64,000 nucleotides of DNA, from NCBI RefSeq assembly GCF_038592905.1, contig NZ_CP151943.1:1150001-1214000 (forward strand). The letters run 5' to 3'. Source of the DNA: Neobacillus sp. FSL H8-0543. Lineage in GTDB: Bacteria > Bacillota > Bacilli > Bacillales > Cytobacillaceae. The translations under genes and the position numbers were made by a program. The notes below the pieces were generated by a model, which was not told the origin of the DNA, made no database searches, and was given only the letters and a program-made list of their open reading frames with translations. Of this stretch, positions 1-64,000 are shown piece by piece; position 1 is the stretch's first letter, and every line of letters starts with the position of its first letter.

Positions 1-869
1 CCGCTGGTGTAAATAGTCAATTAAAATTCAGGTCGGATTGGGCAGCAAAAACAGGTACTGGGGTTGATTTTTATGACTCGTGGTTTGTAGGCACAAATCC
101 TTCTGTCACTTTTGGATTATGGATGGGCTACGATACCCCGAAATCATTAGATAAAAACTCCTATACACGAAGAACAAACAACTTAACAGCATTATTAATT
201 AATGCTGCCTATGATATCGATCCGGAATTAGTCGATCCAAAAGAAAATTTCGAAATGCCAACAGGAATTGTGAAGCGTTCCTACTGTGCTGTGTCAGGAC
301 TACTCCCTTCAGCAGCGTGTTCGAATGCAGGCTTAGTTGAGAGTGATTACTTTAATGCCGAAGATGTACCAACAAAGGTAGATGACAGCTTAATTGCAGG
401 TAACTTTGTCCAAATTGGTGATAAAAAGTATTTGGCTTTGGATTCTACTCCAGCTGAATTTTCCCAACGAGGACTTATCCTTAATCCGGAATTTATTGAA
501 CGGATGGTCGGAAAGAACTTTAATAATGCAAGTCAGTTGATACCTAAAAGAGCACGTTGGGCAAATATTCTCGTTCCTGATGCCAAAATGGTTGATAACG
601 GAAAGCGTCCTGATAGTGTCATGTTAATAGCTTCAGGAAATAATTTAACTTGGGGCCCTTCTAATGACAAAGATGTTATTGGATACAGAGTTTATAAGGG
701 CTCATCTAGGACAGCAAGTATTAAAAGTGGTTCCAAACTCACTTTGACTGCTACTGATGGCAGTTATTATGTAACCGCCGTAGATATTGCCGGAAACGAA
801 TCGGCACCATCTAATCGGATTGATATTGGAAATGTAGCTGAACCAGAAAATGTCACTGAATCTGAGTAA
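1..869 (+). CDS. Class A penicillin-binding protein, C-terminal part
   Basis: The gene runs in from outside the window; the open frame starts at base 3 and 288 residues are visible. KTGTG at visible residues 16-20 is the third active-site box of penicillin-binding transpeptidases, and the GLWMGYD segment after it is typical of PBP1a-type bifunctional glycosyltransferase/transpeptidases that build peptidoglycan outside the membrane. The last ~90 residues (LTWGPSNDKDVIGYRVYKG region) look like a fibronectin type III domain, followed by an acidic tail. It converges on acuC and shares a bidirectional terminator with it. The N-terminal glycosyltransferase domain cannot be seen, so the exact PBP subclass is open. 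Confidence 0.85.
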   Translation, partial: AGVNSQLKFRSDWAAKTGTGVDFYDSWFVGTNPSVTFGLWMGYDTPKSLDKNSYTRRTNNLTALLINAAYDIDPELVDPKENFEMPTGIVKRSYCAVSGLLPSAACSNAGLVESDYFNAEDVPTKVDDSLIAGNFVQIGDKKYLALDSTPAEFSQRGLILNPEFIERMVGKNFNNASQLIPKRARWANILVPDAKMVDNGKRPDSVMLIASGNNLTWGPSNDKDVIGYRVYKGSSRTASIKSGSKLTLTATDGSYYVTAVDIAGNESAPSNRIDIGNVAEPENVTESE

Positions 870-875
870 ACATAT

Positions 876-914
876 AAAAGAGGAGCTTGGAAAATCCAAG
901 CTCCTCTTATTTCT
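876..914. terminator. Bidirectional terminator between the PBP gene and acuC
   Basis: A 13-bp perfect stem (878-890 with 896-908, loop AAAAT) has A-rich and T-rich flanks, so it can end both converging transcripts. Confidence 0.85.
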
Positions 915-930
915 TTAACTTTTATATAGT

Positions 931-2103
931 TTAAAGTGATTCACTTTTTTTGTGATTTCTGATCGGATAAAGCGCTTTTTCTAGTGTTAGTAAATTTTTT
1001 TCTGTTATCTCTGCTTTTCTAGGAATTGGTGTAAACAAATTCTCCGGATCGTCCCATTCTTGCGGCAAAGCTACAGGCGCCTCCTTTTGCCAATATTCAA
1101 CCCATTCCTTCGGTAAACTTCCATAACAGTTTGAGTTTTCAGTCATTTCAAACCAAATAAGTGACCATGCTCTTGGAACCACTCTCCAAATGTCATATCC
1201 TCCACCGCCAACAGCAATCCATTTACCGCCGCAATATTGGTGGGCAATTTCGTGGGCAAGCTTTGGTATTTCCCGATAGATTTTCATCGTTGCTGATAAA
1301 TGTGTAAGTGGATCATAATAGTGAGAATCTGCCCCATTTTGTGTCAAAATGATATCAGGCTTAAAAAACTCAGCTACTTCCTTAAGCGAGTTAGAATAGG
1401 CATGCAACCATGATTCGTCTTCTGTAAATGCATCAACCGGGATATTAAAAGAATAACCATAGCCCTTGCCCTGGCCCCTCTCAGTCACATTTCCCGTTCC
1501 AGGAAACAAATATCTTCCTGTTTCATGAATCGAAAGAGTACAGACATTTGGATCATCATAAAAGGACCATTGAACACCATCTCCATGGTGGGCATCAGTA
1601 TCAACATAGAGAACACGTGCATTGTATTTTTCCTGGAGATATTTAATAGCTACTGAGCTATCATTATAAATACAAAATCCCGATGCTTTCCCGCGAAAAC
1701 CATGATGCAGCCCGCCTCCAAGGTGAAGTGCATGGAGTGCTCGTCCCGACATAACTTCATCAACTGCAGTTAATGTTCCGCCAACCAATAAAGAGCTTGC
1801 TTCATGCATGTTAGGAAAAATGGGGGTATCCTCTGTACCGATTCCGTAGCTTTCCGCAACTTCAGCTTGAAGCTGACCATATCCAGCCATCCTAACTGCA
1901 TCAATATAACTGGGATCATGTATAAGACTTAGTTCTTCATCCGTAGCCATTCTTGGCGGTACCAAATTTTTACTATTTAAAGCATTTAGTTTTTGTAACA
2001 AATCTACTGTAAGCTTAAGCCGGAATTGATTAAAGGGGTGCTGACTGCTAAATTTATATTTCAGAAGATCCTCTGAATATATAAAGGAACAATGATCCGT
2101 CAT
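931..2103 (-). CDS. acuC: Acetoin utilization protein AcuC, histone-deacetylase-family lysine deacetylase
   Basis: AcuC removes acetyl groups from lysines; in B. subtilis it reactivates acetyl-CoA synthetase AcsA after AcuA has acetylated it. The protein (390 aa) carries the class I deacetylase signatures [25 protein letters not shown] (zinc and catalytic His/Asp residues) and [12 protein letters not shown], with the conserved N-terminal HPFNQFR. The start is set at 2103, not the longer open frame at 2130: this ATG overlaps the acuB stop in an ATGA, matches the family N-terminus (FIYS...HPFN), and implies translational coupling. It is the last gene of acuABC and faces away from acsA. Confidence 0.93.
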
Positions 2104-2747
2104 TGGGAAACACCTGGCATATTCGGCCATAAGACATGATGGCCAGCTTGTTTAAGGTCTTGAATCAATGCAATAGGATTCATTGTTTGTACTCTAATGA
2201 CAAGAATTTTAAATTGACTATCCTTTTTATCCGGGTATACTAGCACACTTAAAATATTGGCTTTCCGTTTTTTTATAATACTAGTAATGTCACTCAGCTT
2301 GCCCGCAAGATTTGGAACCCTTACCTCAATTTGTGAGCCAGGCTGATGGGCACCAGTCAACTCTACCAATGTCATTAACATATCTGTTTCAGTAACAATT
2401 CCGACCAGTTTCTGGTCATTTGTAATTGGAATACAACCGATTTTGTGTTCATAAAATACGGCTGCAATTTCTTCGACAAAATCCAATGGATGTCCTGTGA
2501 TGACATCTTTTTTCATTATTGTTTCGACAGGTTTCTGTAAATCCTCAAGATGATCATTCGCACGAAAAATAGATGGTGCAGCATCTCTAATATCCGATAA
2601 TGTCACAATTCCGACAAGTTGATTATCATTATTAATAACAGGTATGTGTCGGATATTTTTTGTTTCCATTACGTTCATAGCATCTGCAATCGAATCTGTT
2701 GGTGTTAGAGTTATGACCTCTGTCTTCATAATTTCTTCTACAATCAT
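2100..2747 (-). CDS. acuB: Acetoin utilization protein AcuB, CBS-domain plus ACT domain
   Basis: The 215-residue protein has two tandem CBS motifs (about residues 1-60 and 75-135; the first opens [16 protein letters not shown]), then an ACT-like domain ([17 protein letters not shown]). CBS pairs usually bind adenine nucleotides, so AcuB probably senses energy state; its exact role in acetoin/acetate use is not established. It lies between acuA (46-nt gap) and acuC (4-nt overlap), inside one operon. Length and domain order agree with the B. subtilis protein. Confidence 0.93.
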
Positions 2748-2793
2748 TAGATAACCCCCTCAATTTCCCAGTAAATCTCAGGTGCAAATTATA

Positions 2794-3426
2794 TTAGTAC
2801 ATAAACCGGTTCATAAACCGAAGTCGGTCAAATCTTTGCACTGTTTCCATATCTACTCGCTTACCTATCCTTGCCATAAGACAGTTTGCTGGGTGGGAAC
2901 ATATTTCGGGATCATCGGTTGCATACCATTCAAGTCCGCCTGCATTCATCATTTTTTCCATGATTTTTCGATATTCCCAAACATTTAACCCAGTCCCCTT
3001 CAAATCCCAATGCCAATAATACTCTGTTGTAATAATAAGATAATCATCCATTGCCTCATCCATCATTGATACAATCAACAGGTTTTTTCCAGCGCCACAT
3101 CCTCTAAACTGCGGAATCACTTCGATTGCACCCAACTCTATTAAATTATCCATCCTATCTTCAGACCATCGTTCGAGCGGATCCGGAAAAAGATAGGTAA
3201 CATAGCCAACAATGGTATCGCGATGTCTAGCAATAATGATTCTTCCTTCTTCTAAATTGGCAATCCCTATTAGTGCCTGATGCTGTTGTGCCGGAGGTCG
3301 AAAGGCTGTCAGATGTTCATGGAATGAATAACTTGCTAGTTTATCTGAAGAAACGGGGCCCTCAATAATTAAGTCCCCATGCTGAGTTTTTAATTCATTT
3401 GCATTGTATGTCTTTTTGTGTGCCAT
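2794..3426 (-). CDS. acuA: Protein acetyltransferase AcuA (GNAT family)
   Basis: AcuA transfers acetyl from acetyl-CoA to the active-site lysine of AcsA, shutting it off; the partner gene acsA is divergent next door. The sequence keeps the GNAT acetyl-CoA loop (VIPQFRGCGAGKNL) and the AcuA-specific stretches HLTAFRPP, YPDPLERWSE-like FPDPLERWSEDRM and TTEYYWHWDLKG. The ATG at 3426 is preferred over the in-frame start at 3453: it gives 210 aa starting MAHKKTY, matching the family, with a GGTGGTGAAGGA ribosome site just upstream. First gene of acuABC. Confidence 0.93.
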   Translation of the reverse strand: MAHKKTYNANELKTQHGDLIIEGPVSSDKLASYSFHEHLTAFRPPAQQHQALIGIANLEEGRIIIARHRDTIVGYVTYLFPDPLERWSEDRMDNLIELGAIEVIPQFRGCGAGKNLLIVSMMDEAMDDYLIITTEYYWHWDLKGTGLNVWEYRKIMEKMMNAGGLEWYATDDPEICSHPANCLMARIGKRVDMETVQRFDRLRFMNRFMY

Positions 3427-3565
3427 TCCTTCACCACCCTGTAAATCATTCACGTATCAATTCTATTATACATAAATATTTATGAAATTTTGCTTCTTCA
3501 CGAAATTTTCTGTTTTATTAAATAACACTTTACTATATGCTAGTGGATATAAAATTATTTTAAAA

Positions 3566-3594
3566 TTGAGAATAGTTACTATTTATACTATAAT
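3566..3594 (+). promoter_or_regulatory. SigA promoter of acsA
   Basis: TTGAGA (3566-3571), a 17-nt spacer and TATAAT (3589-3594) match the SigA consensus closely. The start codon is 32 nt further on, behind AAGAGGGGG. I looked for a CcpA cre site here and found no convincing one. Confidence 0.75.
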
Positions 3595-3625
3595 TATCTC
3601 ATATTAGCCAAGAGGGGGAAATTGA

Positions 3626-5344
3626 ATGAGAGCGGAAACACTGCCAGTTATGCAAGGGGAGCATAATTTAGCAAATTATGAAGAAACGTACAAAAATTTT
3701 GATTGGAAAGAAACTGAAAAGGAATTCACATGGCATGAAACAGGCCTAGTTAATATGGCATATGAAGCCATTGATCGCCATGCCAAAACCTATCGGAAAA
3801 ATAAAGTTGCACTTTATTATCGGGATAACTCAAGAAATGAAAAATATACCTTTAAAGAAATGAAAGAGCTTTCAAACCAAGCAGGGAATGTCTTAAAAAC
3901 CTACGGTGATGTAGAAAAAGGTGATCGTGTTTTCATTTTTATGCCTAGGTCTCCTGAACTTTATTTTACTGTTCTAGGCGCGGTCAAGCTTGGCGCGATA
4001 GTTGGCCCATTATTTGAAGCCTTCATGGAAGGTGCAGTTAAGGATCGTTTAGAAAATAGCGGTGCCAAGGTACTCGTTACGACACCTGAATTATTAGAAC
4101 GGGTGCCGGTTAATGAACTACCTGAATTAAAACACGTATTCCTCGTTGGCTCAGATGTCCAAGAACAAGGTCCGTATATCGACTTTTTGAAAAGATTCCA
4201 AGAGGCTAGTAAAGAGCTGCAAATTGAATGGGTTGACCGAACAGACGGACTCATCCTTCACTATACTTCAGGATCAACGGGCAAGCCAAAAGGGGTTTTG
4301 CATGTTCATAATGCAATGATTCAACAGTACCAGACAGCTAAATGGGTTTTGGACTTAAAAGAGGATGATGTTTACTGGTGTACTGCGGACCCTGGGTGGG
4401 TTACAGGGACATCATACGGTATTTTTGGTCCATGGTTAACGGGGACTTCCAACGTTATTATTGGGGGCCGTTTTAGCCCTGACAATTGGTATAGTATGAT
4501 TGAAGACTTCGGCGTTACTGTTTGGTACAGTGCCCCAACAGCATTTAGGATGTTAATGGGTGCTGGAGACGAGCTTGTAAAAAAATATAATCTAAGCAGT
4601 CTTCGTCATGTATTAAGTGTAGGCGAGCCTCTAAACCCTGAAGTAGTAAAATGGGGTGCAAAGGTATTTAACCGCAGAATTCATGACAACTGGTGGATGA
4701 CAGAAACAGGTGCACAGTTAATTAGTAATTATCCATGCATGGTGATTAAACCTGGTTCAATGGGGAAACCAATTCCAGGCGTTGAAGCAGCGATTATCGA
4801 TGATCAAGGTCAGGAGCTGCCTCCGTACCGAATGGGTAATCTTGCAATTAAAAGAGGTTGGCCTTCAATGATGCATACCATTTGGAAAAACCCTGAAAAG
4901 TATGAATCATACTTTATGCCAAGCGGCTGGTATTTTTCAGGCGATTCTGCTTATATGGATGAAGATGGCTATTTCTGGTTCCAGGGACGCGTGGATGATG
5001 TTATCATGACCTCTGGTGAGCGTGTAGGGCCATTTGAAGTAGAAAGTAAGCTTGTGGAACATCCTGCTATTGCTGAGGCGGGGGTAATTGGAAAACCTGA
5101 CCCAGTACGCGGAGAAATCATCAAAGCCTTTATTTCACTAAGAGATGGATATGTGGCAACAGATGAACTTAAAGAAGAAATTAGAGTTTTTGTAAAGAAG
5201 GGACTTTCGGCCCACGCTGCACCAAGAGAAATTGATTTCCGTGATAAGCTGCCAAAAACAAGAAGCGGAAAAATTATGAGACGCGTCTTAAAAGCTTGGG
5301 AACTCAACTTACCTGCAGGTGACCTTTCAACCATGGAGGATTAA
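3626..5344 (+). CDS. acsA: Acetyl-CoA synthetase
   Basis: AcsA makes acetyl-CoA from acetate, ATP and CoA through acetyl-AMP, allowing growth on excreted acetate. The 572-residue protein belongs to the adenylate-forming family: the P-loop-like YTSGSTGKPKG lies near residue 213, WWMTETG in the middle, YFSGDSAYMDEDGY and the hinge GRVDDVIMTSGERV follow, and PKTRSGKIMRR near residue 545 holds the catalytic lysine that AcuA acetylates. It is divergent from acuABC, so the enzyme and its acetylase/deacetylase switch share one intergenic region. Terminated by a strong hairpin shared with ccpA. Confidence 0.96.
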   Translation: MRAETLPVMQGEHNLANYEETYKNFDWKETEKEFTWHETGLVNMAYEAIDRHAKTYRKNKVALYYRDNSRNEKYTFKEMKELSNQAGNVLKTYGDVEKGDRVFIFMPRSPELYFTVLGAVKLGAIVGPLFEAFMEGAVKDRLENSGAKVLVTTPELLERVPVNELPELKHVFLVGSDVQEQGPYIDFLKRFQEASKELQIEWVDRTDGLILHYTSGSTGKPKGVLHVHNAMIQQYQTAKWVLDLKEDDVYWCTADPGWVTGTSYGIFGPWLTGTSNVIIGGRFSPDNWYSMIEDFGVTVWYSAPTAFRMLMGAGDELVKKYNLSSLRHVLSVGEPLNPEVVKWGAKVFNRRIHDNWWMTETGAQLISNYPCMVIKPGSMGKPIPGVEAAIIDDQGQELPPYRMGNLAIKRGWPSMMHTIWKNPEKYESYFMPSGWYFSGDSAYMDEDGYFWFQGRVDDVIMTSGERVGPFEVESKLVEHPAIAEAGVIGKPDPVRGEIIKAFISLRDGYVATDELKEEIRVFVKKGLSAHAAPREIDFRDKLPKTRSGKIMRRVLKAWELNLPAGDLSTMED

Positions 5345-5350
5345 CAACTA

Positions 5351-5388
5351 AAAAAAGCCGTAACTAAAAATATTGTTACGGCTTTTTG
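5351..5388. terminator. Bidirectional terminator between acsA and ccpA
   Basis: A 13-bp perfect stem (5352-5364 with 5375-5387), 10-nt loop, with A-tract and T-tract ends serving both converging genes. Confidence 0.9.
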
Positions 5389-5394
5389 ATTAAA

Positions 5395-6393
5395 TTACTT
5401 TGTAGATTGACGGTGTTCGATACGGTGTGGAAGAACGACAATTTGCTCGTCTACTTCTTCTTTATTCATTAATTTTGTAAGTAAGCGCATGGACACAGCA
5501 CCAAGATCGTATAAAGGCTGAACAATGGTTGTCAATTGAGGACGAACCATGAGCGAAAGCCTAGTGTTGTCAGATGTGATTACCTCAAAATCCTCTGGAA
5601 TACTATATCCTTTATCCTCGGCACCATGAACAACACCCAGCGCCATTTCATCAGACCCCACTAGGATAGCTGTGGGCTTATAAGAGGCTTCTAATAATTT
5701 ATCAAAGGCTTCTAATCCAGAATCATAGGTATAGTCGCCTTCTATTACTAGTTCCTCATTAAAAGGTATATTTGCTTCTTGTAAAGCAGTTTTGTACCCT
5801 TTTAAGCTCTTTTCAGCATTTTTTGGTTCATGAAGCGGTCCAACGACAAAAGCAATATGTTGATGACCTCTTTCAATAAATTCTTTAATTGCCTCATATG
5901 CTGCCTGTTGATAATCAATATTCACCGAGGGAATTGTTTCCGATGCTTCAATTGAGCCTGCAAGAACAATCGGAACTGGTGATTTTTCAAATTCGGACAC
6001 AAGCTCATCAGTAATATTGCCACCCATAAATACAAGACCATCCACTTGTTTCCCTAACATTGTATTCAACAAGCGTAATTCTTTATCATGATTCTGGTCA
6101 GAGTTGCTCAATATTATATTGTATTTGTACATTGTAGCAATATCTTCAATTCCACGAGCTAATTCCGCAAAAAAGATATTAGAAATATCAGGAATAATGA
6201 CCCCAACAGTTGTAGTCTTTTTACTTGCTAATCCTCTTGCAACAGCATTCGGACGATAGCCTAATCTTTCAATAACTTCTAAAACCTTTTTTCGTGTCAC
6301 CGGTTTCACATTTGGATTTCCATTCACGACACGCGAAACAGTTGCCATTGACACATTGGCCTCACGGGCAACATCATAAATTGTTATATTCAC
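5395..6393 (-). CDS. ccpA: Catabolite control protein A
   Basis: CcpA is the LacI-family master regulator of carbon catabolite control; with HPr-Ser-P it binds cre sites and represses or activates hundreds of genes, including acs/acu and ack/pta in B. subtilis. The 332-residue protein starts with the helix-turn-helix and hinge helix ([20 protein letters not shown], then [10 protein letters not shown]) and continues with a periplasmic-binding-type effector domain. The start is GTG with a GGGAG site about 11 nt upstream. Just upstream lies aroA, as in B. subtilis; the flagellar motPS genes that follow ccpA there are absent here. Confidence 0.96.
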
Positions 6394-6583
6394 GTTTTAA
6401 CACACTCCCTAAAAACGATACGTATTTTACTTATTTTACATCAGCATTTAAAAACTAGTCATTTTTTCTTTATTCTATTTGTGATAAAGTATACAATCTT
6501 GTTTATGTATTTAATCATACGACAATAATATTAAAGCCGCAATTGCATTTGTCCATATATTTATTATATTTTTTACAATTTAG

Positions 6584-6627
6584 CGAAAAAAAACCTCCCG
6601 AATTGAACTACAGAAGGTTTTTTTTCG
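6584..6627 (-). terminator. Terminator of aroA
   Basis: Inverted repeat 6584-6596 / 6615-6627 (CGAAAAAAAACCT and its complement); on the minus strand the distal arm supplies the U-run. The 190 bp between this and ccpA is AT-rich and holds the ccpA promoter region, with no clear consensus. Confidence 0.7.
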
Positions 6628-6634
6628 TTAAATA

Positions 6635-7720
6635 TTAATTTCGAACGTAGTTCGACGCTAGTAATTGATTATAGAATGCATCAAATTGATTAAGGTCCAT
6701 TTGCTGTTGTGCGTCTGAAAGGGCCACTGCCGGGTCAGGATGAACTTCAGCCATTACACCATCTGCACCAATTGCAAGTGCTGCTTTAGCAGCTGGGAGA
6801 AGCAAATCTCTTCGGCCAGTTGAGTGAGTTACGTCAACAAACACTGGTAAATGCGTTTCTTGTTTTAGAATCGGAACAGCAGAAATATCTAGTGTATTTC
6901 TAGTTGCCCGTTCGTACGTTCTAATTCCTCGTTCACAAAGAATAATTTGTCCATTTCCTTGTGCCATAATGTACTCTGCTGCATTTATAAACTCTTCAAT
7001 TGTTGCAGCTATCCCTCTTTTCAACAAGACAGGCTTGTTAACTGCACCTGCAGCTTTTAACAATTCAAAGTTTTGCATGTTACGAGCCCCAATTTGAATG
7101 ACATCAATATAATCCATCGCCATTTCAATGTCAGCAGGATTAACGATCTCACTGATTACTGCCATATCGTATTCATCTGCAACACGTTTTAAAATTTTCA
7201 ATCCTTCCACACCTAAACCTTGGAAATCATAAGGTGATGTTCGTGGCTTGTAGGCTCCGCCACGAAGAAGTTTTAGGCCCTTTTCTTTCATTGCTTTTGC
7301 CACGGTAGCTACTTGTTCATAGGATTCAACTGCACAAGGGCCGAAAACGAAGTGAGGTTTTCCATCACCAACCTCTTCACCCTTTAAGGTAACAATCGTA
7401 TTTTCTTGTTTCTTCTTCCTTGAAACAAGCAATGCCTTACTATGATCATCTTTTTGCAGATCTAATCCTGCCTTGAAGATTTCCTTAAATATGTGATCAA
7501 TTGTTGAGTTTTCAAAAGGTCCATCATTATGCTCTTTAATTTTATCAAGCATTGTTCTCTCCCGGACGGGATCGTATCTGAATACCCCTTGATTTTCTTT
7601 CGCTTTTCCAATCTCTTGAACTAGTCCTGCCCGTTCATTTATTAGTCTCAACAGTTCCAAGTTTAATTCATCGACACGTGTTCTCAATTGATCCAATTCA
7701 TTTTTTCCCATATCTTTCAT
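6635..7720 (-). CDS. aroA: Bifunctional DAHP synthase / chorismate mutase
   Basis: The C-terminal ~270 residues are 3-deoxy-D-arabino-heptulosonate 7-phosphate synthase, which condenses phosphoenolpyruvate and erythrose 4-phosphate as the first shikimate step; the N-terminal ~90 residues are an AroQ-type chorismate mutase that also acts as feedback sensor. Visible hallmarks are [18 protein letters not shown] and RERTMLDKI (mutase), [27 protein letters not shown] and [15 protein letters not shown] (synthase). The start at 7720 gives 361 aa, follows AAAGGA by 5 nt and fits the family; the longer in-frame opening at 7774 has no ribosome site. The name follows B. subtilis usage and is not EPSP synthase. 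Confidence 0.94.
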
Positions 7721-7908
7721 CCCCGTCCTTTCATTCACTAGGTAGTAAATATTTCCATTACGTATAGCTAGCAACTATAAATTGTTTAAACATTAAAATA
7801 ATTAGGCTTATTATAGCGGATATATATTTTTTTGTCACGACTTTTTTCTTTAATAATTAAACGCTTTTAAGCACTAAAGCATTTTATGTTATATTCAATG
7901 AAATGTAC

Positions 7909-8241
7909 CTACCTATTATCAGTAAAAGTACTTGCCAATGAACGTTTAGTTATCTTCCAGTGCGAGGCATTCCAAAGCGGGTTCCCATTTGCAAACAGGA
8001 TAGCTTGTGGTGATTCATGCTTAATTTGGAATTTCTCAGCGATCGCATCAGATAATGGGCGGGAATCCTGTACGGCCAAGTAATAAGTGGGAACTTCTTG
8101 GTTCTCATCAGCAAATTTCTGATATTCCTGATAGGCTGCATGACTAATCGGACACGTTAAACTGTGTTTTAATAAAAAAAACTTTTCTTCTTTATTTAAT
8201 AGTTCTTCTAATTGTTCAAGTGTATCCATTTTATTTAACAT
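7909..8241 (-). CDS. ytxJ: YtxJ, thioredoxin-fold bacillithiol-system protein
   Basis: YtxJ (110 aa) is a monothiol, thioredoxin-fold protein proposed to act in bacillithiol-dependent redox exchange. The active segment is LLKHSLTCPISHAAYQEY, with a single cysteine where thioredoxin has CxxC, followed by the cis-Pro region KHESPQAILFANG. A GGAGG site precedes the ATG by 8 nt. In B. subtilis it is the third gene of ytxGHJ; here a hairpin and a 194-bp palindromic repeat separate it from ytxH, so it may be transcribed on its own. Confidence 0.88.
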   Translation of the reverse strand: MLNKMDTLEQLEELLNKEEKFFLLKHSLTCPISHAAYQEYQKFADENQEVPTYYLAVQDSRPLSDAIAEKFQIKHESPQAILFANGNPLWNASHWKITKRSLASTFTDNR

Positions 8242-8262
8242 TATTTTACCTCCAATAAAAAT

Positions 8263-8295
8263 AAACGGTGAAGTAATTCTATCACTTCACCGTTT
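8263..8295 (-). terminator. Hairpin between ytxH and ytxJ
   Basis: A 12-bp perfect stem (8263-8274 / 8284-8295) followed on the minus strand by a T-rich tail TTTATTTTTATT. It lies after ytxH and directly before the ytxJ ribosome site, so it could end ytxGH or attenuate ytxJ. Confidence 0.55.
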
Positions 8296-8332
8296 CTCTT
8301 ACAAATAATCAGTATCCTATTTAAACTTGACC

Positions 8333-8526
8333 TGTTGATTAGAGCTCCAGGCACTTCGCTTTCCGCGGGCGTGCCGGGGAGCCTCCTCGGCGCTTAAGCG
8401 CCTGTGGGGTCTCCCCAGCCCCGTACTCCCGCAGGACATTGAATAGGCTTCCTTGAATATTCACCGCACGAAGGAAATGCGATAGCATTTTCGAGGAGTT
8501 CTTCGTGCCTTCCGCTCCAATCAACA
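8333..8526. repeat. Palindromic dispersed repeat, copy 1 (expanded)
   Basis: Ends are TGTTGATT and AATCAACA; the inside is GC-rich, with GGGGAGCCTCCTCGGCGC and CTGTGGGGTCTCCCC in common with the copies at 16761, 17519 and 32047. This copy is 194 bp instead of ~130 because 61 extra bases (8437-8497) sit near its right end. It fills most of the 328-bp gap between ytxH and ytxJ. No gene is supported here. Confidence 0.85.
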
Positions 8527-8569
8527 GAGTTTGAAAAAGCAACTATGTTAACTACAAACATTCCTGTTC

Positions 8570-8938
8570 TTAAAGTGTTACTTTTTTTTCCTCTTCTTCG
8601 AATGCCTTTTTTGCTTCTTCTAGTTTTTGAGTAATATCTAGAGTGTCGGCTTTTTTATTGTCTGATTTCACTTCACTAGATCCTATTGGGATATAGGTTA
8701 TTTCCTCTAGAAGATCATCTGCCTCTTTCTTTTTGTTCATTAGCTGAATAGTCTTTTCTTTTATTGTGCCTGCTTGATTATTAATAGTACTGCGAATCTC
8801 TTGTCCTGATTTTGGCGCTAAGAGCATTGCTACAGCTGCACCAACTACTCCGCCAATTAAGGCACCTAACAAAAAGCTGCTTGAAGAGTCCTCACTATTT
8901 CTCTGGCTATTTTCTTTTGATACATAATCCTTACTCAT
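8570..8938 (-). CDS. ytxH: YtxH-domain general stress protein
   Basis: Small membrane-associated protein (122 aa). After a Ser-rich N-terminus comes a single glycine-rich membrane segment (LLGALIGGVVGAAVAMLLAP, about residues 24-43) with the YtxH signature LAPKSGQEIR, then a charged, helical tail ending in EEEEKK. Homologues are general-stress proteins of unknown mechanism. It follows ytxG by 32 nt and belongs to the same transcript, behind the SigB/SigH-like promoter region at 9470-9545. Confidence 0.88.
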   Translation of the reverse strand: MSKDYVSKENSQRNSEDSSSSFLLGALIGGVVGAAVAMLLAPKSGQEIRSTINNQAGTIKEKTIQLMNKKKEADDLLEEITYIPIGSSEVKSDNKKADTLDITQKLEEAKKAFEEEEKKVTL

Positions 8939-8970
8939 TTAGTATTACCTCCCTTTTAAAAATAAAAAAA

Positions 8971-9432
8971 TTATCTTGATCGAACTCTTTGGATTTTCTC
9001 TGTAGGTACTTCACTTTTTGGTTGCTTTCTTTCAGTCCACTTGTCTTTTAGTTCGAGGATTACATTGCTCCATTGGACAATTTGAGATACCTTTTCTTTA
9101 TTTTGTTCCACTTGAATATCAAATGAACTAGTTAAATTCTTTAGCGTTCCATTAAATTTACTTACTGTTGTCCCAACGTCCTTAACCGCATCGACGACGC
9201 TAGTTAATCTTTCTGATTTATCTTGAATGTCATCTGCTAAAGCATTGGTTTTTTGTAAGAGTTCCGTGGTTTCTTTTGTGACGCCGTCTAATTGTTTTTC
9301 TAATCCCACTAATGTTGTTGAGACGCTCGAAAGAGTCCCTTCTAATGCCTTAAGTGTTTTTGCTAAATAAATGACAAGTACCATAAACGCGACCGCAATT
9401 AATGCGATGCTCAAGTATAGAATAATTTCCAT
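8971..9432 (-). CDS. ytxG: YtxG, DUF948 general stress protein
   Basis: 153 residues: one N-terminal membrane helix (LYLSIALIAVAFMVLVIYLA), then a long heptad-rich coiled coil (LEGTLSSVSTTLVGLEKQL onward) characteristic of DUF948, and a basic tail. The topology suggests a membrane-anchored structural or scaffold protein; function is unknown. First gene of ytxGH, with candidate SigB and SigH promoters upstream, as reported for the B. subtilis operon. Confidence 0.88.
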   Translation of the reverse strand: MEIILYLSIALIAVAFMVLVIYLAKTLKALEGTLSSVSTTLVGLEKQLDGVTKETTELLQKTNALADDIQDKSERLTSVVDAVKDVGTTVSKFNGTLKNLTSSFDIQVEQNKEKVSQIVQWSNVILELKDKWTERKQPKSEVPTEKIQRVRSR

Positions 9433-9469
9433 TTACGTTTTTACCTCCGCCTGTATACTACCATTATGT

Positions 9470-9495
9470 ATTACCTATCCAATGATGTGTTAAAC
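9470..9495 (-). promoter_or_regulatory. Candidate SigB promoter of ytxGH
   Basis: On the minus strand GTTTAA (9495-9490), a 14-nt spacer and GGTAAT (9475-9470) match the SigB consensus GTTTAA-N12-15-GGGWAW with one mismatch. The ytxG start is 37 nt downstream. Confidence 0.6.
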
Positions 9496-9515
9496 CCTTG
9501 AATCATTTCTTTAAT

Positions 9516-9545
9516 TACTTCAAGACAATTGTCTCATTTTCCTGC
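9516..9545 (-). promoter_or_regulatory. Candidate SigH promoter of ytxGH
   Basis: Minus strand GCAGGAAAA (9545-9537) is a perfect -35 for SigH (RnAGGAWWW); 12 nt on, CTTGAAGTA is an imperfect -10 (RnnGAATWW). Confidence 0.5.
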
Positions 9546-9649
9546 TATGGTTTACAATTGATTTAGGTTCAAAAGTGAATATTTATCAACTTTCGCTTAA
9601 AAAAGGTACAATAGAAATGTATTTTTACATTTTTGGGAGGCGTTTTTGA

Positions 9650-10765
9650 ATGAAAGATCCGCGTATTGGCACATTAGCAAAAAATTTAATTAATTATTCA
9701 CTTCAATTACAAAAAGGAGAAAAGGTACTAATCGAAAACTTTGGCCTGCAGCGCGAGCTGGTTACTGCCCTCGTTAAAGAAGCCTATCTTGCAGGTGGTT
9801 ACCCTTTTGTTTCTATCAAGGATCATCAGGTGGACCGTTCCTTACTTCTGGGTGCCCAAGAAGAGCAATTCAATATGATTGCAGACTTTGAAGCAAATGT
9901 TATGAGCAAAATGGATGCATACATAGGTCTCCGTTCTGGTGAAAACATCAATGAACAAGCGGATGTACCAGATGATAAAATGAAAATTCATGGCAATACG
10001 GTAGGTAAAAAGGTCCATCGTGATATTCGAGTGCCGAAAACAAAGTGGGTTGTCCTTCGCTACCCAACATCAAATATGGCTCAATTAGCAAAAATGAGTA
10101 CAGAAGCATTCGAAAATTTCTATTTTGATGTTTGTAATTTAGATTACGGTAAAATGGATAAAGCAATGGACAGTCTTGCTGAATTAATGAATCGTACGGA
10201 CAAGGTACGTATTACAGGACCTGGAACAGACCTTAGCTTCTCGATTAAGGATATTCCCGCTATTAAGTGTGCTGGACGCTTAAACATACCTGATGGTGAG
10301 GTTTATACCGCTCCCGTCCGTGATTCAGTTAACGGTGTGGTTACTTACAATACGCCTTCACCCTACCAAGGCTTTACCTTTGAAAATGTGAAGCTAACTT
10401 TTAAGGACGGTAAAATTGTCGAGGCAGAGTCCAATGATTCTGACCGCATCAATAAGATTTTTGATACGGATGAAGGGGCACGGTATGTGGGGGAATTTGC
10501 AATTGGCGTTAACCCATTTATCTTAACACCAATGCAGGATATCCTTTTTGATGAAAAAATCGCAGGCAGCTTCCACTTTACTCCAGGTCAGGCCTATGAT
10601 AATGCGTATAACGGCAACAATTCTAATATTCATTGGGATATGGTAAATATTCAGCGTCCTGAATATGGCGGAGGAGAAATCTACTTCGATGATGTGCTCA
10701 TTCGCAAAGACGGACTCTTCGTCATTCCTGAATTAGAAGGTCTGAACCCAGAAAATTTAAAATAA
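9650..10765 (+). CDS. M29-family metalloaminopeptidase (AmpS/PepS-like)
   Basis: Cytoplasmic aminopeptidase that trims N-terminal residues from peptides using a two-metal site. The 371-residue protein has the M29 pattern: N-terminal LQLQKGEKVLIE, then the ligand-bearing segments NIPDGEVYTAP, GEFAIGVNP and a C-terminal SFHFTPGQAYDNAYNG...IHWDMV with conserved His/Asp ligands. It is divergent from ytxG, has a GGGAGG ribosome site, and converges on murC. It is shorter than B. subtilis AmpS (about 410 aa), so I do not transfer the symbol. Confidence 0.87.
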   Translation: MKDPRIGTLAKNLINYSLQLQKGEKVLIENFGLQRELVTALVKEAYLAGGYPFVSIKDHQVDRSLLLGAQEEQFNMIADFEANVMSKMDAYIGLRSGENINEQADVPDDKMKIHGNTVGKKVHRDIRVPKTKWVVLRYPTSNMAQLAKMSTEAFENFYFDVCNLDYGKMDKAMDSLAELMNRTDKVRITGPGTDLSFSIKDIPAIKCAGRLNIPDGEVYTAPVRDSVNGVVTYNTPSPYQGFTFENVKLTFKDGKIVEAESNDSDRINKIFDTDEGARYVGEFAIGVNPFILTPMQDILFDEKIAGSFHFTPGQAYDNAYNGNNSNIHWDMVNIQRPEYGGGEIYFDDVLIRKDGLFVIPELEGLNPENLK

Positions 10766-10770
10766 AAGAA

Positions 10771-10803
10771 AAGGATGCCAGCGACTAAGCTGGCATCCTT
10801 GTT
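10771..10803. terminator. Bidirectional terminator between the M29 peptidase gene and murC
   Basis: A 12-bp perfect stem AAGGATGCCAGC (10771-10782) with its complement (10789-10800), 6-nt loop, with T-rich ends on both strands. Confidence 0.85.
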
Positions 10804-12105
10804 TTATAATGTTAATTGTTTTTCGTAAGACTCTTGGAATTTTTGGATATCCCCAGCGCCCATAAAGACAATTACACTGTCTTTATGTTTTTCAAGCAGT
10901 GCTGTGTTTTCTTCTAAGAGAACTTCTGATCCTTCAATTCTTGATTGTAAATCCTGAATCGTGAGCTTGCCATGATTTTCTCTAGCTGATCCAAAAATTT
11001 CGCATAAGTATGTCTTATCAGCAAGCCGCAAACTCTTAGCAAAATCCTCCAGGAAGGCTTGCGTGCGGGAAAACGTATGCGGTTGGAACACGGCAACAAT
11101 TTCTCGATCAGGATATTTTTGATTAGCCGCATCGATAGTTGCTTTAATTTCTGTTGGATGATGTGCATAATCATCAATCAGGATTTGCGATCCAATTCTT
11201 TTTTCTGAAAATCTCCGTTTTACACCTTGGAACGAGCTTAACAGTGCTTTAACAATTAATACATCTATCGTTTCGTAATGGCATATCCCAATTACAGCTA
11301 ACGCATTTAACACGCTATGTTCACCAAACGTAGGAATGGTAAATGTGTCATAAAAAGTATTGCGAATAAAAACATCAAAGCTCGTGCCACTTGTTGTTTT
11401 AACAAGATTTTTGGCTTGATAGTCATTTTCTTCACCAAATCCGTAAAACAAAACAGGAACCTTTGCCTGGATTTTTTGCAGCTGTCCGTCATCACCATAG
11501 GCAAATATGCCCTTTTTCACTTGAACAGCCATTTCTTGAAAAGCTGAAAATACGTCATCAATATTGGCAAAATAATCGGGATGGTCAAAATCAATATTTG
11601 TCATAATTGCATAGTCAGGGAAATAGGACAAAAAATGCCTTCTATATTCGCATGCCTCAAAAACAAAATACTTAGCGTCTTCTTCACCTTTACCTGTACC
11701 GTCACCAATTAAAAAGGATGTAGGCTTAGCTCCTTTTATGACATGGGCAAGCAAACCAGTTGTTGATGTTTTACCGTGTGCACCTGTAACGGCAACACTC
11801 GTAAAGTTTTGCATAAAATCGCCCAAAAATCTATGGTACCGAACAATTGGAAGCCCGAGCTTCATTGCCTCTTGAATTTCTTCATGTGTATCAGGAAAAG
11901 CATTACCTGCAATAATTGTCATTCCCGGCTCAATATTTTCTTTTTGAAAGGGAAGTATTTTTATTCCTGATTCTTCAAGGGCCAGTTGAGTAAAAAAGTG
12001 CTTTTCGACATCGGAGCCTTGCACCTCAAATTTCATATCATGCAGAACTTGTGCCAATGCACTCATTCCTGACCCCTTTATACCCACAAAATGGTAAATA
12101 GTCAT
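10804..12105 (-). CDS. murC: UDP-N-acetylmuramate--L-alanine ligase
   Basis: MurC adds L-alanine to UDP-MurNAc using ATP, starting the peptidoglycan stem peptide in the cytoplasm. The N-terminal nucleotide-sugar domain opens [18 protein letters not shown]; the ATP loop [11 protein letters not shown] lies at residues 107-117, FDHPDYF and [13 protein letters not shown] follow. The ATG at 12105 (433 aa) is chosen over the TTG at 12120: it sits 8 nt after GGAGG and gives the canonical [11 protein letters not shown] start. It lies downstream of sftA, as in B. subtilis, with a 190-bp AT-rich gap holding a TTGTTT-16-TATAAT promoter-like pair. Confidence 0.95.
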
Positions 12106-12296
12106 ATAAAGAACCTCCAACCAACGTCTATATGTAAAACAGTATATGACATGTAATTTGAATTGCTAATTTGAACAAAAACAATAATAACGTATTATAA
12201 CATTGTTTATTGATAAAAACTAATTAGATTTCTCTGTACATTATATTATTTGTTGATGTAAACAAAGAATACTAAAGATCAAATATTTGTGCCAGT

Positions 12297-14741
12297 TTAT
12301 TGAATGGACTCCAAATCTGCTTCTGTAACTAATACATCGCGAGGCTTACTTCCATTTGCACTGGTAATAAAACCATTTGTTTCAAGAATATCCATTAATC
12401 TTGCTGCACGGTTATATCCAATTTTAAACCTGCGCTGCAGGCTTGATGTTGATGCATGACCTTGTTCGATAATAAATTCACAGGCTTCATAAAAAAGTTC
12501 ATCCTCATCTTCGGTTACTTGTGACTTTTTTAATAGTTCCTCTTGTTCAAACAAGTACTGAGGCTCTTGCTGCTCTCTTACATGTGCGACAACCAGATCA
12601 ATTTCTTCATCTGAGACAAACGTTCCTTGAAGCCTCACAGGCTTGGATGAGCCATTTTCCAAAAATAGCATATCGCCGCGTCCCAATAATTTTTCGGCAC
12701 CAGCAATATCAATGATTGTTCGTGAATCTACTTGTGAAGATACTGAAAAGGCAATACGAGTTGGGATATTTGCTTTAATTAATCCAGTTATAACATCAAC
12801 AGACGGTCTTTGAGTTGCGACAATTAAATGAATTCCGCATGCTCTTGCTTTTTGTGCAATTCTGCAAATCGCTTCTTCCACATCCGCAGGGGACATCATC
12901 ATTAAGTCGGCTAATTCATCAATGACAATTACCATGTAAGGAAGTTTATCAGAATACCGCTTATGCTTCATTGCCAATTCATTAAAGCCGCTAATATTAC
13001 GGACACCTGTATGGGCAAATAATTCATAGCGCCTTTCCATTTCCTCCACTGCCCATTTTAATGCAGCCGTTGCAGCCTTTACATCGGTAATAACTGGGCT
13101 CACCAGATGCGGAATTCGGTTATATGGTGCAAGCTCAACCATTTTAGGGTCAATCAGCAGGAGCTTTAAATCCTCTGGACTAGCTTTGTATAATAAACTA
13201 ACTAAAATTGTATTAATACAAACACTTTTTCCTGATCCAGTAGCACCGGCGATTAGTCCGTGCGGCATCTTATTTAGCTCAGTCACAATCGGTTTTCCGG
13301 ATATATCTAATCCTAATATTGCTGTTAATGGTGAGGTTGAATCACGGAACACGGTGCTTTGAATAATTTCATTTATTAACACAGGACGTGATTTTTGATT
13401 TGGCACCTCGATACCAATCGTATGTTTACCTGGAATAGGAGCCTCGATACGTATATCCCTTGCTGCAAGACTTAATTTGATATCATCACTTAGATTGGTT
13501 ATTTTGTTCACCTTTACACCAGGTTCAGGCTGCACTTCAAAGCGAGTAACCGCTGGCCCCTGGGTAACATTAACCACCTTTGCCCCAACATTAAAATTGG
13601 TTAAGGTTTGATTCAAAAGCTCCTCTTGATAGGAAATCCACTCTGTATCCATTTCCACTAATACAGGTTGGGCAAGTAGGCTTGGGCCTGGAAATTCATA
13701 TGAAACAGAATCGTGAGAAATAGGTTCCTCTTTCGGCTCTTCACTTTTTCGAGTGGGTTCAGTTACAATTTCATACGGCATATTTTCCTGCTGGGGATGC
13801 TTTTTTGATATTTCACCCTGAACATTTTCAGTTTGGACAAATTTTACTGTGTTTTCAATTTGAACCTTTTCAATTGGAACCATCTCTTCCACCTGTTCCA
13901 ATTGAAAATCATTATTTTCAGAAAGGATATCTGCAAGCTTATCAAGCAGGACAGGTTCTTTCTGTTCTAATTTCCTTTTTCTTTTACTCTCTTCCCATTT
14001 TAGCTTATCCTGCTTCAGCATCATCACATTAAAAGGAATATGTGATGGTTTTGCTTTAGGCACCTCAGGCTGTTCCTCCACCGTGTCTTCGTAATGCTCC
14101 TTTGTAGCTATTTCTATTTCAAGCGTGGTTGGTTCAGGTTCTGCTACAAGGGTTACTTTCTTTTCTTGAATAGCATTGACACTCGTTAACAATGTCGCTT
14201 CATCCATGTGATCGCTAGAAAAAGTTACCTCTAAGTCTGATGGCTCATTTTCAATTATGGGTACATCTGAAACCAACTGTTCTTTAAAGTCTTCGACTAA
14301 AAAATGGCTTAATTCATGCTCAATTACGGAATTATTCTCTTGGCTCTGAGGCCGTTTAAAACCAAAAACAGGTGAAGGAATTTCCGTCAGCTGAAAGGGT
14401 CCCGTTCTTTTCGGAACATTCTCCAGTCGCTTTTTAGGCTGTTCCTTTTTAACTGTTTCACCTTCCATTATACTAAGATTAGATTTCTCCGTTTGGCTTT
14501 CTACCCTCTTTTTACGATTCCTTTTTTCTTTTTCCCCTAATGAAACCTGTGAGTTTACTGGATAGGACAGTTTTGCTTTTGGGTATTGATACGAAATTTT
14601 TGTATTTAAATCCTTCCCATTTTCATTTAGTGTATATGAATGTGATGCAACCTTTTTATCACTATGTATGTTAACACCAAAAGATTCATCATCTTCATTA
14701 TCTTTAATAAACCTTTGTAAAAAACTTTGGATCCAATTCAA
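12297..14741 (-). CDS. sftA: DNA translocase SftA (FtsK/SpoIIIE family)
   Basis: SftA is a soluble, septum-associated FtsK-type ATPase that moves chromosome DNA clear of the division site. About 390 variable, charged N-terminal residues precede the motor: the alpha/beta region ([24 protein letters not shown]), Walker [10 protein letters not shown] near residue 498, Walker [24 protein letters not shown], and a C-terminal winged-helix gamma domain ([20 protein letters not shown]) that reads KOPS-like signals. There are no transmembrane segments, which separates SftA from SpoIIIE. A TTG start at 14741 gives [11 protein letters not shown], resembling the B. subtilis N-terminus; a GTG at 14750 is the alternative. 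Confidence 0.9.
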
Positions 14742-14863
14742 AACTATCACTCTTTCTCATTCTTCTCTTATTCTATTTTAACAGGATATATAAATATTTC
14801 GACAAAAAACAATAAGAATGAGTCGAATTATTATTCTATTTCCTTTTATTTCAATTTTAGAAT

Positions 14864-14887
14864 GAAAAAAAGACCACTTATGTGATC
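14864..14887 (-). terminator. Weak terminator of ytpQ
   Basis: Minus strand: a 6-bp stem (14882-14887 / 14872-14877) followed by seven T. The gap between ytpQ and sftA holds nothing else; B. subtilis has ytpR at this point. Confidence 0.55.
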
Positions 14888-14892
14888 TCCAC

Positions 14893-15696
14893 TCATTCAG
14901 ACCTCTTATTTTTCCCTAAAATAAATATTGGCTCTAATTCACCATTTTCATATAAAAATGACAACGCCGTTATAGGCACTCGTCCACTGGCAAAGAAACT
15001 CATAGCCATTTGGGCTAATACATCATAACCGGTATTGTTTTGGATATCAGCAATAATCAAAACATCCTGATGGGGCACGGCAAGAACCATCGTCCCTGTG
15101 ATTTTCTTTTGCATTTCACTCAAGAATCCTTTATTTAAGATTCTGCTGGCATCGTATCCATCATTCTTGTTCAAGAAATAAAAAGTATTTCCAGCCACTT
15201 GATCCTCTTTTAATGCCGTGCCAAGAGACCTAACGTTAAAAAGGGCGATTTCCCTGATACGGCTAGCCTGCCACCCTTCTTTTTCCATAATTCTAGAATC
15301 AATTAAGCGATAAGTCTTCCCCATATCATATGCATAATAAATTTTCGTTTCTGCCGTATGGTCGTCAATTAGAAATGGAACACCCTCTTCCGCTTCCGCA
15401 GGAAAAGAAGCGGAACGAATGACAGGAAAAATCTTTTTCTCGTGGTCTGTTAACTGGACAGTGTCTTCCATGGCACGAAGACCTTCTTCGACATAATAAA
15501 CCACTTCATCAATAGCCTTTTCATTTTCAGTATGCCACTTGGCAACAATACCTGAGAGTGATACAGTTATTCCCTTGCCGACTTTTTTACTTTCGACCCG
15601 AAGTTGATCCTTGTCACGATCATATGTAAATTTCCTATCAGCTGTTGCTAAACGGGATTCTAATTCTTTCCTCATATTCTTACTATCCATTTTCAT
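14893..15696 (-). CDS. ytpQ: YtpQ, DUF1444 protein
   Basis: A 267-residue cytoplasmic protein of the DUF1444 family, unknown function. Features seen: N-terminal charged helix, [15 protein letters not shown], a central [13 protein letters not shown] segment and C-terminal AHEDILIIADI-like [22 protein letters not shown]. No catalytic motif is evident. A GGAGG site 9 nt upstream supports the start. It follows the thioredoxin gene ytpP, from which a hairpin separates it. Confidence 0.85.
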
Positions 15697-15740
15697 ACAT
15701 TACCCCTCCAAAACACGCGTTTCCCTTTTCATTGTACATG

Positions 15741-15772
15741 AAAATGCCCCCATCTCAAAAAATGACGGAGGC
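15741..15772 (-). terminator. Terminator of ytpP
   Basis: Minus strand RNA can form a 9-bp stem with two G-U pairs (15764-15772 with 15746-15754) followed by ATTTTC. It would limit read-through from ytpP into ytpQ. Confidence 0.55.
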
Positions 15773-15783
15773 TTTCTCGCAGA

Positions 15784-16098
15784 TTATTTTAGATCTGTAA
15801 TAAACTTTTCGATTTCCTCTTGCGTCTTCCTGTCCTTACTAACAAATCGGCCAAGTTCTTTTCCTTTATCGAATCCGATAAAGCTTGGTATTCCGAACAC
15901 ATCTAATTGCTGACATAGCTCAATAAATTGATCTCTGTCAATATGAACAAAAGTAAATTCATTAAATTTTTCTTCTATTTCTGGAAGCACAGGTTCAATT
16001 ACCCGGCAATCTGGGCACCAATTTGCTGAAAACATTAGTATCGTTTTACCATCACTTATGAGTTGCTCGTATTGTTCAATGGATTCTAGATTTATCAA
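15784..16098 (-). CDS. ytpP: Thioredoxin-like protein YtpP
   Basis: Thioredoxin-fold protein of 104 aa with a redox-active CPDC site (FSANWCPDCRVIEPVLPE, about residues 23-40) and the cis-proline GIPSF. Likely a cytoplasmic thiol-disulfide reductant; the CPDC in place of CGPC suggests a partner set different from main thioredoxin. The start is TTG, 7 nt after GGAGG. Confidence 0.9.
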   Translation of the reverse strand: MINLESIEQYEQLISDGKTILMFSANWCPDCRVIEPVLPEIEEKFNEFTFVHIDRDQFIELCQQLDVFGIPSFIGFDKGKELGRFVSKDRKTQEEIEKFITDLK

Positions 16099-16122
16099 TT
16101 TATAGCCTCCTAAAATTTATTA

Positions 16123-16635
16123 TTATTTATCATTTTCTACTGAGTTTACAATTTGAGTCATAACTTTTGCTTCTGTATTCATGCTTCCAGTTTTGACTTG
16201 TGTTGTAATTTTAGTTCCGCCTACACCAATTGTAAGTTCGTTCATATCTTTTTCAAGACGCTTAATTATTATAAATCCTAGTCGATCATTTTTCTTAAAT
16301 TGTTCATTTACATCTAATTCATCGAATAGTGCAACTGTTGCTGTGTATACTACGTCACTTGCTGGATCTTCTTGCGGGTTATTGAAAAGGATATATGTTT
16401 TAGAACCGTTTTTTAAGATTATATTATTCGGTGATTCATCTTTTATTTCATAACCAAAAGGTAAATAGAAATTCATGTTCTCACTTTTTTTATTCGCCTC
16501 TTTGGCTTGCTCATCAAAAGTTTCTTTAACTGATTTAATCGTTTCTTTACTCTCTGAATCAAAAGAAGCTTTTCCACAGGCACTAAGAATTGAAATTGAT
16601 ATGATTAGTATAAATAAAGTTTTGAAAAATTTCAG
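16123..16635 (-). CDS. Putative lipoprotein, apparent CTG start
   Basis: Unrecognised 170-residue protein. From the CTG at 16635 the frame reads a lysine-bearing signal peptide, a hydrophobic run (TLFILIISISI) and the lipobox LSAC, then a charged linker and the domain beginning NFYLPFGYEIKDESPNNIIL. AGGAGG lies 8 nt before the CTG, and an in-frame TAA lies a few codons further upstream, so no ATG, GTG or TTG can start the signal peptide. The first ATG (16476) would leave a 117-aa protein without export signal or ribosome site. Expected location: outer face of the membrane. It lies 25 nt upstream of ytpP. Confidence 0.75.
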   Translation of the reverse strand: MKFFKTLFILIISISILSACGKASFDSESKETIKSVKETFDEQAKEANKKSENMNFYLPFGYEIKDESPNNIILKNGSKTYILFNNPQEDPASDVVYTATVALFDELDVNEQFKKNDRLGFIIIKRLEKDMNELTIGVGGTKITTQVKTGSMNTEAKVMTQIVNSVENDK

Positions 16636-16760
16636 CGTTTTCGCCTCCTTTTTATGACATTAGTCCTATTATTATGATACCTTCCTTAATATTCAATAGA
16701 CAAGTCTTTTGTCGATAATTGCTGTCGAAAAGTTTTATTGTAATGTTTTGTTTACAAGGC

Positions 16761-16891
16761 TGTTGATTGGAGCTTCAGGCGCTTCGCTTTCCGCAGGAGG
16801 TCCGGGGAGCCTCCTCGGCGCTAAAGCGCCTGTGGGGTCTCCCCTGTCCCTTACTCCTGCAGGAGTCTCGCGCCTTCCGCTCCAATCAACA
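16761..16891. repeat. Palindromic dispersed repeat, copy 2
   Basis: 131 bp bounded by TGTTGATTGGAGC and GCTCCAATCAACA, a 13-bp perfect inverted end pair. Same orientation as copies 1 and 4. It occupies the 300-bp gap between the DUF84 gene and the lipoprotein gene; nothing else is evident there. Confidence 0.9.
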
Positions 16892-16936
16892 AGTTATATA
16901 AATCACCATGACCTTTAATTAAACCTTTCGTAGTTG

Positions 16937-17455
16937 CTAGTTTTCTGCAGCATTCCTGTAATAATATTGTCCGATTAAAAGGTTCATGATATGTGCGAAC
17001 ATTTCCGCTCTGTTTATTAGACCATTGGTAAATATTCCAACTGCTCCTTCGTTCTTGCGGACATTTTTCTTTTTTGCATAATCTTCCATAACTGGACCAA
17101 GCTCTTCCCCTGCTCTCAACCTGCCTGCGATAGCCTCTGGCAACAGAAACCTTGCACCCCCAGCGATAATTGGCTCGTTATCGATTGAAACAAGTGCTCC
17201 CCAGTTGCATAATAACAGCCCATGGTCAGATTCTTGAACACCGCCCTCTAGTCCAATTCCAATATCACCCTGTCCCTTTTGCAGAGCCCCTTTGGCTCGA
17301 TTAATCGCCCCTTTAATCGTTTCATCATCTGAGAAGGGCTGTTCACTTACACCCGAGGGAATATCTAATGAAATAAACTGTGAGGGCTGGAAATGAAAGC
17401 CTTGTTTCACTGCAGCAACCTTAGCTGGATTCGTCGAACCTATAACTATTTTCAT
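16937..17455 (-). CDS. DUF84 inosine/xanthosine triphosphatase
   Basis: 172 residues matching the DUF84/YjjX family, which hydrolyses non-canonical ITP and XTP so that deaminated purines are not built into nucleic acid. Visible features: nucleotide-binding start KIVIGSTNPAKVAAVKQGF, DDETIKGAINRAKGAL and GIGLEGGVQE. AAGGAG lies 7 nt upstream of the ATG. The gene is enclosed by two oppositely oriented copies of the palindromic repeat (16761-16891 and 17519-17648), so the pair may be a movable or rearranged segment. Confidence 0.85.
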   Translation of the reverse strand: MKIVIGSTNPAKVAAVKQGFHFQPSQFISLDIPSGVSEQPFSDDETIKGAINRAKGALQKGQGDIGIGLEGGVQESDHGLLLCNWGALVSIDNEPIIAGGARFLLPEAIAGRLRAGEELGPVMEDYAKKKNVRKNEGAVGIFTNGLINRAEMFAHIMNLLIGQYYYRNAAEN

Positions 17456-17518
17456 TTTCTATCTCCTTATTATAATAGAGTAGGTTGTGTCAAAGCACAT
17501 TGTTGATTTTGCTAACAC

Positions 17519-17648
17519 TGTTGATTGGAGCGGAAGGCACGAGACTCCAGCGGGAACACGAGCACTGTGAGACCCCACAGGAAGGAACGACCGAGGAGGC
17601 TCACAGGCGAGCCCTCGGAAAGCTAAGTGCCTGGAGCTCCAATCAACA
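17519..17648. repeat. Palindromic dispersed repeat, copy 3 (inverted)
   Basis: 130 bp with the same 13-bp inverted ends, but the inside reads in the opposite sense to copies 1, 2 and 4 (GGGACC-type right arm first). It is more diverged inside (GACCGAGGAGGCTCACAGG). Confidence 0.88.
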
Positions 17649-17671
17649 GACTATTTTAATACAACTTAAAG

Positions 17672-17700
17672 TAAAAAGAGGCATGAACCATGCCTCTTTA
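17672..17700 (-). terminator. Terminator of ytoP
   Basis: An 11-bp perfect stem (17675-17685 / 17689-17699), 3-nt loop, with T-rich tail on the minus strand. Confidence 0.85.
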
Positions 17701-17706
17701 AGAAAA

Positions 17707-18780
17707 TTAACTGTTTGCCTTGATGGTGTCTACGGTTGTTTGATCGCAAGCCTTTACAAGCCTTACTATTAATTCTTTAGCAGCTGCATAATCATCAATA
17801 TGGACAATTGAAGCATGTGTATGAATATAACGTGAACAAATACCGATTACTGCACTTGGAACTCCTTCATTCGATTGATGAACTCTTCCGGCATCTGTCC
17901 CTCCTTGAGAGACAAAATATTGATACGGTATTTTGTGAGTTTCCGCTGTATCAAGAACAAATTCTCTCATCCCTCGATGTGTTACCATCGACCTGTCTAG
18001 AATTCGCAGCAAAGCACCCTTTCCAAGTTGACCAAATTCTGTTTTACTTCCTGACATATCATTGGCCGGACTAGCGTCAAGGGCAAAGAAGAGGTCAGGA
18101 TTAATCATATTGGCAGCCGTTTGGGCACCGCGTAGTCCTACTTCCTCTTGTACCGTTGCACCAGAATAAAGCGTGTTTGGCAAGGTGAAATCCTTTACTT
18201 CTTGGAGCAATTCTATCGCAAGCCCACAACCATAGCGATTATCCCAAGCCTTTGCAAGTATTTTCTTTTCATTTGCCATTGGAGTAAATGGACAAATTGG
18301 TAGAATAGATTGCCCTGGCTTAATGCCAATTCGTTTAGCATCCTCCACATCATCTGCACCAATATCAATCAGCATATTTTTTATTTCCATTGGTTTATTC
18401 TTTTTCGCCTCATCTAATAAATGCGGAGGGATTGAACCCACCACACCAATAACTGGTCCATTGTCCGTCATAACTTGTACACGCTGTGCCAATAAGACTT
18501 GGCTCCACCAGCCACCTAGTGTTTGAAAACGAAGCATACCATTGTCTGTAATACCTGTAACCATGAAACCAACTTCATCCATATGACCAGCCACCATAAT
18601 TGTTGGTCCAGTTCCATTCCCTTTTTTCACACCAAAAATGCTGCCCAGTTTGTCCTGGACAATTTCATCAGCATATTGAGACAGTTGTTCTTTCATATAT
18701 TTTCTTACTAAATGCTCATTCCCAGGAGCACCAGGAAGTTCAGTTAAGGTTTTAAACATGGCTAAAGTTTGTTCATTCAA
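17707..18780 (-). CDS. ytoP: M42-family aminopeptidase YtoP
   Basis: Dinuclear-metal M42 (glutamyl/deblocking) aminopeptidase of 357 aa; these form tetrahedral dodecamers that trim peptides released by proteases. Seen: [13 protein letters not shown] (first metal ligands), [33 protein letters not shown] (catalytic Glu-Glu), [11 protein letters not shown] and the C-terminal [21 protein letters not shown] with HTHAS. Length and motif order are normal. Ends in the hairpin at 17672. Confidence 0.93.
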
Positions 18781-18945
18781 AGTTATTTCCTCCTCGTTTG
18801 TTTCTTCAAATATGTATGTATATTCATTATTCTACTGGAATTATTGGTTCCTTACCATAAATTAATTGTCTGATTATTTTATTATGTTCTTATCGATAAT
18901 TGCGATATACTGATAATAAGCTAAATTATATAATGGAGGTGTCTT

Positions 18946-19281
18946 ATGAACTGGAAATCCTTTTTCCTCGGAGCAACAGTCGGTGTCATTAGCGGCTATG
19001 CAGTTAAGGAAATTATTTCACAAAAAGCATATGTATCACCTGAAAAAGTATTAGAATATGTAAAAAAACAATTTGATCAAAATGGACCGATTAGTGGTTC
19101 GTGGATACATATGAAAGCGGAACCCTATGAAAAACAGCAAATTCAATATCAAGTTTTTAAAGGCGGTATCTCTAAAAACAATAATGGCTTACATGAGCAA
19201 TTTGAATTTATTGCTGATGCTTCTACAGGAACCCTTTTGGACGTGAAATCAATTACTCCCGAGCTAATAGAAGAACGTTAA
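18946..19281 (+). CDS. ytzB: YtzB, small PepSY-domain protein
   Basis: 111 residues: a short membrane segment at the start (FFLGATVGVISGYAVKEI) and a PepSY-like domain (EKVLEYVKKQFDQNGPISGSWIHM ... FIADASTGTLLDVKSIT). PepSY domains often inhibit or escort proteases; no target is known here. GGAGG precedes the ATG. Divergent from ytoP and followed by its own terminator. Confidence 0.85.
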   Translation: MNWKSFFLGATVGVISGYAVKEIISQKAYVSPEKVLEYVKKQFDQNGPISGSWIHMKAEPYEKQQIQYQVFKGGISKNNNGLHEQFEFIADASTGTLLDVKSITPELIEER

Positions 19282-19286
19282 GAAGG

Positions 19287-19317
19287 GAGCCGTATCAACA
19301 TAGATACGGCCTTTTCT
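19287..19317 (+). terminator. Terminator of ytzB
   Basis: An 8-bp perfect stem GCCGTATC (19289-19296) with 19303-19310 and tail CTTTTCT. It abuts the ytnP stop codon. Confidence 0.75.
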
Positions 19318-20169
19318 CTATACTTTCCCCTCTTTTTCACGCTTTATGCTTTTGGTAATCTGACCATCTGCCCCCCATTTTACCGCTCGATAAAAAGCAT
19401 CGTGATAAAAAGTGAACCAGGCATCATTTTGGATCGCATAGGGAATCCATTTTTCCTTTGCTGCAATTGAATCCATTGGATAATCATCGTACGCCATGAC
19501 CCATAAGCTATTTTGATGGGCATGTGTCGGCATGATATCTGCCATATGAACTGCCATCTCGCCACCATCTTCAATGATCACAATCGAATGGCCATTACTA
19601 TGCCCGCCAGTGTGAACCATCGATATCGCGTCTAAGCTCCACTTTTCATCAAATGTAAAGACCTGATTTTCAATAGCTTCCCAATTTTCCTTATAATACG
19701 TACTTTTTGATCGGATATTTGGATTTCTCATCTCATCCCATTCGATTTTTGAAGTGACAATCTTTGCATTGGGAAATATCGATATATAATTGTCGCCATT
19801 TCGTTTGGTCAGCCCGCCAACATGGTCATTATGCAAATGTGTCATCAGAACATAATCGATCTCTTTCGGTTTTATCCCTAAGCAATTCAGAGATTCTTCC
19901 ACATTTGATTCAGCCGATACTCCAAAATTCCTTAATTGTTTTTCCGAGAGTTTCCCCCTGCCAAGTCCCGCTTCCACTAGAATATTTTTACCATCCATTT
20001 GAATCAGAATTGGATCTGTCGGTAATTCTATCTGGTTCTTTTCATTAGCTGGATACTTTCTTGACCATAAAGGTTTCGGAACAACGCCAAACATTGCCCC
20101 GCCGTCTAAATTAGTTATCCCTCCAGATAACCACGTTAATTGAACACTGCCTATTTTTAAAGTTTCCAT
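19318..20169 (-). CDS. ytnP: Metallo-beta-lactamase-fold lactonase YtnP
   Basis: YtnP is a metallo-beta-lactamase-fold hydrolase reported to degrade acyl-homoserine lactones and Streptomyces signals (quorum quenching). The dinuclear zinc motif HLHNDH follows VLMTH near residue 110, with [10 protein letters not shown] and [13 protein letters not shown] as further ligands. 283 aa, no signal peptide, so cytoplasmic. The ribosome site GGGGGGAG lies just upstream. Confidence 0.9.
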
Positions 20170-20212
20170 TTTCTCCCCCCACGTCCTATTTTTCTATATT
20201 TTAACACAATTG

Positions 20213-20242
20213 AAAAAAGACAGCTCCCAAAAAGGAACTGTC
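20213..20242 (-). terminator. Terminator of trmB
   Basis: Minus strand GACAGTTCC-loop-GGGAGCTGTC (20219-20242 region), followed by TTTTTT. Confidence 0.75.
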
Positions 20243-20248
20243 CTAAAA

Positions 20249-20890
20249 TTAGTTTTGATATTTTACTTCACAACGGTATATTCGATTTCCCATTTCAGAA
20301 AATTTTTGTTCATATTCTGTCATAATATTTCCCTCAAAATCAGCTTTGTGAAGGTCAAGACTGAGATAGGTTAATAATAATCCATAAGCAGAAAAACTCT
20401 TTAATGAGTATTCAAACAATCCCTGATTATCTGTCTTAAAGTGAATTTCGCCCTTATCAATCATAATGTCTTCATATGACTTTAAATAGTCCTTATAGGT
20501 TAAGCGGCGTTTCTCATGACGGGACTTTGGCCATGGATCTGAAAAATTGAGATAAACCCTGTCCACATCATTTTTTGTAAAATATTTATCTAATTCATCA
20601 GCATTTACATTTAAAAGTCTCAAATTAGGTAAATCGGCTTCAATTAACAAGTCCAAAGCAATGACAATGACGCTATCATATTTTTCAATACCAATATAGT
20701 TGATATCTGGATTTGCCTTTGCCATTTCGGTAACAAAACGGCCCTTTCCAGTTCCAACTTCAATATGGATCGGTTGATTATTATTAAAAACTTCCAGCCA
20801 TTTTCCTTTATGCAATTCGGGATTGGCTACGATATATTGTGGATGCTGGTCAATCTTTTCCTTTGCCCACGGTTTATTTCTAAGTCTCAT
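20249..20890 (-). CDS. trmB: tRNA (guanine-N7-)-methyltransferase
   Basis: TrmB methylates N7 of G46 in tRNA with S-adenosylmethionine. The 213-aa protein shows the SAM motif [30 protein letters not shown], the catalytic [18 protein letters not shown] and late [16 protein letters not shown]. Start at 20890 gives MRLRNKPWA, typical for the family, after AGGAGTG; the in-frame ATG at 20929 would add 13 hydrophobic residues without support. Confidence 0.93.
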
Positions 20891-20970
20891 GATGACACTC
20901 CTAAAAAAAATTAATTTAATAAAAAACATAACATGCAGTAATTATACAAGCAAGGAGATGCATAAACAAA

Positions 20971-21003
20971 AAAAGAATTCACAACCTAACTGTGAATTCT
21001 TTT
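20971..21003. terminator. Hairpin between divergent trmB and ytzH
   Basis: A 13-bp perfect stem (20971-20983 / 20991-21003) with A-run and T-run ends. The neighbours diverge, so no upstream gene obviously needs it; it may be an attenuator of ytzH or the end of an unannotated transcript. Confidence 0.6.
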
Positions 21004-21029
21004 TTATTTCACTTGAAAGGGTGTTAACA

Positions 21030-21308
21030 TTGCCATTACAAACTCAAGACCAAGTATCATTACTAAAAGATATCTTAAACAATCATCAAACAGATTGTTG
21101 CGGGTCTGTTGCCGAATGTGAACAATTGGAGCGATTAGTGAAATCGCTAATGGTAAATACACAGATTGATCAAAATGTAAAAAGTATTCTACAGGAGGTA
21201 TATGATTATAGCCAAAACGGCACCTATACGGCAGATTTAGACCAACATATACTCTCTAATCAGGATAATTTATCACAATGGGTTAACAATATTGACTCTT
21301 TTTCGTAA
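21030..21308 (+). CDS. ytzH: YtzH-family protein
   Basis: 92-residue protein of the YtzH family, function unknown. Start is the TTG at 21030, giving MPLQTQDQVSLLKDILNNHQTDCCGSVAECEQ; AAAGGG lies 8 nt upstream and the family N-terminus agrees. The paired Cys (DCCG) and Cys in AECEQ could bind metal, which is speculation. Its stop codon touches the stop of ytmP with no base between. Confidence 0.85.
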   Translation: MPLQTQDQVSLLKDILNNHQTDCCGSVAECEQLERLVKSLMVNTQIDQNVKSILQEVYDYSQNGTYTADLDQHILSNQDNLSQWVNNIDSFS

Positions 21309-22082
21309 TTATTCGAGTTTCGCCAGGAAATTCACCCAGTAATCCATTTCTTGAAGGCGATTCTTATTTTTATGCCATTGAATGGAAGATAGGGTTTGAA
21401 GCGCCACATACCATTTCATTCTCAGCCTTAAATCGTCTGTTAACGGCTTACCGTACATGACTAACCAGCTTTGCCAGTCTTCTTCAGGCAGGTACCAATA
21501 AAGAAGCATACCAAGGTCAATTGCCGGGTCAGCAATCATCGCACCATCCCAGTCAATTAAATACAACTGGTTGTCTTCCGTTAGCAGCCAGTTGTTATGA
21601 TTGACATCTCCGTGGCATACCACTTTTTCATCACAATAAACATTTGATTTTTCTTCTAATAAAAACCCTATTGCCTTATGTACCGCTGGTAAAGATAATA
21701 CCTCTTCATCCAATTCTTTCACAACCGAATGAAAAATCGCCTCAGGCTTAAGAGGCTGCTTTTCCAAGCGGCTTAGCATCCCGAGCATTGGCTCAGAGCG
21801 GTGAATCTTCTTAAGCATCCTTGCAACGTACTCCTGATTCATATCAATCGGTTTTAGCTCACGGCCTGGTAGCCATTGTTGCGCAGTTATCACATCTCCA
21901 TTTTCCAATCGCTTAGTCCAAACAAGCTTTGGGACGATGCCCTCTGCGGAAAGAACTGCGAGAAATGGAGAGGAATTACGCTTTAGAAAAAGCTGTTGAT
22001 CCTTATAGCTTGCATAAAAGGCTTCTCCAGTAGCGCCTCCAGCAGGGACAATATCCCATTCTTGTCCTAGTATATCTTCCAA
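21309..22082 (-). CDS. ytmP: Aminoglycoside/choline kinase-like phosphotransferase YtmP
   Basis: Protein kinase-fold small-molecule kinase (APH/choline kinase superfamily). Catalytic loop VCHGDVNHNNWLLT and metal site YLIDWDGAMIADPAIDLG are intact. Substrate unknown. I set the start at the TTG at 22082 (257 aa, MEDILGQEWDIVPAGGATGE), where AAGGTG is 6 nt upstream and the sequence fits the family; the frame stays open to 22130 but without a ribosome site. Operon with trmB is possible in other Bacilli, but here trmB and ytzH lie between. Confidence 0.85.
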   Translation of the reverse strand: MEDILGQEWDIVPAGGATGEAFYASYKDQQLFLKRNSSPFLAVLSAEGIVPKLVWTKRLENGDVITAQQWLPGRELKPIDMNQEYVARMLKKIHRSEPMLGMLSRLEKQPLKPEAIFHSVVKELDEEVLSLPAVHKAIGFLLEEKSNVYCDEKVVCHGDVNHNNWLLTEDNQLYLIDWDGAMIADPAIDLGMLLYWYLPEEDWQSWLVMYGKPLTDDLRLRMKWYVALQTLSSIQWHKNKNRLQEMDYWVNFLAKLE

Positions 22083-22313
22083 GTTGTTCACCTTCAATGT
22101 ATGCCGTTCTAATGGGCTAAGGTAGCCCAACTAGTTATAGATGTATATCCTGTATTGTCCAGGAAATTAAAAAAATCAAAAACACTTAAACAATGTTTAT
22201 TTTATTATCGTAAAACGTGAAAAAATTAGGGCAACTGAAACCATTACATACAATAGCCACCATGTTAAATTTTATCCCCAATTGGCTTTTTTCGTCAAGT
22301 ACATCTGATCAAA

Positions 22314-24458
22314 CTATTTTTTTGCTAAAATCGTAAGGGAAACGGGCTCTAAAAAGAATTCTCCCGTTATCTTGCGGTGATTGGAATCAATTCCCACATA
22401 ATATTTATCTGCTATAACCACCCATTCACCTTCGGGAAGTTGAATTATATGATTTTTATTGAGGGGATTAATTAATAATATTACTTCACTAAACTCATGA
22501 TCCGGGTTTTGATAGATAAAACCAATTAAAGGTGCTGTTAGCGGCAGACTATTCATACGTGCCCGTATCTCTGCAGCAGTTCTCATTCTGAAACAAGGGA
22601 ATGTTTTTCTGATTTGAACTAACCCCTTAATATAGTTGACAGTCTCCAAGTACTGCGATTTTCTATCCCAATCAAGTTGGTTAATACTATCCGGGGAACG
22701 ATAGCTATTTCCTTCTCCCTGCTTCGTACGGAAGAACTCCTGACCACTGTGCAGAAAAGGGATTCCCTGTGATAATAAAACAAGACCCGTTGCCAACCGT
22801 TGATGGCTCATCCGTATTTTCTCATCTGCTTCCCCCAGGCAAGACATGAGTTTATCCCAGATTGTATGATTATCATGACATTCTATATAATTCACTGATT
22901 GTGAGGGTTCATTGAAAAGCGGATGTTCTTTCTTAATTAGTCCAACACTACCTGCAATCACTTCCATTGCACCAGCATAATAATGTTCGTTTCCTAAGGC
23001 ATAGCCTTTATCATACAAATAAAATGTATTTCCTTTAATTATATCACGGAAGGCATCATTAAATTGCCCAATTCCAGACAGTTTTGACTGGTTTCGGATA
23101 GTTGCCTTTTGATTTACAGGCAGTGGTGTGTTAAGATTCCAGCCTTCACCAATGATGAGCGTTTCCTTTGAAATGCTATCACAAATTCCCCTTACCTCAT
23201 TCATTGTTGCTGTGTCCAGTATTCCCATTAAATCAAAGCGAAAGCCATCTACATGATATTCCTCCATCCAGAATCGAACGGAATCCAGGATGTATTTCCT
23301 TACCATTTTTCTTTCCGATGCTATGTCATTGCCTACTCCAGTTCCATTAGAAGGCAATCCAAACTGATCGTGACGGAAGTAATAGCCAGGGACCAACTTT
23401 TCAAAAACAGATTGTTCGCGGATGTACACATGATTATAAACGACATCCATGATGACTCTTAAACCTTGGCTATGAATGTTATCAATTAATTGCTTTAGCT
23501 CGATAATTCTAGCATATGGGTCACAAGGGTTTGTCGCATAGATTCCCTCAGGAACATTAAAATGAGTCGGATTATAGCCCCAGTTATATAATTTATTTTG
23601 ATCTAATTCATCTACGCCCGCAAAATCATTACAGGGCAGGAACTCAATATGAGTAATCCCTAAATCTTTAACGTAGGATAACCCTGTGTTTTCACCATCT
23701 TTATTTTTTGTATTTACTTCTCCTGCACCTAGATACAAACCTTTATGTTGCACACCGCTATTAGGGTGAATGGTGAAATCTCTTATGTGAGTTTCATAAA
23801 TGATGGCATCCACAGCGTGCTTAAATGGAGGTAAAATGGGCTTTTCCCTTTTGGTTTTTTCAAGTTTCACAATAATCCCGACTTCCCCATTAGCTGTTGA
23901 GGCAACTGCATAGGGATCTACCGACTCGCGCCATTCCTGATTTATTAGGACGAGAAAGGAATATTGATAAAGCTCTAAGTCACGATGAACTACTAATGAC
24001 CAAACCCCTCGTTCTTCCCGTTTCATTTTCAAAATTTCAGAAAATGTGCTGTTCGGGAGGCGTAATTTTAACTTTACTTGCGTAGATGTCGGTGCCCAAA
24101 GCTTAAAATACGTTTGATTATTTTCGCACCTCACTCCAAGGTCCTGGCCATCATAATAAAATTTCTGATCGAAATCCTCCGTGCGAATCACAGCACCTAT
24201 TTGAAGGTCTGTCCTTCCACCATGCTCATCAATAATCCAATAGCTCTTTCCAAACTCTATGTCCTCATTGAAACGACAAATATATTTTCTGTTTTTTTCG
24301 ATTTGAAGCTGCTCATTAATGATTAAGGGTTTTTCATCAGAACCATTTGATAATGCAAAAGTTGCTGACAAGCCCTGATGATAGGAAAGCGGAAGAAGAA
24401 TCGCAATGATATTCATTTCATCTAAGTAGGCATAAAAATCTCGATTACTGGAAATCAT
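22314..24458 (-). CDS. amyX: Type I pullulanase
   Basis: Cytoplasmic GH13_14 debranching enzyme (714 aa) that hydrolyses alpha-1,6 bonds of pullulan and glycogen-like glucans. No signal peptide. N-terminal carbohydrate-binding-type domains are followed by the type I signature YNWGYNP near residue 291 and the four GH13 regions: DVVYNHVY, GFRFDLMG (nucleophile Asp), IGEGWN (acid Glu) and ECHDNHTIWD. Last gene of ytlP-ytlR-amyX; only 20 nt separate it from ytlR. The 230 bp after it hold no clear terminator. Confidence 0.93.
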   Translation of the reverse strand: MISSNRDFYAYLDEMNIIAILLPLSYHQGLSATFALSNGSDEKPLIINEQLQIEKNRKYICRFNEDIEFGKSYWIIDEHGGRTDLQIGAVIRTEDFDQKFYYDGQDLGVRCENNQTYFKLWAPTSTQVKLKLRLPNSTFSEILKMKREERGVWSLVVHRDLELYQYSFLVLINQEWRESVDPYAVASTANGEVGIIVKLEKTKREKPILPPFKHAVDAIIYETHIRDFTIHPNSGVQHKGLYLGAGEVNTKNKDGENTGLSYVKDLGITHIEFLPCNDFAGVDELDQNKLYNWGYNPTHFNVPEGIYATNPCDPYARIIELKQLIDNIHSQGLRVIMDVVYNHVYIREQSVFEKLVPGYYFRHDQFGLPSNGTGVGNDIASERKMVRKYILDSVRFWMEEYHVDGFRFDLMGILDTATMNEVRGICDSISKETLIIGEGWNLNTPLPVNQKATIRNQSKLSGIGQFNDAFRDIIKGNTFYLYDKGYALGNEHYYAGAMEVIAGSVGLIKKEHPLFNEPSQSVNYIECHDNHTIWDKLMSCLGEADEKIRMSHQRLATGLVLLSQGIPFLHSGQEFFRTKQGEGNSYRSPDSINQLDWDRKSQYLETVNYIKGLVQIRKTFPCFRMRTAAEIRARMNSLPLTAPLIGFIYQNPDHEFSEVILLINPLNKNHIIQLPEGEWVVIADKYYVGIDSNHRKITGEFFLEPVSLTILAKK

Positions 24459-24478
24459 TCGAACCCCTCTCTTTCAAA

Positions 24479-25429
24479 TCAACTTATCGCATCCTTTACC
24501 TTCGGTGTTAAAACCTGCACTGCCTTCGAATGAACCTGCATATTTAGCGGTGTAAAACCAATTATTTCACCATCTGCATGGATAAATACTGGTGATTCCG
24601 ATTGAATGGTAACCATGCTTCCTTGAAAGGTCTCTACTTCTTTGAAATGGATATGCTTACCCCAAAAAACGCTAATAAATACTAATAATAGCTTTATCCT
24701 CGATAGGTTATGAACCACAGTAATTTCGAAAATCCCGTCATCTGGCACTGCGTTTGGGGCAATTTTCATTCCACCCCCATAATAAGGCTGATTTGAAACA
24801 GTCACAAACCAGGTATTATCAAATAAATGTTTTTTTCCTTCAATTGATAATTCAATTGATGTGCATTTATACGTAAATAACTTTTTCAAAAGAAAATACA
24901 CATAAATTAACCGCCCCATGGAGAGCTTATTTAAAATTCCCTTCATCCGTGATTGATTCACTGCGTGGGATACTAGTGCATCAAATCCTACACCCATATT
25001 ATTAATAAAGTAATGTTCAGCATGATCCGTCATTGTCACTTTTCCGGCATCAATAAGGGGTGCATCGCTTTTCATCAATCGAAGCATAACCTGCAGTGCC
25101 TCAATAGGGTCAGAGGGGATATGGAACCCCCGTGAAAAATCATTACCAGAGCCTCCAGGTACAAATCCTAGAATGATATTCTTATAGTTTATCATTCCAT
25201 TCATGACTTCATGCATTGTTCCATCGCCGCCAACAGCAATCATGATTTTCTCCTCATCATTGCTTGCTGCAATTTCTGCAGCAAGACTTTTAGCATGACC
25301 AGGATATTCTGTAAAAGTTGCCTGATAAGTAATATTCTCTTCCACTAGTTTATTCTCAAGTTTATCCCAAATTTTCATACAGTATCCATTTCTTGCTTTA
25401 GGATTAATAATAAAATAAATTTGTTTCAT
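24479..25429 (-). CDS. ytlR: Diacylglycerol/lipid kinase-family protein YtlR
   Basis: 316-aa DAGK catalytic-domain protein. Seen: start MKQIYFIINPKARNG, the nucleotide loop VGGDGTMHEVMNG, GFVPGGSGNDFSRG, and C-terminal HADGEIIGFTPLN. Such enzymes phosphorylate diacylglycerol or related lipids at the membrane; B. subtilis YtlR is not the essential DgkB. ATG 25429, 8 nt after AAAGG, is preferred to the opening at 25447. Confidence 0.9.
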   Translation of the reverse strand: MKQIYFIINPKARNGYCMKIWDKLENKLVEENITYQATFTEYPGHAKSLAAEIAASNDEEKIMIAVGGDGTMHEVMNGMINYKNIILGFVPGGSGNDFSRGFHIPSDPIEALQVMLRLMKSDAPLIDAGKVTMTDHAEHYFINNMGVGFDALVSHAVNQSRMKGILNKLSMGRLIYVYFLLKKLFTYKCTSIELSIEGKKHLFDNTWFVTVSNQPYYGGGMKIAPNAVPDDGIFEITVVHNLSRIKLLLVFISVFWGKHIHFKEVETFQGSMVTIQSESPVFIHADGEIIGFTPLNMQVHSKAVQVLTPKVKDAIS

Positions 25430-25458
25430 ACAACCAACCTTTAACATAAATTTTCTTT

Positions 25459-26031
25459 TTAGCTGGGTAATAATTGAAATGCTGTTTTCACTTCGTATTT
25501 TGGTGTTTTTTGGAGATGTGTTTGATAGAGAACTACTTCGCTTGCCTTAAAGGTAAGGGGCCCTGGTTGAATTTCTTGCCAGATATCAAGCATATGATTA
25601 TGAAACGAACCTTCGCCTTCCCATTTTCTCGCTAGGGTAATATGTGGCCGAAATGGCCTCGTTTCAAGTTGAAAACCAGCCTCAAAACACGCATGAAATA
25701 CCTTTTTTCTTACGTTTTGTAATTCAGGGCTTTCTAGTGTATCTGCCCAAAATATCCTTGGAGAATCTTGGTTGCCAAATATTCCGAGCTGATTAATTTT
25801 CAACTCTAAAATATTGGAATGACGTAAGCTTTCATGAACATTCTCATTTGCAAGCCTAAGCTTTTCAACTGGTGCATAGCCGAGAAATGCCAGTGTAATA
25901 TGCAAATCCTCATAATGTACCCAGCGACTAAATGGGAGTGTTCCCTTTAATTTCTCAATATGACTTTTCAAGATTACTTTCGTTTCTTCTGGGAGCTTAA
26001 CAGCAAAGAAATAATGTGCTTGTTGTTCCAT
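25459..26031 (-). CDS. ytlP: RNA 2',3'-cyclic phosphodiesterase (ThpR/LigT family)
   Basis: 2H phosphoesterase with both catalytic HxTx motifs: HITLAFLG near residue 44 and HITLARKW near residue 129. Family members open 2',3'-cyclic phosphates at RNA ends. Start at ATG 26031 (MEQQAHYFFAVKLP), 10 nt after AAGGAG; the GTG at 26043 lies too close to that site. First gene of the ytlP-ytlR-amyX transcript. Confidence 0.9.
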   Translation of the reverse strand: MEQQAHYFFAVKLPEETKVILKSHIEKLKGTLPFSRWVHYEDLHITLAFLGYAPVEKLRLANENVHESLRHSNILELKINQLGIFGNQDSPRIFWADTLESPELQNVRKKVFHACFEAGFQLETRPFRPHITLARKWEGEGSFHNHMLDIWQEIQPGPLTFKASEVVLYQTHLQKTPKYEVKTAFQLLPS

Positions 26032-26178
26032 TGTTCTAGACACTCCTTTTTTTATTTTAGACTATTTTACTCCGCTTGTATGTAATTTACTTAAGGTTGG
26101 TTATTTCATATCTTTTACTTTAAGAAAAAACTTATTTATCATAATAATATAATCCATTCAATGAAAGGAAGATTATTC

Positions 26179-27111
26179 ATGAAGGTTGTTAATAATATTG
26201 CCGAATTAATAGGGGATACACCGCTTGTAAAATTAAATCGAATAATATCGCCAGATGCTGCCTCTGTTTATTTAAAGCTTGAGTTTTTTAACCCCAGTAA
26301 GAGTGTAAAAGACCGGGCGGCTCTCAATATGATTATTGAGGCTGAAAAAGCTGGATTACTAAAAAAAGGGGCAACCATTATTGAGCCAACTAGCGGCAAT
26401 ACCGGAATCGGCATTGCCATGAATGCTGCCGCTCGAGGATATAAGTCGATTCTCGTCATGCCTGACACAATGACACTGGAGCGGATCAATCTCCTGAAGG
26501 CCTACGGTGCAAAAGTAGTTCTTACACCTGGAGACGAAAAAATGCCTGGTGCGATAAAAAAGGCGCAGGAGTTGGCTTCAGAGATTGCAGATAGTTTCAT
26601 CCCAATGCAATTTGAAAATAGTGCAAACCCTGATGCTCACCGCTTTTCTACTGCTCTGGAAATTATTGAAGCGATGAAGCAATTGGGTAAACCGCTTTCT
26701 GCGTTCGTGGCAACTGCCGGGACAGGCGGTACCATTACAGGCACGGGTGAACCATTAAAAGAGCATTATAAAAATTTACAAGTCCATGTAGTCGAGCCGA
26801 AGGGCTCACCTGTTTTATCGGGTGGAAAACCTGGGAAGCACAAGCTCGTTGGCACAAGTCCCGGCTTCATTCCAAAGATACTTAACCAAGACGTTTACGA
26901 TAAAATCCATCAAATATCCGATGAACATGCCTATGATATTACGCGAAGATTGGCATGTGAGGAAGGGATTCTCGTCGGTCCATCCTCTGGTGCTGCCTGC
27001 TATGCCGCATTAGAGGTGGCAAAGCAATTATCCCCTGACGAGATCGTAGTCTGTATTGCCTGTGACACCGGAGAAAGATATCTTTCAAGTGATTTGTTTC
27101 AGTTAGAATAA
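26179..27111 (+). CDS. Cysteine synthase-family PLP enzyme (YtkP-like)
   Basis: 310-aa fold-type II PLP enzyme related to O-acetylserine sulfhydrylase CysK/CysM. The PLP lysine lies in NPSKSVKDRAAL; EPTSGNTGIGIA, GTGGTITGTGE and GPSSGAACYAA bind substrate and phosphate. It could make cysteine from O-acetylserine or act in reverse transsulfuration; sequence alone does not decide. ATG 26179 follows AAAGGAAG; the ATG at 26161 has no ribosome site. Converges on dat, with a tandem repeat array between. Confidence 0.9.
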   Translation: MKVVNNIAELIGDTPLVKLNRIISPDAASVYLKLEFFNPSKSVKDRAALNMIIEAEKAGLLKKGATIIEPTSGNTGIGIAMNAAARGYKSILVMPDTMTLERINLLKAYGAKVVLTPGDEKMPGAIKKAQELASEIADSFIPMQFENSANPDAHRFSTALEIIEAMKQLGKPLSAFVATAGTGGTITGTGEPLKEHYKNLQVHVVEPKGSPVLSGGKPGKHKLVGTSPGFIPKILNQDVYDKIHQISDEHAYDITRRLACEEGILVGPSSGAACYAALEVAKQLSPDEIVVCIACDTGERYLSSDLFQLE

Positions 27112-27136
27112 GAGTGTTAGACGGTTCAAATAGCGA

Positions 27137-27411
27137 GTATCTGGGGCGCTCCCATCTTACCCAAATTCCAAAATTGCGCCGCTTCGGGCAAATGGGGTTC
27201 TCCCATTTTACCCAAATTCCAAAAAGGCACCGCTTCGGGCAATTGGGGCTCTCCCATTTTACCCAAATTCCAAAAAAGGCACCGCTTCGGGCAATTGGGG
27301 CGCTCCCATCTTACCTAAATTTGAAAATAGCGTCATTACGGGCAAATAGATAGAGCTCTCCCCATCTAAACTAAATTTCAAAAAGTGCACTATTACATGC
27401 ACATTGACTAG
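27137..27411. repeat. Tandem repeat array A, period 51-56 bp, five units
   Basis: Units contain TGGGG..CTCCCAT, TTACCCAAATTCCAAAA and CGCTTCGGGCAA. Unit starts near 27142, 27193, 27244, 27296 and 27348. Units 1-4 are close copies; unit 5 is diverged. It fills most of the 375-bp gap between convergent genes. A frame open across it lacks a ribosome site and reads as repeat translation, not a gene. Confidence 0.92.
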
Positions 27412-27432
27412 TTCTACGTACTAAAATTCCTT

Positions 27433-27477
27433 AAAAAAAGACGTACCATGGCTACTACCCGCCGGTACGTCTCTTTT
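27433..27477 (-). terminator. Terminator of dat
   Basis: Minus strand GACGTACC (27471-27464) pairs with 27447-27440, 16-nt loop, then seven T. Confidence 0.75.
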
Positions 27478-27487
27478 ACTAATAAAT

Positions 27488-28348
27488 TTAGTCTGCCAAT
27501 TTACCACATTGTTTCTCTATTTCCTGTTGAAACAGCTCTTGTATCTTTCTTGTAACTTCACCCGGTGTCCCATTATTTACTTTATTCCCGCTAATTTCAA
27601 TCACTGGCATAACCTCAGAGGTTGTGCTTGAAAGGAAAACTTCATCAGCAGTTTCGAGGTCATCTAGTGAGAAAGTTTTTTCTTCAAAAGGAATGTCATT
27701 GTCCGAACATACATCCAAGATAACATCCTTTGTAATTCCTTTTAAAATCAAATGATTCGATTCATGAGTCATCACAGCACCATTTTTCACGATATAAATA
27801 TTCGAAGAACTTCCCTCTGTTACATCCTGCCCGCGATGCTGAATTGCTTCATAGCAGCCTGCTTCTACTGCCTTTTGTTTAGCTAATAAATTTCCAAGCA
27901 AATTCAGGCTTTTGATATCACAGCGAAGCCAGCGAATATCTTCTGTTAGGATAGCCTTCACACCAGTATGAAAGCTTTCCTCAGGGCGGCGCACTTCATT
28001 TGTATATGCTACCAGAGTGGGTGTCACCTTTACCGTTGGAAACGCATGATTCCGCGGTGCCGTTCCTCTAGTAATCTGCATATAAATTGTTCCCAATTGA
28101 AGCTTATTTTTCTCTATTAGTTTTTCAAGCGTTTCTTTCAGCTGTTCAGTCGTGTATGGTATTGAAATGCCAATGCTATCTGCACTTTTAACAAATCGGC
28201 TTAAATGTTCATTTGCCGTAAACAATTTACCATTGTAAACTCTAATTACCTCATACACTCCGTCACCAAATTGATAACCACGATCCTCTACGTCAACCTT
28301 TGCTTCCGAACGCGGGATAATTTCCCCATTTAATAATGTAAATTTCAT
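27488..28348 (-). CDS. dat: D-amino-acid transaminase
   Basis: Class IV PLP aminotransferase making D-glutamate/D-alanine for cell wall use from 2-oxo acids. 286 aa. Hallmarks: VEDRGYQFGDGVYEVIRVYNG, the PLP lysine in RCDIKSLNLLGNL, and EGSSSNIYIVKNG with FLSSTTSEVMPVIEI. Start at ATG 28348 (8 nt after GGGG); the ATG at 28354 is also possible. It follows pepV by 21 nt and is probably co-transcribed. Confidence 0.93.
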   Translation of the reverse strand: MKFTLLNGEIIPRSEAKVDVEDRGYQFGDGVYEVIRVYNGKLFTANEHLSRFVKSADSIGISIPYTTEQLKETLEKLIEKNKLQLGTIYMQITRGTAPRNHAFPTVKVTPTLVAYTNEVRRPEESFHTGVKAILTEDIRWLRCDIKSLNLLGNLLAKQKAVEAGCYEAIQHRGQDVTEGSSSNIYIVKNGAVMTHESNHLILKGITKDVILDVCSDNDIPFEEKTFSLDDLETADEVFLSSTTSEVMPVIEISGNKVNNGTPGEVTRKIQELFQQEIEKQCGKLAD

Positions 28349-28369
28349 TCCCATTTCCCCTTTAGTGGA

Positions 28370-29791
28370 TTATTCAGCTTTTGCTAGTTCATAAATGGCC
28401 TGTGCATAAATAGCAGTCGCCTTTAATAAGTCCTCAATATAGATATATTCATCTTTCTGATGGGCAATGTCTGGCCTTCCAGGGAATAACGGACCAAAAG
28501 CCACACCAGCTTTTAATGACCGGGCGTAAGTTCCGCCACCAATTGCAATTAACTCGGCCTTTTCTCCTGTCTGTTCTTCATATACCTTTTTCAATGTTTG
28601 AATAAGAAACTCTTTCTCATCGACATGGTGTGGCTTTGTATCTTTGAATTTCTCAATCGCAAAGCCCGCTTCTAGCAATAGTTCATCAAGCTTTGCTTTT
28701 GTATCTTCCATATTATTTGTAACCGGATACCGGCAGGTCAACCCGATACTGCCGCCAACTGAAGGGGAATAGGAAAGCTTCCCTGGATTAATGGTTAACT
28801 CTCCGGAGATATCATCAGTATAAGCGACACCAAGGTTCACACCTCTTGAATCTTCAAAGAAATACTTGGCTAGGAATTGAAAATAATGTGCAGCTTTATC
28901 ATCTAGACTTAGCTTAGATAAGAACAAGGCTAAATGCAGACCAGCACTTTTTCCTTTTTTCGGTTCCATCCCGTGAGCAGATATACCCTTAACCTCAAAG
29001 ATCAACTCACCGTTTTCAACATAAGATTTTCCTTCTAGTTCGAATTTCTTAAGAAAATCTGTAAACCTTTGGACTGTATCGATTTGATTGTCTTGAACAA
29101 CAACACTTGCTTTAGCAAAGTCGGGAACCATATTGTATCTTTTTCCCGAAGTATAATTAATCACTTCAATATTTGCACCTGTATTTTCTATACCCGCTCT
29201 TTTTTGAATGATATCAATATCAGCAATGCCTTTTTCCGCATTGATAATCGGAAAATCAGCATCTGGAGCAAAGCCCAATGAAGGCATTTCTTCGTGTTCA
29301 AAATAATGATCCACGCAACGCCAATCGCTTTCTTCATCTGTACCAATAATCATTCGCACACGTTTGTTTAGAGGCAGTCCAAGCTCCTTAACAATTTTCA
29401 TTGCATAATAGGTAGCCATTGTTGGACCCTTATCATCAAGCGCACCGCGAGCAAAAATTTTACCCTCGCGAATTTCAGCTGCATAAGGGTCACTTGACCA
29501 GCCGTCACCCTCTGGTACGACATCAACATGACAGAGAATTCCAAGCAATTCCTTCCCTTCACCAAATTCAAGATGTCCCGCTAAATTGCCAACATTTTTC
29601 GGAATGAATCCATCCGTTTCACCGAGATTGAGCATAAAGTCAAGTGCTTCCTTCACCCCCTTACCTAATGGTGCGTCTGGAGCAGGGTTCTCTTCGTCTA
29701 AAAGACTTTTAATATGTAATAATCCTTGTGTATCTTTAATAAGTGCCTCTTTACGATTTTCTACTTCGTTCATCCAATCAATCTTTGTCAA
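28370..29791 (-). CDS. pepV: Dipeptidase PepV
   Basis: M20 metallopeptidase hydrolysing Xaa-Xaa dipeptides in the cytoplasm. 473 aa. Metal ligands: GILCHVDVVPEGDGW, GRGALDDKGP-like ARGALDDKGPTMA and GTDEESDWRCVDHYF; FPGRPDIAHQKDEYI closes the active site. A lid domain interrupts the catalytic domain as usual. The start is TTG, 8 nt after AGGAGG. First gene of pepV-dat, linking peptide breakdown to D-amino-acid supply. Confidence 0.93.
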   Translation of the reverse strand: MTKIDWMNEVENRKEALIKDTQGLLHIKSLLDEENPAPDAPLGKGVKEALDFMLNLGETDGFIPKNVGNLAGHLEFGEGKELLGILCHVDVVPEGDGWSSDPYAAEIREGKIFARGALDDKGPTMATYYAMKIVKELGLPLNKRVRMIIGTDEESDWRCVDHYFEHEEMPSLGFAPDADFPIINAEKGIADIDIIQKRAGIENTGANIEVINYTSGKRYNMVPDFAKASVVVQDNQIDTVQRFTDFLKKFELEGKSYVENGELIFEVKGISAHGMEPKKGKSAGLHLALFLSKLSLDDKAAHYFQFLAKYFFEDSRGVNLGVAYTDDISGELTINPGKLSYSPSVGGSIGLTCRYPVTNNMEDTKAKLDELLLEAGFAIEKFKDTKPHHVDEKEFLIQTLKKVYEEQTGEKAELIAIGGGTYARSLKAGVAFGPLFPGRPDIAHQKDEYIYIEDLLKATAIYAQAIYELAKAE

Positions 29792-30212
29792 TGAGTGTGC
29801 CTCCTATATATTCTTACTATTTTAGACAATATCATTATTGTAGATATCTTACCAATTTTCTTTATAAAAATGAACAAAAGTATTATCAAATTGCACATAT
29901 ACTTGATTGAAATTTTTATAAAATTCAATTAATTAACATATTCTTACCGTTAATGCCCATATACTAGACTAAGAATAGGAAAAGGGAGGTGGAACCGAAC
30001 GATTTAACAAAGCTGACAAGGAATATTTTGTAAAGCAGGTACTAATGGTGGAAATTTTCAAAAATTCTGGGTACAATATTAATAGACATCTTTAGTATTC
30101 ACTAACGATAAAGAAAAGGAGTTGTCCGCGGAAAACAAATTTACATACTATCATACAGGCGTCGGTAGCAGGATATTGCCTTAGGTTTGAAAAAAGGATA
30201 GGGAGTGGTTCT
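29792..30212. other. 420-bp intergenic region upstream of ytzE
   Basis: AT-rich, with no recognised gene. Two ribosome-site-like runs occur on the plus strand (GGGAGG at ~29992 and AAAGGAG at ~30115). A stop-free stretch of 38 codons follows a TAG near 29980 and ends with TAG at ~30093, encoding RFNKADKEYFVKQVLMVEIF; its only ATG leaves 17 codons. I cannot tell a relic from chance. No terminator or clear promoter was found. Confidence 0.4.
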
Positions 30213-30434
30213 TTGAAACCTTCGACCAACCGGATGTTAAACCGCATCAAATGTATCTACATGTTTATTCGTAATAATGGAACTGTCACAACACAGGAAC
30301 TTGTAGAGGAATTTGGTATCACTCCTCGCACCATACAACGAGATTTAAATGTCTTAGCCTATAATGACTTGGTAATAAGCCCAAGCCGCGGAAAATGGAC
30401 AACAACAGAAAAGAAAGTAAAATTATCATCATAA
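30213..30434 (+). CDS. ytzE: YtzE, short DeoR-type HTH protein
   Basis: 73-residue protein that is only a DeoR-family helix-turn-helix: TQELVEEFGITPRTIQRDLNVLAYNDLV, ending in PSRGKWTTTEKK. It lacks the sugar-phosphate-binding domain, so how it senses a signal is unknown; it may bind DNA alone or as a dimer partner. TTG start 7-8 nt after GGGAG. Confidence 0.9.
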   Translation: MKPSTNRMLNRIKCIYMFIRNNGTVTTQELVEEFGITPRTIQRDLNVLAYNDLVISPSRGKWTTTEKKVKLSS

Positions 30435-30455
30435 ATAACTGAATAAACAAATTCC

Positions 30456-30499
30456 AGCAAACTGTACGTGATCCTATCACGTGCTAGTTTGCTTTTTTT
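30456..30499 (+). terminator. Terminator of ytzE
   Basis: A ~17-bp near-perfect stem (AGCAAACTGTACGTGAT with its complement), 3-nt loop, followed by seven T. Confidence 0.9.
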
Positions 30500-30625
30500 A
30501 ATTTCTATTGAAAATCCCCAAATATATGATATATTAGTATAACACTTTAGCGCTAAAAAGCGTCTAAGTAGAAAAGAAAAAATGTCTACAATACTCTATC
30601 AATAGACTGCAAAGGTAGGAGCATC

Positions 30626-31975
30626 ATGGAGAAGAATCAGCAGGAATTAAAAAAAGGTTTACTGCCAAGGCATGTACAGTTTATTGCCTTAGCTGGAATG
30701 ATTGGTACAGGAATTTTTAAAGGTAGCTCCGATACATTAAATATTGCTGGGCCAAGTGTGGTCTTTACCTATTTAATTGGCGGACTTTTATTATTTATTG
30801 TGATGGCGGCATTAGGTGAGATGGCAATCGCCTTTCCCAATAACAATGTACAGCTGCTTCTAAATAAGGCTTTCGGCTTCCGAATTTCGTTTATAACCGG
30901 ATGGCTTTATTGGATTAACTGGACAATTGTCACTGTTGTTGAATTACTGGCTGCAGGGAGCTTCTTGCAATTTTGGTATCCGTCCGTTCCACTCTGGCTT
31001 TTAAGTCTTTTTTGTGCAGCAGTGATTATCGGAATTAATTTAACTCAAGTAAAGTATTACGGTGAACTCGAGTTTTGGTTTGCAGGAATAAAAATTGTCG
31101 CATTAATTGCTTTTATTGCTTTGGGATCATTAATCATCTTTGGTATCTTTCCAAGTAACATTGAAGATCCGTTATCAAACTATACTGCTCACGGCGGATT
31201 TTTCCCGCATGGGGTCAGCGGAATGATGAGTGCATTTTTAGTAGTAATGTTTTCATATGGCGGGGCTGAACTAATCGGTGTCGCTGTAACCGAGACAAAG
31301 GATGCTGGGCGAGTTATACCTAGTATCATAAAGGGTGCTGTATGGAGAGTAATTATCTTTTATATTTTCCCGATTTTAATTATTTGCGGAATTATGCCGT
31401 GGGATAAGGTCACAGGTGTTGATAGTCCTTTTGTACAGGTTTTTAGTTTATCCGGTTTACCTGGTGCTGCACATATAATGAATTTTGTTTTGTTAACGGC
31501 TGTACTTTCAGCCGCAAATTCTGGCATCTATGCAACATCCAGAACACTTTATTCTATGGGAAAAACAGGAGTAGCGCCAAAGCGTTTAGCTAAAATTTCT
31601 AAAACTGGCATTCCCTTAATAGGAATACTCATCGCTACAGTATCTATTTTAATCGGGGTCTTCTTAGCTTACATGAGCCCTGATCAAGTCATAAGCTATC
31701 TTATGACAATTCCAGGGTTTACAATCATGTTAATCTGGATTGGAATTTGTTCAGCACAATTAAAGCTTAGGTCACAATATAAACAACAACCAGCTTTCCG
31801 AGTAAAATGGTTCCCATTCACCACGATTTTTGCCATTTTAGCATTAAGCATGATCTTTATCGGGTTTATGCTAAGTCCGAATAACCTAATTGGTTCAACC
31901 GTTTGTTTGATAATAGTAGGAATCTTGGTTCTTCTTTCCTTTGTCGTGAAGAATAACAGGACAGCTATGAAGTAA
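30626..31975 (+). CDS. APC-family amino-acid permease
   Basis: 449 aa, about 12 membrane helices. The N-terminus LPRHVQFIALAGMIGTGIFKGSSDTL carries the unwound-helix GxGxF motif of amino-acid/polyamine/cation (APC) permeases of the AAT group (B. subtilis YtnA/RocE/GabP relatives), and ETKDAGRVIPSIIKGAVWRVIIFY is typical. Likely an H+/amino-acid importer; substrate not decidable. Ribosome site GTAGGAG. No terminator follows; the palindromic repeat copy 4 does. Confidence 0.88.
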   Translation: MEKNQQELKKGLLPRHVQFIALAGMIGTGIFKGSSDTLNIAGPSVVFTYLIGGLLLFIVMAALGEMAIAFPNNNVQLLLNKAFGFRISFITGWLYWINWTIVTVVELLAAGSFLQFWYPSVPLWLLSLFCAAVIIGINLTQVKYYGELEFWFAGIKIVALIAFIALGSLIIFGIFPSNIEDPLSNYTAHGGFFPHGVSGMMSAFLVVMFSYGGAELIGVAVTETKDAGRVIPSIIKGAVWRVIIFYIFPILIICGIMPWDKVTGVDSPFVQVFSLSGLPGAAHIMNFVLLTAVLSAANSGIYATSRTLYSMGKTGVAPKRLAKISKTGIPLIGILIATVSILIGVFLAYMSPDQVISYLMTIPGFTIMLIWIGICSAQLKLRSQYKQQPAFRVKWFPFTTIFAILALSMIFIGFMLSPNNLIGSTVCLIIVGILVLLSFVVKNNRTAMK

Positions 31976-32046
31976 TAGATCAGGTTGTCCCAAAAGTATA
32001 AATTTTAGCGGCACCCCTTTTTTTGTGTCGCTCTATGTAATTTGTC

Positions 32047-32176
32047 TGTTGATTTCTGCTCCGGGCGCTTCGCTTTCCGCGGGCGGTCCGGGGAGCCTCC
32101 TCGTCGCTTTGCTCCTGCGGGGTCTCCCCTGCCCCGTCCTCCCGCAGGAGTCTTCGCGCCCTCCTCTCCAATCAAC
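32047..32176. repeat. Palindromic dispersed repeat, copy 4
   Basis: 130 bp, ends TGTTGATT and AATCAACA, inside close to copy 2 (CTTTCCGCGGGCGGTCCGGGGA). It follows the permease gene. Open frames over it on both strands are repeat artefacts. Confidence 0.9.
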
Positions 32177-32225
32177 AGAGTTGAAAAAAATTTCAAAGTT
32201 AACCCAAAAAGTAAGGAGTAACATA

Positions 32226-32272
32226 AAGCTGACTCAAAAGTGATGTCATTTAACAACCTTTTGAGTCAGCCT
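32226..32272 (-). terminator. Terminator after the tubby-like gene
   Basis: A 13-bp perfect stem GCTGACTCAAAAG (32228-32240) / 32258-32270, 17-nt loop; minus-strand tail TTTATG. Confidence 0.65.
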
Positions 32273-32285
32273 CCTTTGAGTTATA

Positions 32286-32807
32286 TTAACCGCCTCCACC
32301 GTTTCCGGCAGCACTTTGTTTACGCTTTATTATTGCATTTATCCCCATCACCATTGCAATTAGTTCCTCATTGGAGATATGACTAGAATAATTACTCAAT
32401 TGATAGGCCGGTGAGGCAAAAAAACCACTTACCTTTTCAAACTTTCCAACCAGATTAGATTGTTCATCGGTAATATCATATTCACGAGAGAAGGCTTCAC
32501 CTTTAATTTGAAAAACTCCACGGCCATAGGCATCGTATTCATATTTTTTGGCTAAAAAGGTCAGTTTCGCTTTTAGAACACCGATCTCCTGTTCATTCGC
32601 ATCATAAATCTGCCACTTATTACTAAAAAAAGGGAACTTACCGCTAACCACTGTCCTTCCATTGGTATCTAGTACATCAATACTGGAAGAAAAAGCACTT
32701 TTTAAATCCAATTCACCAATGTTTTCTTTTAAACTATTATATATTTCCGTCCTACCTGTCGAAAAGAAGTTATCTTTAAAGTAGAGCACTTTTTTATCGC
32801 TCATCAT
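32286..32807 (-). CDS. Tubby-like / LURP-one-related family protein
   Basis: About 173 aa, unknown function. The alternating short strands (VLDTNGRTVVSGKFPFFSNKWQIYD, GVFQIKGEAFSREYDITDEQSNLVGKFEK) fit the tubby C-terminal-like (LOR/YxjI) beta-barrel that in other systems binds membrane lipids. It ends in the odd tail AAGNGGGG. Three ATGs stand in a row (32810, 32807, 32804) behind GGGGGTGG; the middle or last has the better spacing. Confidence 0.75.
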   Translation of the reverse strand: MMSDKKVLYFKDNFFSTGRTEIYNSLKENIGELDLKSAFSSSIDVLDTNGRTVVSGKFPFFSNKWQIYDANEQEIGVLKAKLTFLAKKYEYDAYGRGVFQIKGEAFSREYDITDEQSNLVGKFEKVSGFFASPAYQLSNYSSHISNEELIAMVMGINAIIKRKQSAAGNGGGG

Positions 32808-32879
32808 CATCCACCCCCGAAGAAGTCCCATTTCTATAAATACGATTTCTACGGGTAAAAAGTTTCATCAGTGGTGGTG

Positions 32880-32975
32880 TTATTCGTCTTTAAATAGTTC
32901 AAAGTGAAATCTTATGAATTGTGCCACTCCAGTTGATGCCAGTTCATGAATGATTCTTAAACTATTCGAAGCCAT
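32880..32975 (-). CDS. Possible 31-residue peptide
   Basis: The frame reads MASNSLRIIHELASTGVAQF and on to ELFKDE, a plausible amphipathic helix with an acidic end. It begins 2 nt after the speD terminator and has no ribosome site, so translation is doubtful. Kept because its composition looks coding; it could equally be chance. Confidence 0.25.
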   Translation of the reverse strand: MASNSLRIIHELASTGVAQFIRFHFELFKDE

Positions 32976-32976
32976 A

Positions 32977-33011
32977 TAAAAAAGCAGCTTTATTTTTAGT
33001 AAAGCCGCCTT
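32977..33011 (-). terminator. Terminator of speD
   Basis: Minus strand GCGGCTTTA pairs with TAAAGCTGC (33008-33000 / 32992-32984), followed by TTTTTT. Confidence 0.85.
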
Positions 33012-33068
33012 TTCCTCCTTTTGGCAATGATCCGACGACATAGTAGCACGATCATAATAATTGTCATT

Positions 33069-33878
33069 TTATTGGACGATGTTTTTCCCATAGAAGATTT
33101 CATCCATCTCTAGCTTTAATCTCTCAGTGATTTCAATATGCTCGTCAGGATGCAAGGATTCTTTAGTATAGCCAAATAAATAGTTATTTAAGTCAAATTC
33201 CCGTAATTTACATTTCGTATGAAAAATATTTTCTTGATACACATTTACATCAATCATATCAAATAATTCGCCCACATCGTCTGGAATATAGTTTTGAATC
33301 GAACTAATTTCATGATCAATAAATAATTTGTGACCCGTTTTGTCGCGCGTAAAACCACGGACCCGGTAATCAATCGTCATCACATCCGTCTCAAACGAAC
33401 GTATAAGATAATGCAGTGCTTTTAGCGGAGATATCTCACCGCATGTTGATACATCGATATCTGCCCGAAAAGTACTAATCCCCTCATCTGGATGAAATTC
33501 AGGGTATGTATGAACGGTGATATGACTCTTATCTAACTGCATAACAACAGACTCCGGCAATGGCCCAGGTGACTCTTCAAATGATTCTGAAGGAGCATCT
33601 TCCACCGCTCCTTCAGACACCAACATAGTGACACTGGCACCTGCGGGCTCAAAATCTTGGCTTGCAACATTTAATACATGAGCACCAATAATTTCCGATA
33701 CGTGTTTTAATATATTCTGCAATCTTTCTGCACTGTATTCCTCATCAATATACTTTAAGTAGGCTTCTCGTTCTTCCTTATTTCTTGTAAAACAAATATC
33801 ATACATATTAAAACTCAATGATTTGGTCAGGTTATTAAAGCCATGTAATTCAATGTGCTGTTCGTGTGTAAGTTTCAT
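33069..33878 (-). CDS. speD: S-adenosylmethionine decarboxylase, E. coli type
   Basis: Self-processing pyruvoyl enzyme that decarboxylates SAM to give the aminopropyl donor for spermidine. The 269-aa proenzyme resembles the ~264-aa E. coli SpeD across its length ([48 protein letters not shown]), not the ~125-aa B. subtilis enzyme. Cleavage should occur between Lys117 and Ser118 ([12 protein letters not shown]), Ser becoming pyruvoyl. No speE lies nearby. GGGGGAG precedes the ATG. Divergent from dps. Confidence 0.93.
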
Positions 33879-33985
33879 GACTACTCCCCCTTAAACAGGC
33901 TGTAAATATTTTTAGATTACCCCGTTTTGTTCCATGTTAGTTATTTTTGTTTAAAATCACATTAACGAATAAACACTTTCCTTAT

Positions 33986-34000
33986 TTATAATTATTATTA
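33986..34000 (+). promoter_or_regulatory. PerR-type operator upstream of dps
   Basis: TTATAATTATTATTA matches the PerR box TTATAATNATTATAA with one mismatch. It ends 7 nt before the dps -35. PerR de-represses mrgA/dps-type genes under peroxide in B. subtilis. Confidence 0.65.
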
Positions 34001-34007
34001 TTTAGTA

Positions 34008-34035
34008 TTTACTTTTAAATAGTATGTGTTATAAT
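34008..34035 (+). promoter_or_regulatory. SigA promoter of dps
   Basis: TTTACT (34008-34013), 16-nt spacer, TATAAT (34030-34035). Confidence 0.65.
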
Positions 34036-34067
34036 TAATTTAGATGATATATTAGGAGGAATGACCA

Positions 34068-34502
34068 ATGACTTTAGAACAAACAATCAATCAACAAATC
34101 GCAAACTGGAATATATTATATACGAAACTGCACCAGTTCCATTGGTACGTAAAAGGTCCGCATTTCTTTACCTTGCATGCTAAATTTGAAGAATTATATG
34201 ATGAGGCAGCAGCAACAATAGACGAATTAGCTGAACAATTATTAACGATTGATGGCAAACCCATTTCAACATTAAAAGAATACCTTCAGTATGCTACCTT
34301 AGAAGAAACATCTGACATGTTAACTGCAGAAGAAATGGTACAAGCACTCATAAATGACTACTCTTTATTAATTTCTGATTTAATAACCGGAAAAGAAGTG
34401 GCCGAACAAAACAATGATGAAGTTACCGGTGATATCTTCTTAGAACTAATTGGCAAACTCAATAAACACAACTGGATGCTAAAATCATTTTTACAAGGAT
34501 AA
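34068..34502 (+). CDS. dps: Dps-family ferritin-like DNA/iron protection protein
   Basis: Dps dodecamers oxidise and store Fe2+ and shield DNA from peroxide. 144 aa. The inter-subunit ferroxidase residues are intact: HQFHWYVKGPHFFTLHAKFEELYDE with His25 and His37, then IDE at Asp52. There is no long basic tail, so DNA binding would be weak, as in Listeria Dps. AGGAGGA ribosome site; PerR-type box upstream; hairpin terminator after it. Confidence 0.95.
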   Translation: MTLEQTINQQIANWNILYTKLHQFHWYVKGPHFFTLHAKFEELYDEAAATIDELAEQLLTIDGKPISTLKEYLQYATLEETSDMLTAEEMVQALINDYSLLISDLITGKEVAEQNNDEVTGDIFLELIGKLNKHNWMLKSFLQG

Positions 34503-34508
34503 AATGTT

Positions 34509-34546
34509 AAAAAACGCATGTGGCTACGATTGCCACATGCGTTTTT
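34509..34546. terminator. Bidirectional terminator of dps and rluB/rsuA-like gene
   Basis: A 14-bp perfect stem AAAACGCATGTGGC (34511-34524) with 34532-34545; its right arm overlaps the stop codon of the neighbouring minus-strand gene. Confidence 0.9.
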
Positions 34547-35264
34547 ACTTCACCTCATAGGTCTTTAGTAATTCTACTTCCTCATCGGTTAATTCGCGAT
34601 ACTCGCCAAGTTCAAGTGTTTCATCCAAAGGTAATGGCCCCATGGAAATCCGCTTAAGATAGACCACTCTTTTACCAACTGCTTCAAACATCCTTTTTAC
34701 TTGATGAAACTTGCCTTCAGTAATCGTTAGTTCAATGTCTGACATGATACCAGATTTTAAAATTTGCAGTTCCCCTGGCTTTGTTTCATAGCCGTCGTCA
34801 AGTGTAACGCCGGCTGCAAATGCCTTAACATCTGCCTCGGTTACTTCTCCCTCAATGACCGCAAAGTAAGTCTTGGGGACATGCTTTTTCGGAGATAGCA
34901 AGCGGTGGGCTAGCTGTCCGTCATTGGTAATAAGTAATAACCCCTCGGTATCCTTATCCAATCTTCCGACAGGAAATGGCTCGTACACCTGATCTCCCAA
35001 TTCCAATAAATCGATGACTGTTTCCTGGGAACTGTCTTCAGTCGCTGATAAAACTTCTTGAGGCTTGTTCATCATTAAATAAATAAATTCTTTGTATTCA
35101 ATGATTTCACCATTTAGCGTAATTGTTTGGCTGTTTGTATCAACATGCTGTTTGGCATCCTTCACGACAGCATCATCAACTTTAACAGCGCCGCTTTTTA
35201 ATAATTGCTTTACTTCCTTACGGCTGCCATAGCCAAGATTGGCTAGCATTTTATCTATTCTCAA
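34545..35264 (-). CDS. ytzG: RsuA-family 16S rRNA pseudouridine synthase YtzG
   Basis: 239 aa. N-terminal S4 RNA-binding domain (RIDKMLANLGYGSRKEVKQLLKSGAVKVD) followed by the RsuA catalytic core with GRLDKDTEGLLLITNDG (catalytic Asp) and the late EGKFHQVKRMFEA. Related E. coli RsuA makes pseudouridine 516 in 16S rRNA. TTG start, 6 nt after GGAGG. 25 nt downstream of ytgP, probably co-transcribed. Confidence 0.9.
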   Translation of the reverse strand: MRIDKMLANLGYGSRKEVKQLLKSGAVKVDDAVVKDAKQHVDTNSQTITLNGEIIEYKEFIYLMMNKPQEVLSATEDSSQETVIDLLELGDQVYEPFPVGRLDKDTEGLLLITNDGQLAHRLLSPKKHVPKTYFAVIEGEVTEADVKAFAAGVTLDDGYETKPGELQILKSGIMSDIELTITEGKFHQVKRMFEAVGKRVVYLKRISMGPLPLDETLELGEYRELTDEEVELLKTYEVK

Positions 35265-35289
35265 AGAGAACCTCCTCCTGTTTTACCTA

Positions 35290-36912
35290 TTACACTTTCA
35301 TTTTCAATTTCCGCTTTAATTTATTTACTCTGTCACCAAATAGTTTGTTTACAAGACCTGATTTCAATCCAAGGTAAAAATAGAGGGTTGCTCCAACTCC
35401 TGCGCAAATAATAATGATGAGAATAGATTGAAACGTTGATGCAGGATTTAGAAATAACAACAATAATTGAAGTACTAATTCGGTTGCTACCCACATAAAA
35501 CCAGCAAAAATTACTATCAGTAGGCTTCTTCGCCAAACTAATAGGAACCGGTAATTTGCATACTTTTTTATCACAAATAACTGAATTAATATGGCAGCAA
35601 GATACCCCAATGCTGTTGCATATACTGCACCAGTGGTTTCAAATCTATTGATAAGTGGGATATTTACAGATAATTTTACTAATAATCCCACAAGTAAGCT
35701 TAAAACGGTAAACCGCTGTTCATTGATTCCCTGCAAAATTGCCGCTGTTACTAAATATAATGCAAAAAGAATGGCCACTGGGGCGTAGGCATTTAATACT
35801 TCGGTTCCAAGTGCCTTATGTTCATAAAATACCGTATAGATTGGTTCAGCTAATAGGGAAAGTCCTATTGCTGCCGGCAGGGTTAAAAATAGTAATATTT
35901 GGAAGGCTTGGTTTAACTGTTGATGTAGACTTTTTCGGTCCAAATCAACAAATGCCTTCGTTATACTTGGTACAAGCGCTAATGAAAAACCAGTTGCCAA
36001 TGATACTGGAATGATGACAATTTTATGGGACTCGAAATTCAAGACGGAAAATGCTGCTTTTGCAACAGGCTCATTGTGACCGAGGTCCATCATTGCTCGT
36101 GTAAAGGTAAATTGGTCAATTGCTTGAAACAATGGGCCTGCAATCCCGACAAAAACAAACGGGGCTGCATATACGATGATTTCCTTATAGATTTCTCCAA
36201 GCGACACCTGTACCGTTCCTTTATCTTGTTCAAGAAGCTGGTCAAGGTACGGTTTCCTTTTATACCAATACCAAAGTAAAACGGCTAAGCCACCAATTGC
36301 ACCAATGAAAGCTGCAAAGGTTGCTACACTAACCGCTGTTACAATACTACCATTTAATATTTTAAGTACAATAAAGGCACCTGCAAGTGTAAAGGTGATT
36401 CGGACAATTTGTTCCACGACCTGTGACACGGCAGATGGTCCCATCGATTGATGTCCCTGAAAGAAACCCCTAATTAGACTCATAAACGGAACAACAATTA
36501 GAGCAAAACTTACGGCACGGATAACCGTTGTGATATCCTTTACACTCGATCCGATATCTTCATCATCAGGAAAAACCCACCCTGCCATAACAGGTGCGGA
36601 TAAATAGAGAACTAAAAAGGAGGCAAAACCAGTCAACATCATAATTACTAATCCAGATTTGAACAATTGCCTACCAACAGCATACTCTTCCAGTGCATTA
36701 TATTTTGAAATAAACTTAGAAACAGCTAGCGGTATTCCAGCCGTTGCAATACTAATAAATATCGTATAGGGTATATAGGAATAGGAATACAGTGCTGTCC
36801 CTTCAGACCCTACAATTTGATAAAATGGGATGACATAAAACAAGCCAATAACCTTGGATATAATCGTACCCAAAGTTAAAATAAATGTACCTTGAATTAA
36901 CTTAGACGACAT
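35290..36912 (-). CDS. ytgP: MOP-superfamily flippase YtgP
   Basis: 540 aa, about 14 membrane helices, of the polysaccharide-exporter (MurJ/Wzx-like) branch of the MOP superfamily. B. subtilis YtgP has been proposed as a lipid II flippase able to replace E. coli MurJ; the same role is inferred here. N-terminus GTFILTLGTIISKVIGLFYVIPFYQIVG carries the expected charged residues in helix 1. ATG 36912 follows GGAAGGGA; the opening at 36963 is unsupported. Confidence 0.9.
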   Translation of the reverse strand: MSSKLIQGTFILTLGTIISKVIGLFYVIPFYQIVGSEGTALYSYSYIPYTIFISIATAGIPLAVSKFISKYNALEEYAVGRQLFKSGLVIMMLTGFASFLVLYLSAPVMAGWVFPDDEDIGSSVKDITTVIRAVSFALIVVPFMSLIRGFFQGHQSMGPSAVSQVVEQIVRITFTLAGAFIVLKILNGSIVTAVSVATFAAFIGAIGGLAVLLWYWYKRKPYLDQLLEQDKGTVQVSLGEIYKEIIVYAAPFVFVGIAGPLFQAIDQFTFTRAMMDLGHNEPVAKAAFSVLNFESHKIVIIPVSLATGFSLALVPSITKAFVDLDRKSLHQQLNQAFQILLFLTLPAAIGLSLLAEPIYTVFYEHKALGTEVLNAYAPVAILFALYLVTAAILQGINEQRFTVLSLLVGLLVKLSVNIPLINRFETTGAVYATALGYLAAILIQLFVIKKYANYRFLLVWRRSLLIVIFAGFMWVATELVLQLLLLFLNPASTFQSILIIIICAGVGATLYFYLGLKSGLVNKLFGDRVNKLKRKLKMKV

Positions 36913-37158
36913 AACTTCGAATCCCTTCCTAGTGAAGAAAAAGTACAGTGAGCAAGATATCAACGATTATTCGACGATTTTTGCACACTATTAGTAGTTT
37001 ACATCTCTTTCGGTTGTGATGCTACTAACAAATAGGTTAAATTTAATAATATCTGTTGACATTTTGTTCTCTTTTTTAATAAGAGTGGTTATGTTTATAA
37101 TAAATAGTTATGCAAACAGTTTACCAAGTAAATGAAAATACATAAAGTTGGTGGAAGT

Positions 37159-38439
37159 ATGGATTATGATGTAATCGTTATTGGTGGCGGACCCTCTGGC
37201 TTAATGGCGGCGATTGCTGCTGGTGAAAAAGGCGCGAAGGTTTTATTGATTGATAAAGGGGATAAGCTTGGCAGAAAGCTCGCCATTTCTGGAGGCGGCC
37301 GCTGTAATGTGACAAATCGGCTCCCTGTAGAGGAAATTATTAAGCACTTGCCTGGTAACGGGAAGTTTTTATATAGTGCCTTTTCGATTTTTAGTAATGA
37401 AGATATTATCAAGTTCTTTGAAAAGCTAGGGATCGAATTAAAGGAAGAGGATCATGGACGGATGTTTCCGGTATCCAATAAAGCACAATCCGTTGTCGAT
37501 GCACTATTGGATCGATTAGAAAAACTCAACGTGCGGATCTTCAAAAACTGTTCAGTAGCTGACATTCACTATAAAGACGGTCATATTTCTGAGATATTGC
37601 TTAAAGACGGGACAAGCATCACTGCCAAATCTATTGTTATTGCTGTCGGCGGTAAATCAGTTCCCCATACCGGTTCAACTGGTGATGGCTATGCCTGGGC
37701 AAAAAAAGCTGGTCATACGATTACGGAGCTATTTCCTACGGAGGTGCCTGTCACCTCAAACGAACCATTTATTAAGAATAAATCACTGCAGGGTCTTTCG
37801 CTAAGGGATATTGATTTAAGTGTACTGAATCCTAAAGGAAAACCAATCATTGCTCACCGAATGGATATGATTTTTACCCATTTTGGTTTGAGTGGACCTG
37901 CTGTCCTGAGATGCAGTCAGTTTGTCGTTAAAGCGCTGAAGAAGTATAAGCTGAACGAAGTAACGATGAGCCTTGATGTTCTCCCTGATAAAAAGGAAGA
38001 AGAAATTTTTCAAGAAGTTATTAATCTCGTGAAAAAGAGTGAACCTAAGAAAAGTATTAAAAACACATTAAAAGGGTTCGTCCCTGAACGATATCTTTTG
38101 TTTCTTTTTGAACAAAACGAAATTGACCCTTCTGAGCAAGGTGCAACGATTTCAAATGAAAAAATCCGCAGCTTCGCAAAAAGCTGTAAACAATTTCATA
38201 TTAAAGTAAATGGTACGCTACCATTGGAAAAAGCATTTGTAACTGGTGGCGGCGTGTCTGTTAAAGAAATTGAACCGCAAACAATGGCATCGAAAGTTAT
38301 GAATGGCTTATATTTCTGCGGTGAAATCCTTGATGTCCATGGATACACGGGCGGATATAACATCACGTCAGCTTTAGTTACCGGCAGGCTCGCAGGAACA
38401 AACGCAGCACTTTCTGCAAATAAAAGTTATCAGTCCTGA
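37159..38439 (+). CDS. ytfP: NAD(P)/FAD-dependent oxidoreductase YtfP (HI0933 family)
   Basis: 426-aa flavoprotein. Dinucleotide fold [19 protein letters not shown] at the start, [35 protein letters not shown], and C-terminal [17 protein letters not shown] with [17 protein letters not shown]. The HI0933 family's substrate is unknown. Start ATG 37159 lies just after GGTGGAAG and matches the family; the ATG at 37132 lacks a ribosome site. Confidence 0.9.
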
Positions 38440-38446
38440 TTTTATA

Positions 38447-38632
38447 TCAGGACCGATATATGATCATGGCTGAGAAACAATAGATTTGTTCCTCGTCTTC
38501 ATCTTCTGTTATTGCAGCGACATTATACTTTATATCCAGCAGTTTCTGTTCTTCCAGACCTTTTAAAAAACGGTTCATTTCTTTTTCTAAATCCTTCTCA
38601 TGCTCGCGATCAAACAGTTTGACCTGTATCAT
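38447..38632 (-). CDS. cse60: Sporulation protein Cse60
   Basis: Small acidic protein (61 aa) reading MIQVKLFDREHEKDLEKEMN to the tail EQIYCFSAMIIYRS, matching Cse60, a mother-cell (SigE-dependent in B. subtilis) sporulation protein of unknown role. Start at ATG 38632, 4 nt after GGGAGAGGG. The longer open frame to 38761 includes a hydrophobic stretch read from the rhodanese terminator and is rejected. I saw no clear SigE promoter. Confidence 0.88.
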   Translation of the reverse strand: MIQVKLFDREHEKDLEKEMNRFLKGLEEQKLLDIKYNVAAITEDEDEEQIYCFSAMIIYRS

Positions 38633-38702
38633 TGGACCCTCTCTCCCTTGCTTTTTTTTACTAGTATCTCCACATTTTCTGAAAATTAAAAATAAAATAT
38701 AT

Positions 38703-38737
38703 AAAAAAAGGCGATTCCACTGCGGAATCGCCTTTTT
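38703..38737 (-). terminator. Terminator of the rhodanese gene
   Basis: A 9-bp perfect stem GGCGATTCC (38710-38718) / 38724-38732 with U-run on the minus strand. Confidence 0.85.
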
Positions 38738-38739
38738 GC

Positions 38740-39045
38740 TTATTTCTTTTCTCCTGTCCAATCTAACATACCACCAATCATATTGCGGACCTTATAGCCT
38801 TGGTCTTGGAGGTAGTGACAAACATTCCCGCTGCGTGCGCTCGAGCGGCAAATAAAGATATATTCTTTTTCCTTATCGAAGTAATCCAAATTCGCTGGAA
38901 TCTCCATCATGCGAATATGTTTGGCTCCGGGAATCATTCCCTGCGCAACCTCTTCGTCTTCCCTTACATCAACCAACTCAAGTTTTTCCCCTTTCTCAAG
39001 CTTTTTTTGTAACTCCTCTGGTGTAATAATCTGTATTTCTTCCAT
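38740..39045 (-). CDS. ytwF: Single-domain rhodanese YtwF
   Basis: 101-aa sulfurtransferase domain. Substrate-binding VDVREDEEVAQGMIPGAKHI and the active loop CRSSARSG with the persulfide-forming cysteine are intact. Likely moves sulfane sulfur in the cytoplasm. Downstream of leuS but separated by leuS's own hairpin. Confidence 0.92.
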   Translation of the reverse strand: MEEIQIITPEELQKKLEKGEKLELVDVREDEEVAQGMIPGAKHIRMMEIPANLDYFDKEKEYIFICRSSARSGNVCHYLQDQGYKVRNMIGGMLDWTGEKK

Positions 39046-39060
39046 CCTGCCACCCCTTCG

Positions 39061-39090
39061 AAAAAATCCCCCCTAAAGAATAGGGAGGAT
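39061..39090 (-). terminator. Terminator of leuS
   Basis: Minus strand ATCCTCCC pairs with GGGGGGAT (39090-39083 / 39073-39066), one G-U pair, followed by TTTTT. Confidence 0.75.
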
Positions 39091-39101
39091 GTTTAATTGT
39101 T

Positions 39102-41519
39102 TTAATTTGCTACGATATTGACTAGCTTACCTGGAACCGTAATGACTTTACGTACCGTTTTGCCTTCGATTTGTTCTTTCACGGTCACGTCGTCCATTGC
39201 TATTCCTTCTAGGGCTTCCTTGGTTGCATCTGTTGGCACCATTAGCTTAGCCTTGACCTTTCCATTAACCTGGATGACTATTTCGACCACTTCATCGACT
39301 AGCTTCGCTTCATCATATGCTGGCCAAGATTCATAAGATATTGTGCCACTATAGCCTAGTTTTTCCCAAAGTTCTTCAGCAATATGAGGACAAATAGGTG
39401 CAAGCATTTTTACGAATCCCTCGATATAATCCTTCGGAAGCACTGTCGCTTTGTATGCTTCATTAATAAATACCATCATTTGTGAAATAGCAGTATTAAA
39501 ACGCAGACCTTCGTAGTCCTCCGTAACCTTTTTCACTGTTTGATGATAAACCTTTTCTAGATTTGATACAGCTTCAGTTGATTGGACCTTTGGAGAAATT
39601 TCTCCATTTTCTTCAACTAACAAACGCCAAATACGATCTAAGAAGCGACGTGATCCATCCAATCCATTCGTCGACCAAGCAATCGATGCATCAAGCGGTC
39701 CCATAAACATTTCGTACAACCTTAACGTATCCGCACCATGGCTGTTTACAATATCATCCGGGTTAACGACATTCCCTTTAGACTTGCTCATCTTTTCATT
39801 GCCTTCACCCAAAATCATTCCTTGGTTAAAAAGCTTTTGGAAGGGCTCTTTTGTTGATACTACTCCAATATCATATAAAAATTTATGCCAGAAGCGTGCG
39901 TAAAGTAAGTGAAGTACTGCATGCTCTGCTCCGCCAATATAGATATCCACCGGAAGCCAATGGTTTAGTTTTTCCTTTGATGCAAGTGCTTGATCATTTT
40001 TCGGATCAATATAACGCAAATAATACCAACAGCTGCCCGCCCATTGAGGCATAGTATTCGTTTCCCGTCTACCCTTTTTACCAGTAACTGGGTCAACTAC
40101 ATTTACCCAGTCTGTTATTAAAGCAAGAGGTGATTCTCCTGTACCTGATGGTTTAATTTCCTTTGTTACAGGCAGTGTCAATGGTAGCTCATCTTCTGGT
40201 ACAGCTGTCATTGTTCCATCTTCCCAATGGATTATTGGAATCGGCTCACCCCAATAACGTTGACGGCTGAATAGCCAATCACGAAGACGGAAGGTTACTT
40301 TCTTTGTACCAATATTTTTCTCTTCTAGCCAAGCAATCATTTTTTGAATGGCTTCTGTTTTATCTAATCCATTTAAGAAGTCAGAGTTGATATGTTCTCC
40401 GTCACCAGTATAAGCCTCTTTCTCAATATCTCCGCCAGCAACAACTGCCTTTATCGGTAGACCAAATTCCTTTGCGAATTCATAGTCACGCTCATCATGT
40501 GCTGGAACAGCCATAATGGCACCAGTACCGTAGCTTACTAATACATAATCAGCAATCCAGATTGGCATTTTTTCGCCATTTGCCGGATTGATCGCATAAG
40601 CACCAGTAAACACACCCGTTTTCTCTTTCGCAAGATCTGTACGCTCAAGATCGCTCTTTGTTTTTACTTTATCTAAATAGGCCTCAACTGCTTGACGTTG
40701 TTCGGCTGTAGTAATTTTATCTACAAATGAATGCTCTGGAGCTAGCACTGCATATGTTGCACCAAATAGGGTATCGGGACGAGTTGTGAATACCGTGAAT
40801 GTTTCATCATGTCCTTCAATATTGAAAGTTACTTCGGCACCTTCTGATCGACCAATCCAGTTGCGTTGCATTTCTTTCAGACTTTCCGGCCAATCAAGTT
40901 CCTCAAGGTCTTCAAGTAGCCTGTCACCATAAGCAGTAATTTTTAACATCCATTGCTTCATTGGGCGGCGCTCAACCGGATGGCCACCGCGCTCACTTTT
41001 CCCATCAATGACTTCTTCATTTGCCAAAACAGTCCCAAGTGCGGGACACCAATTGACTGCGACTTCATCAATATAGGCAAGGCCTTTTTCAAATAGCTGT
41101 AAGAAAATCCATTGTGTCCATTTATAATATTCAGGATCTGTCGTGTTTACTTCACGGTCCCAATCATAGGAAAAGCCTAGTGCTTTAATTTGTCTACGAA
41201 AGGTATTAATATTCTGTTCAGTAAATTCTGCCGGGTCGTTACCAGTATCCAATGCATATTGCTCTGCCGGTAGACCAAAGGCATCCCAGCCCATTGGATG
41301 AAGCACATTATAGCCCTGCATCCGCTTTAAACGTGAAAGTATATCTGTTGCTGTATAACCTTCAGGGTGTCCTACATGGAGTCCAGCCCCAGAAGGATAA
41401 GGGAACATATCCAAAGCGTAGAATTTACGTTTATCGTATTCCTCGCTCGTTTTAAATGTCTTTTCCTCTTCCCAAGTCTTTTGCCACTTCTTCTCGATAT
41501 GCTGATGGTTGAAACTCAT
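39102..41519 (-). CDS. leuS: Leucyl-tRNA synthetase
   Basis: Class I synthetase of 805 aa that charges tRNA-Leu. ATP-binding HIGH-like [16 protein letters not shown] near residue 40, the inserted editing domain ([24 protein letters not shown] with its catalytic Asp), [12 protein letters not shown] as the KMSKS loop, then the anticodon-binding alpha domain. Normal length. Expression is set by the T-box leader at 41545-41796. Confidence 0.97.
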
Positions 41520-41544
41520 AATATTTTCCTCCTAAAAAAAATAA

Positions 41545-41796
41545 AAAACCCCTCATCCCAAAAAAGGGACGAGAGGATTGTATGTATCTTCCCGCGGTAC
41601 CACCCACATTAGTGTTGTAAACACTCGCTTCATTCATCCTTAACGCGGAATACGGCAAACATTACTATAACTTTCACGTTTGCAACTCATAGGCGAGTTC
41701 ATGATGTACCCGATTGACTTGCACCAGCCGTCAATTCTCTATAGTCAGGTATAAATCACTACTACTCCTAATCAAAGTCATTCATTATTAAGTATT
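41545..41796 (-). promoter_or_regulatory. T-box riboswitch leader of leuS (Leu specifier CUC)
   Basis: Minus strand: Stem I has the conserved AGAGA and GGTGCAA elements; the specifier loop reads GAACTCGCC with codon CTC (41697-41695). The T-box core TGGGTGGTACCGCG is at 41606-41593. The terminator CCTCTCGTCCC/GGGATGAGGGG plus T-run covers 41577-41543. Uncharged tRNA-Leu would favour the antiterminator and raise leuS. Confidence 0.93.
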
Positions 41797-41802
41797 ACGG
41801 TT

Positions 41803-41831
41803 ATTGTATTAAATTTACCAACAATATGCAA
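41803..41831 (-). promoter_or_regulatory. SigA promoter of the leuS T-box transcript
   Basis: Minus strand TTGCAT (41831-41826), 17 nt, TACAAT (41808-41803). Confidence 0.7.
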
Positions 41832-41887
41832 GTAGGGATTAAGCCTAAATCCAGTTTAACCGTATCAACATCAATTTAAACCAAATA

Positions 41888-41974
41888 GACAGTGAGCGAA
41901 AAGCCCACTGTCCTCTCCAGGTGGACAGTGTCCACGGGTGGTGCCTGTCACCGTGTCACTTTATTGTGACACGG
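41888..41974. repeat. Cluster of three GTGxCA-type hairpins at the yttB end
   Basis: Stems 41888-41894/41906-41912 (7 bp), 41921-41927/41929-41935 (7 bp, 1-nt centre) and 41951-41959/41966-41974 (9 bp). The last spans the yttB stop codon. It looks like a repeat-derived terminator region. Confidence 0.6.
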
Positions 41975-43160
41975 TTGATGCTGTTACTACTAATGGTTCT
42001 TTTTTCAAACCACGGTCGTAGATGATGGTTGTGAGTATAGCGATTAGGAATAGGCCAATAAGTACGTAGAATAAGGCAGACATACTATATAGATCAACGA
42101 TCATTCCTCCCAGTAATGGTCCGACCATTCTGCCACCAGTTGCGGTACTGTTTACGATGCCTTGGTAGAATCCTTCCCTGCCTTTTGGTGCTAAGTTGAA
42201 GGCGATCGTTGGGACTGCCGGCCAGATAAACATTTCACCAATGGTTAGGATAATCATTCCGACTAAAAATCCAGTAAAAGCGCTGGCATTGCCTGCAACT
42301 AAGAAAGAAACAATAAATATTCCCATTCCAATGATTATTTGTACCTTTAGTGTAGTAGCTAGGCGTTTAATTAATCCATTCAATAATGGTTGACCAAGAA
42401 CAATTAATGCTCCATTAATTGTCCATAATAGGCTGTATTGCATTAAAGAAATATTAATTTCTTGTGTGTAAGTCGCAATAGTTGTCTGCCATTGAACATA
42501 ACCCACCCAGCATAACAGATAACCCGTACAAAGAATTAATAACGCATATAGTTTCACTCGACTTTTCAATACTACTCCATTTGCAAGAGAGTTGTTGGCT
42601 TGTTTTACAGCCCCTGCCTCAATTCCTTTATAACCAAATACAGCGATTAGTAAAAAGATGACAAACATAATTGTGTTGGCAAGGAAGATTAAATCAAAAG
42701 AATAATTAGCAACAATCCCTCCAAGAGCTGCACCGACGGCTACACCTAAGTTTTGTGCCACATAGATAGCGTTGAAGGCTTTGCGACCGCCCTCTTTCCA
42801 TACTGAACCTGCCATAGCAAACATTGCTGGGAAAATCACACCAGTTCCAAAGCCAATAAGGATTTGAAAGACAATGTATTCTGGCCAGCCGTGCCAAAAC
42901 GTTAATCCAACAAGGGCTGAAAGGGTGATGGAGATTCCTAGTAGAATCGATTTATAGCCACCAATTTTATCAAATAAACTACCGCCATATAGATTTCCAA
43001 TGACGCTAGCTCCTGCATTTAACATTAATACTACACCTGCAACCGATAACGATTTACCTAAATGATCGTGAATATAGATGGTATTTAAAGGCCATAAAAA
43101 AGAAGAGCCTGTTACATTCACTGCCATTCCAATGATTAAGAGCCATAAGGCACGTGGCAC
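41961..43160 (-). CDS. yttB: MFS transporter (YttB-like)
   Basis: 399 aa, twelve membrane helices, major facilitator superfamily. The loop 2-3 motif GNLYGGSLFDKIGGYKSILLG is the MFS antiporter signature, so drug or metabolite efflux is likely; substrate unknown. GTG start 7 nt after AAAGGAGC. The last codons (VSQ stop) fall within a hairpin repeat. Confidence 0.85.
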   Translation of the reverse strand: MPRALWLLIIGMAVNVTGSSFLWPLNTIYIHDHLGKSLSVAGVVLMLNAGASVIGNLYGGSLFDKIGGYKSILLGISITLSALVGLTFWHGWPEYIVFQILIGFGTGVIFPAMFAMAGSVWKEGGRKAFNAIYVAQNLGVAVGAALGGIVANYSFDLIFLANTIMFVIFLLIAVFGYKGIEAGAVKQANNSLANGVVLKSRVKLYALLILCTGYLLCWVGYVQWQTTIATYTQEINISLMQYSLLWTINGALIVLGQPLLNGLIKRLATTLKVQIIIGMGIFIVSFLVAGNASAFTGFLVGMIILTIGEMFIWPAVPTIAFNLAPKGREGFYQGIVNSTATGGRMVGPLLGGMIVDLYSMSALFYVLIGLFLIAILTTIIYDRGLKKEPLVVTASTVSQ

Positions 43161-43427
43161 GAAAACCGCTCCTTTACCTATTAACTATTTAATTTCCAAA
43201 GGTTATTTTATTCCTATTTCTGATTCCGTGCAATCTCTTTTTGTTTTCTATTTTTCAGTCATGAGATGGATTTGCTCTCCATTGGCTACCATAGTTGCTC
43301 TTTCCTTTTGGCTTCAGTCGCGCGAGATTCAGCCTCGATTCCGCGCAATTCAGCGTTTATTCCGCGACACGCAACAAATCCTTCATCCAATTGACAGTTA
43401 GACAAAAATTTGTCACAATAATCATTA
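43161..43427. other. Intergenic stretch between yttB and the nrf operon
   Basis: No gene supported. Around 43318-43372 lie imperfect direct repeats of 21-23 bp built on CGCGC-ATTCAGC-ATTC, with local GC content above the flanks. Confidence 0.5.
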
Positions 43428-43462
43428 GAAAACACTGTTCTCCTAAGAGAAACAGTGTTTTC
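43428..43462 (-). terminator. Terminator of the nrf operon
   Basis: A 12-bp perfect stem GAAAACACTGTT (43428-43439) / 43451-43462. Confidence 0.75.
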
Positions 43463-43542
43463 CTCACCGAATTATTTTAGGCTCTTACTCTAAACTTCTT
43501 ATTCTTTCTTGGTCGGACGAATTAAGAGTTTAGTGGAAGGGT

Positions 43543-44994
43543 CTATTTTTTTACTGCTGGTGCTACTGGTTGTTGTGCAGGGAAATAGCTATTTACGGCA
43601 TGGTCTTTTTTCTTAAAGTTATCTGTTTCTGCCTGAACAGCCTTTTTCACCTTTTCAATTTCCTGGTCAAGCTCCTTCATATCGACACCTTTTTTAACTA
43701 ACTCTTCAGTTGCAAGACGAATCGCATTATTTGATTGAACAGTTGATTCTCTTAATGAATCCATTGATCCTTGTGGATTGTGGAAGCCTGAAGAATTTTC
43801 TGCTGCAACAAAATCCCAGAACCATTGACCCTTACGGACAAATTCCTGTGCTTGCTTGATCTTGTCTTCGCTTACACCAGAAGTAATCATTTTGTTTACA
43901 TAATAATGTGCAGTTGTTGATATATTCTGTGCTTCATGTAAAGCACTAAAGTTCGTTTCTTGTATGTCAGCAACACGGTCTTTTAATTTATCTAAATCAC
44001 GGTCACCGTGACATTGTCCGCAAGATGTGTCCATTGTTTTAAGCGGTGAAGTCCACCAGTGGGATGTAATCTTTCTCTTTCCATCAACACGCTCAAACGG
44101 CATATGGCAATCTGCGCAGCTAACGTTTGCTTTTCCGTGTGTGCCTTGTGCATGTGTTTCGAATTCAGAGTGCTGTGCCTTTAACATTGGCGCTCCTGAA
44201 ATATTGCTAATCCAGTCTTTTTCGAAGCCGTTTTCTTTAGCAATTGTATTATAGTATTCATATATATCTTCTGGTTTGAAGCCTTCAGCCCATGGGAAGA
44301 TAACTTCACTATTACTAGCAGCAAAATGATATTCCACGTGACACTGACCGCAAACATAGCTACGCATATCGTTCTTAGTCGGATTAGAAACATCAATACC
44401 TTGGGATTCTAAACCTTTCGTGAAGCTAGGACGAGTGATGCGTAAATCCATTGTCTCTGGATCATGACAATCAGAACAGCCGATTGGCGAGTGGCCCATT
44501 GCTTCACCTTTCGTCCAAATCTCACTATTAAAATTTGCCCCCCAATAGTCGTCGCCCATTTCTTCAAGCATTTGTGGGACTGCAGTAGATTTACACGTAT
44601 AGCATGAACCAACTGATTTATCAGTAATACGTTTAACATTTTTTATGTCTTCAAGTGCGTACGTATGACCGCGGTCCTCATTATATTCAACAGCGAAACC
44701 ATATCCGTTGAAAAGTACTGGTAGTAGTGGCTCTTTATCCGGATCGTACTTGCTACGTTTTACTGAACCGCCGTAAGTTGTGTCTTCCATTTTTTCATTT
44801 TTCATATAGCTATTATATTGAAGCGGAAATAAATCTTTGAACGCTTCATTGCTTATCTCATCTGCAGAAAGGCCTGTAGTCTCCTTGGAATCTGATGCAT
44901 TTGCTGTTTTGCTCTCACCGTCATTACTACAACCTGTAATGATTAGGACAAATGTCAACAGAAGGAGGTATGCCCCATAACGGAACCTCTTCAT
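43543..44994 (-). CDS. nrfA: Ammonia-forming cytochrome c nitrite reductase NrfA
   Basis: Pentahaem enzyme that reduces nitrite to ammonium by six electrons at the outer face of the membrane during anaerobic respiration. 483 aa. The lipobox IITGC (Cys22) makes it a lipoprotein. The catalytic haem is bound by CYTCK (131-135), the four others by CSDCH (173), CGQCH (215), CADCH (293) and CGQCH (325). HAQGTHG precedes haem 4. NrfH lies 2 nt upstream and should anchor and feed it electrons from menaquinol. Confidence 0.97.
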   Translation of the reverse strand: MKRFRYGAYLLLLTFVLIITGCSNDGESKTANASDSKETTGLSADEISNEAFKDLFPLQYNSYMKNEKMEDTTYGGSVKRSKYDPDKEPLLPVLFNGYGFAVEYNEDRGHTYALEDIKNVKRITDKSVGSCYTCKSTAVPQMLEEMGDDYWGANFNSEIWTKGEAMGHSPIGCSDCHDPETMDLRITRPSFTKGLESQGIDVSNPTKNDMRSYVCGQCHVEYHFAASNSEVIFPWAEGFKPEDIYEYYNTIAKENGFEKDWISNISGAPMLKAQHSEFETHAQGTHGKANVSCADCHMPFERVDGKRKITSHWWTSPLKTMDTSCGQCHGDRDLDKLKDRVADIQETNFSALHEAQNISTTAHYYVNKMITSGVSEDKIKQAQEFVRKGQWFWDFVAAENSSGFHNPQGSMDSLRESTVQSNNAIRLATEELVKKGVDMKELDQEIEKVKKAVQAETDNFKKKDHAVNSYFPAQQPVAPAVKK

Positions 44995-44996
44995 TC

Positions 44997-45521
44997 TTAA
45001 AATCCTCCCTTAATTTTTAATAAATCGCCTGATTTAGCTGGCTTATCAAATGTATCATCTTTAAAGTCTGCTCCATGTGGTACTGTTTGGTGACAGGACA
45101 TACAGTTGTCTTTAGAATCATGTGATACATTCGTAACCGTACTTGCATGACAGTCTGCACAATTTTGATTAATGACTCTCATCGTACGTGAGGTCGCATA
45201 AATCCGATCTGGTATATCCTCAGTACCTAGAGTATTGTAGTAGATATGAGTCATACCCGCGCGACCTTTAAAAAATAATTTCCCTACCTCACTTTCATGC
45301 GGCAGGTGGCAATCATTGCACTGCAACTCCGAGTGAGTGGAATCAACGAAGGATGTATAAACATTTTCCATCGTGTGGCAATTTTGGCAGAAATTCGGGG
45401 AATCTAAGTAAGCCATTGTTTTTACTGTTCCGAAAGATAGAGCGACACCTACTAACAAAGCCACTACTAATAACACCCTTTTATCGATGGCCATCAATTT
45501 TTTGAACCATTTTTTAAACAT
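44997..45521 (-). CDS. nrfH: NapC/NrfH-type tetrahaem cytochrome c, NrfA partner
   Basis: Membrane quinol dehydrogenase subunit of the nitrite reductase complex. 174 aa from ATG 45521, which stands right after GGGAGGTGAAAAG (the frame opens at 45596 without such a site). One N-terminal helix (VLLVVALLVGVALSFGTV, about 16-33), then four CxxCH haem sites at residues 45, 68, 121 and 140. It carries electrons from menaquinol to NrfA. Confidence 0.95.
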   Translation of the reverse strand: MFKKWFKKLMAIDKRVLLVVALLVGVALSFGTVKTMAYLDSPNFCQNCHTMENVYTSFVDSTHSELQCNDCHLPHESEVGKLFFKGRAGMTHIYYNTLGTEDIPDRIYATSRTMRVINQNCADCHASTVTNVSHDSKDNCMSCHQTVPHGADFKDDTFDKPAKSGDLLKIKGGF

Positions 45522-45607
45522 CTTTTCACCTCCCATATAATATCTTTCTCTCTCTAAAAATTTATATAATAAAGTACTTTCGCACTTTACCACCAAAAGG
45601 AATGGTA

Positions 45608-46423
45608 TTACTTTTTTCTTCTTTTCACTAAAATGATCATCCCACCAATAGCGATTAAGCCAATTACACTAAAAGCAGCTATTTCAAGCATATTCAAATC
45701 ATTTTTAGTCTCTTTATTTTGAACTGGTTCATCATCAACAAATTCGACAGTTGGTTTTGTTTCACTACGCTCATACTTCATTGAAAAACTTTTTGAATCT
45801 CCCGCTTTTAACCCTTGAAAATTATAAGAAAATATCCCTTCTTCATCTGCATGGGTTTGCTTTTTTTCTGGTTCAGGATCTAGCACAATATTTTCCGCCA
45901 TTAGCGGTTGGATAAACGAAACATTGAACAGACTGATATCAGCAAAACTTTTAAATTGATAGTCAAGTGACTTTTTTTCTTTATCAACAGTTAATTTATC
46001 TGTGTAATATTCAACGACAAATTTATATACTTCATTCGGCTGTATTTCCTCACTAGTTGTCCAAGAAATGGTTCCTTTATCCTCGTCGATTGTGTATTCA
46101 ATCTCATATACCTTTGATAAATCACTTGAGTAATCTGCAACATAGCCAACACGGAAGTTCTTCTCGTCCATTGGTAGGGGAATTTCGATTTGTCCTTTTT
46201 GCGGCTGATCCGTCTGGTTAAGCATTGTTCCCTGGTAACCAATTAATAACGGGGGGTGCTCTTTCTTTTCATCATTTGGATGGTAAGCAAACTCAGGCAT
46301 AACCTTAATAGATAACTCTTCAAAGGTTAGGATATTTTTATTTTCCTCGGCAGTTGTTATTGATGGATATATCATTAGCAATAAACAAAAAAGAATGTTT
46401 AGAATGACCAGGTATTTTTTCAT
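45608..46423 (-). CDS. Exported, membrane-anchored protein of the nrf operon
   Basis: Not recognised. About 271 aa: signal peptide (YLVILNILFCLLLMIYPSITTA), an extracytoplasmic domain rich in beta strands (QKGQIEIPLPMDEKNFRVGY, TISWTTSEEIQPNEVYKFVVEYY), and a C-terminal helix IAAFSVIGLIAIGGMIILV with a KRRKK anchor. No CxxCH haem site and no Cys pair. It starts the nrf transcript behind two Fnr-type dyads, so it may help assemble, tether or protect NrfHA. Start ATG 46423 is 9 nt after AAAGGA; 46429 is the alternative. Confidence 0.8.
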   Translation of the reverse strand: MKKYLVILNILFCLLLMIYPSITTAEENKNILTFEELSIKVMPEFAYHPNDEKKEHPPLLIGYQGTMLNQTDQPQKGQIEIPLPMDEKNFRVGYVADYSSDLSKVYEIEYTIDEDKGTISWTTSEEIQPNEVYKFVVEYYTDKLTVDKEKKSLDYQFKSFADISLFNVSFIQPLMAENIVLDPEPEKKQTHADEEGIFSYNFQGLKAGDSKSFSMKYERSETKPTVEFVDDEPVQNKETKNDLNMLEIAAFSVIGLIAIGGMIILVKRRKK

Positions 46424-46454
46424 TTTCATGCTTCCTTTCAGGATGTGAATAAAT

Positions 46455-46470
46455 TGTGAACGCATTCACA
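46455..46470 (-). promoter_or_regulatory. Fnr/CRP-type dyad, proximal
   Basis: TGTGA-N6-TCACA, perfect dyad. It lies only 32 nt from the start codon, too close for class II activation, so it may repress or modulate. Confidence 0.7.
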
Positions 46471-46592
46471 ATAAAATGTAAAAAAAATTAATAAACATTT
46501 TATTCTTAAATTATTAAAAATTTTTGAATTTTCCGCGAGCACATTGATACCTTATTTATATCTTATTTATCCCATTTTAGCCTAACTCAATC

Positions 46593-46608
46593 TGTGACCT
46601 AAATCACA
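46593..46608 (-). promoter_or_regulatory. Fnr/CRP-type dyad, distal, of the nrf operon
   Basis: TGTGA-N6-TCACA, perfect. On the minus strand GATAAAT lies about 30 nt beyond its centre, the spacing expected of a -10 for a class II Fnr promoter. Confidence 0.75.
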
Positions 46609-46686
46609 AAAATAATTTGAGATATTTCTAATTTGTGAACACGGATTTTTCCTTATTTACACTGTGTTTTCTATGTTTTTCTCAAT

Positions 46687-46719
46687 AAAAAGCCCTCAAC
46701 GGATTGTTGAAGGCTTTTT
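46687..46719 (-). terminator. Terminator after the ytzC gene pair
   Basis: AAAAGCCcTCAAC (46688-46700) pairs with 46705-46718; U-run on the minus strand. Confidence 0.8.
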
Positions 46720-46732
46720 GCTTTTAGGATGA

Positions 46733-46903
46733 TTAATTCTTTTCTTGATGGAATTTAGATTTTACAGGCTGTCCGCCTGAATCTTCATATTTCTTCTTTG
46801 CTTGTTTTACAATATCAAAATCTTTTCCCGCCTCAAGATCTTGATTATTGATTCCATTACGTGTTTTTTGTTCAGGATTTTGTTGTTTCGAGCGCTTTTT
46901 CAA
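46733..46903 (-). CDS. Small hydrophilic protein downstream of ytzC
   Basis: 56 aa, unrecognised: begins MKKRSKQQNPEQKTRNGINN, continues LEAGKDFDIVKQAKKKYEDS, ends KFHQEKN. Very charged, Gln/Asn-rich, no Cys or Trp, reminiscent of small spore-coat or acid-soluble proteins, but I cannot assign it. TTG start 7 nt after GGAGGAAGGGGAG; its TTG overlaps the ytzC stop in TTGA, indicating translational coupling. Confidence 0.7.
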   Translation of the reverse strand: MKKRSKQQNPEQKTRNGINNQDLEAGKDFDIVKQAKKKYEDSGGQPVKSKFHQEKN

Positions 46904-47193
46904 GAGTATTCTCCCCTTCCTCCTGCCGTATGGCCTCCCTGTAAAATCATCGTATTTTGCATCTGCTGTATCTGAAGCCTCATCCGATGAAGCTGATCCC
47001 GCTGCTGGGCGTTGGCGCTATGTGCCATCTTGGCAATATCCTGATATGTTTGTTCCAGTCGCTGCAACGCTGTCGTATAATCATCATCGTTATAGTGCTC
47101 CTGAAGGCTACTTTCTTTAAATTCATCCTGGGCATATCGAATAGCATCCTCACATTGCTGCATTAACTCACTCATTGAATCACGAGTAGCCAT
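46900..47193 (-). CDS. ytzC: YtzC, DUF2524 protein
   Basis: 97 residues, nearly all helical and polar (MATRDSMSELMQQCEDAIRY, LQRLEQTYQDIAKMAHSANAQQRDQLHRM), matching DUF2524/YtzC of unknown function. GGGGG lies 7 nt before the ATG. Coupled to a 56-aa gene by a 4-base overlap. Divergent from ytqA. Confidence 0.87.
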   Translation of the reverse strand: MATRDSMSELMQQCEDAIRYAQDEFKESSLQEHYNDDDYTTALQRLEQTYQDIAKMAHSANAQQRDQLHRMRLQIQQMQNTMILQGGHTAGGRGEYS

Positions 47194-47231
47194 CTTAAAA
47201 CCCCCTTATATTTATAAAGCACCCACTATTT

Positions 47232-47265
47232 ATAAGAAATGAAGCAAAAACGCTTCATTTCTTAT
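47232..47265. other. 14-bp perfect inverted repeat between ytzC and ytqA
   Basis: ATAAGAAATGAAGC (47232-47245), 6-nt centre, exact complement 47252-47265. It has no T-run and lies between divergent genes: an operator or structured leader rather than a terminator. Confidence 0.6.
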
Positions 47266-47416
47266 TGTGTTCTCTCTTGTCTTTCCTATTACACCAAGCA
47301 AACGATAATTACTGGCAATTTCCTTGAAAGATTTACAATTGGATATACCACTAACTTCGTGTTAGAATTCAACTATTATTCATAAAAAATTTTTATACAA
47401 AAAGGAGGTTGCTGAT

Positions 47417-48379
47417 ATGATTCAGACCAACCCTTTTCCATATGCATCCGATGATAAACGATACCATACGTGGAATTACCACCTCCGCCAACAATTTGGC
47501 CATAAGGTTTTTAAGGTGGCTTTGGATGGCGGTTTTGACTGCCCAAACCGGGATGGCACTGTCGCACATGGCGGTTGTACATTTTGCAGCGCTTCCGGTT
47601 CCGGAGATTTTGCAGGTAACCGTGTCGAAACACTAGAAACACAATTTCAAGAAATCAAGGAAAAAATGCATACAAAATGGAAAGACGGGAAATACATGGC
47701 GTATTTTCAGGCATTCACAAACACACACGCGCCTGTTGATGTCCTTCGTGAAAAATTTGAAACAGTGCTTAAACAGGAGGGAGTTGTTGGATTATCCATC
47801 GCCACTCGACCTGATTGCCTCCCTGATGATGTTGTTGAATATTTAGCTGAGCTGAACGAAAGAACCTATCTTTGGGTAGAGCTTGGCTTACAAACCGTTC
47901 ATGAACGGACTGCTCTTTTAATTAATCGTGCCCATGATTTCCAGTGCTATGTTGAAGGCGTCAATAAGCTAAGAAAACACGGGATCCGAATTTGCTCGCA
48001 CATCATAAATGGCTTGCCGCTTGAATCTACTGAAATGATGATGAAAACAGCTCGTGAAGTGGCCAAGCTTGATGTCCAAGGAATAAAAATTCATTTACTG
48101 CATCTGCTCAAAGGTACACCGATGGTTAAACAATATGAAAAGGGCATGCTAGATTTTCTTTCTCAAGAGGATTATGTAAATTTAGTATGTGACCAATTGG
48201 AGATTTTACCGCCAGAAATGATTGTCCATCGCATTACTGGTGATGGACCGATTGATTTGATGGTCGGACCGATGTGGAGTGTAAACAAGTGGGAAGTACT
48301 TAATGCTATTGATGCGGAGCTAAAAAGACGAGACAGTTATCAAGGTAAATTTTATCAAGTGAGTAAAGCTGGGATTTAA
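47417..48379 (+). CDS. ytqA: Radical SAM protein YtqA (TIGR01212 family)
   Basis: 320 aa. The cluster motif is the extended CPNRDGTVAHGGCTFC (Cys at ~35, 47, 50), as in YhcC-like radical SAM proteins that resemble Elp3. YLWVELGLQTVHERT and CSHIINGLPLE are typical. The substrate is unknown; the next gene, a methyltransferase-like YtqB, suggests a shared tRNA or small-molecule modification. AAGGAGG ribosome site. Confidence 0.9.
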   Translation: MIQTNPFPYASDDKRYHTWNYHLRQQFGHKVFKVALDGGFDCPNRDGTVAHGGCTFCSASGSGDFAGNRVETLETQFQEIKEKMHTKWKDGKYMAYFQAFTNTHAPVDVLREKFETVLKQEGVVGLSIATRPDCLPDDVVEYLAELNERTYLWVELGLQTVHERTALLINRAHDFQCYVEGVNKLRKHGIRICSHIINGLPLESTEMMMKTAREVAKLDVQGIKIHLLHLLKGTPMVKQYEKGMLDFLSQEDYVNLVCDQLEILPPEMIVHRITGDGPIDLMVGPMWSVNKWEVLNAIDAELKRRDSYQGKFYQVSKAGI

Positions 48380-48380
48380 T

Positions 48381-48953
48381 ATGAAGATGGATAAAATCCT
48401 CCCTTTTACTAAGAACTTACTTAAGAAAGCAGTAAAAAGTGGAGAAATTGTTGTCGATGCTACAGTAGGAAATGGCCATGATACATTATTTTTAGCCGAA
48501 CTTGTTGGAGAATCGGGCAGAGTTTTTGGGTTTGATGTTCAGGAGCAAGCAATTTCTGCAACGAAGGAACGATTGAGCCAGTACGGATACCTTGAACGAG
48601 TAACTATTTTTCATACAGGACATGAACAACTTGAAAAAATGATACCTTCAGAATATCATGGGAAAATAACGGGGGCTGTTTTTAATTTAGGTTATTTGCC
48701 AAATAGTGATAAATCGATTTTCACAAGACCAGAGTCAACGATTTCAGCTGTTGAACAGATGATTTCTGTCTTGGCGCCAGAAGGGATTATTGTCCTTGTG
48801 ATTTATCACGGCTTTCCCGAAGGTGCTGTTGAGCGCGATGCTTTACTAAGCTATTGCCAACAGATTGATCAAAAGACAGCGCATGTTTTAAAATATCAGT
48901 ATATTAACCAACAAAATAATCCGCCCTTTATCATTGCAATCGAGAAAATCTAA
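48381..48953 (+). CDS. ytqB: Class I SAM-dependent methyltransferase YtqB
   Basis: 190-aa Rossmann-fold methyltransferase (rRNA methylase-like DUF). SAM motif I VVDATVGNGHDTLFLAE, motif II RVFGFDVQEQAI, and GAVFNLGYLPNSDKS as the NPPY-like site. B. subtilis YtqB has been studied structurally; recent work on relatives points to tRNA wobble-base 5-position side-chain methylation with a radical SAM partner, which fits the 1-nt spacing to ytqA. The target remains inferred. Confidence 0.88.
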   Translation: MKMDKILPFTKNLLKKAVKSGEIVVDATVGNGHDTLFLAELVGESGRVFGFDVQEQAISATKERLSQYGYLERVTIFHTGHEQLEKMIPSEYHGKITGAVFNLGYLPNSDKSIFTRPESTISAVEQMISVLAPEGIIVLVIYHGFPEGAVERDALLSYCQQIDQKTAHVLKYQYINQQNNPPFIIAIEKI

Positions 48954-48976
48954 AACCAGGCTCAGCCTGGTTTTTT
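48950..48976. terminator. Bidirectional terminator between ytqB and ytpB
   Basis: A 9-bp perfect stem AAACCAGGC (48952-48960) / 48964-48972, 3-nt loop. Confidence 0.8.
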
Positions 48977-50078
48977 ATTTTGATTCAAGATATTTCGGTT
49001 TTCTATTCCCTCGAGTGACAAATGCAGGTAGCCATTTTTGAAAGGATCGGTAGGCAAGTCCATTTATATAGAAAAAATAGCTAACCGAACCGCCAGTTTT
49101 GATCATACTTTTAGCCAATTTGCGGACGTTTTTTTGTTTTCTAACTTTACTGTCAGAGAGATAAATCCCTAACAAACCTCGGTTGATCAATTGGTGAAAC
49201 CTTTTATGTGGCAAATACTCTGTATGTCGATCTGCTTCAAAAACAAAATGCTTTAACCGTTCAAAAAGCGTCTCCTCATTTTCGTAATAAAAACAGAAAT
49301 TCAAGTCCCCACCGGCCTTGTCCTCTTCTTGATCAATAAAATAATCTAGAAGTATATGGAGACCCTGTATGTATGGAAAATAACCCTTACGAATATTTTC
49401 TGCATCACTAGCTTTAAAGTCAGCTCTCATCGCATAGGAAATAAGACAAAAAATCCCTAGTGTTGAACCAGAGCATGCCGAAAATTCATACCATTCCATC
49501 TCAGGAAACCTGTTTTGATGAAGATGGAACCATGCTTCCAAGCGCGGCACCCTCTCGGCTTGGTTTACATGCTTGTGAATTTGCAAATCACAATAGTAGT
49601 CACAAAGTTCCTTAAGGTACTCACTAATTAAGGAGTAATTTTGCAGCTCCCGTAAAACGGTTCTGCAGGTTTCTGTTAAATCATTCAAGTAATTACCATC
49701 GTCTTGATCTTCCCGAAGACGGTAGTAGTTTTTTGGCCCGCTCTCTAAGGTTAGTGCATCTGCCATTGCTTCATGGAGTGCAGCAAAGTCCTCAGGGTCT
49801 AGGGAAGTGCTTCGGTCACAAAGATTATCTAAGTAATCACTAATTGTTTGATAGGCAACAATAAATTCTACCGCTTTTTTATATTCTTTCATTGCCATGA
49901 GGGCAAGAATACCTCCCCCTTCACAATGAAAGGTTTTATGTTTGATGCTCGCAAGTGCCTGGGTTCTTAACTCTGGATTAGGAATATTTTCTGCCCTCTC
50001 TGTCCATTTATTAAGCTCTTGATGAACGGCTGGAATAATTCGTCGATATATCTTGGACATTAAGCTGATGGGCATCAC
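48975..50078 (-). CDS. ytpB: Tetraprenyl-beta-curcumene synthase YtpB
   Basis: DUF2600 terpene synthase (367 aa) that cyclises all-trans heptaprenyl/tetraprenyl-type diphosphates to sesquarterpene precursors in Bacillus. No classic DDxxD, but acid clusters such as TISDYLDNLCDR and LREDQDDGNYLNDLTE are family features. GTG start 8 nt after AGGAGGGAG. Downstream of ytpA by 18 nt, as in B. subtilis. Confidence 0.9.
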   Translation of the reverse strand: MMPISLMSKIYRRIIPAVHQELNKWTERAENIPNPELRTQALASIKHKTFHCEGGGILALMAMKEYKKAVEFIVAYQTISDYLDNLCDRSTSLDPEDFAALHEAMADALTLESGPKNYYRLREDQDDGNYLNDLTETCRTVLRELQNYSLISEYLKELCDYYCDLQIHKHVNQAERVPRLEAWFHLHQNRFPEMEWYEFSACSGSTLGIFCLISYAMRADFKASDAENIRKGYFPYIQGLHILLDYFIDQEEDKAGGDLNFCFYYENEETLFERLKHFVFEADRHTEYLPHKRFHQLINRGLLGIYLSDSKVRKQKNVRKLAKSMIKTGGSVSYFFYINGLAYRSFQKWLPAFVTRGNRKPKYLESK

Positions 50079-50096
50079 CTGAAAATCTCCCTCCTT

Positions 50097-50900
50097 TTAT
50101 ACAATATAGCCTATTGCTTTTAATTGGCTGGTGACAAAATCCTTAGCATACTCGAATATATCTTCCCGTTCAGGTTCATTAAAGATTTCGTGGTAACATT
50201 TCGGCCACACCTTAAATCTTTTCTCTGATAATGGAGCTTGATTAAACCAATCCTTTACTGCATCTTTATTCACAATTTTATCATCACCCGCTTGCATGAC
50301 CAGCATTGGCACATCTTGCGTTTTATCCATAACAAGAAATGCCTGCTTAATTGCGGCTGCTAACTCCCGATACCATCTTACCGAGACTTTCGTAATATAG
50401 AGAGTATCACCTGAATCTGCTTCCCATACCTCTTCGTTTCTCGTAGCCATCTTAACTGTTAAACCCGAGTTCATTCGTAAGGTAGGAAAAACTACATTTA
50501 TTGGATGTGATAGAGCATCTAAAAACTTTGATGGGGTATGAATTAGTCCTAGACAGGGTGAAGAAAGGATCACACCGGCTATATCGAGTTTTTCTTCCTG
50601 TAAGAGGCGAATGGTAATTAGCCCGCCCATACTATGTCCTAGCAGAAATACTGGCAAGTCATATTGATAGGCAGCCTTTATCCAATCTTTAACTTCAATT
50701 AAATATTCGTTGAAGGAATCGATATGGCCCCTGCGGGATCTTGTTGTCATACCTTGCCCGGGAAGGTCACCCATAATGACATGAAAACCTGATAAACGCC
50801 ACATTTCAATTAACCAACCATAGCGGCGGTGATGCTCCATTGCGCCATGAATCATCACAATGACCGCTTTCGCTTCCCCTTCAGCTTCCCACTTCCACAT
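50097..50900 (-). CDS. ytpA: Alpha/beta hydrolase, lysophospholipase/monoacylglycerol lipase-like YtpA
   Basis: 267 aa. Nucleophile elbow GHSMGG, HGAMEHHRRYG oxyanion loop and late DKIVNKDAV and CYHEIFNEPERE (Asp and His of the triad). In B. subtilis YtpA produces the lysophospholipid antibiotic bacilysocin. AGGAGG 7 nt upstream. First gene of ytpA-ytpB. Confidence 0.9.
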   Translation of the reverse strand: MWKWEAEGEAKAVIVMIHGAMEHHRRYGWLIEMWRLSGFHVIMGDLPGQGMTTRSRRGHIDSFNEYLIEVKDWIKAAYQYDLPVFLLGHSMGGLITIRLLQEEKLDIAGVILSSPCLGLIHTPSKFLDALSHPINVVFPTLRMNSGLTVKMATRNEEVWEADSGDTLYITKVSVRWYRELAAAIKQAFLVMDKTQDVPMLVMQAGDDKIVNKDAVKDWFNQAPLSEKRFKVWPKCYHEIFNEPEREDIFEYAKDFVTSQLKAIGYIV

Positions 50901-51077
50901 ATTCCTTCCTCCTAGAAAAATTGTCCATTCTATATGTTATTACTTATTTTAACATAATACGTCCCAGGGTCGTAAATTATGGTCAATCTTAATCCAAGCT
51001 TTAAGGCAAAAAGCTTTTAATTTACAGGTATGTTTAGTTAAAATTAAATCAGCCTATCAAGTAAAAAGGAGAATATT

Positions 51078-51590
51078 ATGATCTATCCATACAAAGGGAA
51101 GTATCCAAAAATTGCAGACTCAGTATTTATTGCTGATTATACAACAATCACCGGAGATGTTGAAATCGGTGAAGAATCAAGCGTTTGGTTCAATACGGTC
51201 ATCAGAGGTGATGTTGCATCAACCAAAATTGGGAAAAAAGTAAACATCCAAGACAACTCAGTATTGCATCAAAGCCCAAACAATCCTTTAATTTTAGAAG
51301 ATGAAGTGACCATTGGACATCAAGTCATTCTGCATAGCTGTATTGTCAGAAAAAAAGCGTTAATTGGCATGGGTTCGATTGTTCTTGATCAAGCTGAAAT
51401 TGGTGAAGGAGCATTTATAGGTGCAGGGAGCCTTGTAGCCCAAGGAAAGAAGATTCCCCCTAATACACTAGCATTTGGCAGGCCAGCAAAAGTTATTAGA
51501 GAATTGAATGATGAGGATAGAAAGGATATGAATAGAATATTTACAGAATATGCCGAAAAGGCGCAGTATTATAAGTCATTACAAAATTAA
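51078..51590 (+). CDS. ytoA: Gamma-carbonic-anhydrase-like hexapeptide protein YtoA
   Basis: 170-aa left-handed beta-helix of repeated hexapeptides (VFIADYTTITGDVEIGEESSVW onward). Zinc-binding His are retained: QDNSVLHQS, TIGHQVILHSC. Such proteins are carbonic anhydrase-like or acyl-carrying; activity is uncertain. Converges on asnB with repeat array B between. Confidence 0.9.
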   Translation: MIYPYKGKYPKIADSVFIADYTTITGDVEIGEESSVWFNTVIRGDVASTKIGKKVNIQDNSVLHQSPNNPLILEDEVTIGHQVILHSCIVRKKALIGMGSIVLDQAEIGEGAFIGAGSLVAQGKKIPPNTLAFGRPAKVIRELNDEDRKDMNRIFTEYAEKAQYYKSLQN

Positions 51591-51613
51591 CTTGTTGGAT
51601 TGGCCATAAATTC

Positions 51614-51985
51614 TCGTTAAGAGAGCTTTTTTGAAGACATTTCACCGGTTTCCTTGTTGTGTTTTGTCTTTAAGAGAGCTTATTGAAGACATTTCACCAG
51701 CTGCCCTCTTGGGTTTTGTCTTTAAGAGAGCTTATTGAAGACATTTCACCGGTTTCCTTGTTGTGTTTTGTCTTTAAGAAAGCTTATTAAAGACATTTCA
51801 CCGGCTTCCTTGTTGTGTTTTGTCTTTAACAGAGCTTATTGAAGACATTTCACCGACTGCCCTCTTGAGTTTTGTCTTTAAGAGAGCTTATTGAAGACAT
51901 TTCACTTATTTCCTCATAGGGTTTTGTCCTTAAGAAAACTCCTTAAAGACATTTCATCGGTTCCCTTGTTGGGTTTTGTCCTTTA
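51614..51985. repeat. Tandem repeat array B, exact 52-bp period, about seven units
   Basis: Unit markers GAGAGCTT or variants start at 51621, 51674, 51726, 51778, 51830, 51882 and 51934. Each unit has AAGACATTTCACC and TTTTGTCTTTAA; AAGACA and TGTCTT can pair across most of a unit. It fills the 409-bp gap between convergent ytoA and asnB. No gene is supported. Confidence 0.95.
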
Positions 51986-51999
51986 ATTTAATGAAGCCC

Positions 52000-53904
52000 T
52001 TATATTTCCATTGTTTGATGAGTTTTTCCCCATTGGAAATCGCTTTGAAATGCATACTTCTCTTCTACATAAACCTGATGCCAGAGCATAAACATCAGAA
52101 CCGTCCAAATTTTACGGCTATAATCGAACTTTCCCTGACAATGATCATCGAATATTTTTAACAAGTATGTTTTATTTATTAAATGATCTGTGTTGCTCTC
52201 ACGGATGATTCCTTTAGCCCAATCATTCATCTCGTCCTTCAGCCAATGACGAATCGGTACCGGAAAACCAAGCTTTTTTCGGCTGAGTACATGGTCAGGA
52301 ACGATTCCCTCAAACGCTTTTCGGAGAATATATTTTGTTGTCCCGCTTGTAGTCTTCAATCTGGCTGGTATTTTAGAAGCGACATCAAACACCGCTTTAT
52401 CTAAAAAGGGAACACGCAGCTCTAGCGAATGAGCCATCGTCATTTTATCGGCCTTAAGTAAAATATCCCCACGCAACCATGTATGAATATCAATATATTG
52501 CATCTGTTCAACCGCATTATATCCCAAAGATTCTTGATAAAGCAGTTTAGTGATATCTGTAAAATTTATCCCTTCCCGGTAATTAACCAATAGCTTCCGT
52601 TTTTCCTTTTCAGAAAACATCTTTGCATTTCCAATATATCGTTTTTCTATTGGAGTTACACCGCGCTCAATAAAGCTTTTTCCCTTCATTCCTTCTGGTA
52701 GCATTCTCGCTGCCCATCTTAAAAACGTTTTTATTACACGCGGGATTTTATTAAATATCCTTAGTGAATGTGGCTCACGATAAATATTGTAGCCGCCAAA
52801 AAGTTCATCAGCCCCCTCGCCTGATAAGACAACTTTTACATGCCTTTTTGCCTCACGAGCGACGAAATAGAGGGGAACACAAGCTGGGTCAGCAAGTGGG
52901 TCATCCATATGCCAGATGATTTTTGGCAGTTCCTCCATATACTCTTCAGGCGTAATAACATAGCTTATATTCTCCACTCCAAGTTTTGCAGCTGATTCTT
53001 TGGCCACATCAATTTCACTAAACCCATTTCGTTGAAACCCCACAGAAAAGGTTTTAATAGCAGGATGAAAGTCCTTTGCAATTGAAGCAATAATAGTTGA
53101 ATCAATTCCACCTGAAAGGAAAGAGCCTACTGGCACATCTGCCCGCATATGAAGTTTAACTGAATCAATCAAAACTTCCTTAATCTCATTGACAAAGTCC
53201 GTTTCAGACTTATTTGCTGGCTTAAAACTTGCCTTCCAATACTTAAGAATGTTTATTGGAGACCCGATTCTCTTAGTGAAATAACATCCTGGTTCGAGCT
53301 TTTTGATTCCAGCAGAAAGGGTGTCTGGTTCTGGAACATATTGATAGGTTAGATAATGCTGTAAGGAATCCAAGTTCAGTTCAGCTTTTTCCAACGCAAG
53401 CAGGATGCTTTTTTTCTCCGAAGCAAAATAGGTTCGTCCATTCCCCTCGTAGTGAAAAAAGGGCTTGATGCCAAAGCGGTCTCGGGCACCAAATAAAACC
53501 TGAACCTGTTTATCCCAAATGACGAACGTAAACATCCCGCGAAGCTTGTTTACTGCCTTTTCTCTTAGCTGGCTATAAAGGGCTACGATAACCTCTGTGT
53601 CGCTGTTAGTTGCAAATGTTAATCCGTTTTGTTGAAGCTCTTGGCGTAGTTCAAGGTAGTTATAAATTTCCCCATTAAAAATTATCCAATAGCGCTCGTT
53701 TTCGTATGTAAGCGGCTGATGCCCATTTTCAATATCAATGATACTTAGCCGGCGAAAACCAAATTGAATAAACTCATCCTGATAATAACCTTCATCATCA
53801 GGACCCCGATGAGTAATCATTTCGTTCATTTTTTTAAAGAGTTCATTTCCCTCATCATTATCCGTTTGCGCATTGTCATTTATACAGCCAATAAACCCGC
53901 ACAT
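52000..53904 (-). CDS. asnB: Asparagine synthetase, glutamine-hydrolysing
   Basis: 634 aa. The N-terminal glutaminase begins MCGFIGCIND with nucleophile Cys2 and has NGEIYNYLELR; ammonia passes to the C-terminal AMP-forming domain with SGGIDSTIIASIA (PP-loop) and LSGEGADELFGGY. It converts aspartate to asparagine in the cytoplasm; the length fits the B. subtilis AsnB vegetative enzyme. Order asnB-metK-pckA is as in B. subtilis. AGGTGA ribosome site. Confidence 0.95.
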   Translation of the reverse strand: MCGFIGCINDNAQTDNDEGNELFKKMNEMITHRGPDDEGYYQDEFIQFGFRRLSIIDIENGHQPLTYENERYWIIFNGEIYNYLELRQELQQNGLTFATNSDTEVIVALYSQLREKAVNKLRGMFTFVIWDKQVQVLFGARDRFGIKPFFHYEGNGRTYFASEKKSILLALEKAELNLDSLQHYLTYQYVPEPDTLSAGIKKLEPGCYFTKRIGSPINILKYWKASFKPANKSETDFVNEIKEVLIDSVKLHMRADVPVGSFLSGGIDSTIIASIAKDFHPAIKTFSVGFQRNGFSEIDVAKESAAKLGVENISYVITPEEYMEELPKIIWHMDDPLADPACVPLYFVAREAKRHVKVVLSGEGADELFGGYNIYREPHSLRIFNKIPRVIKTFLRWAARMLPEGMKGKSFIERGVTPIEKRYIGNAKMFSEKEKRKLLVNYREGINFTDITKLLYQESLGYNAVEQMQYIDIHTWLRGDILLKADKMTMAHSLELRVPFLDKAVFDVASKIPARLKTTSGTTKYILRKAFEGIVPDHVLSRKKLGFPVPIRHWLKDEMNDWAKGIIRESNTDHLINKTYLLKIFDDHCQGKFDYSRKIWTVLMFMLWHQVYVEEKYAFQSDFQWGKTHQTMEI

Positions 53905-54004
53905 TTACAGATCACCTCACTAGTTATTTCACCATTTCACACAAAAATCGACTGATTGGTCTTAAACATTCTATTCTGTCTCTCTTGATGTAAGAATTAG
54001 AAGG

Positions 54005-54047
54005 CAAAAAAAAGAGGAGGCTGCAAAATTATTTGCAACTTCCTCTC
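54005..54047 (-). terminator. Terminator of metK
   Basis: Minus strand: a long imperfect stem, GAGAGGAAGTTGCA with TGCAGCCTCCTC, followed by eight T. Confidence 0.85.
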
Positions 54048-54069
54048 TTTGGTATTCCTATAACTTTTC

Positions 54070-55269
54070 TTAAAGACTTGCTTGTTGACGCAGGGTGTCA
54101 GCTTTATCCGTACGCTCCCATGGCAAATCAACATCTGTACGGCCAAAATGTCCATATGCTGCTGTTTGCTTGTAAATAGGTTTACGAAGATCAAGCATGT
54201 TAATGATTCCTGCAGGGCGAAGGTCGAAGTTCTCACCAACAAGGTCAACTAAAACTTCTTCACTAACTGTTCCTGTTCCAAAAGTTGCAACAGAAATTGA
54301 TACTGGTCTAGCTACACCAATTGCATATGCCAGCTGCACTTCACACTTGTCTGCAAGGCCAGCTGCAACAATATTTTTTGCAACATAACGTGCTGCATAA
54401 GCTGCAGAACGGTCAACCTTTGTTGGATCCTTACCAGAGAATGCACCGCCACCATGACGAGCATATCCGCCATAAGTATCTACAATTATTTTACGGCCTG
54501 TCAAACCAGCATCCCCTTGAGGTCCGCCAATTACGAAACGTCCTGTTGGGTTGATAAAGTATTTTGTATTTTCATCAATTAGTTCTTTAGGTACAACTGG
54601 ATTAATAACATATTCTTTCAGATTACGCTGGATTTGCTCTAACGTTACCTCTGGATTATGTTGTGTTGAGATTACGATTGTATCAATCCGTACTGGTGTG
54701 TCATTTTCATCATACTCAACGGTTACTTGGGTTTTTCCATCTGGACGAAGGTATTCAAGAACTTTATCTTTACGTACCTCTGTTAACTTACGTGCAAGTT
54801 TATGTGCTAATGATATTGGAAGCGGCATTAGTTCAGCTGTTTCATTACATGCATAACCAAACATTAAACCTTGGTCTCCAGCACCAATAGCTTCGATTTC
54901 TTCATCTGACATTAGACCTTCACGTGCTTCAAGTGCCTGGTCAACACCCATTGCAATATCAGGGCTTTGTTCGCCTATAGAAGTTAATACAGCACATGTC
55001 TCTGAGTCAAAGCCATATTTCGCACGATCATAGCCAATTCCTTTAATCGTTTCACGAACAATTTTTGGAATGTCCACGTATGTAGAAGTAGTGATTTCCC
55101 CTGCTACTAGGACTAATCCGGTAGTAACTGATGTTTCAGCCGCAACACGAGCATTGGCATCCTTAGCTAATATTGCATCTAGTATCGAATCAGAAATCTG
55201 GTCACACATCTTATCAGGATGACCTTCAGTTACTGACTCAGAAGTGAACAAACGACGTTTTGTTGACAT
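54070..55269 (-). CDS. metK: S-adenosylmethionine synthetase
   Basis: Makes SAM from methionine and ATP. 399 aa, three-domain fold. Signatures [12 protein letters not shown] (ATP), [13 protein letters not shown], and [19 protein letters not shown] (phosphate loop). It is controlled by the S-box leader at 55433-55614. It supplies SAM to the trmB, speD and ytqB products seen in this window; LuxS recycles the product side. Confidence 0.97.
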
Positions 55270-55432
55270 CTGAATTCCTCCTATATCTTATGAGATTGAA
55301 TCAAGGTTCTATGAAGGTTACAGGAATTCTTCTTGAACATTGACATTGATACGGTACTCATTTCCTTAGTATGAAATAAACTAACGATTTTTATTAGAAA
55401 CTATTATCATCATAAAAGGACTTATACAAAAC

Positions 55433-55628
55433 AAAAAACCTTACCACTTGAGGAAAGGTTGTTTTCGGCCTTTCGCTCTTATCGTTCAAGGTCATAGCCT
55501 TGCGTCAGATTAGCACCTTCGCATATGAAATGAATCAATTACACAATCATTCTTTTCATTTTGCAGGTTGCTGGGTTTCATAGGGCCTGTCCCTCCACCA
55601 GCTCAGGATAAGAGAGTATCCGTTCAAA
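55433..55628 (-). promoter_or_regulatory. SAM-I (S-box) riboswitch leader of metK
   Basis: Minus strand P1 CTCTTATC (55614-55607 side) pairs with 55483-55476. Conserved GAGGGACAGGCCCTATGAAACCC-type core, GGTGC and CTGAC-like elements lie inside. Terminator AACCTT-loop-AAGGTT plus T-run is at 55460-55433. SAM binding should shut metK off. Confidence 0.95.
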
Positions 55629-55633
55629 TTAAA

Positions 55634-55662
55634 ATAATACGGAACATGTCGAACATTGTCAA
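55634..55662 (-). promoter_or_regulatory. SigA promoter of metK
   Basis: Minus strand TTGACA (55662-55657), 17 nt, TATTAT (55639-55634), just upstream of the S-box. Confidence 0.85.
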
Positions 55663-55768
55663 TGACTTTTTCAAGGATTCAATGGTAAAAAACAGAAATT
55701 TTAACATTAATAACGTATAGTATTATTACAGCCTAATTTCACCGAATAGTATAGACTATTCAGACTAA

Positions 55769-55779
55769 TGTGTTATACT
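55769..55779 (+). promoter_or_regulatory. CcpN-type operator / -10 region of pckA
   Basis: TGTGTTATACT fits the CcpN motif TRTGHYATAYW and contains the -10 TATACT; TAGACT lies 16 nt upstream. CcpN represses pckA and gapB on glucose in B. subtilis. Confidence 0.5.
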
Positions 55780-55830
55780 TTTTATAATTAAATCTTGGTA
55801 AAAAACATTGTAAAGGAAGGGTTAGCGTAG

Positions 55831-57417
55831 ATGAATTCTGTTCATATCCCAAATGCATTAAGCTTACTATTAAAGGAAAATCATGTCCAAATGCAATTAT
55901 CTGTCCCTCAACTAGTAGAAAAAATCTTATCACGAAATGAAGGTGTATTAACCTCCACTGGTGCCATAAGTGTTTCAACTGGAAAATATACAGGACGTTC
56001 CCCTCAAGACAAATTTATAGTTGTAGAAGAGTCCATAAAGGATAAAATTGCTTGGGGCTCATTAAATCAGCCGATTTCCGAGGAAGTATTTAAAAACCTT
56101 TATCAAAAGGTTACTGCTTATTTAAAACAAGCAAATGAAGTTTTCGTATTTAAAGGATTTGCCGGGGCTGACAAGAAATCGCAATTGCCTATTCAGGTAG
56201 TAACGGAATTTGCATGGCATAACTTGTTTGCTCATCAATTATTTATTCGTCCCAGTGAAGAAGAGTTGTTAGCACATAAAACTGGATTCAATGTTATCTG
56301 TGCACCAAACTTCAAGGCTGACCCCCTAATTGACGGGACAAATTCTGAAACATTTATCATTATCTCTTTCGAACAACGAACCGTTTTAATTGGCGGTACA
56401 GAATATGCAGGTGAAATGAAGAAAGCAATCTTCTCTGTAATGAACTTCATTTTACCTGAAAATAATATTTTATCGATGCACTGTTCAGCAAATGTTGGTT
56501 TTGAGGGTGATGTCGCCCTTTTCTTTGGGCTATCTGGTACAGGAAAAACCACATTGTCTGCTGACCCAAAACGCCGGTTGATTGGTGATGATGAGCACGG
56601 GTGGTCACCGCATGGTGTCTTTAATATTGAGGGTGGCTGCTATGCAAAGACCATTAATCTGTCCCGTGAAAAAGAACCGCAAATCTTTGAGGCCATCCAT
56701 TTTGGATCAGTCCTTGAAAATGTTATGGTTATGCCTGAATCAAGAATTGCTGATTATGATGATGGGTCATTAACGGAAAATACCCGTGCAGCCTACCCGA
56801 TTCAAGCAATTGATAATATTGTTCTGCCTAGTATTGCTGGGCATCCGAACACGATTGTTTTTTTAACAGCTGATGCTTTTGGTGTATTGCCGCCAATTTC
56901 AAAATTAACAAAGGAACAAGCGATGTATCATTTCTTAAGCGGCTATACGTCAAAGCTTGCAGGAACGGAAAGAGGAGTAACCTCACCGGAAGCAACCTTC
57001 TCTACCTGCTTTGGTGCACCATTCCTTCCACTTCCAGCAACACGCTATGCAAAAATGCTTGGCGATAAAATTCTTGAGCATAACGCGAAGGTTTACCTTG
57101 TGAATACCGGCTGGACTGGCGGGGAATATGGTGTTGGCAGCCGAATGAAGCTTTCTTATACAAGAGCAATGGTGCAAGCTGCACTTGAAGGGGAACTTGA
57201 CACTGTTGAAACGGTTAGAGATGAAATTTTCGGGTTAAATATACCGCTTCATATTGCTGGTGTTCCCGACGAAGTCCTGCAGCCAAACAAAACGTGGCCT
57301 GATCCAAAAGCCTACGAAATGAAAGCCAAAGAACTGGCTAAAAAATTCCAGGAAAACTTCAAAAAGTTCTCTGATGCACCAGTAGGTGTTGAAGCAAATG
57401 GTGGTCCTATCGTTTAG
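55831..57417 (+). CDS. pckA: Phosphoenolpyruvate carboxykinase (ATP)
   Basis: Converts oxaloacetate and ATP to phosphoenolpyruvate, the first committed gluconeogenic step. 528 aa. ATP loop GLSGTGKT at residues 233-240, GRSPQDKF early, metal site [20 protein letters not shown], and [11 protein letters not shown] late. With acsA it allows growth on acetate. The ribosome site GGAAGGG is about 11 nt from the ATG. Confidence 0.96.
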
Positions 57418-57453
57418 AATTTGGATTCAACTGAGTAAGAAATTCACTATTTC

Positions 57454-57575
57454 TGACCATGAAGCGGTTATGATGACCGTTTACTTTTAATAATAGCAAT
57501 AGCGGTCACCATGAAGCGCTCATGATGACCGTTTCCTTTTATAAATAGGGAGTGCGGTCACCATGAAGCGATTAA
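57454..57575. repeat. Tandem repeat array C, exact 52-bp period, hairpin units
   Basis: ACCATGAAGCG recurs at 57456, 57508 and 57560. The middle unit forms CGGTCACCATGA (57503-57514), loop AGCGC, TCATGATGACCG (57520-57531): 12-bp stem with one mismatch, then TTTCCTTTT. It may serve as terminator for pckA. Confidence 0.9.
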
Positions 57576-57587
57576 TGGATCACCTGC

Positions 57588-57830
57588 TTAGTTTGTTGAA
57601 TTTAATGCAATTAATTGATAGGTTAATGTCGTTTTACTATGCTCCCATTCCACTTTTTTAATTACAGCTGTTCCGCTTGAGTCACCATCCATTGTTTTTC
57701 TTACATCGATTGGAATATCAATCGGATAAAGTCTGTATCCATCTTTGTTAAGAACAAAAAGGTTCTCTTCCACCCTTGTTTCTCTCCCCTTCGTTACAAT
57801 CATCGTATTCAACTCTAGAGGCATACCCAT
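57588..57830 (-). CDS. ytmB: YtmB, DUF2584 protein
   Basis: 80-aa conserved protein of unknown function (GMPLELNTMIVTKGRE ... DGYRLYPIDIPIDV). Predicted small beta-rich domain. GGAG lies 9 nt upstream. Follows ytmA by 42 nt, same strand. Confidence 0.85.
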   Translation of the reverse strand: MGMPLELNTMIVTKGRETRVEENLFVLNKDGYRLYPIDIPIDVRKTMDGDSSGTAVIKKVEWEHSKTTLTYQLIALNSTN

Positions 57831-57872
57831 TACATTTCACTCCTCTACATCGTCCAAGATACATCTATTTTA

Positions 57873-58664
57873 TCACCTTTTGATTTGGCTTTTCATCCAC
57901 TTCGTTAAATCCTCGACTACTTTTCTATTTATTGCCGGTGGAAAGTAGTGTGTGAAATCGTCAAAATACCAGCATTCCACCGGTTTATTTAACGCCTTTA
58001 ACCGCCGTTCTAGTCGATAGGCATGTTCCACCGAAACATTATGATCATTCACACCATGAATAATGAGAATGGGTGCTATTAGGTGTTCAAGTTGATAAAG
58101 TGGCGTCCGCTCATGATATCGGTCTGGATACTTCTCAGGAGTTCCACCAATGACTCTTTTCATCATCCTTCGTAAATCATTCCGTTCCGAATACGTCAAT
58201 GACATGTCACTCACTCCACCCCATGTAACTACAGACGCTGCCTCAGGGAACTCAATAGCCGTCAGCAATGCCATGACACCACCGCGTGAAAAGCCAAACA
58301 CATGGATTTGACTGATCCTTGGAAGTGATTTTAACAGCAAAAAGGCTGCATACGCATCCTGCCGATCCTCTCCAGCAAAATCCTCGTTGCCTTCTCCCCC
58401 TTGATTCCCGCGATAATAGGGAGCAAAGACAACAAAGCCTTCGGCAGCAAATTGGGCAATCCTCGCCGGTCGAACTTTTCCAACATTTTTTATTCCACCA
58501 CGCAAATAAAGAAAACCATCTATAGGTCCCGAGGTTTTTGGTTCAGCGAGTAGCCCTTTCACCTTTAGGCCGTTTGATAGATAGGTAACTACATTTAACT
58601 CTACATTGGGATTTGGAGAAGGGAAACGATAGATATCAATGATTTTTCCACTTTGTGTATTCAT
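57873..58664 (-). CDS. ytmA: Alpha/beta hydrolase, S9-like, YtmA
   Basis: 263 aa. Nucleophile elbow GFSRGG; HGVNDHNVSVEHA (Asp) and FDDFTHYFPP (His) complete the triad, as in the prolyl oligopeptidase C-terminal domain. Without the propeller domain it is likely an esterase or aminopeptidase-type hydrolase. ATG 58664 is 7 nt after AAAGGAG; the TTG at 58682 falls in that site. Confidence 0.87.
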   Translation of the reverse strand: MNTQSGKIIDIYRFPSPNPNVELNVVTYLSNGLKVKGLLAEPKTSGPIDGFLYLRGGIKNVGKVRPARIAQFAAEGFVVFAPYYRGNQGGEGNEDFAGEDRQDAYAAFLLLKSLPRISQIHVFGFSRGGVMALLTAIEFPEAASVVTWGGVSDMSLTYSERNDLRRMMKRVIGGTPEKYPDRYHERTPLYQLEHLIAPILIIHGVNDHNVSVEHAYRLERRLKALNKPVECWYFDDFTHYFPPAINRKVVEDLTKWMKSQIKR

Positions 58665-58792
58665 CCCATAGCTCCTTTCCAAAATTTACTTAGTAAAAAA
58701 TTACTGTAACTAGGCATTCACACATTTTTACCTATTTCATACAATATCAAAGGCAAACGCCCAGATTTTATTGTAATTAGGAGGTTTACTTC

Positions 58793-59803
58793 ATGAAAAA
58801 ATGGCTAAAGTTCAGTCTTTCCTCACTTCTCATTGTGATTCTATTGATTTCTGTAGCGGCTTGTAATAACAACACGGATCCTAAAAAACTGCAAAAGGTT
58901 CGTTTAGCTGAAGTTACTCGTTCCATTTTCTATGCACCTGAATATGTTGCACTAGCTAAAGGATTTTTTGAAGAAGAAGGCTTGGACGTTGAACTGACAA
59001 CAACCTTCGGTGGTGACAAAACAATGACTGCCTTACTTTCGGGTGGTACGGATATTGCACTAGTAGGATCGGAAACTTCCATTTATGTTTACGCACAAGG
59101 AGCAAATGACCCGGTAATCAACTTTGCCCAATTAACCCAGACAGATGGTACCTTCCTAGTCTCACGGGAAAATATCGATAATTTTTCATGGGATTTATTA
59201 AAGGGCTCCACATTCTTAGGCCAGCGTACAGGTGGTATGCCACAAATGGTTGGTGAATTCGTCCTTAAGAAGCATGGAATTGACCCACATCAGGATTTAA
59301 CCCTAATCCAAAATATTGATTTTGCAAATATCGCCACAGCTTTTGGTTCGGGCACAGGTGACTTTGTCCAATTATTCGAACCGCAAGCTAGTATTTTTGA
59401 AAAAGAAGGAAAAGGACATATTGTCGCATCCTTTGGAACAGAATCAGGGCATGTCCCATATACCACATTTATGACGAAAGAAAGCTATATGGAAGAAAAC
59501 AAAGAAATTGTTGAAAAATTCACAGGAGCGATTTACAAAGCACAGCAATGGGTAGACTCCCATAGTTCAGCCGAAATTGCTGAAGCCATTCAATCCTTTT
59601 TTCCAGATACAGATATGGAAATCATGGAATTGGTAGTCGACAGATATAAAGAACAAGGCTCCTTTGCTACAGATCCAATCCTCGATGAAGAAGAGTGGAA
59701 TAATCTCCAGGACATTATGAAGGAAGCGGGAGAACTTCCACAGGAAGTATCTCATGAGACACTAGTCAATACAAAAATTGCCGAGGATATCTCGAAAAAA
59801 TAA
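58793..59803 (+). CDS. ytlA: ABC transporter substrate-binding lipoprotein YtlA (NMT1/THI5-like)
   Basis: 336 aa. Signal peptide and lipobox VAAC (SLLIVILLISVAACNN) anchor it outside. The domain with VRLAEVTRSIFYAPEYVALAKGFFEEEGLDVEL belongs to the NMT1/SsuA/ThiY group, which binds nitrate-, sulfonate- or thiamine precursor-type ligands. No TPP riboswitch was found upstream. First gene of ytlA-ytlC-ytlD, AGGAGG ribosome site. Confidence 0.9.
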   Translation: MKKWLKFSLSSLLIVILLISVAACNNNTDPKKLQKVRLAEVTRSIFYAPEYVALAKGFFEEEGLDVELTTTFGGDKTMTALLSGGTDIALVGSETSIYVYAQGANDPVINFAQLTQTDGTFLVSRENIDNFSWDLLKGSTFLGQRTGGMPQMVGEFVLKKHGIDPHQDLTLIQNIDFANIATAFGSGTGDFVQLFEPQASIFEKEGKGHIVASFGTESGHVPYTTFMTKESYMEENKEIVEKFTGAIYKAQQWVDSHSSAEIAEAIQSFFPDTDMEIMELVVDRYKEQGSFATDPILDEEEWNNLQDIMKEAGELPQEVSHETLVNTKIAEDISKK

Positions 59804-59823
59804 TTGTTTAGGGAGGTCGTCAG

Positions 59824-60600
59824 ATGAATTTTTTAGCTATTAAAGACATTCATCACACCTATTTTACTAATGCCTCGGCGACCACGGCCCTCTTAGATAT
59901 AACGATCCATGTAGAGGAAGGAGAATTTGTGTCCTTCCTCGGCCCTAGTGGCTGTGGTAAAACAACGATGCTTTCAATCATTGCTGGGCTAATAAAGCCC
60001 ACGCATGGCAATGTTTTGCTTGAAGGGAAACCAATTCTTACCTCGGAAAATCAAATTGGCTACATGCTTCAGCAAGATTATTTGTTCCCATGGAAAACAA
60101 TTGAAGAAAACATTCTAATAGGTCTTAAATTATCAAAACAGTTAAATGAAAGAACAAAATCCGCAGCACTAAGCCTACTGAAGCAGATTGGTTTAACTGG
60201 CATCGAAAAGCAATTGCCTAAACAATTATCAGGCGGAATGAGACAGCGTGTCGCCCTCATACGAACACTGGCAACGGAACCGAAGCTGCTAATGCTTGAT
60301 GAGCCATTTTCAGCACTTGATTACCAAACAAAGTTAAAGCTAGAGGATTTAGTTTCAAATACATTAGATAAATTTGGAAAAACGGCCATCCTTGTCACGC
60401 ATGACATTGGTGAAGCCATTGCAATGAGTGACAGGATCGTTCTCTTTTCACCAAGCCCAGGCAGGGTTCACCGTGTGTTTCAAATACCAGATGAGTTAAG
60501 AGACTTGTCTCCCTTTGAAGCACGAAACCATGAAGCCTTTTCTAACGTCTTTCAAATGATTTGGAAGGAGTTGGAGTCCCTTGAGCCCGGAGAAGAATAG
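59824..60600 (+). CDS. ytlC: ABC transporter ATPase YtlC
   Basis: 258 aa. Walker [11 protein letters not shown]-loop [11 protein letters not shown], signature [13 protein letters not shown], Walker [13 protein letters not shown] and the switch [13 protein letters not shown]. SsuB/TauB-type subunit that powers import with ytlD. 20 nt after ytlA; overlaps ytlD by 20 nt. Confidence 0.95.
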
Positions 60601-61387
60601 TCTAAAACTCCTCCATAAAAAATATATTCATTCTTTAGCGATTGAAAAGAGATGGATCCGTTTTTATCAGGTCGTTATTTTGCTTGTCTTTTTCTCAGGC
60701 TGGGAATTATCAAGTCAAAAACAATGGGTTGATCCGCTCCTGTTTAGTTCTCCATCAAAGATTTGGAGTTTGTTCTTAGTGAAGTTTCAAGATGGTTCCT
60801 TGCTTTCCAATTTAGGTGTTACCTTAACGGAGACAATTTTCGGATTTATCTTAGGTACGTTACTAGGAACAATTTTAGCAGCAGTATTATGGTGGTCACC
60901 AATGCTCCAGAAGATTTTCGACCCCTATCTTGTAATCTTAAACGCGATGCCAAAGGTAGCTTTAGGCCCGATTTTAATTGTCGCACTTGGTCCGGGCTAT
61001 TCCTCTATTATTGCTATGGGTGCGATCATTTCTGTCATCATCACTACCATTGTCGTCTACACAGCATTTAAAGAAGTCGATCCAAATTATTTAAAAGTCC
61101 TTCAAGTATTTGGTGCCACTAGACTGCAATGCTTTAAGGAAGCCATTCTACCCGCGAGCTTTCCGACAATTATTTCTACTTTAAAGGTGAATGTCGGACT
61201 TTCATGGGTCGGTGTCATCGTTGGCGAATTTTTGGTATCCTCTAGAGGACTGGGCTATATGATTATTTACGGCTTCCAAGTATTTAATTTTACGCTCGTA
61301 TTCTTAGCTCTTCTGGTCATTGCAGTTATTGCGACGATTATGTATCAGCTTGTAGAGCTATTAGAAAAGAAACTTATCAAGGAATAG
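60581..61387 (+). CDS. ytlD: ABC transporter permease YtlD
   Basis: 268 aa, six membrane helices, BPD_transp_1 fold. The coupling loop region ([35 protein letters not shown]) carries the EAA motif. Start TTG at 60581 inside ytlC, giving a 20-nt overlap and likely coupling. Confidence 0.93.
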
Positions 61388-61420
61388 CGGCTTATTGAAT
61401 ATTTGCTGCTATTCTTTTTT
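61385..61420 (+). terminator. Terminator of ytlACD
   Basis: TAGCGGC (61385-61391) pairs with GCTGCTA (61405-61411), one G-U, then TTCTTTTTT. It overlaps the ytkD stop. Confidence 0.6.
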
Positions 61421-61888
61421 ATTTTGAAGCTTGTAAATATACTTTAGGCATTCCTCGATAACTTGGTCCTTCATAATAAAGCTATAGTCATTGTTAAATC
61501 TTAATTGCAAAATATCACCGTCTACAACGACAGGGCCATTCGTTTCGTAATAGTCGTTTGTTTTATTTATTGTTTTAATTTTCCCCCAAAATACTTTTTT
61601 AACAAATATTCCTTTTTCATCACTAACTCTATATACTGCAATAGGGTTTAGTTCTTCAAGGCTGGCACCCGTTTCCTCATAAACCTCACGATGGGCCGCT
61701 TCTACAAGTGACTCACCACGCTCCACCTTTCCACCGGGAAATTCTATACCTCTGAGTTTATGATTGGTTAAAAACCAAGAGTCTCTATACTGACAAATAA
61801 CAAGCACATGTTTAATTTCCTCTTGGAATGCATTCTCAAAAAAAGACAGCTCCACCAGATTGCCATTAACATCAAAAAATTGATTCAT
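61409..61888 (-). CDS. ytkD: NUDIX nucleoside triphosphatase YtkD
   Basis: 159 aa. Complete Nudix box at 52-74 (GGKVERGESLVEAAHREVYEETG). YtkD cleaves oxidised dGTP (8-oxo) and other NTPs, preventing mutations; in B. subtilis it supplements MutT. FPGGK and REVYEETG confirm the box. Confidence 0.9.
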   Translation of the reverse strand: MNQFFDVNGNLVELSFFENAFQEEIKHVLVICQYRDSWFLTNHKLRGIEFPGGKVERGESLVEAAHREVYEETGASLEELNPIAVYRVSDEKGIFVKKVFWGKIKTINKTNDYYETNGPVVVDGDILQLRFNNDYSFIMKDQVIEECLKYIYKLQNKKE

Positions 61889-61943
61889 CTATAACCCGCC
61901 TCTTGATTCCTTTTAAGACTATATTATAATAAGAAAAGGTCAA

Positions 61944-62083
61944 TCGCACGTTTAGCGCACGACAGGACTGGAGCGCTTCGACTGAGATAAAGGAAACACG
62001 GAGAGCGGTAAGCGATCCGATGTTGACTTATCGTAGGGAGAAGAGCGAAGTACACTAGTCGCTGTACTGATTGCGCTAGACAT
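61944..62083. repeat. Candidate dispersed structured element
   Basis: About 140 bp with GCGC-bearing ends (GCGCACGACAGG and CTGATTGCGC) and GC content well above its surroundings; GAGCGCTTCGAC and AGTCGCTGTAC can pair in part. It resembles intergenic Bacillus repeats, but there is no second copy in this window. An open frame over it is not credible. Confidence 0.45.
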
Positions 62084-62084
62084 A

Positions 62085-62120
62085 TAAAAAAAAGGAAAAT
62101 CCTCATTATTAGGATTTTCC
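62085..62120 (-). terminator. Terminator of the gene at 62127
   Basis: A 10-bp perfect stem GGAAAATCCT (62094-62103) / 62111-62120; minus-strand T-run. Confidence 0.85.
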
Positions 62121-62126
62121 CTCAGT

Positions 62127-62450
62127 CTATTCTATCGTCGGCATGATATTCATACTTTCAATATGCTGTTTTGCTTGGTCATCACCCAGTTTGTGAATCA
62201 TCCCATACACTTGTTGAATCGTATTGTCATATGCGTCATTCTCACGGTCGTAATGATATTGCACATATGGAACATGAGCCCGGAAAAAGTTTTTCCATTC
62301 GGTTGAATAGTTTTGGTCAAACAACTCCCGGAGTTCGGTAATTTCTTCATCATTCGCTTGAATTTTGAAACTATAGGTTGAACTGGTCTCGCTTTGAGAG
62401 ATGCCACCTGTTCCCACATCTATATAATAGGTTTTTTTCTGTTCATTCAT
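62127..62450 (-). CDS. Conserved hypothetical protein
   Basis: 107 aa, soluble, acidic, unrecognised at the function level. Opens MNEQKKTYYIDVGTGGISQS; contains ELRELFDQNYSTEWKNFFRA and VPYVQYHYDRENDAYD. Such an aromatic, His/Tyr/Glu-rich segment suggests a small folded domain. Its own terminator follows. Confidence 0.75.
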   Translation of the reverse strand: MNEQKKTYYIDVGTGGISQSETSSTYSFKIQANDEEITELRELFDQNYSTEWKNFFRAHVPYVQYHYDRENDAYDNTIQQVYGMIHKLGDDQAKQHIESMNIMPTIE

Positions 62451-62520
62451 TATGTCATCCCCTTATGATTCATTAATTAAAAGTTTCCACAAAAATAAAA
62501 ATTTATTCTTTTTTACATTT

Positions 62521-62553
62521 CTATTCATTTTTTGGAAATGAATAGTGTATAAT
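62521..62553 (+). promoter_or_regulatory. Palindrome and -10 upstream of the DUF6154-like gene
   Basis: CTATTCATTT (62521-62530), TTTGG, AAATGAATAG (62536-62545): a 10-bp perfect dyad, with TATAAT at 62548-62553. The -35 would lie inside the dyad, so it could be an operator. Confidence 0.5.
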
Positions 62554-62678
62554 TGTCATAATATTAAGAAAATATATTTTATAGTTCTCAAAAGGTTTAT
62601 TGAATTGTTAGAGGATATTTTTTATTGGAAAGGGAATTGAATAAGTAGAGGAATCTATATTTGCAGGAGGTGAGATAA

Positions 62679-62936
62679 ATGAAGTTAGTCGATGAGCTAT
62701 ATGAAATGTATCGTAACAAGCTAACTGGTGATGAGGAAGATATCGACATGCTAGCCTTCGCCTTTTTAGAAGAAATGACACATGAAGACTTGTTAGGATT
62801 AATTCAGGATATGGATAAACAGGAATTATACGATTTAATGGGGCTCTATTTAATCGAAAGCTTAAAGGGAAAATTTGCGCAGGAAGAATACGGCCAGCGG
62901 CGCACCCATACTTATTATCCAAGAAATATACATTGA
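62679..62936 (+). CDS. Small acidic protein, DUF6154-like
   Basis: 85 aa, mostly helical: KLVDELYEMYRNKLTGDEED, MTHEDLLGLIQDMDKQELYD, ending RRTHTYYPRNIH. No known function; DUF6154 is my best match from memory. GGAGGTGAG ribosome site; terminator after it. A palindromic promoter region precedes it. Confidence 0.78.
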   Translation: MKLVDELYEMYRNKLTGDEEDIDMLAFAFLEEMTHEDLLGLIQDMDKQELYDLMGLYLIESLKGKFAQEEYGQRRTHTYYPRNIH

Positions 62937-62957
62937 ACCTTACATACTAGTGGAATC

Positions 62958-62986
62958 GAAACTGCCTTTCGTGCAGTTTTTTTTAT
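62958..62986 (+). terminator. Terminator of the DUF6154-like gene
   Basis: AAACTGC (62959-62965) / GCAGTTT (62973-62979), then T-run. Confidence 0.85.
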
Positions 62987-63039
62987 TATTAACACGGATT
63001 GGCATGGTACAATAGGTGAGGAATGAAGGGGGGATTTAA

Positions 63040-63207
63040 ATGTATACTGTATTTGTGGTGAGCATAATTATTATTATTGTCGTCCTCTTGCTTGCAGTCG
63101 TTACTACATCAAAAGCCTATTCTTACAAGCATACAGTGGACCCGCTAGAAGATAAGCCTTATGTCGACAAGGTAAATATTGAGAATCCAGATAAAAAAGA
63201 GGCATAA
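63040..63207 (+). CDS. ytzI: YtzI, single-pass membrane protein
   Basis: 55 aa. One N-terminal helix (VFVVSIIIIIVVLLLAVV), then TTSKAYSYKHTVDPLEDKPY and an acidic/basic tail. Matches the short YtzI family, unknown function. GGGGGG ribosome site 7 nt before the ATG. Confidence 0.82.
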   Translation: MYTVFVVSIIIIIVVLLLAVVTTSKAYSYKHTVDPLEDKPYVDKVNIENPDKKEA

Positions 63208-63241
63208 AAAAATCCTATTCAGAGTGAATAGGATTTTTCTT
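63208..63241. terminator. Bidirectional terminator between ytzI and luxS
   Basis: A 12-bp perfect stem (63209-63220 / 63226-63237), 5-nt loop, A- and T-flanked. Confidence 0.9.
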
Positions 63242-63246
63242 TATCT

Positions 63247-63720
63247 CTATGCGAAAACTTGTTTTAATTCTTCTTTACTTTGCTCTAACCAAAAGTGCAT
63301 TAAGCGTTTGGCACCTTCTAAATCATGGAGCTTTGCTTGACCGCATTGGCGTTCATTTGCTGCAGGAATCTCAGTGATTTCCACCGCATCCTTCATTGTC
63401 GCTTCAAGAAGGTCAATGATTTCTTCCACAGTTGGCTCACCACTAACGACCAAATAATAACCTGTTTGGCAGCCCATTGGTGAAATATCAATAATATCAA
63501 AGTGATCAAATTTTTCCGAATGTGTCCGGAGATTAAACGCCAATAGATGTTCTAGTGTATGAATCACATCCGGCTTCATCGCTTGTTTATTAGGTTGACA
63601 AAAACGGATATCATATTTATTTACAACACCATCACTGCCCACCTTATGTACACCACAATGTCTTACATACGGGGCTTTAACCGCATTATGGTCTAAATCA
63701 AAACTTTCTACTGAAGGCAT
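63247..63720 (-). CDS. luxS: S-ribosylhomocysteine lyase LuxS
   Basis: Cleaves S-ribosylhomocysteine to homocysteine and DPD, the AI-2 precursor, recycling the product of SAM methylation. 157 aa. The Fe2+ site is His54, His58 (HTLEHLLA) and Cys126 in [22 protein letters not shown] is conserved. Start ATG 63720, 6 nt after GGGAGTG, gives the family start MPSVESF; the GTG at 63729 overlaps the ribosome site. Confidence 0.97.
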
Positions 63721-63860
63721 AGCATTCACTCCCTATTTAATCTACCTCATATCATACAACAAATCCCGACTAAATTCATCTGATTTATTTAATGTAACAA
63801 TTTAGACGTTTTTTTATAATTATGGTATGTTTTAATTACATGCTATTAGGGAGTGTTTTT

Positions 63861-64000
63861 ATGTTAAAAAAAGCCTTTATTGCTATTATTCGTTTTTATC
63901 AGGTTGTCATTTCTCCAATTAAGCCACCAACCTGTCGCTTTTACCCAACCTGCTCCCATTATGGCCTGGAAGCTGTTCAACGTTTCGGGGCATTTAAAGG
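63861..64000 (+). CDS. yidD: Membrane protein insertion efficiency factor YidD (5' part)
   Basis: Runs off the window end; 46 residues visible. Hydrophobic start [20 protein letters not shown], then [20 protein letters not shown], the YidD signature with two Cys and the PTCSxY motif. YidD helps YidC insert membrane proteins. The B. subtilis name is ytjA. GGGAG 9 nt upstream. Confidence 0.93.

Follow-up and report, generated by a model that had tools for sequence, protein, structure and literature searches.

The window analysed here is a stretch of 64,000 nucleotides of the genome of Neobacillus sp. FSL H8-0543 (contig NZ_CP151943.1, positions 1,150,001 to 1,214,000). It holds three arrays, A, B and C, identified by TRF as real tandem arrays with periods of 51, 52 and 52, respectively, and each of them lies within a convergent junction, as had been read from the sequence alone. 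Array A (27142..27411 of the window, no strand assigned) is found between cysK and a D-amino-acid transaminase gene (junction 27112..27487) and consists of ~3.5 good copies followed by degenerate ones; the TRF rows end at 27321 and 27345, and the degenerate copies were followed by eye to ~27411. Its odd-centred dyad, AAATGGG-N5-CCCATTT, reaches p=0.013 in one scoring and p=0.124 in another. This array has three further genomic matches, at two places, and does not appear among the matches listed for the covariance model R1 (a 27-nt dyad plus a 25-nt purine-rich spacer).

Array B (51617..51986, minus strand, which is the leading strand here; 7.1 copies) occupies the junction between the gene for a YtoA-like gamma-carbonic anhydrase and asnB (51591..51999). 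It is a member of a superfamily of arrays built on the 27-nt dyad, and R1, whose training set included the array B unit 51744-51795, located six full 52-nt units in it on the minus strand (51640..51951), that unit among them. Array C (57456..57570, plus strand; 2.2 copies) lies between pckA and the gene for a DUF2584 (YtmB-like) protein (57418..57587). Its odd dyad, GGTCACCATGAAGCGGTTATGATGACC, gives p=0.020 in one test and 0.205 in another, R1 matches it weakly at 57504-57555 (E=0.21), and its similarity to the superfamily amounts to 83% over 40 nt, at the edge of one member array; judged from its sequence, array C appears only to resemble the superfamily. The sequence-only reading had called the three arrays unrelated, which is wrong for B, since its relatives are spread over the genome. 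Its statement that they have no sequence in common was too strong for the class, given that B has ~30 related arrays genome-wide.

These arrays belong to a known class, the 52-nt tandem repeats of Bacillus published by Subirana and Messeguer (PMC8161180, PMC6749651, PMC8625621), with which they share a period of 51-53 nt, a variable sequence, many short non-coding arrays and partial conservation between strains. PMC8161180 presents a class of fixed size and varying sequence, unexplained and devoid of sequence conservation between species; the main text of that paper nowhere uses the words "convergent", "intergenic" or "orientation". The class has been called enigmatic because its size is constant although its sequence varies, and because no function is known for it. 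Compared with the published minimum of four repeats, B holds 7.1, A holds 3.5 by TRF plus degenerate copies, and C, with 2.2 copies, falls below the threshold. A common odd dyad, a superfamily that crosses taxonomic families, convergent enrichment and replication polarity are new beyond the published class.

The periods and placement of the arrays were surveyed in the window and in a systematically drawn sample covering 23% of the genome. The intergenic calls rest on a home-made gene caller, whose gene model, trained on this genome, was applied to distant relatives too. Many arrays, of several sequence families, are present in this genome. Among the 28 significant intergenic arrays, 23 show a lag of 51, 52 or 104, while the other five have lags of 36, 40, 40, 42 and 57 (one further array, of lag 103 and located at the L040 edge, is left out of the counts), and in the shuffled sample used as a control TRF returned two rows, with periods 21 and 27. 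Thus, the broad spread of periods named beforehand as evidence against a shared period did not occur in the sample. Their non-coding nature, also proposed earlier, is supported by the intergenic position of 21 of the 22 TRF rows with period 51, 52 or 103, the other one being at a stretch edge.

Outside the window, 12 of the 20 sampled arrays are convergent, 7 tandem and 1 divergent, against a background in which 130 of 912 junctions are convergent (Fisher p=5.6e-6 for convergent versus tandem). Arrays are most frequent per junction between convergent genes and least frequent between divergent ones, an enrichment that is not universal: the enrichment whose absence was to count against the sequence-only reading is found in the sample, while its rule that all arrays lie between convergent genes holds for A, B and C and fails beyond the window. 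A role in transcript collision confined to convergent junctions is unsupported, because arrays also lie between tandem genes (7/20 in the genome sample, 14/20 in four other families and 9/18 in congeners) and tend to follow replication.

The dyad test was run on the 44 of 54 arrays that have period 52 and no fewer than 2.9 units; 42 of these 44 have an odd-centred dyad as their best one, and so do all 26 that are individually significant (p<=0.05). Four arrays (L247, L252, L260 and L273), whose best dyad is off register or atypical, were omitted from the profile. The main unit, of 52 nt, comprises a 27-nt odd-centred hairpin-like dyad and a 25-nt purine-rich spacer; the dyad has arms of ~10 bp around a centre A-A-G-G/C, with GTC..GAC nearly invariant. 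When 37 arrays, array C excluded, contribute a single unit each, the units align with common core bases (alignment A1), and the gap-free nature of this alignment is partly by construction, since the units were chosen as 52-nt windows fitting the profile of the same arrays. Most typed arrays of this genome form one superfamily.

Arm pairing is largely kept although the arm sequence differs between families. In the arms, 85.9% of positions are paired, compared with 70.8% after shuffling and at most 48.1% after sliding, and two-sided changes number 57 versus 25.4, the dyad tested in both cases being the one used for anchoring. At the inner arm columns 7-21, 8-20 and 9-19 the bases vary, with nearly perfect covariation. 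Where 90 distinct R1 matches were aligned by fitting to the model, arm pairing reached 98.0%. The R1 unit was found in at least 9 other genomes of the same taxonomic order, out of the 61 searched (scoring took the best 96 candidates per genome there, and the best 150 first-look candidates in this genome), and core sequence and period are common to different taxonomic families. Regarding the published consensus units, 24 of the 27 in the table were tested, those of 50 and 54 nt being excluded; 17 of the 24 carry a significant dyad, and all 17 are odd. The dyad TGTC-n-TTCAT..ATGAA-n-GACA, present in arrays of this genome, is shared by the published families coagulans 8_52_18 and litoralis 42_52_9.

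In their orientation most arrays agree with the replication fork, with exceptions. Strand typing covers 38 of the 44 arrays, those not placed being L029, L030, L254, L265 (at 2007546), L272 and L273. Thirty of the 38 lie on the leading strand and eight on the opposite one (seven plus the weakly typed array C). Among convergent arrays, 19 of 20 follow the leading strand, including the nearly tied L257, as do 11 of the 18 non-convergent ones, and leading-strand placement was also seen at 27 of 31 clusters built from the matches listed among 170 R1 matches in this genome. It is the leading strand, equal in sense to the lagging-strand template, that is rich in purines; this applies to 21 of 23 arrays, in comparison with 43 of 68 array-free convergent regions. 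That lower proportion led to the rejection of a base-composition artefact, which is also countered by homologous arrays, matched by BLAST, that switch strand with the replichore (exceptions at 3305802, 1772994, 1994764, 2013544, 2682452 and 2981510).

In other genomes, polarity was read from local GC skew with the array region removed. Leading-strand placement was seen there at 33 of 37 typed loci, made up of 19/19 in four other families and 14/18 in congeners, and the agreement is complete (31/31) where |skew|>=0.04; among convergent arrays of congeners, 4 of 7 follow the skew. The other-family set consists of 20 loci, 19 of them typed (L332 has no array, and the 20 arrays counted above for tandem placement include a second, untyped array of L318), and the congener set of 20 loci, 18 of them typed (L342 and L352 have no typed array). 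Neither sample is random, since congener loci were picked by BLAST to array B and other-family loci by R1. Dictation of orientation by the flanking genes was rejected: in cases of conflict between tandem genes and replication where the array sides with either, four go with replication (L250, L268, L329 and L353) and two with the genes (L266 and L349). Four more arrays (L252, L263, L265 at 2013506 and L269) oppose both.

The same junction differs in array content between species. At junction B, for which alone minus-strand congener loci were reoriented, a CACCC..GGGTG terminator hairpin is present in 18 of 24 readable congener junctions and absent here; the contents of this junction in other species include an unrelated lag-52 array (G021) and arrays of lag 41-42 (L176 and L276). 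At junction C, 13 congener loci were read in the correct orientation, and none of them holds an array of period 50-54.

Among the known systems that come close are REP/BIME elements, which are also short extragenic palindromes located after genes, often convergent ones, with many copies and often species-specific families (PMC3733652, PMC1525189); according to PMC3733652, REPs are mainly found between unidirectional and convergent ORFs. The 27-nt dyad has the size and placement of a REP (an extragenic palindrome of 20-40 nt that recurs many times close to the ends of genes). Unlike REPs, which are mostly singletons or dimers, the arrays are strict head-to-tail 52-nt tandems, and neither GTAG nor CGTC, the REP tags, is conserved in alignment A1, where column 1 is T, G or A before GTC. 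Regular repeats with a dyad also recall CRISPR; however, the 25-nt spacer recurs here along with the rest of the unit, and a genome contains many such arrays. No known RNA family was detected at the arrays at gathering scores.

We tentatively favour, at somewhat less than even confidence, the view that these are REP-like extragenic hairpin repeats whose spread and/or growth in copy number is coupled to lagging-strand replication. The 52-nt unit would spread and/or multiply via the single-stranded DNA of the lagging-strand template, on which the hairpin would fold; a putative enzyme, or template-switching replication, would recognise the dyad and copy or insert the unit. Arrays would accumulate at gene 3' ends, chiefly convergent ones, presumably because no promoter is disturbed there, and once established they may serve as weak polar terminators of head-on transcription. 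The narrow period class, the common odd dyad (in the published units too), the shared core bases, the covariation, the recurrence of the unit in other genomes, the polarity and the species differences at junction B were counted in favour. Counted against it were the opposite-strand arrays, the weaker polarity outside convergent junctions and among convergent arrays of congeners, the strict head-to-tail order, which is untypical of REPs, the selection of units and dyad built into the alignment, the lack of any plasmid or phage match for array B, which also led to the rejection of mobile-element cargo, and the fact that no insertion footprint was seen at the arrays. IS200/IS605-type elements are reported to use the lagging-strand template (PMC6006769), and orientation bias alone is no proof of single-strand mobilisation of that type. 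A more ambitious version, in which the 52-nt repeats of Bacillaceae would be a single ancient, replication-polar hairpin element with a putative dedicated enzyme or fork-associated factor, a new non-autonomous element of the lagging-strand template growing as 52-nt tandem arrays, is regarded as doubtful.

The odd dyad, the cross-family superfamily and the replication bias provide the class with an anatomy, with R1 as a search model and with concrete predictions, and the hairpin-like design, gene-end placement and replication-wise orientation make array function testable. Should the polarity stem from single-strand copying, the repeats would form a new system coupled to replication; should it stem from termination, they would be a genome-wide means of limiting head-on transcription.

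The latter possibility, considered unlikely, is that each array acts as several weak intrinsic terminators in a row, stopping head-on (antisense) transcription and leaving leading-strand transcription unhindered, since in the head-on direction every unit reads as a hairpin with a T-richer stretch behind it. Like intrinsic (bidirectional) terminators, the arrays have a hairpin at the gene end, and the 8 nt after the dyad contain on average 3.82 T head-on versus 2.18 in the leading direction (head-on higher in 35/38 arrays). Moreover, 5 of 15 convergent arrays reach the terminator score within the array in the head-on direction only, L046 has a canonical terminator as one of its edge units, array B stands where most congeners read have the hairpin terminator that it lacks, and mismatches tilt slightly to A-C, that is, G-U in head-on RNA (56 vs 40, not significant). 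Nevertheless, 3.82 T of 8 is a weak U-tract, and the arrays differ from intrinsic terminators in having several to many tandem units and in lying at tandem-gene sites too (the majority in the four other families). In 8 of 15 convergent arrays a head-on terminator also stands beyond the array or at its edge (84/119 control junctions have one), and of these 15 arrays, 8 are closer to the head-on gene and 7 to the leading one. Two related proposals were rejected: arrays as general terminator replacements, as the leading-direction terminator is kept in 9/15 convergent arrays versus 88/119 controls, with no clear loss, and a leading-strand RNA hairpin, which expects more G-U than A-C mismatches (observed 35 vs 32 and 40 vs 56, p=0.13).

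It also seems improbable that the units are phased sites for a dimeric protein that binds the dyads along one DNA face, 52 bp being five helical turns, and organises the nucleoid, as proposed by Subirana and Messeguer. The conservation of core bases could just as well be due to a protein that binds DNA, and the sharp period, the odd centre (best in 42/44 arrays here and in 17/17 published families with a significant dyad), the nearly invariant GTC..GAC and the published size classes of 20-21 and 52 nt, close to whole helical turns (PMC8161180), agree with such sites, as does the lack of a significant difference between G-T and A-C mismatches, which double-stranded recognition predicts. However, inner arm pairs co-vary with changing bases, which a protein of fixed specificity would not need, and binding alone does not explain replication polarity.

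Least probable of all, and quite unlikely, are relics of slippage or template switching at quasi-palindromes without a trans-acting factor, with location reflecting tolerance and polarity orientation-dependent stability: the differing contents of junction B (G021, L176 and L276) and the absence of promoters from convergent gaps fit such relics, but period and core sequence are common to several taxonomic families, and pure slippage should spread the periods, whose observed range is narrow.

The three tandem arrays of the window, which corresponds to positions 1150001-1214000 of a single 5.296-Mb contig, were all recovered by Tandem Repeats Finder: array A at 27142-27345 (period 51), array B at 51617-51986 (period 52), and array C at 57456-57570 (period 52). 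Gene calls place convergent genes on both sides of each, as the sequence-only reading had described. The flanks match cysteine synthase A and D-amino-acid transaminase (A), a YtoA-like gamma-carbonic anhydrase and asparagine synthase (B), and PEP carboxykinase and a YtmB-like DUF2584 protein (C); the yto and ytm names of the B and C flanks are taken over from that reading. The minus strand of the window also holds a T-box leader (41562-41784) and a SAM riboswitch (55476-55614) with the metK gene downstream (54070-55269).

Period and placement were estimated from a systematic sample of the genome (60 stretches of 20 kb, amounting with the window to 1.264 Mb), in which genes were called by a home-made hexamer caller instead of a standard annotator and sub-threshold arrays are missed. 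Sample and window together contain 562 intergenic regions that measure 110 bp or more; 28 of these hold a significant array, with a lag of 51, 52 or 104 in 23 of them and of 36, 40, 40, 42 and 57 in the other five. When the window is left out, the 20 arrays with lag 51, 52 or 104 are distributed over 12 convergent, 7 tandem and 1 divergent junctions, against a background of 130, 644 and 138, respectively (convergent versus tandem, p=5.6e-6); weighting by array-free intergenic length gives p=5.2e-6 for convergent versus all junctions and p=8.2e-5 versus tandem ones. Because of these values, the enrichment at convergent junctions is taken as real, but the purely convergent placement noted for the three arrays does not hold beyond the window, where 8 of the 20 arrays lie elsewhere. 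Family searches yielded 31 arrays (11 convergent, 17 tandem, 3 divergent). Convergent placement was found for 5/20 arrays in four other taxonomic families and 7/18 arrays in congeners, compared with 13/119 and 15/134 junctions, backgrounds that include the array junctions themselves. One strong array has a period of 103, roughly 2 x 51.5; it lies at the margin of a sampled stretch (L040:19360-19842) and was left out of all tests. Two further stretches (L032 and L041) show six 60-bp tandem repeats which, being outside intergenic space, are probably protein repeats.

Among the 44 arrays tested (those of period 52 with at least 2.9 units, out of 54), read on the purine-rich strand, an odd-centred dyad beats an even-centred one in 42, with one even and one tie; it is individually significant (p<=0.05) in 26, all of them odd. 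Since the dyad of array B is borderline (p=0.065, 0.023 and 0.095 in three tests), it is the family that carries this claim. Units of the main families combine a 27-nt dyad with a 25-nt purine-rich spacer. Thirty-seven units, one per array, align in 52 columns, with G2, A12 and A22 invariant and T3, C4, T6, G13, G24, C26, A28 and A50 conserved in at least 90%; since the units had been picked as 52-nt windows matching a profile drawn from these very arrays, part of the gap-free fit follows from the way they were chosen, and it is the array period that evidences the fixed unit length. The two arms covary in this alignment, with 85.9% of the arm cells paired, versus 70.8% after shuffling and at most 48.1% with slid partners, for the same structure that was used for anchoring. 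Two-sided changes affect 57 cells (25.4 in shuffles), which represent few events because related arrays have them in common. The profile failed to place six of the 44 arrays; L029, L030, L254 and L265 (at 2007546), all unplaced, keep a significant dyad in other sequence.

The class to which these arrays belong, with constant size and variable sequence, has been described by Subirana and Messeguer; it comprises 1886 tandem repeats with units of 51-53 nt in 176 Bacillus genomes, for which they propose roles as nucleoid sites or small-RNA sources (PMC8161180). A significant dyad is present in 17 of 24 consensus units of its Table 1 (27 are printed; the 50- and 54-nt ones were omitted, and some families are near duplicates); it is odd-centred in every one of the 17 and covers 25-33 nt. 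The words "convergent", "orientation" and "intergenic" do not occur in its main text, nor do the first two in the available portions of PMC6749651 and PMC8625621; among the titles and abstracts listed in literature searches, none concerns the placement or polarity of these arrays, and the 2020 J. Bacteriol. paper of Subirana and Messeguer may say more. One array on the lagging strand (L248:2646-2697 and neighbours, near 1.9068 Mb of this genome) has the consensus dyad TGTCGTTCATAAGGGTGATGAACGACA, identical to that of litoralis family 42_52_9, which suggests a common origin across genera.

Array orientation tends to follow replication. The sign of the GC skew changes between 2.40 and 2.48 Mb, negative before and positive after, which makes the minus strand the leading one in the window. 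Near this turn, two very A+T-rich sampled stretches (2484001-2504000 and 2572001-2592000; G+C 0.29 and 0.26) have their coding length mostly or all on the plus strand. By profile, 30 of 38 typed arrays, partly from family searches, lie on the leading strand (19/20 convergent, 11/18 others), counting the nearly tied L257; of the convergent arrays only C departs, its strand being assigned from a single unit. Among the matches listed, 27 of 31 hand-made clusters of R1, a covariance model of the unit, agree, the others lying near 1.773, 1.995, 2.014 and 2.982 Mb. Purine content follows the leading strand in 21/23 sample arrays versus 43/68 array-free convergent regions. In other genomes, where polarity was judged by local GC skew with the array region removed, agreement reaches 19/19 loci in the four other families (5/5 convergent, 1/1 divergent) and 14/18 in congeners (4/7 convergent, 2/2 divergent), and 31/31 at |skew| >=0.04. 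Skew and gene direction coincide at most tandem loci, so independent weight comes from convergent, divergent and discordant ones; of the divergent arrays in this genome, only 1/3 agree.

Any explanation must unite the kept pairing, the fixed length and an orientation that tends to follow the fork. As the established geometry of replication implies, the purine-rich (leading) strand has the same sense as the lagging-strand template. The reading that we favour is that the arrays are a REP-like hairpin element, whose unit would be copied or expanded on the single-stranded lagging-strand template, presumably by an enzyme acting on the repeat and possibly to some benefit of the host. The congener convergent loci (4/7) and the preselection of aligned units slightly lower our confidence in this mechanism, now somewhat short of even, and also in its most far-reaching version, a single ancient element with a dedicated enzyme or fork-associated factor, which we hold to be rather unlikely. 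The data also allow the arrays to be weak terminators in the head-on direction, opposite to the leading-strand one: the 8 nt after the dyad contain 3.82 T head-on versus 2.18, with more head-on in 35/38 arrays, but many arrays have no adjoining head-on gene. A leading-strand RNA hairpin was rejected, as it would favour G-U over A-C mismatches, observed in 40 versus 56 events (p=0.13; units inside one array not being independent, events were counted once per array and position).

R1 has at least 170 matches in this genome and occurs in 10 of 61 genomes of the order, this one included; the other nine hold at least 89, 52, 22, 15, 11, 8, 7, 2 and 1 (the last two marginal), in several families. 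Since R1 was built from this genome, pairing on the rows that it fits leans towards the model. BLAST matches to array B are present in 18/30 genomes of the genus, this one included. At the YtoA/asnB junction, readable in 24 of 27 congener loci, a CACCC..GGGTG hairpin is present in 18 and partly in two more; here, array B is present and this hairpin is missing. The same junction holds an unrelated lag-52 array in one congener (G021), a lag-41 array adjoining the hairpin in L176, and a lag-42 array in the nearest relative (L276). These lag 41-42 arrays, significant only in L176 and L276 and weaker in L162, L175 and L179, resemble the published 20-21-nt class and are T-rich in the YtoA direction. 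Arrays of 50-54 were not found at 13 plus-oriented congener pckA junctions, and a Mesobacillus persicus locus shows a lag-53 array (R1 E=0.0093) at what is, judged by position, the pckA junction.
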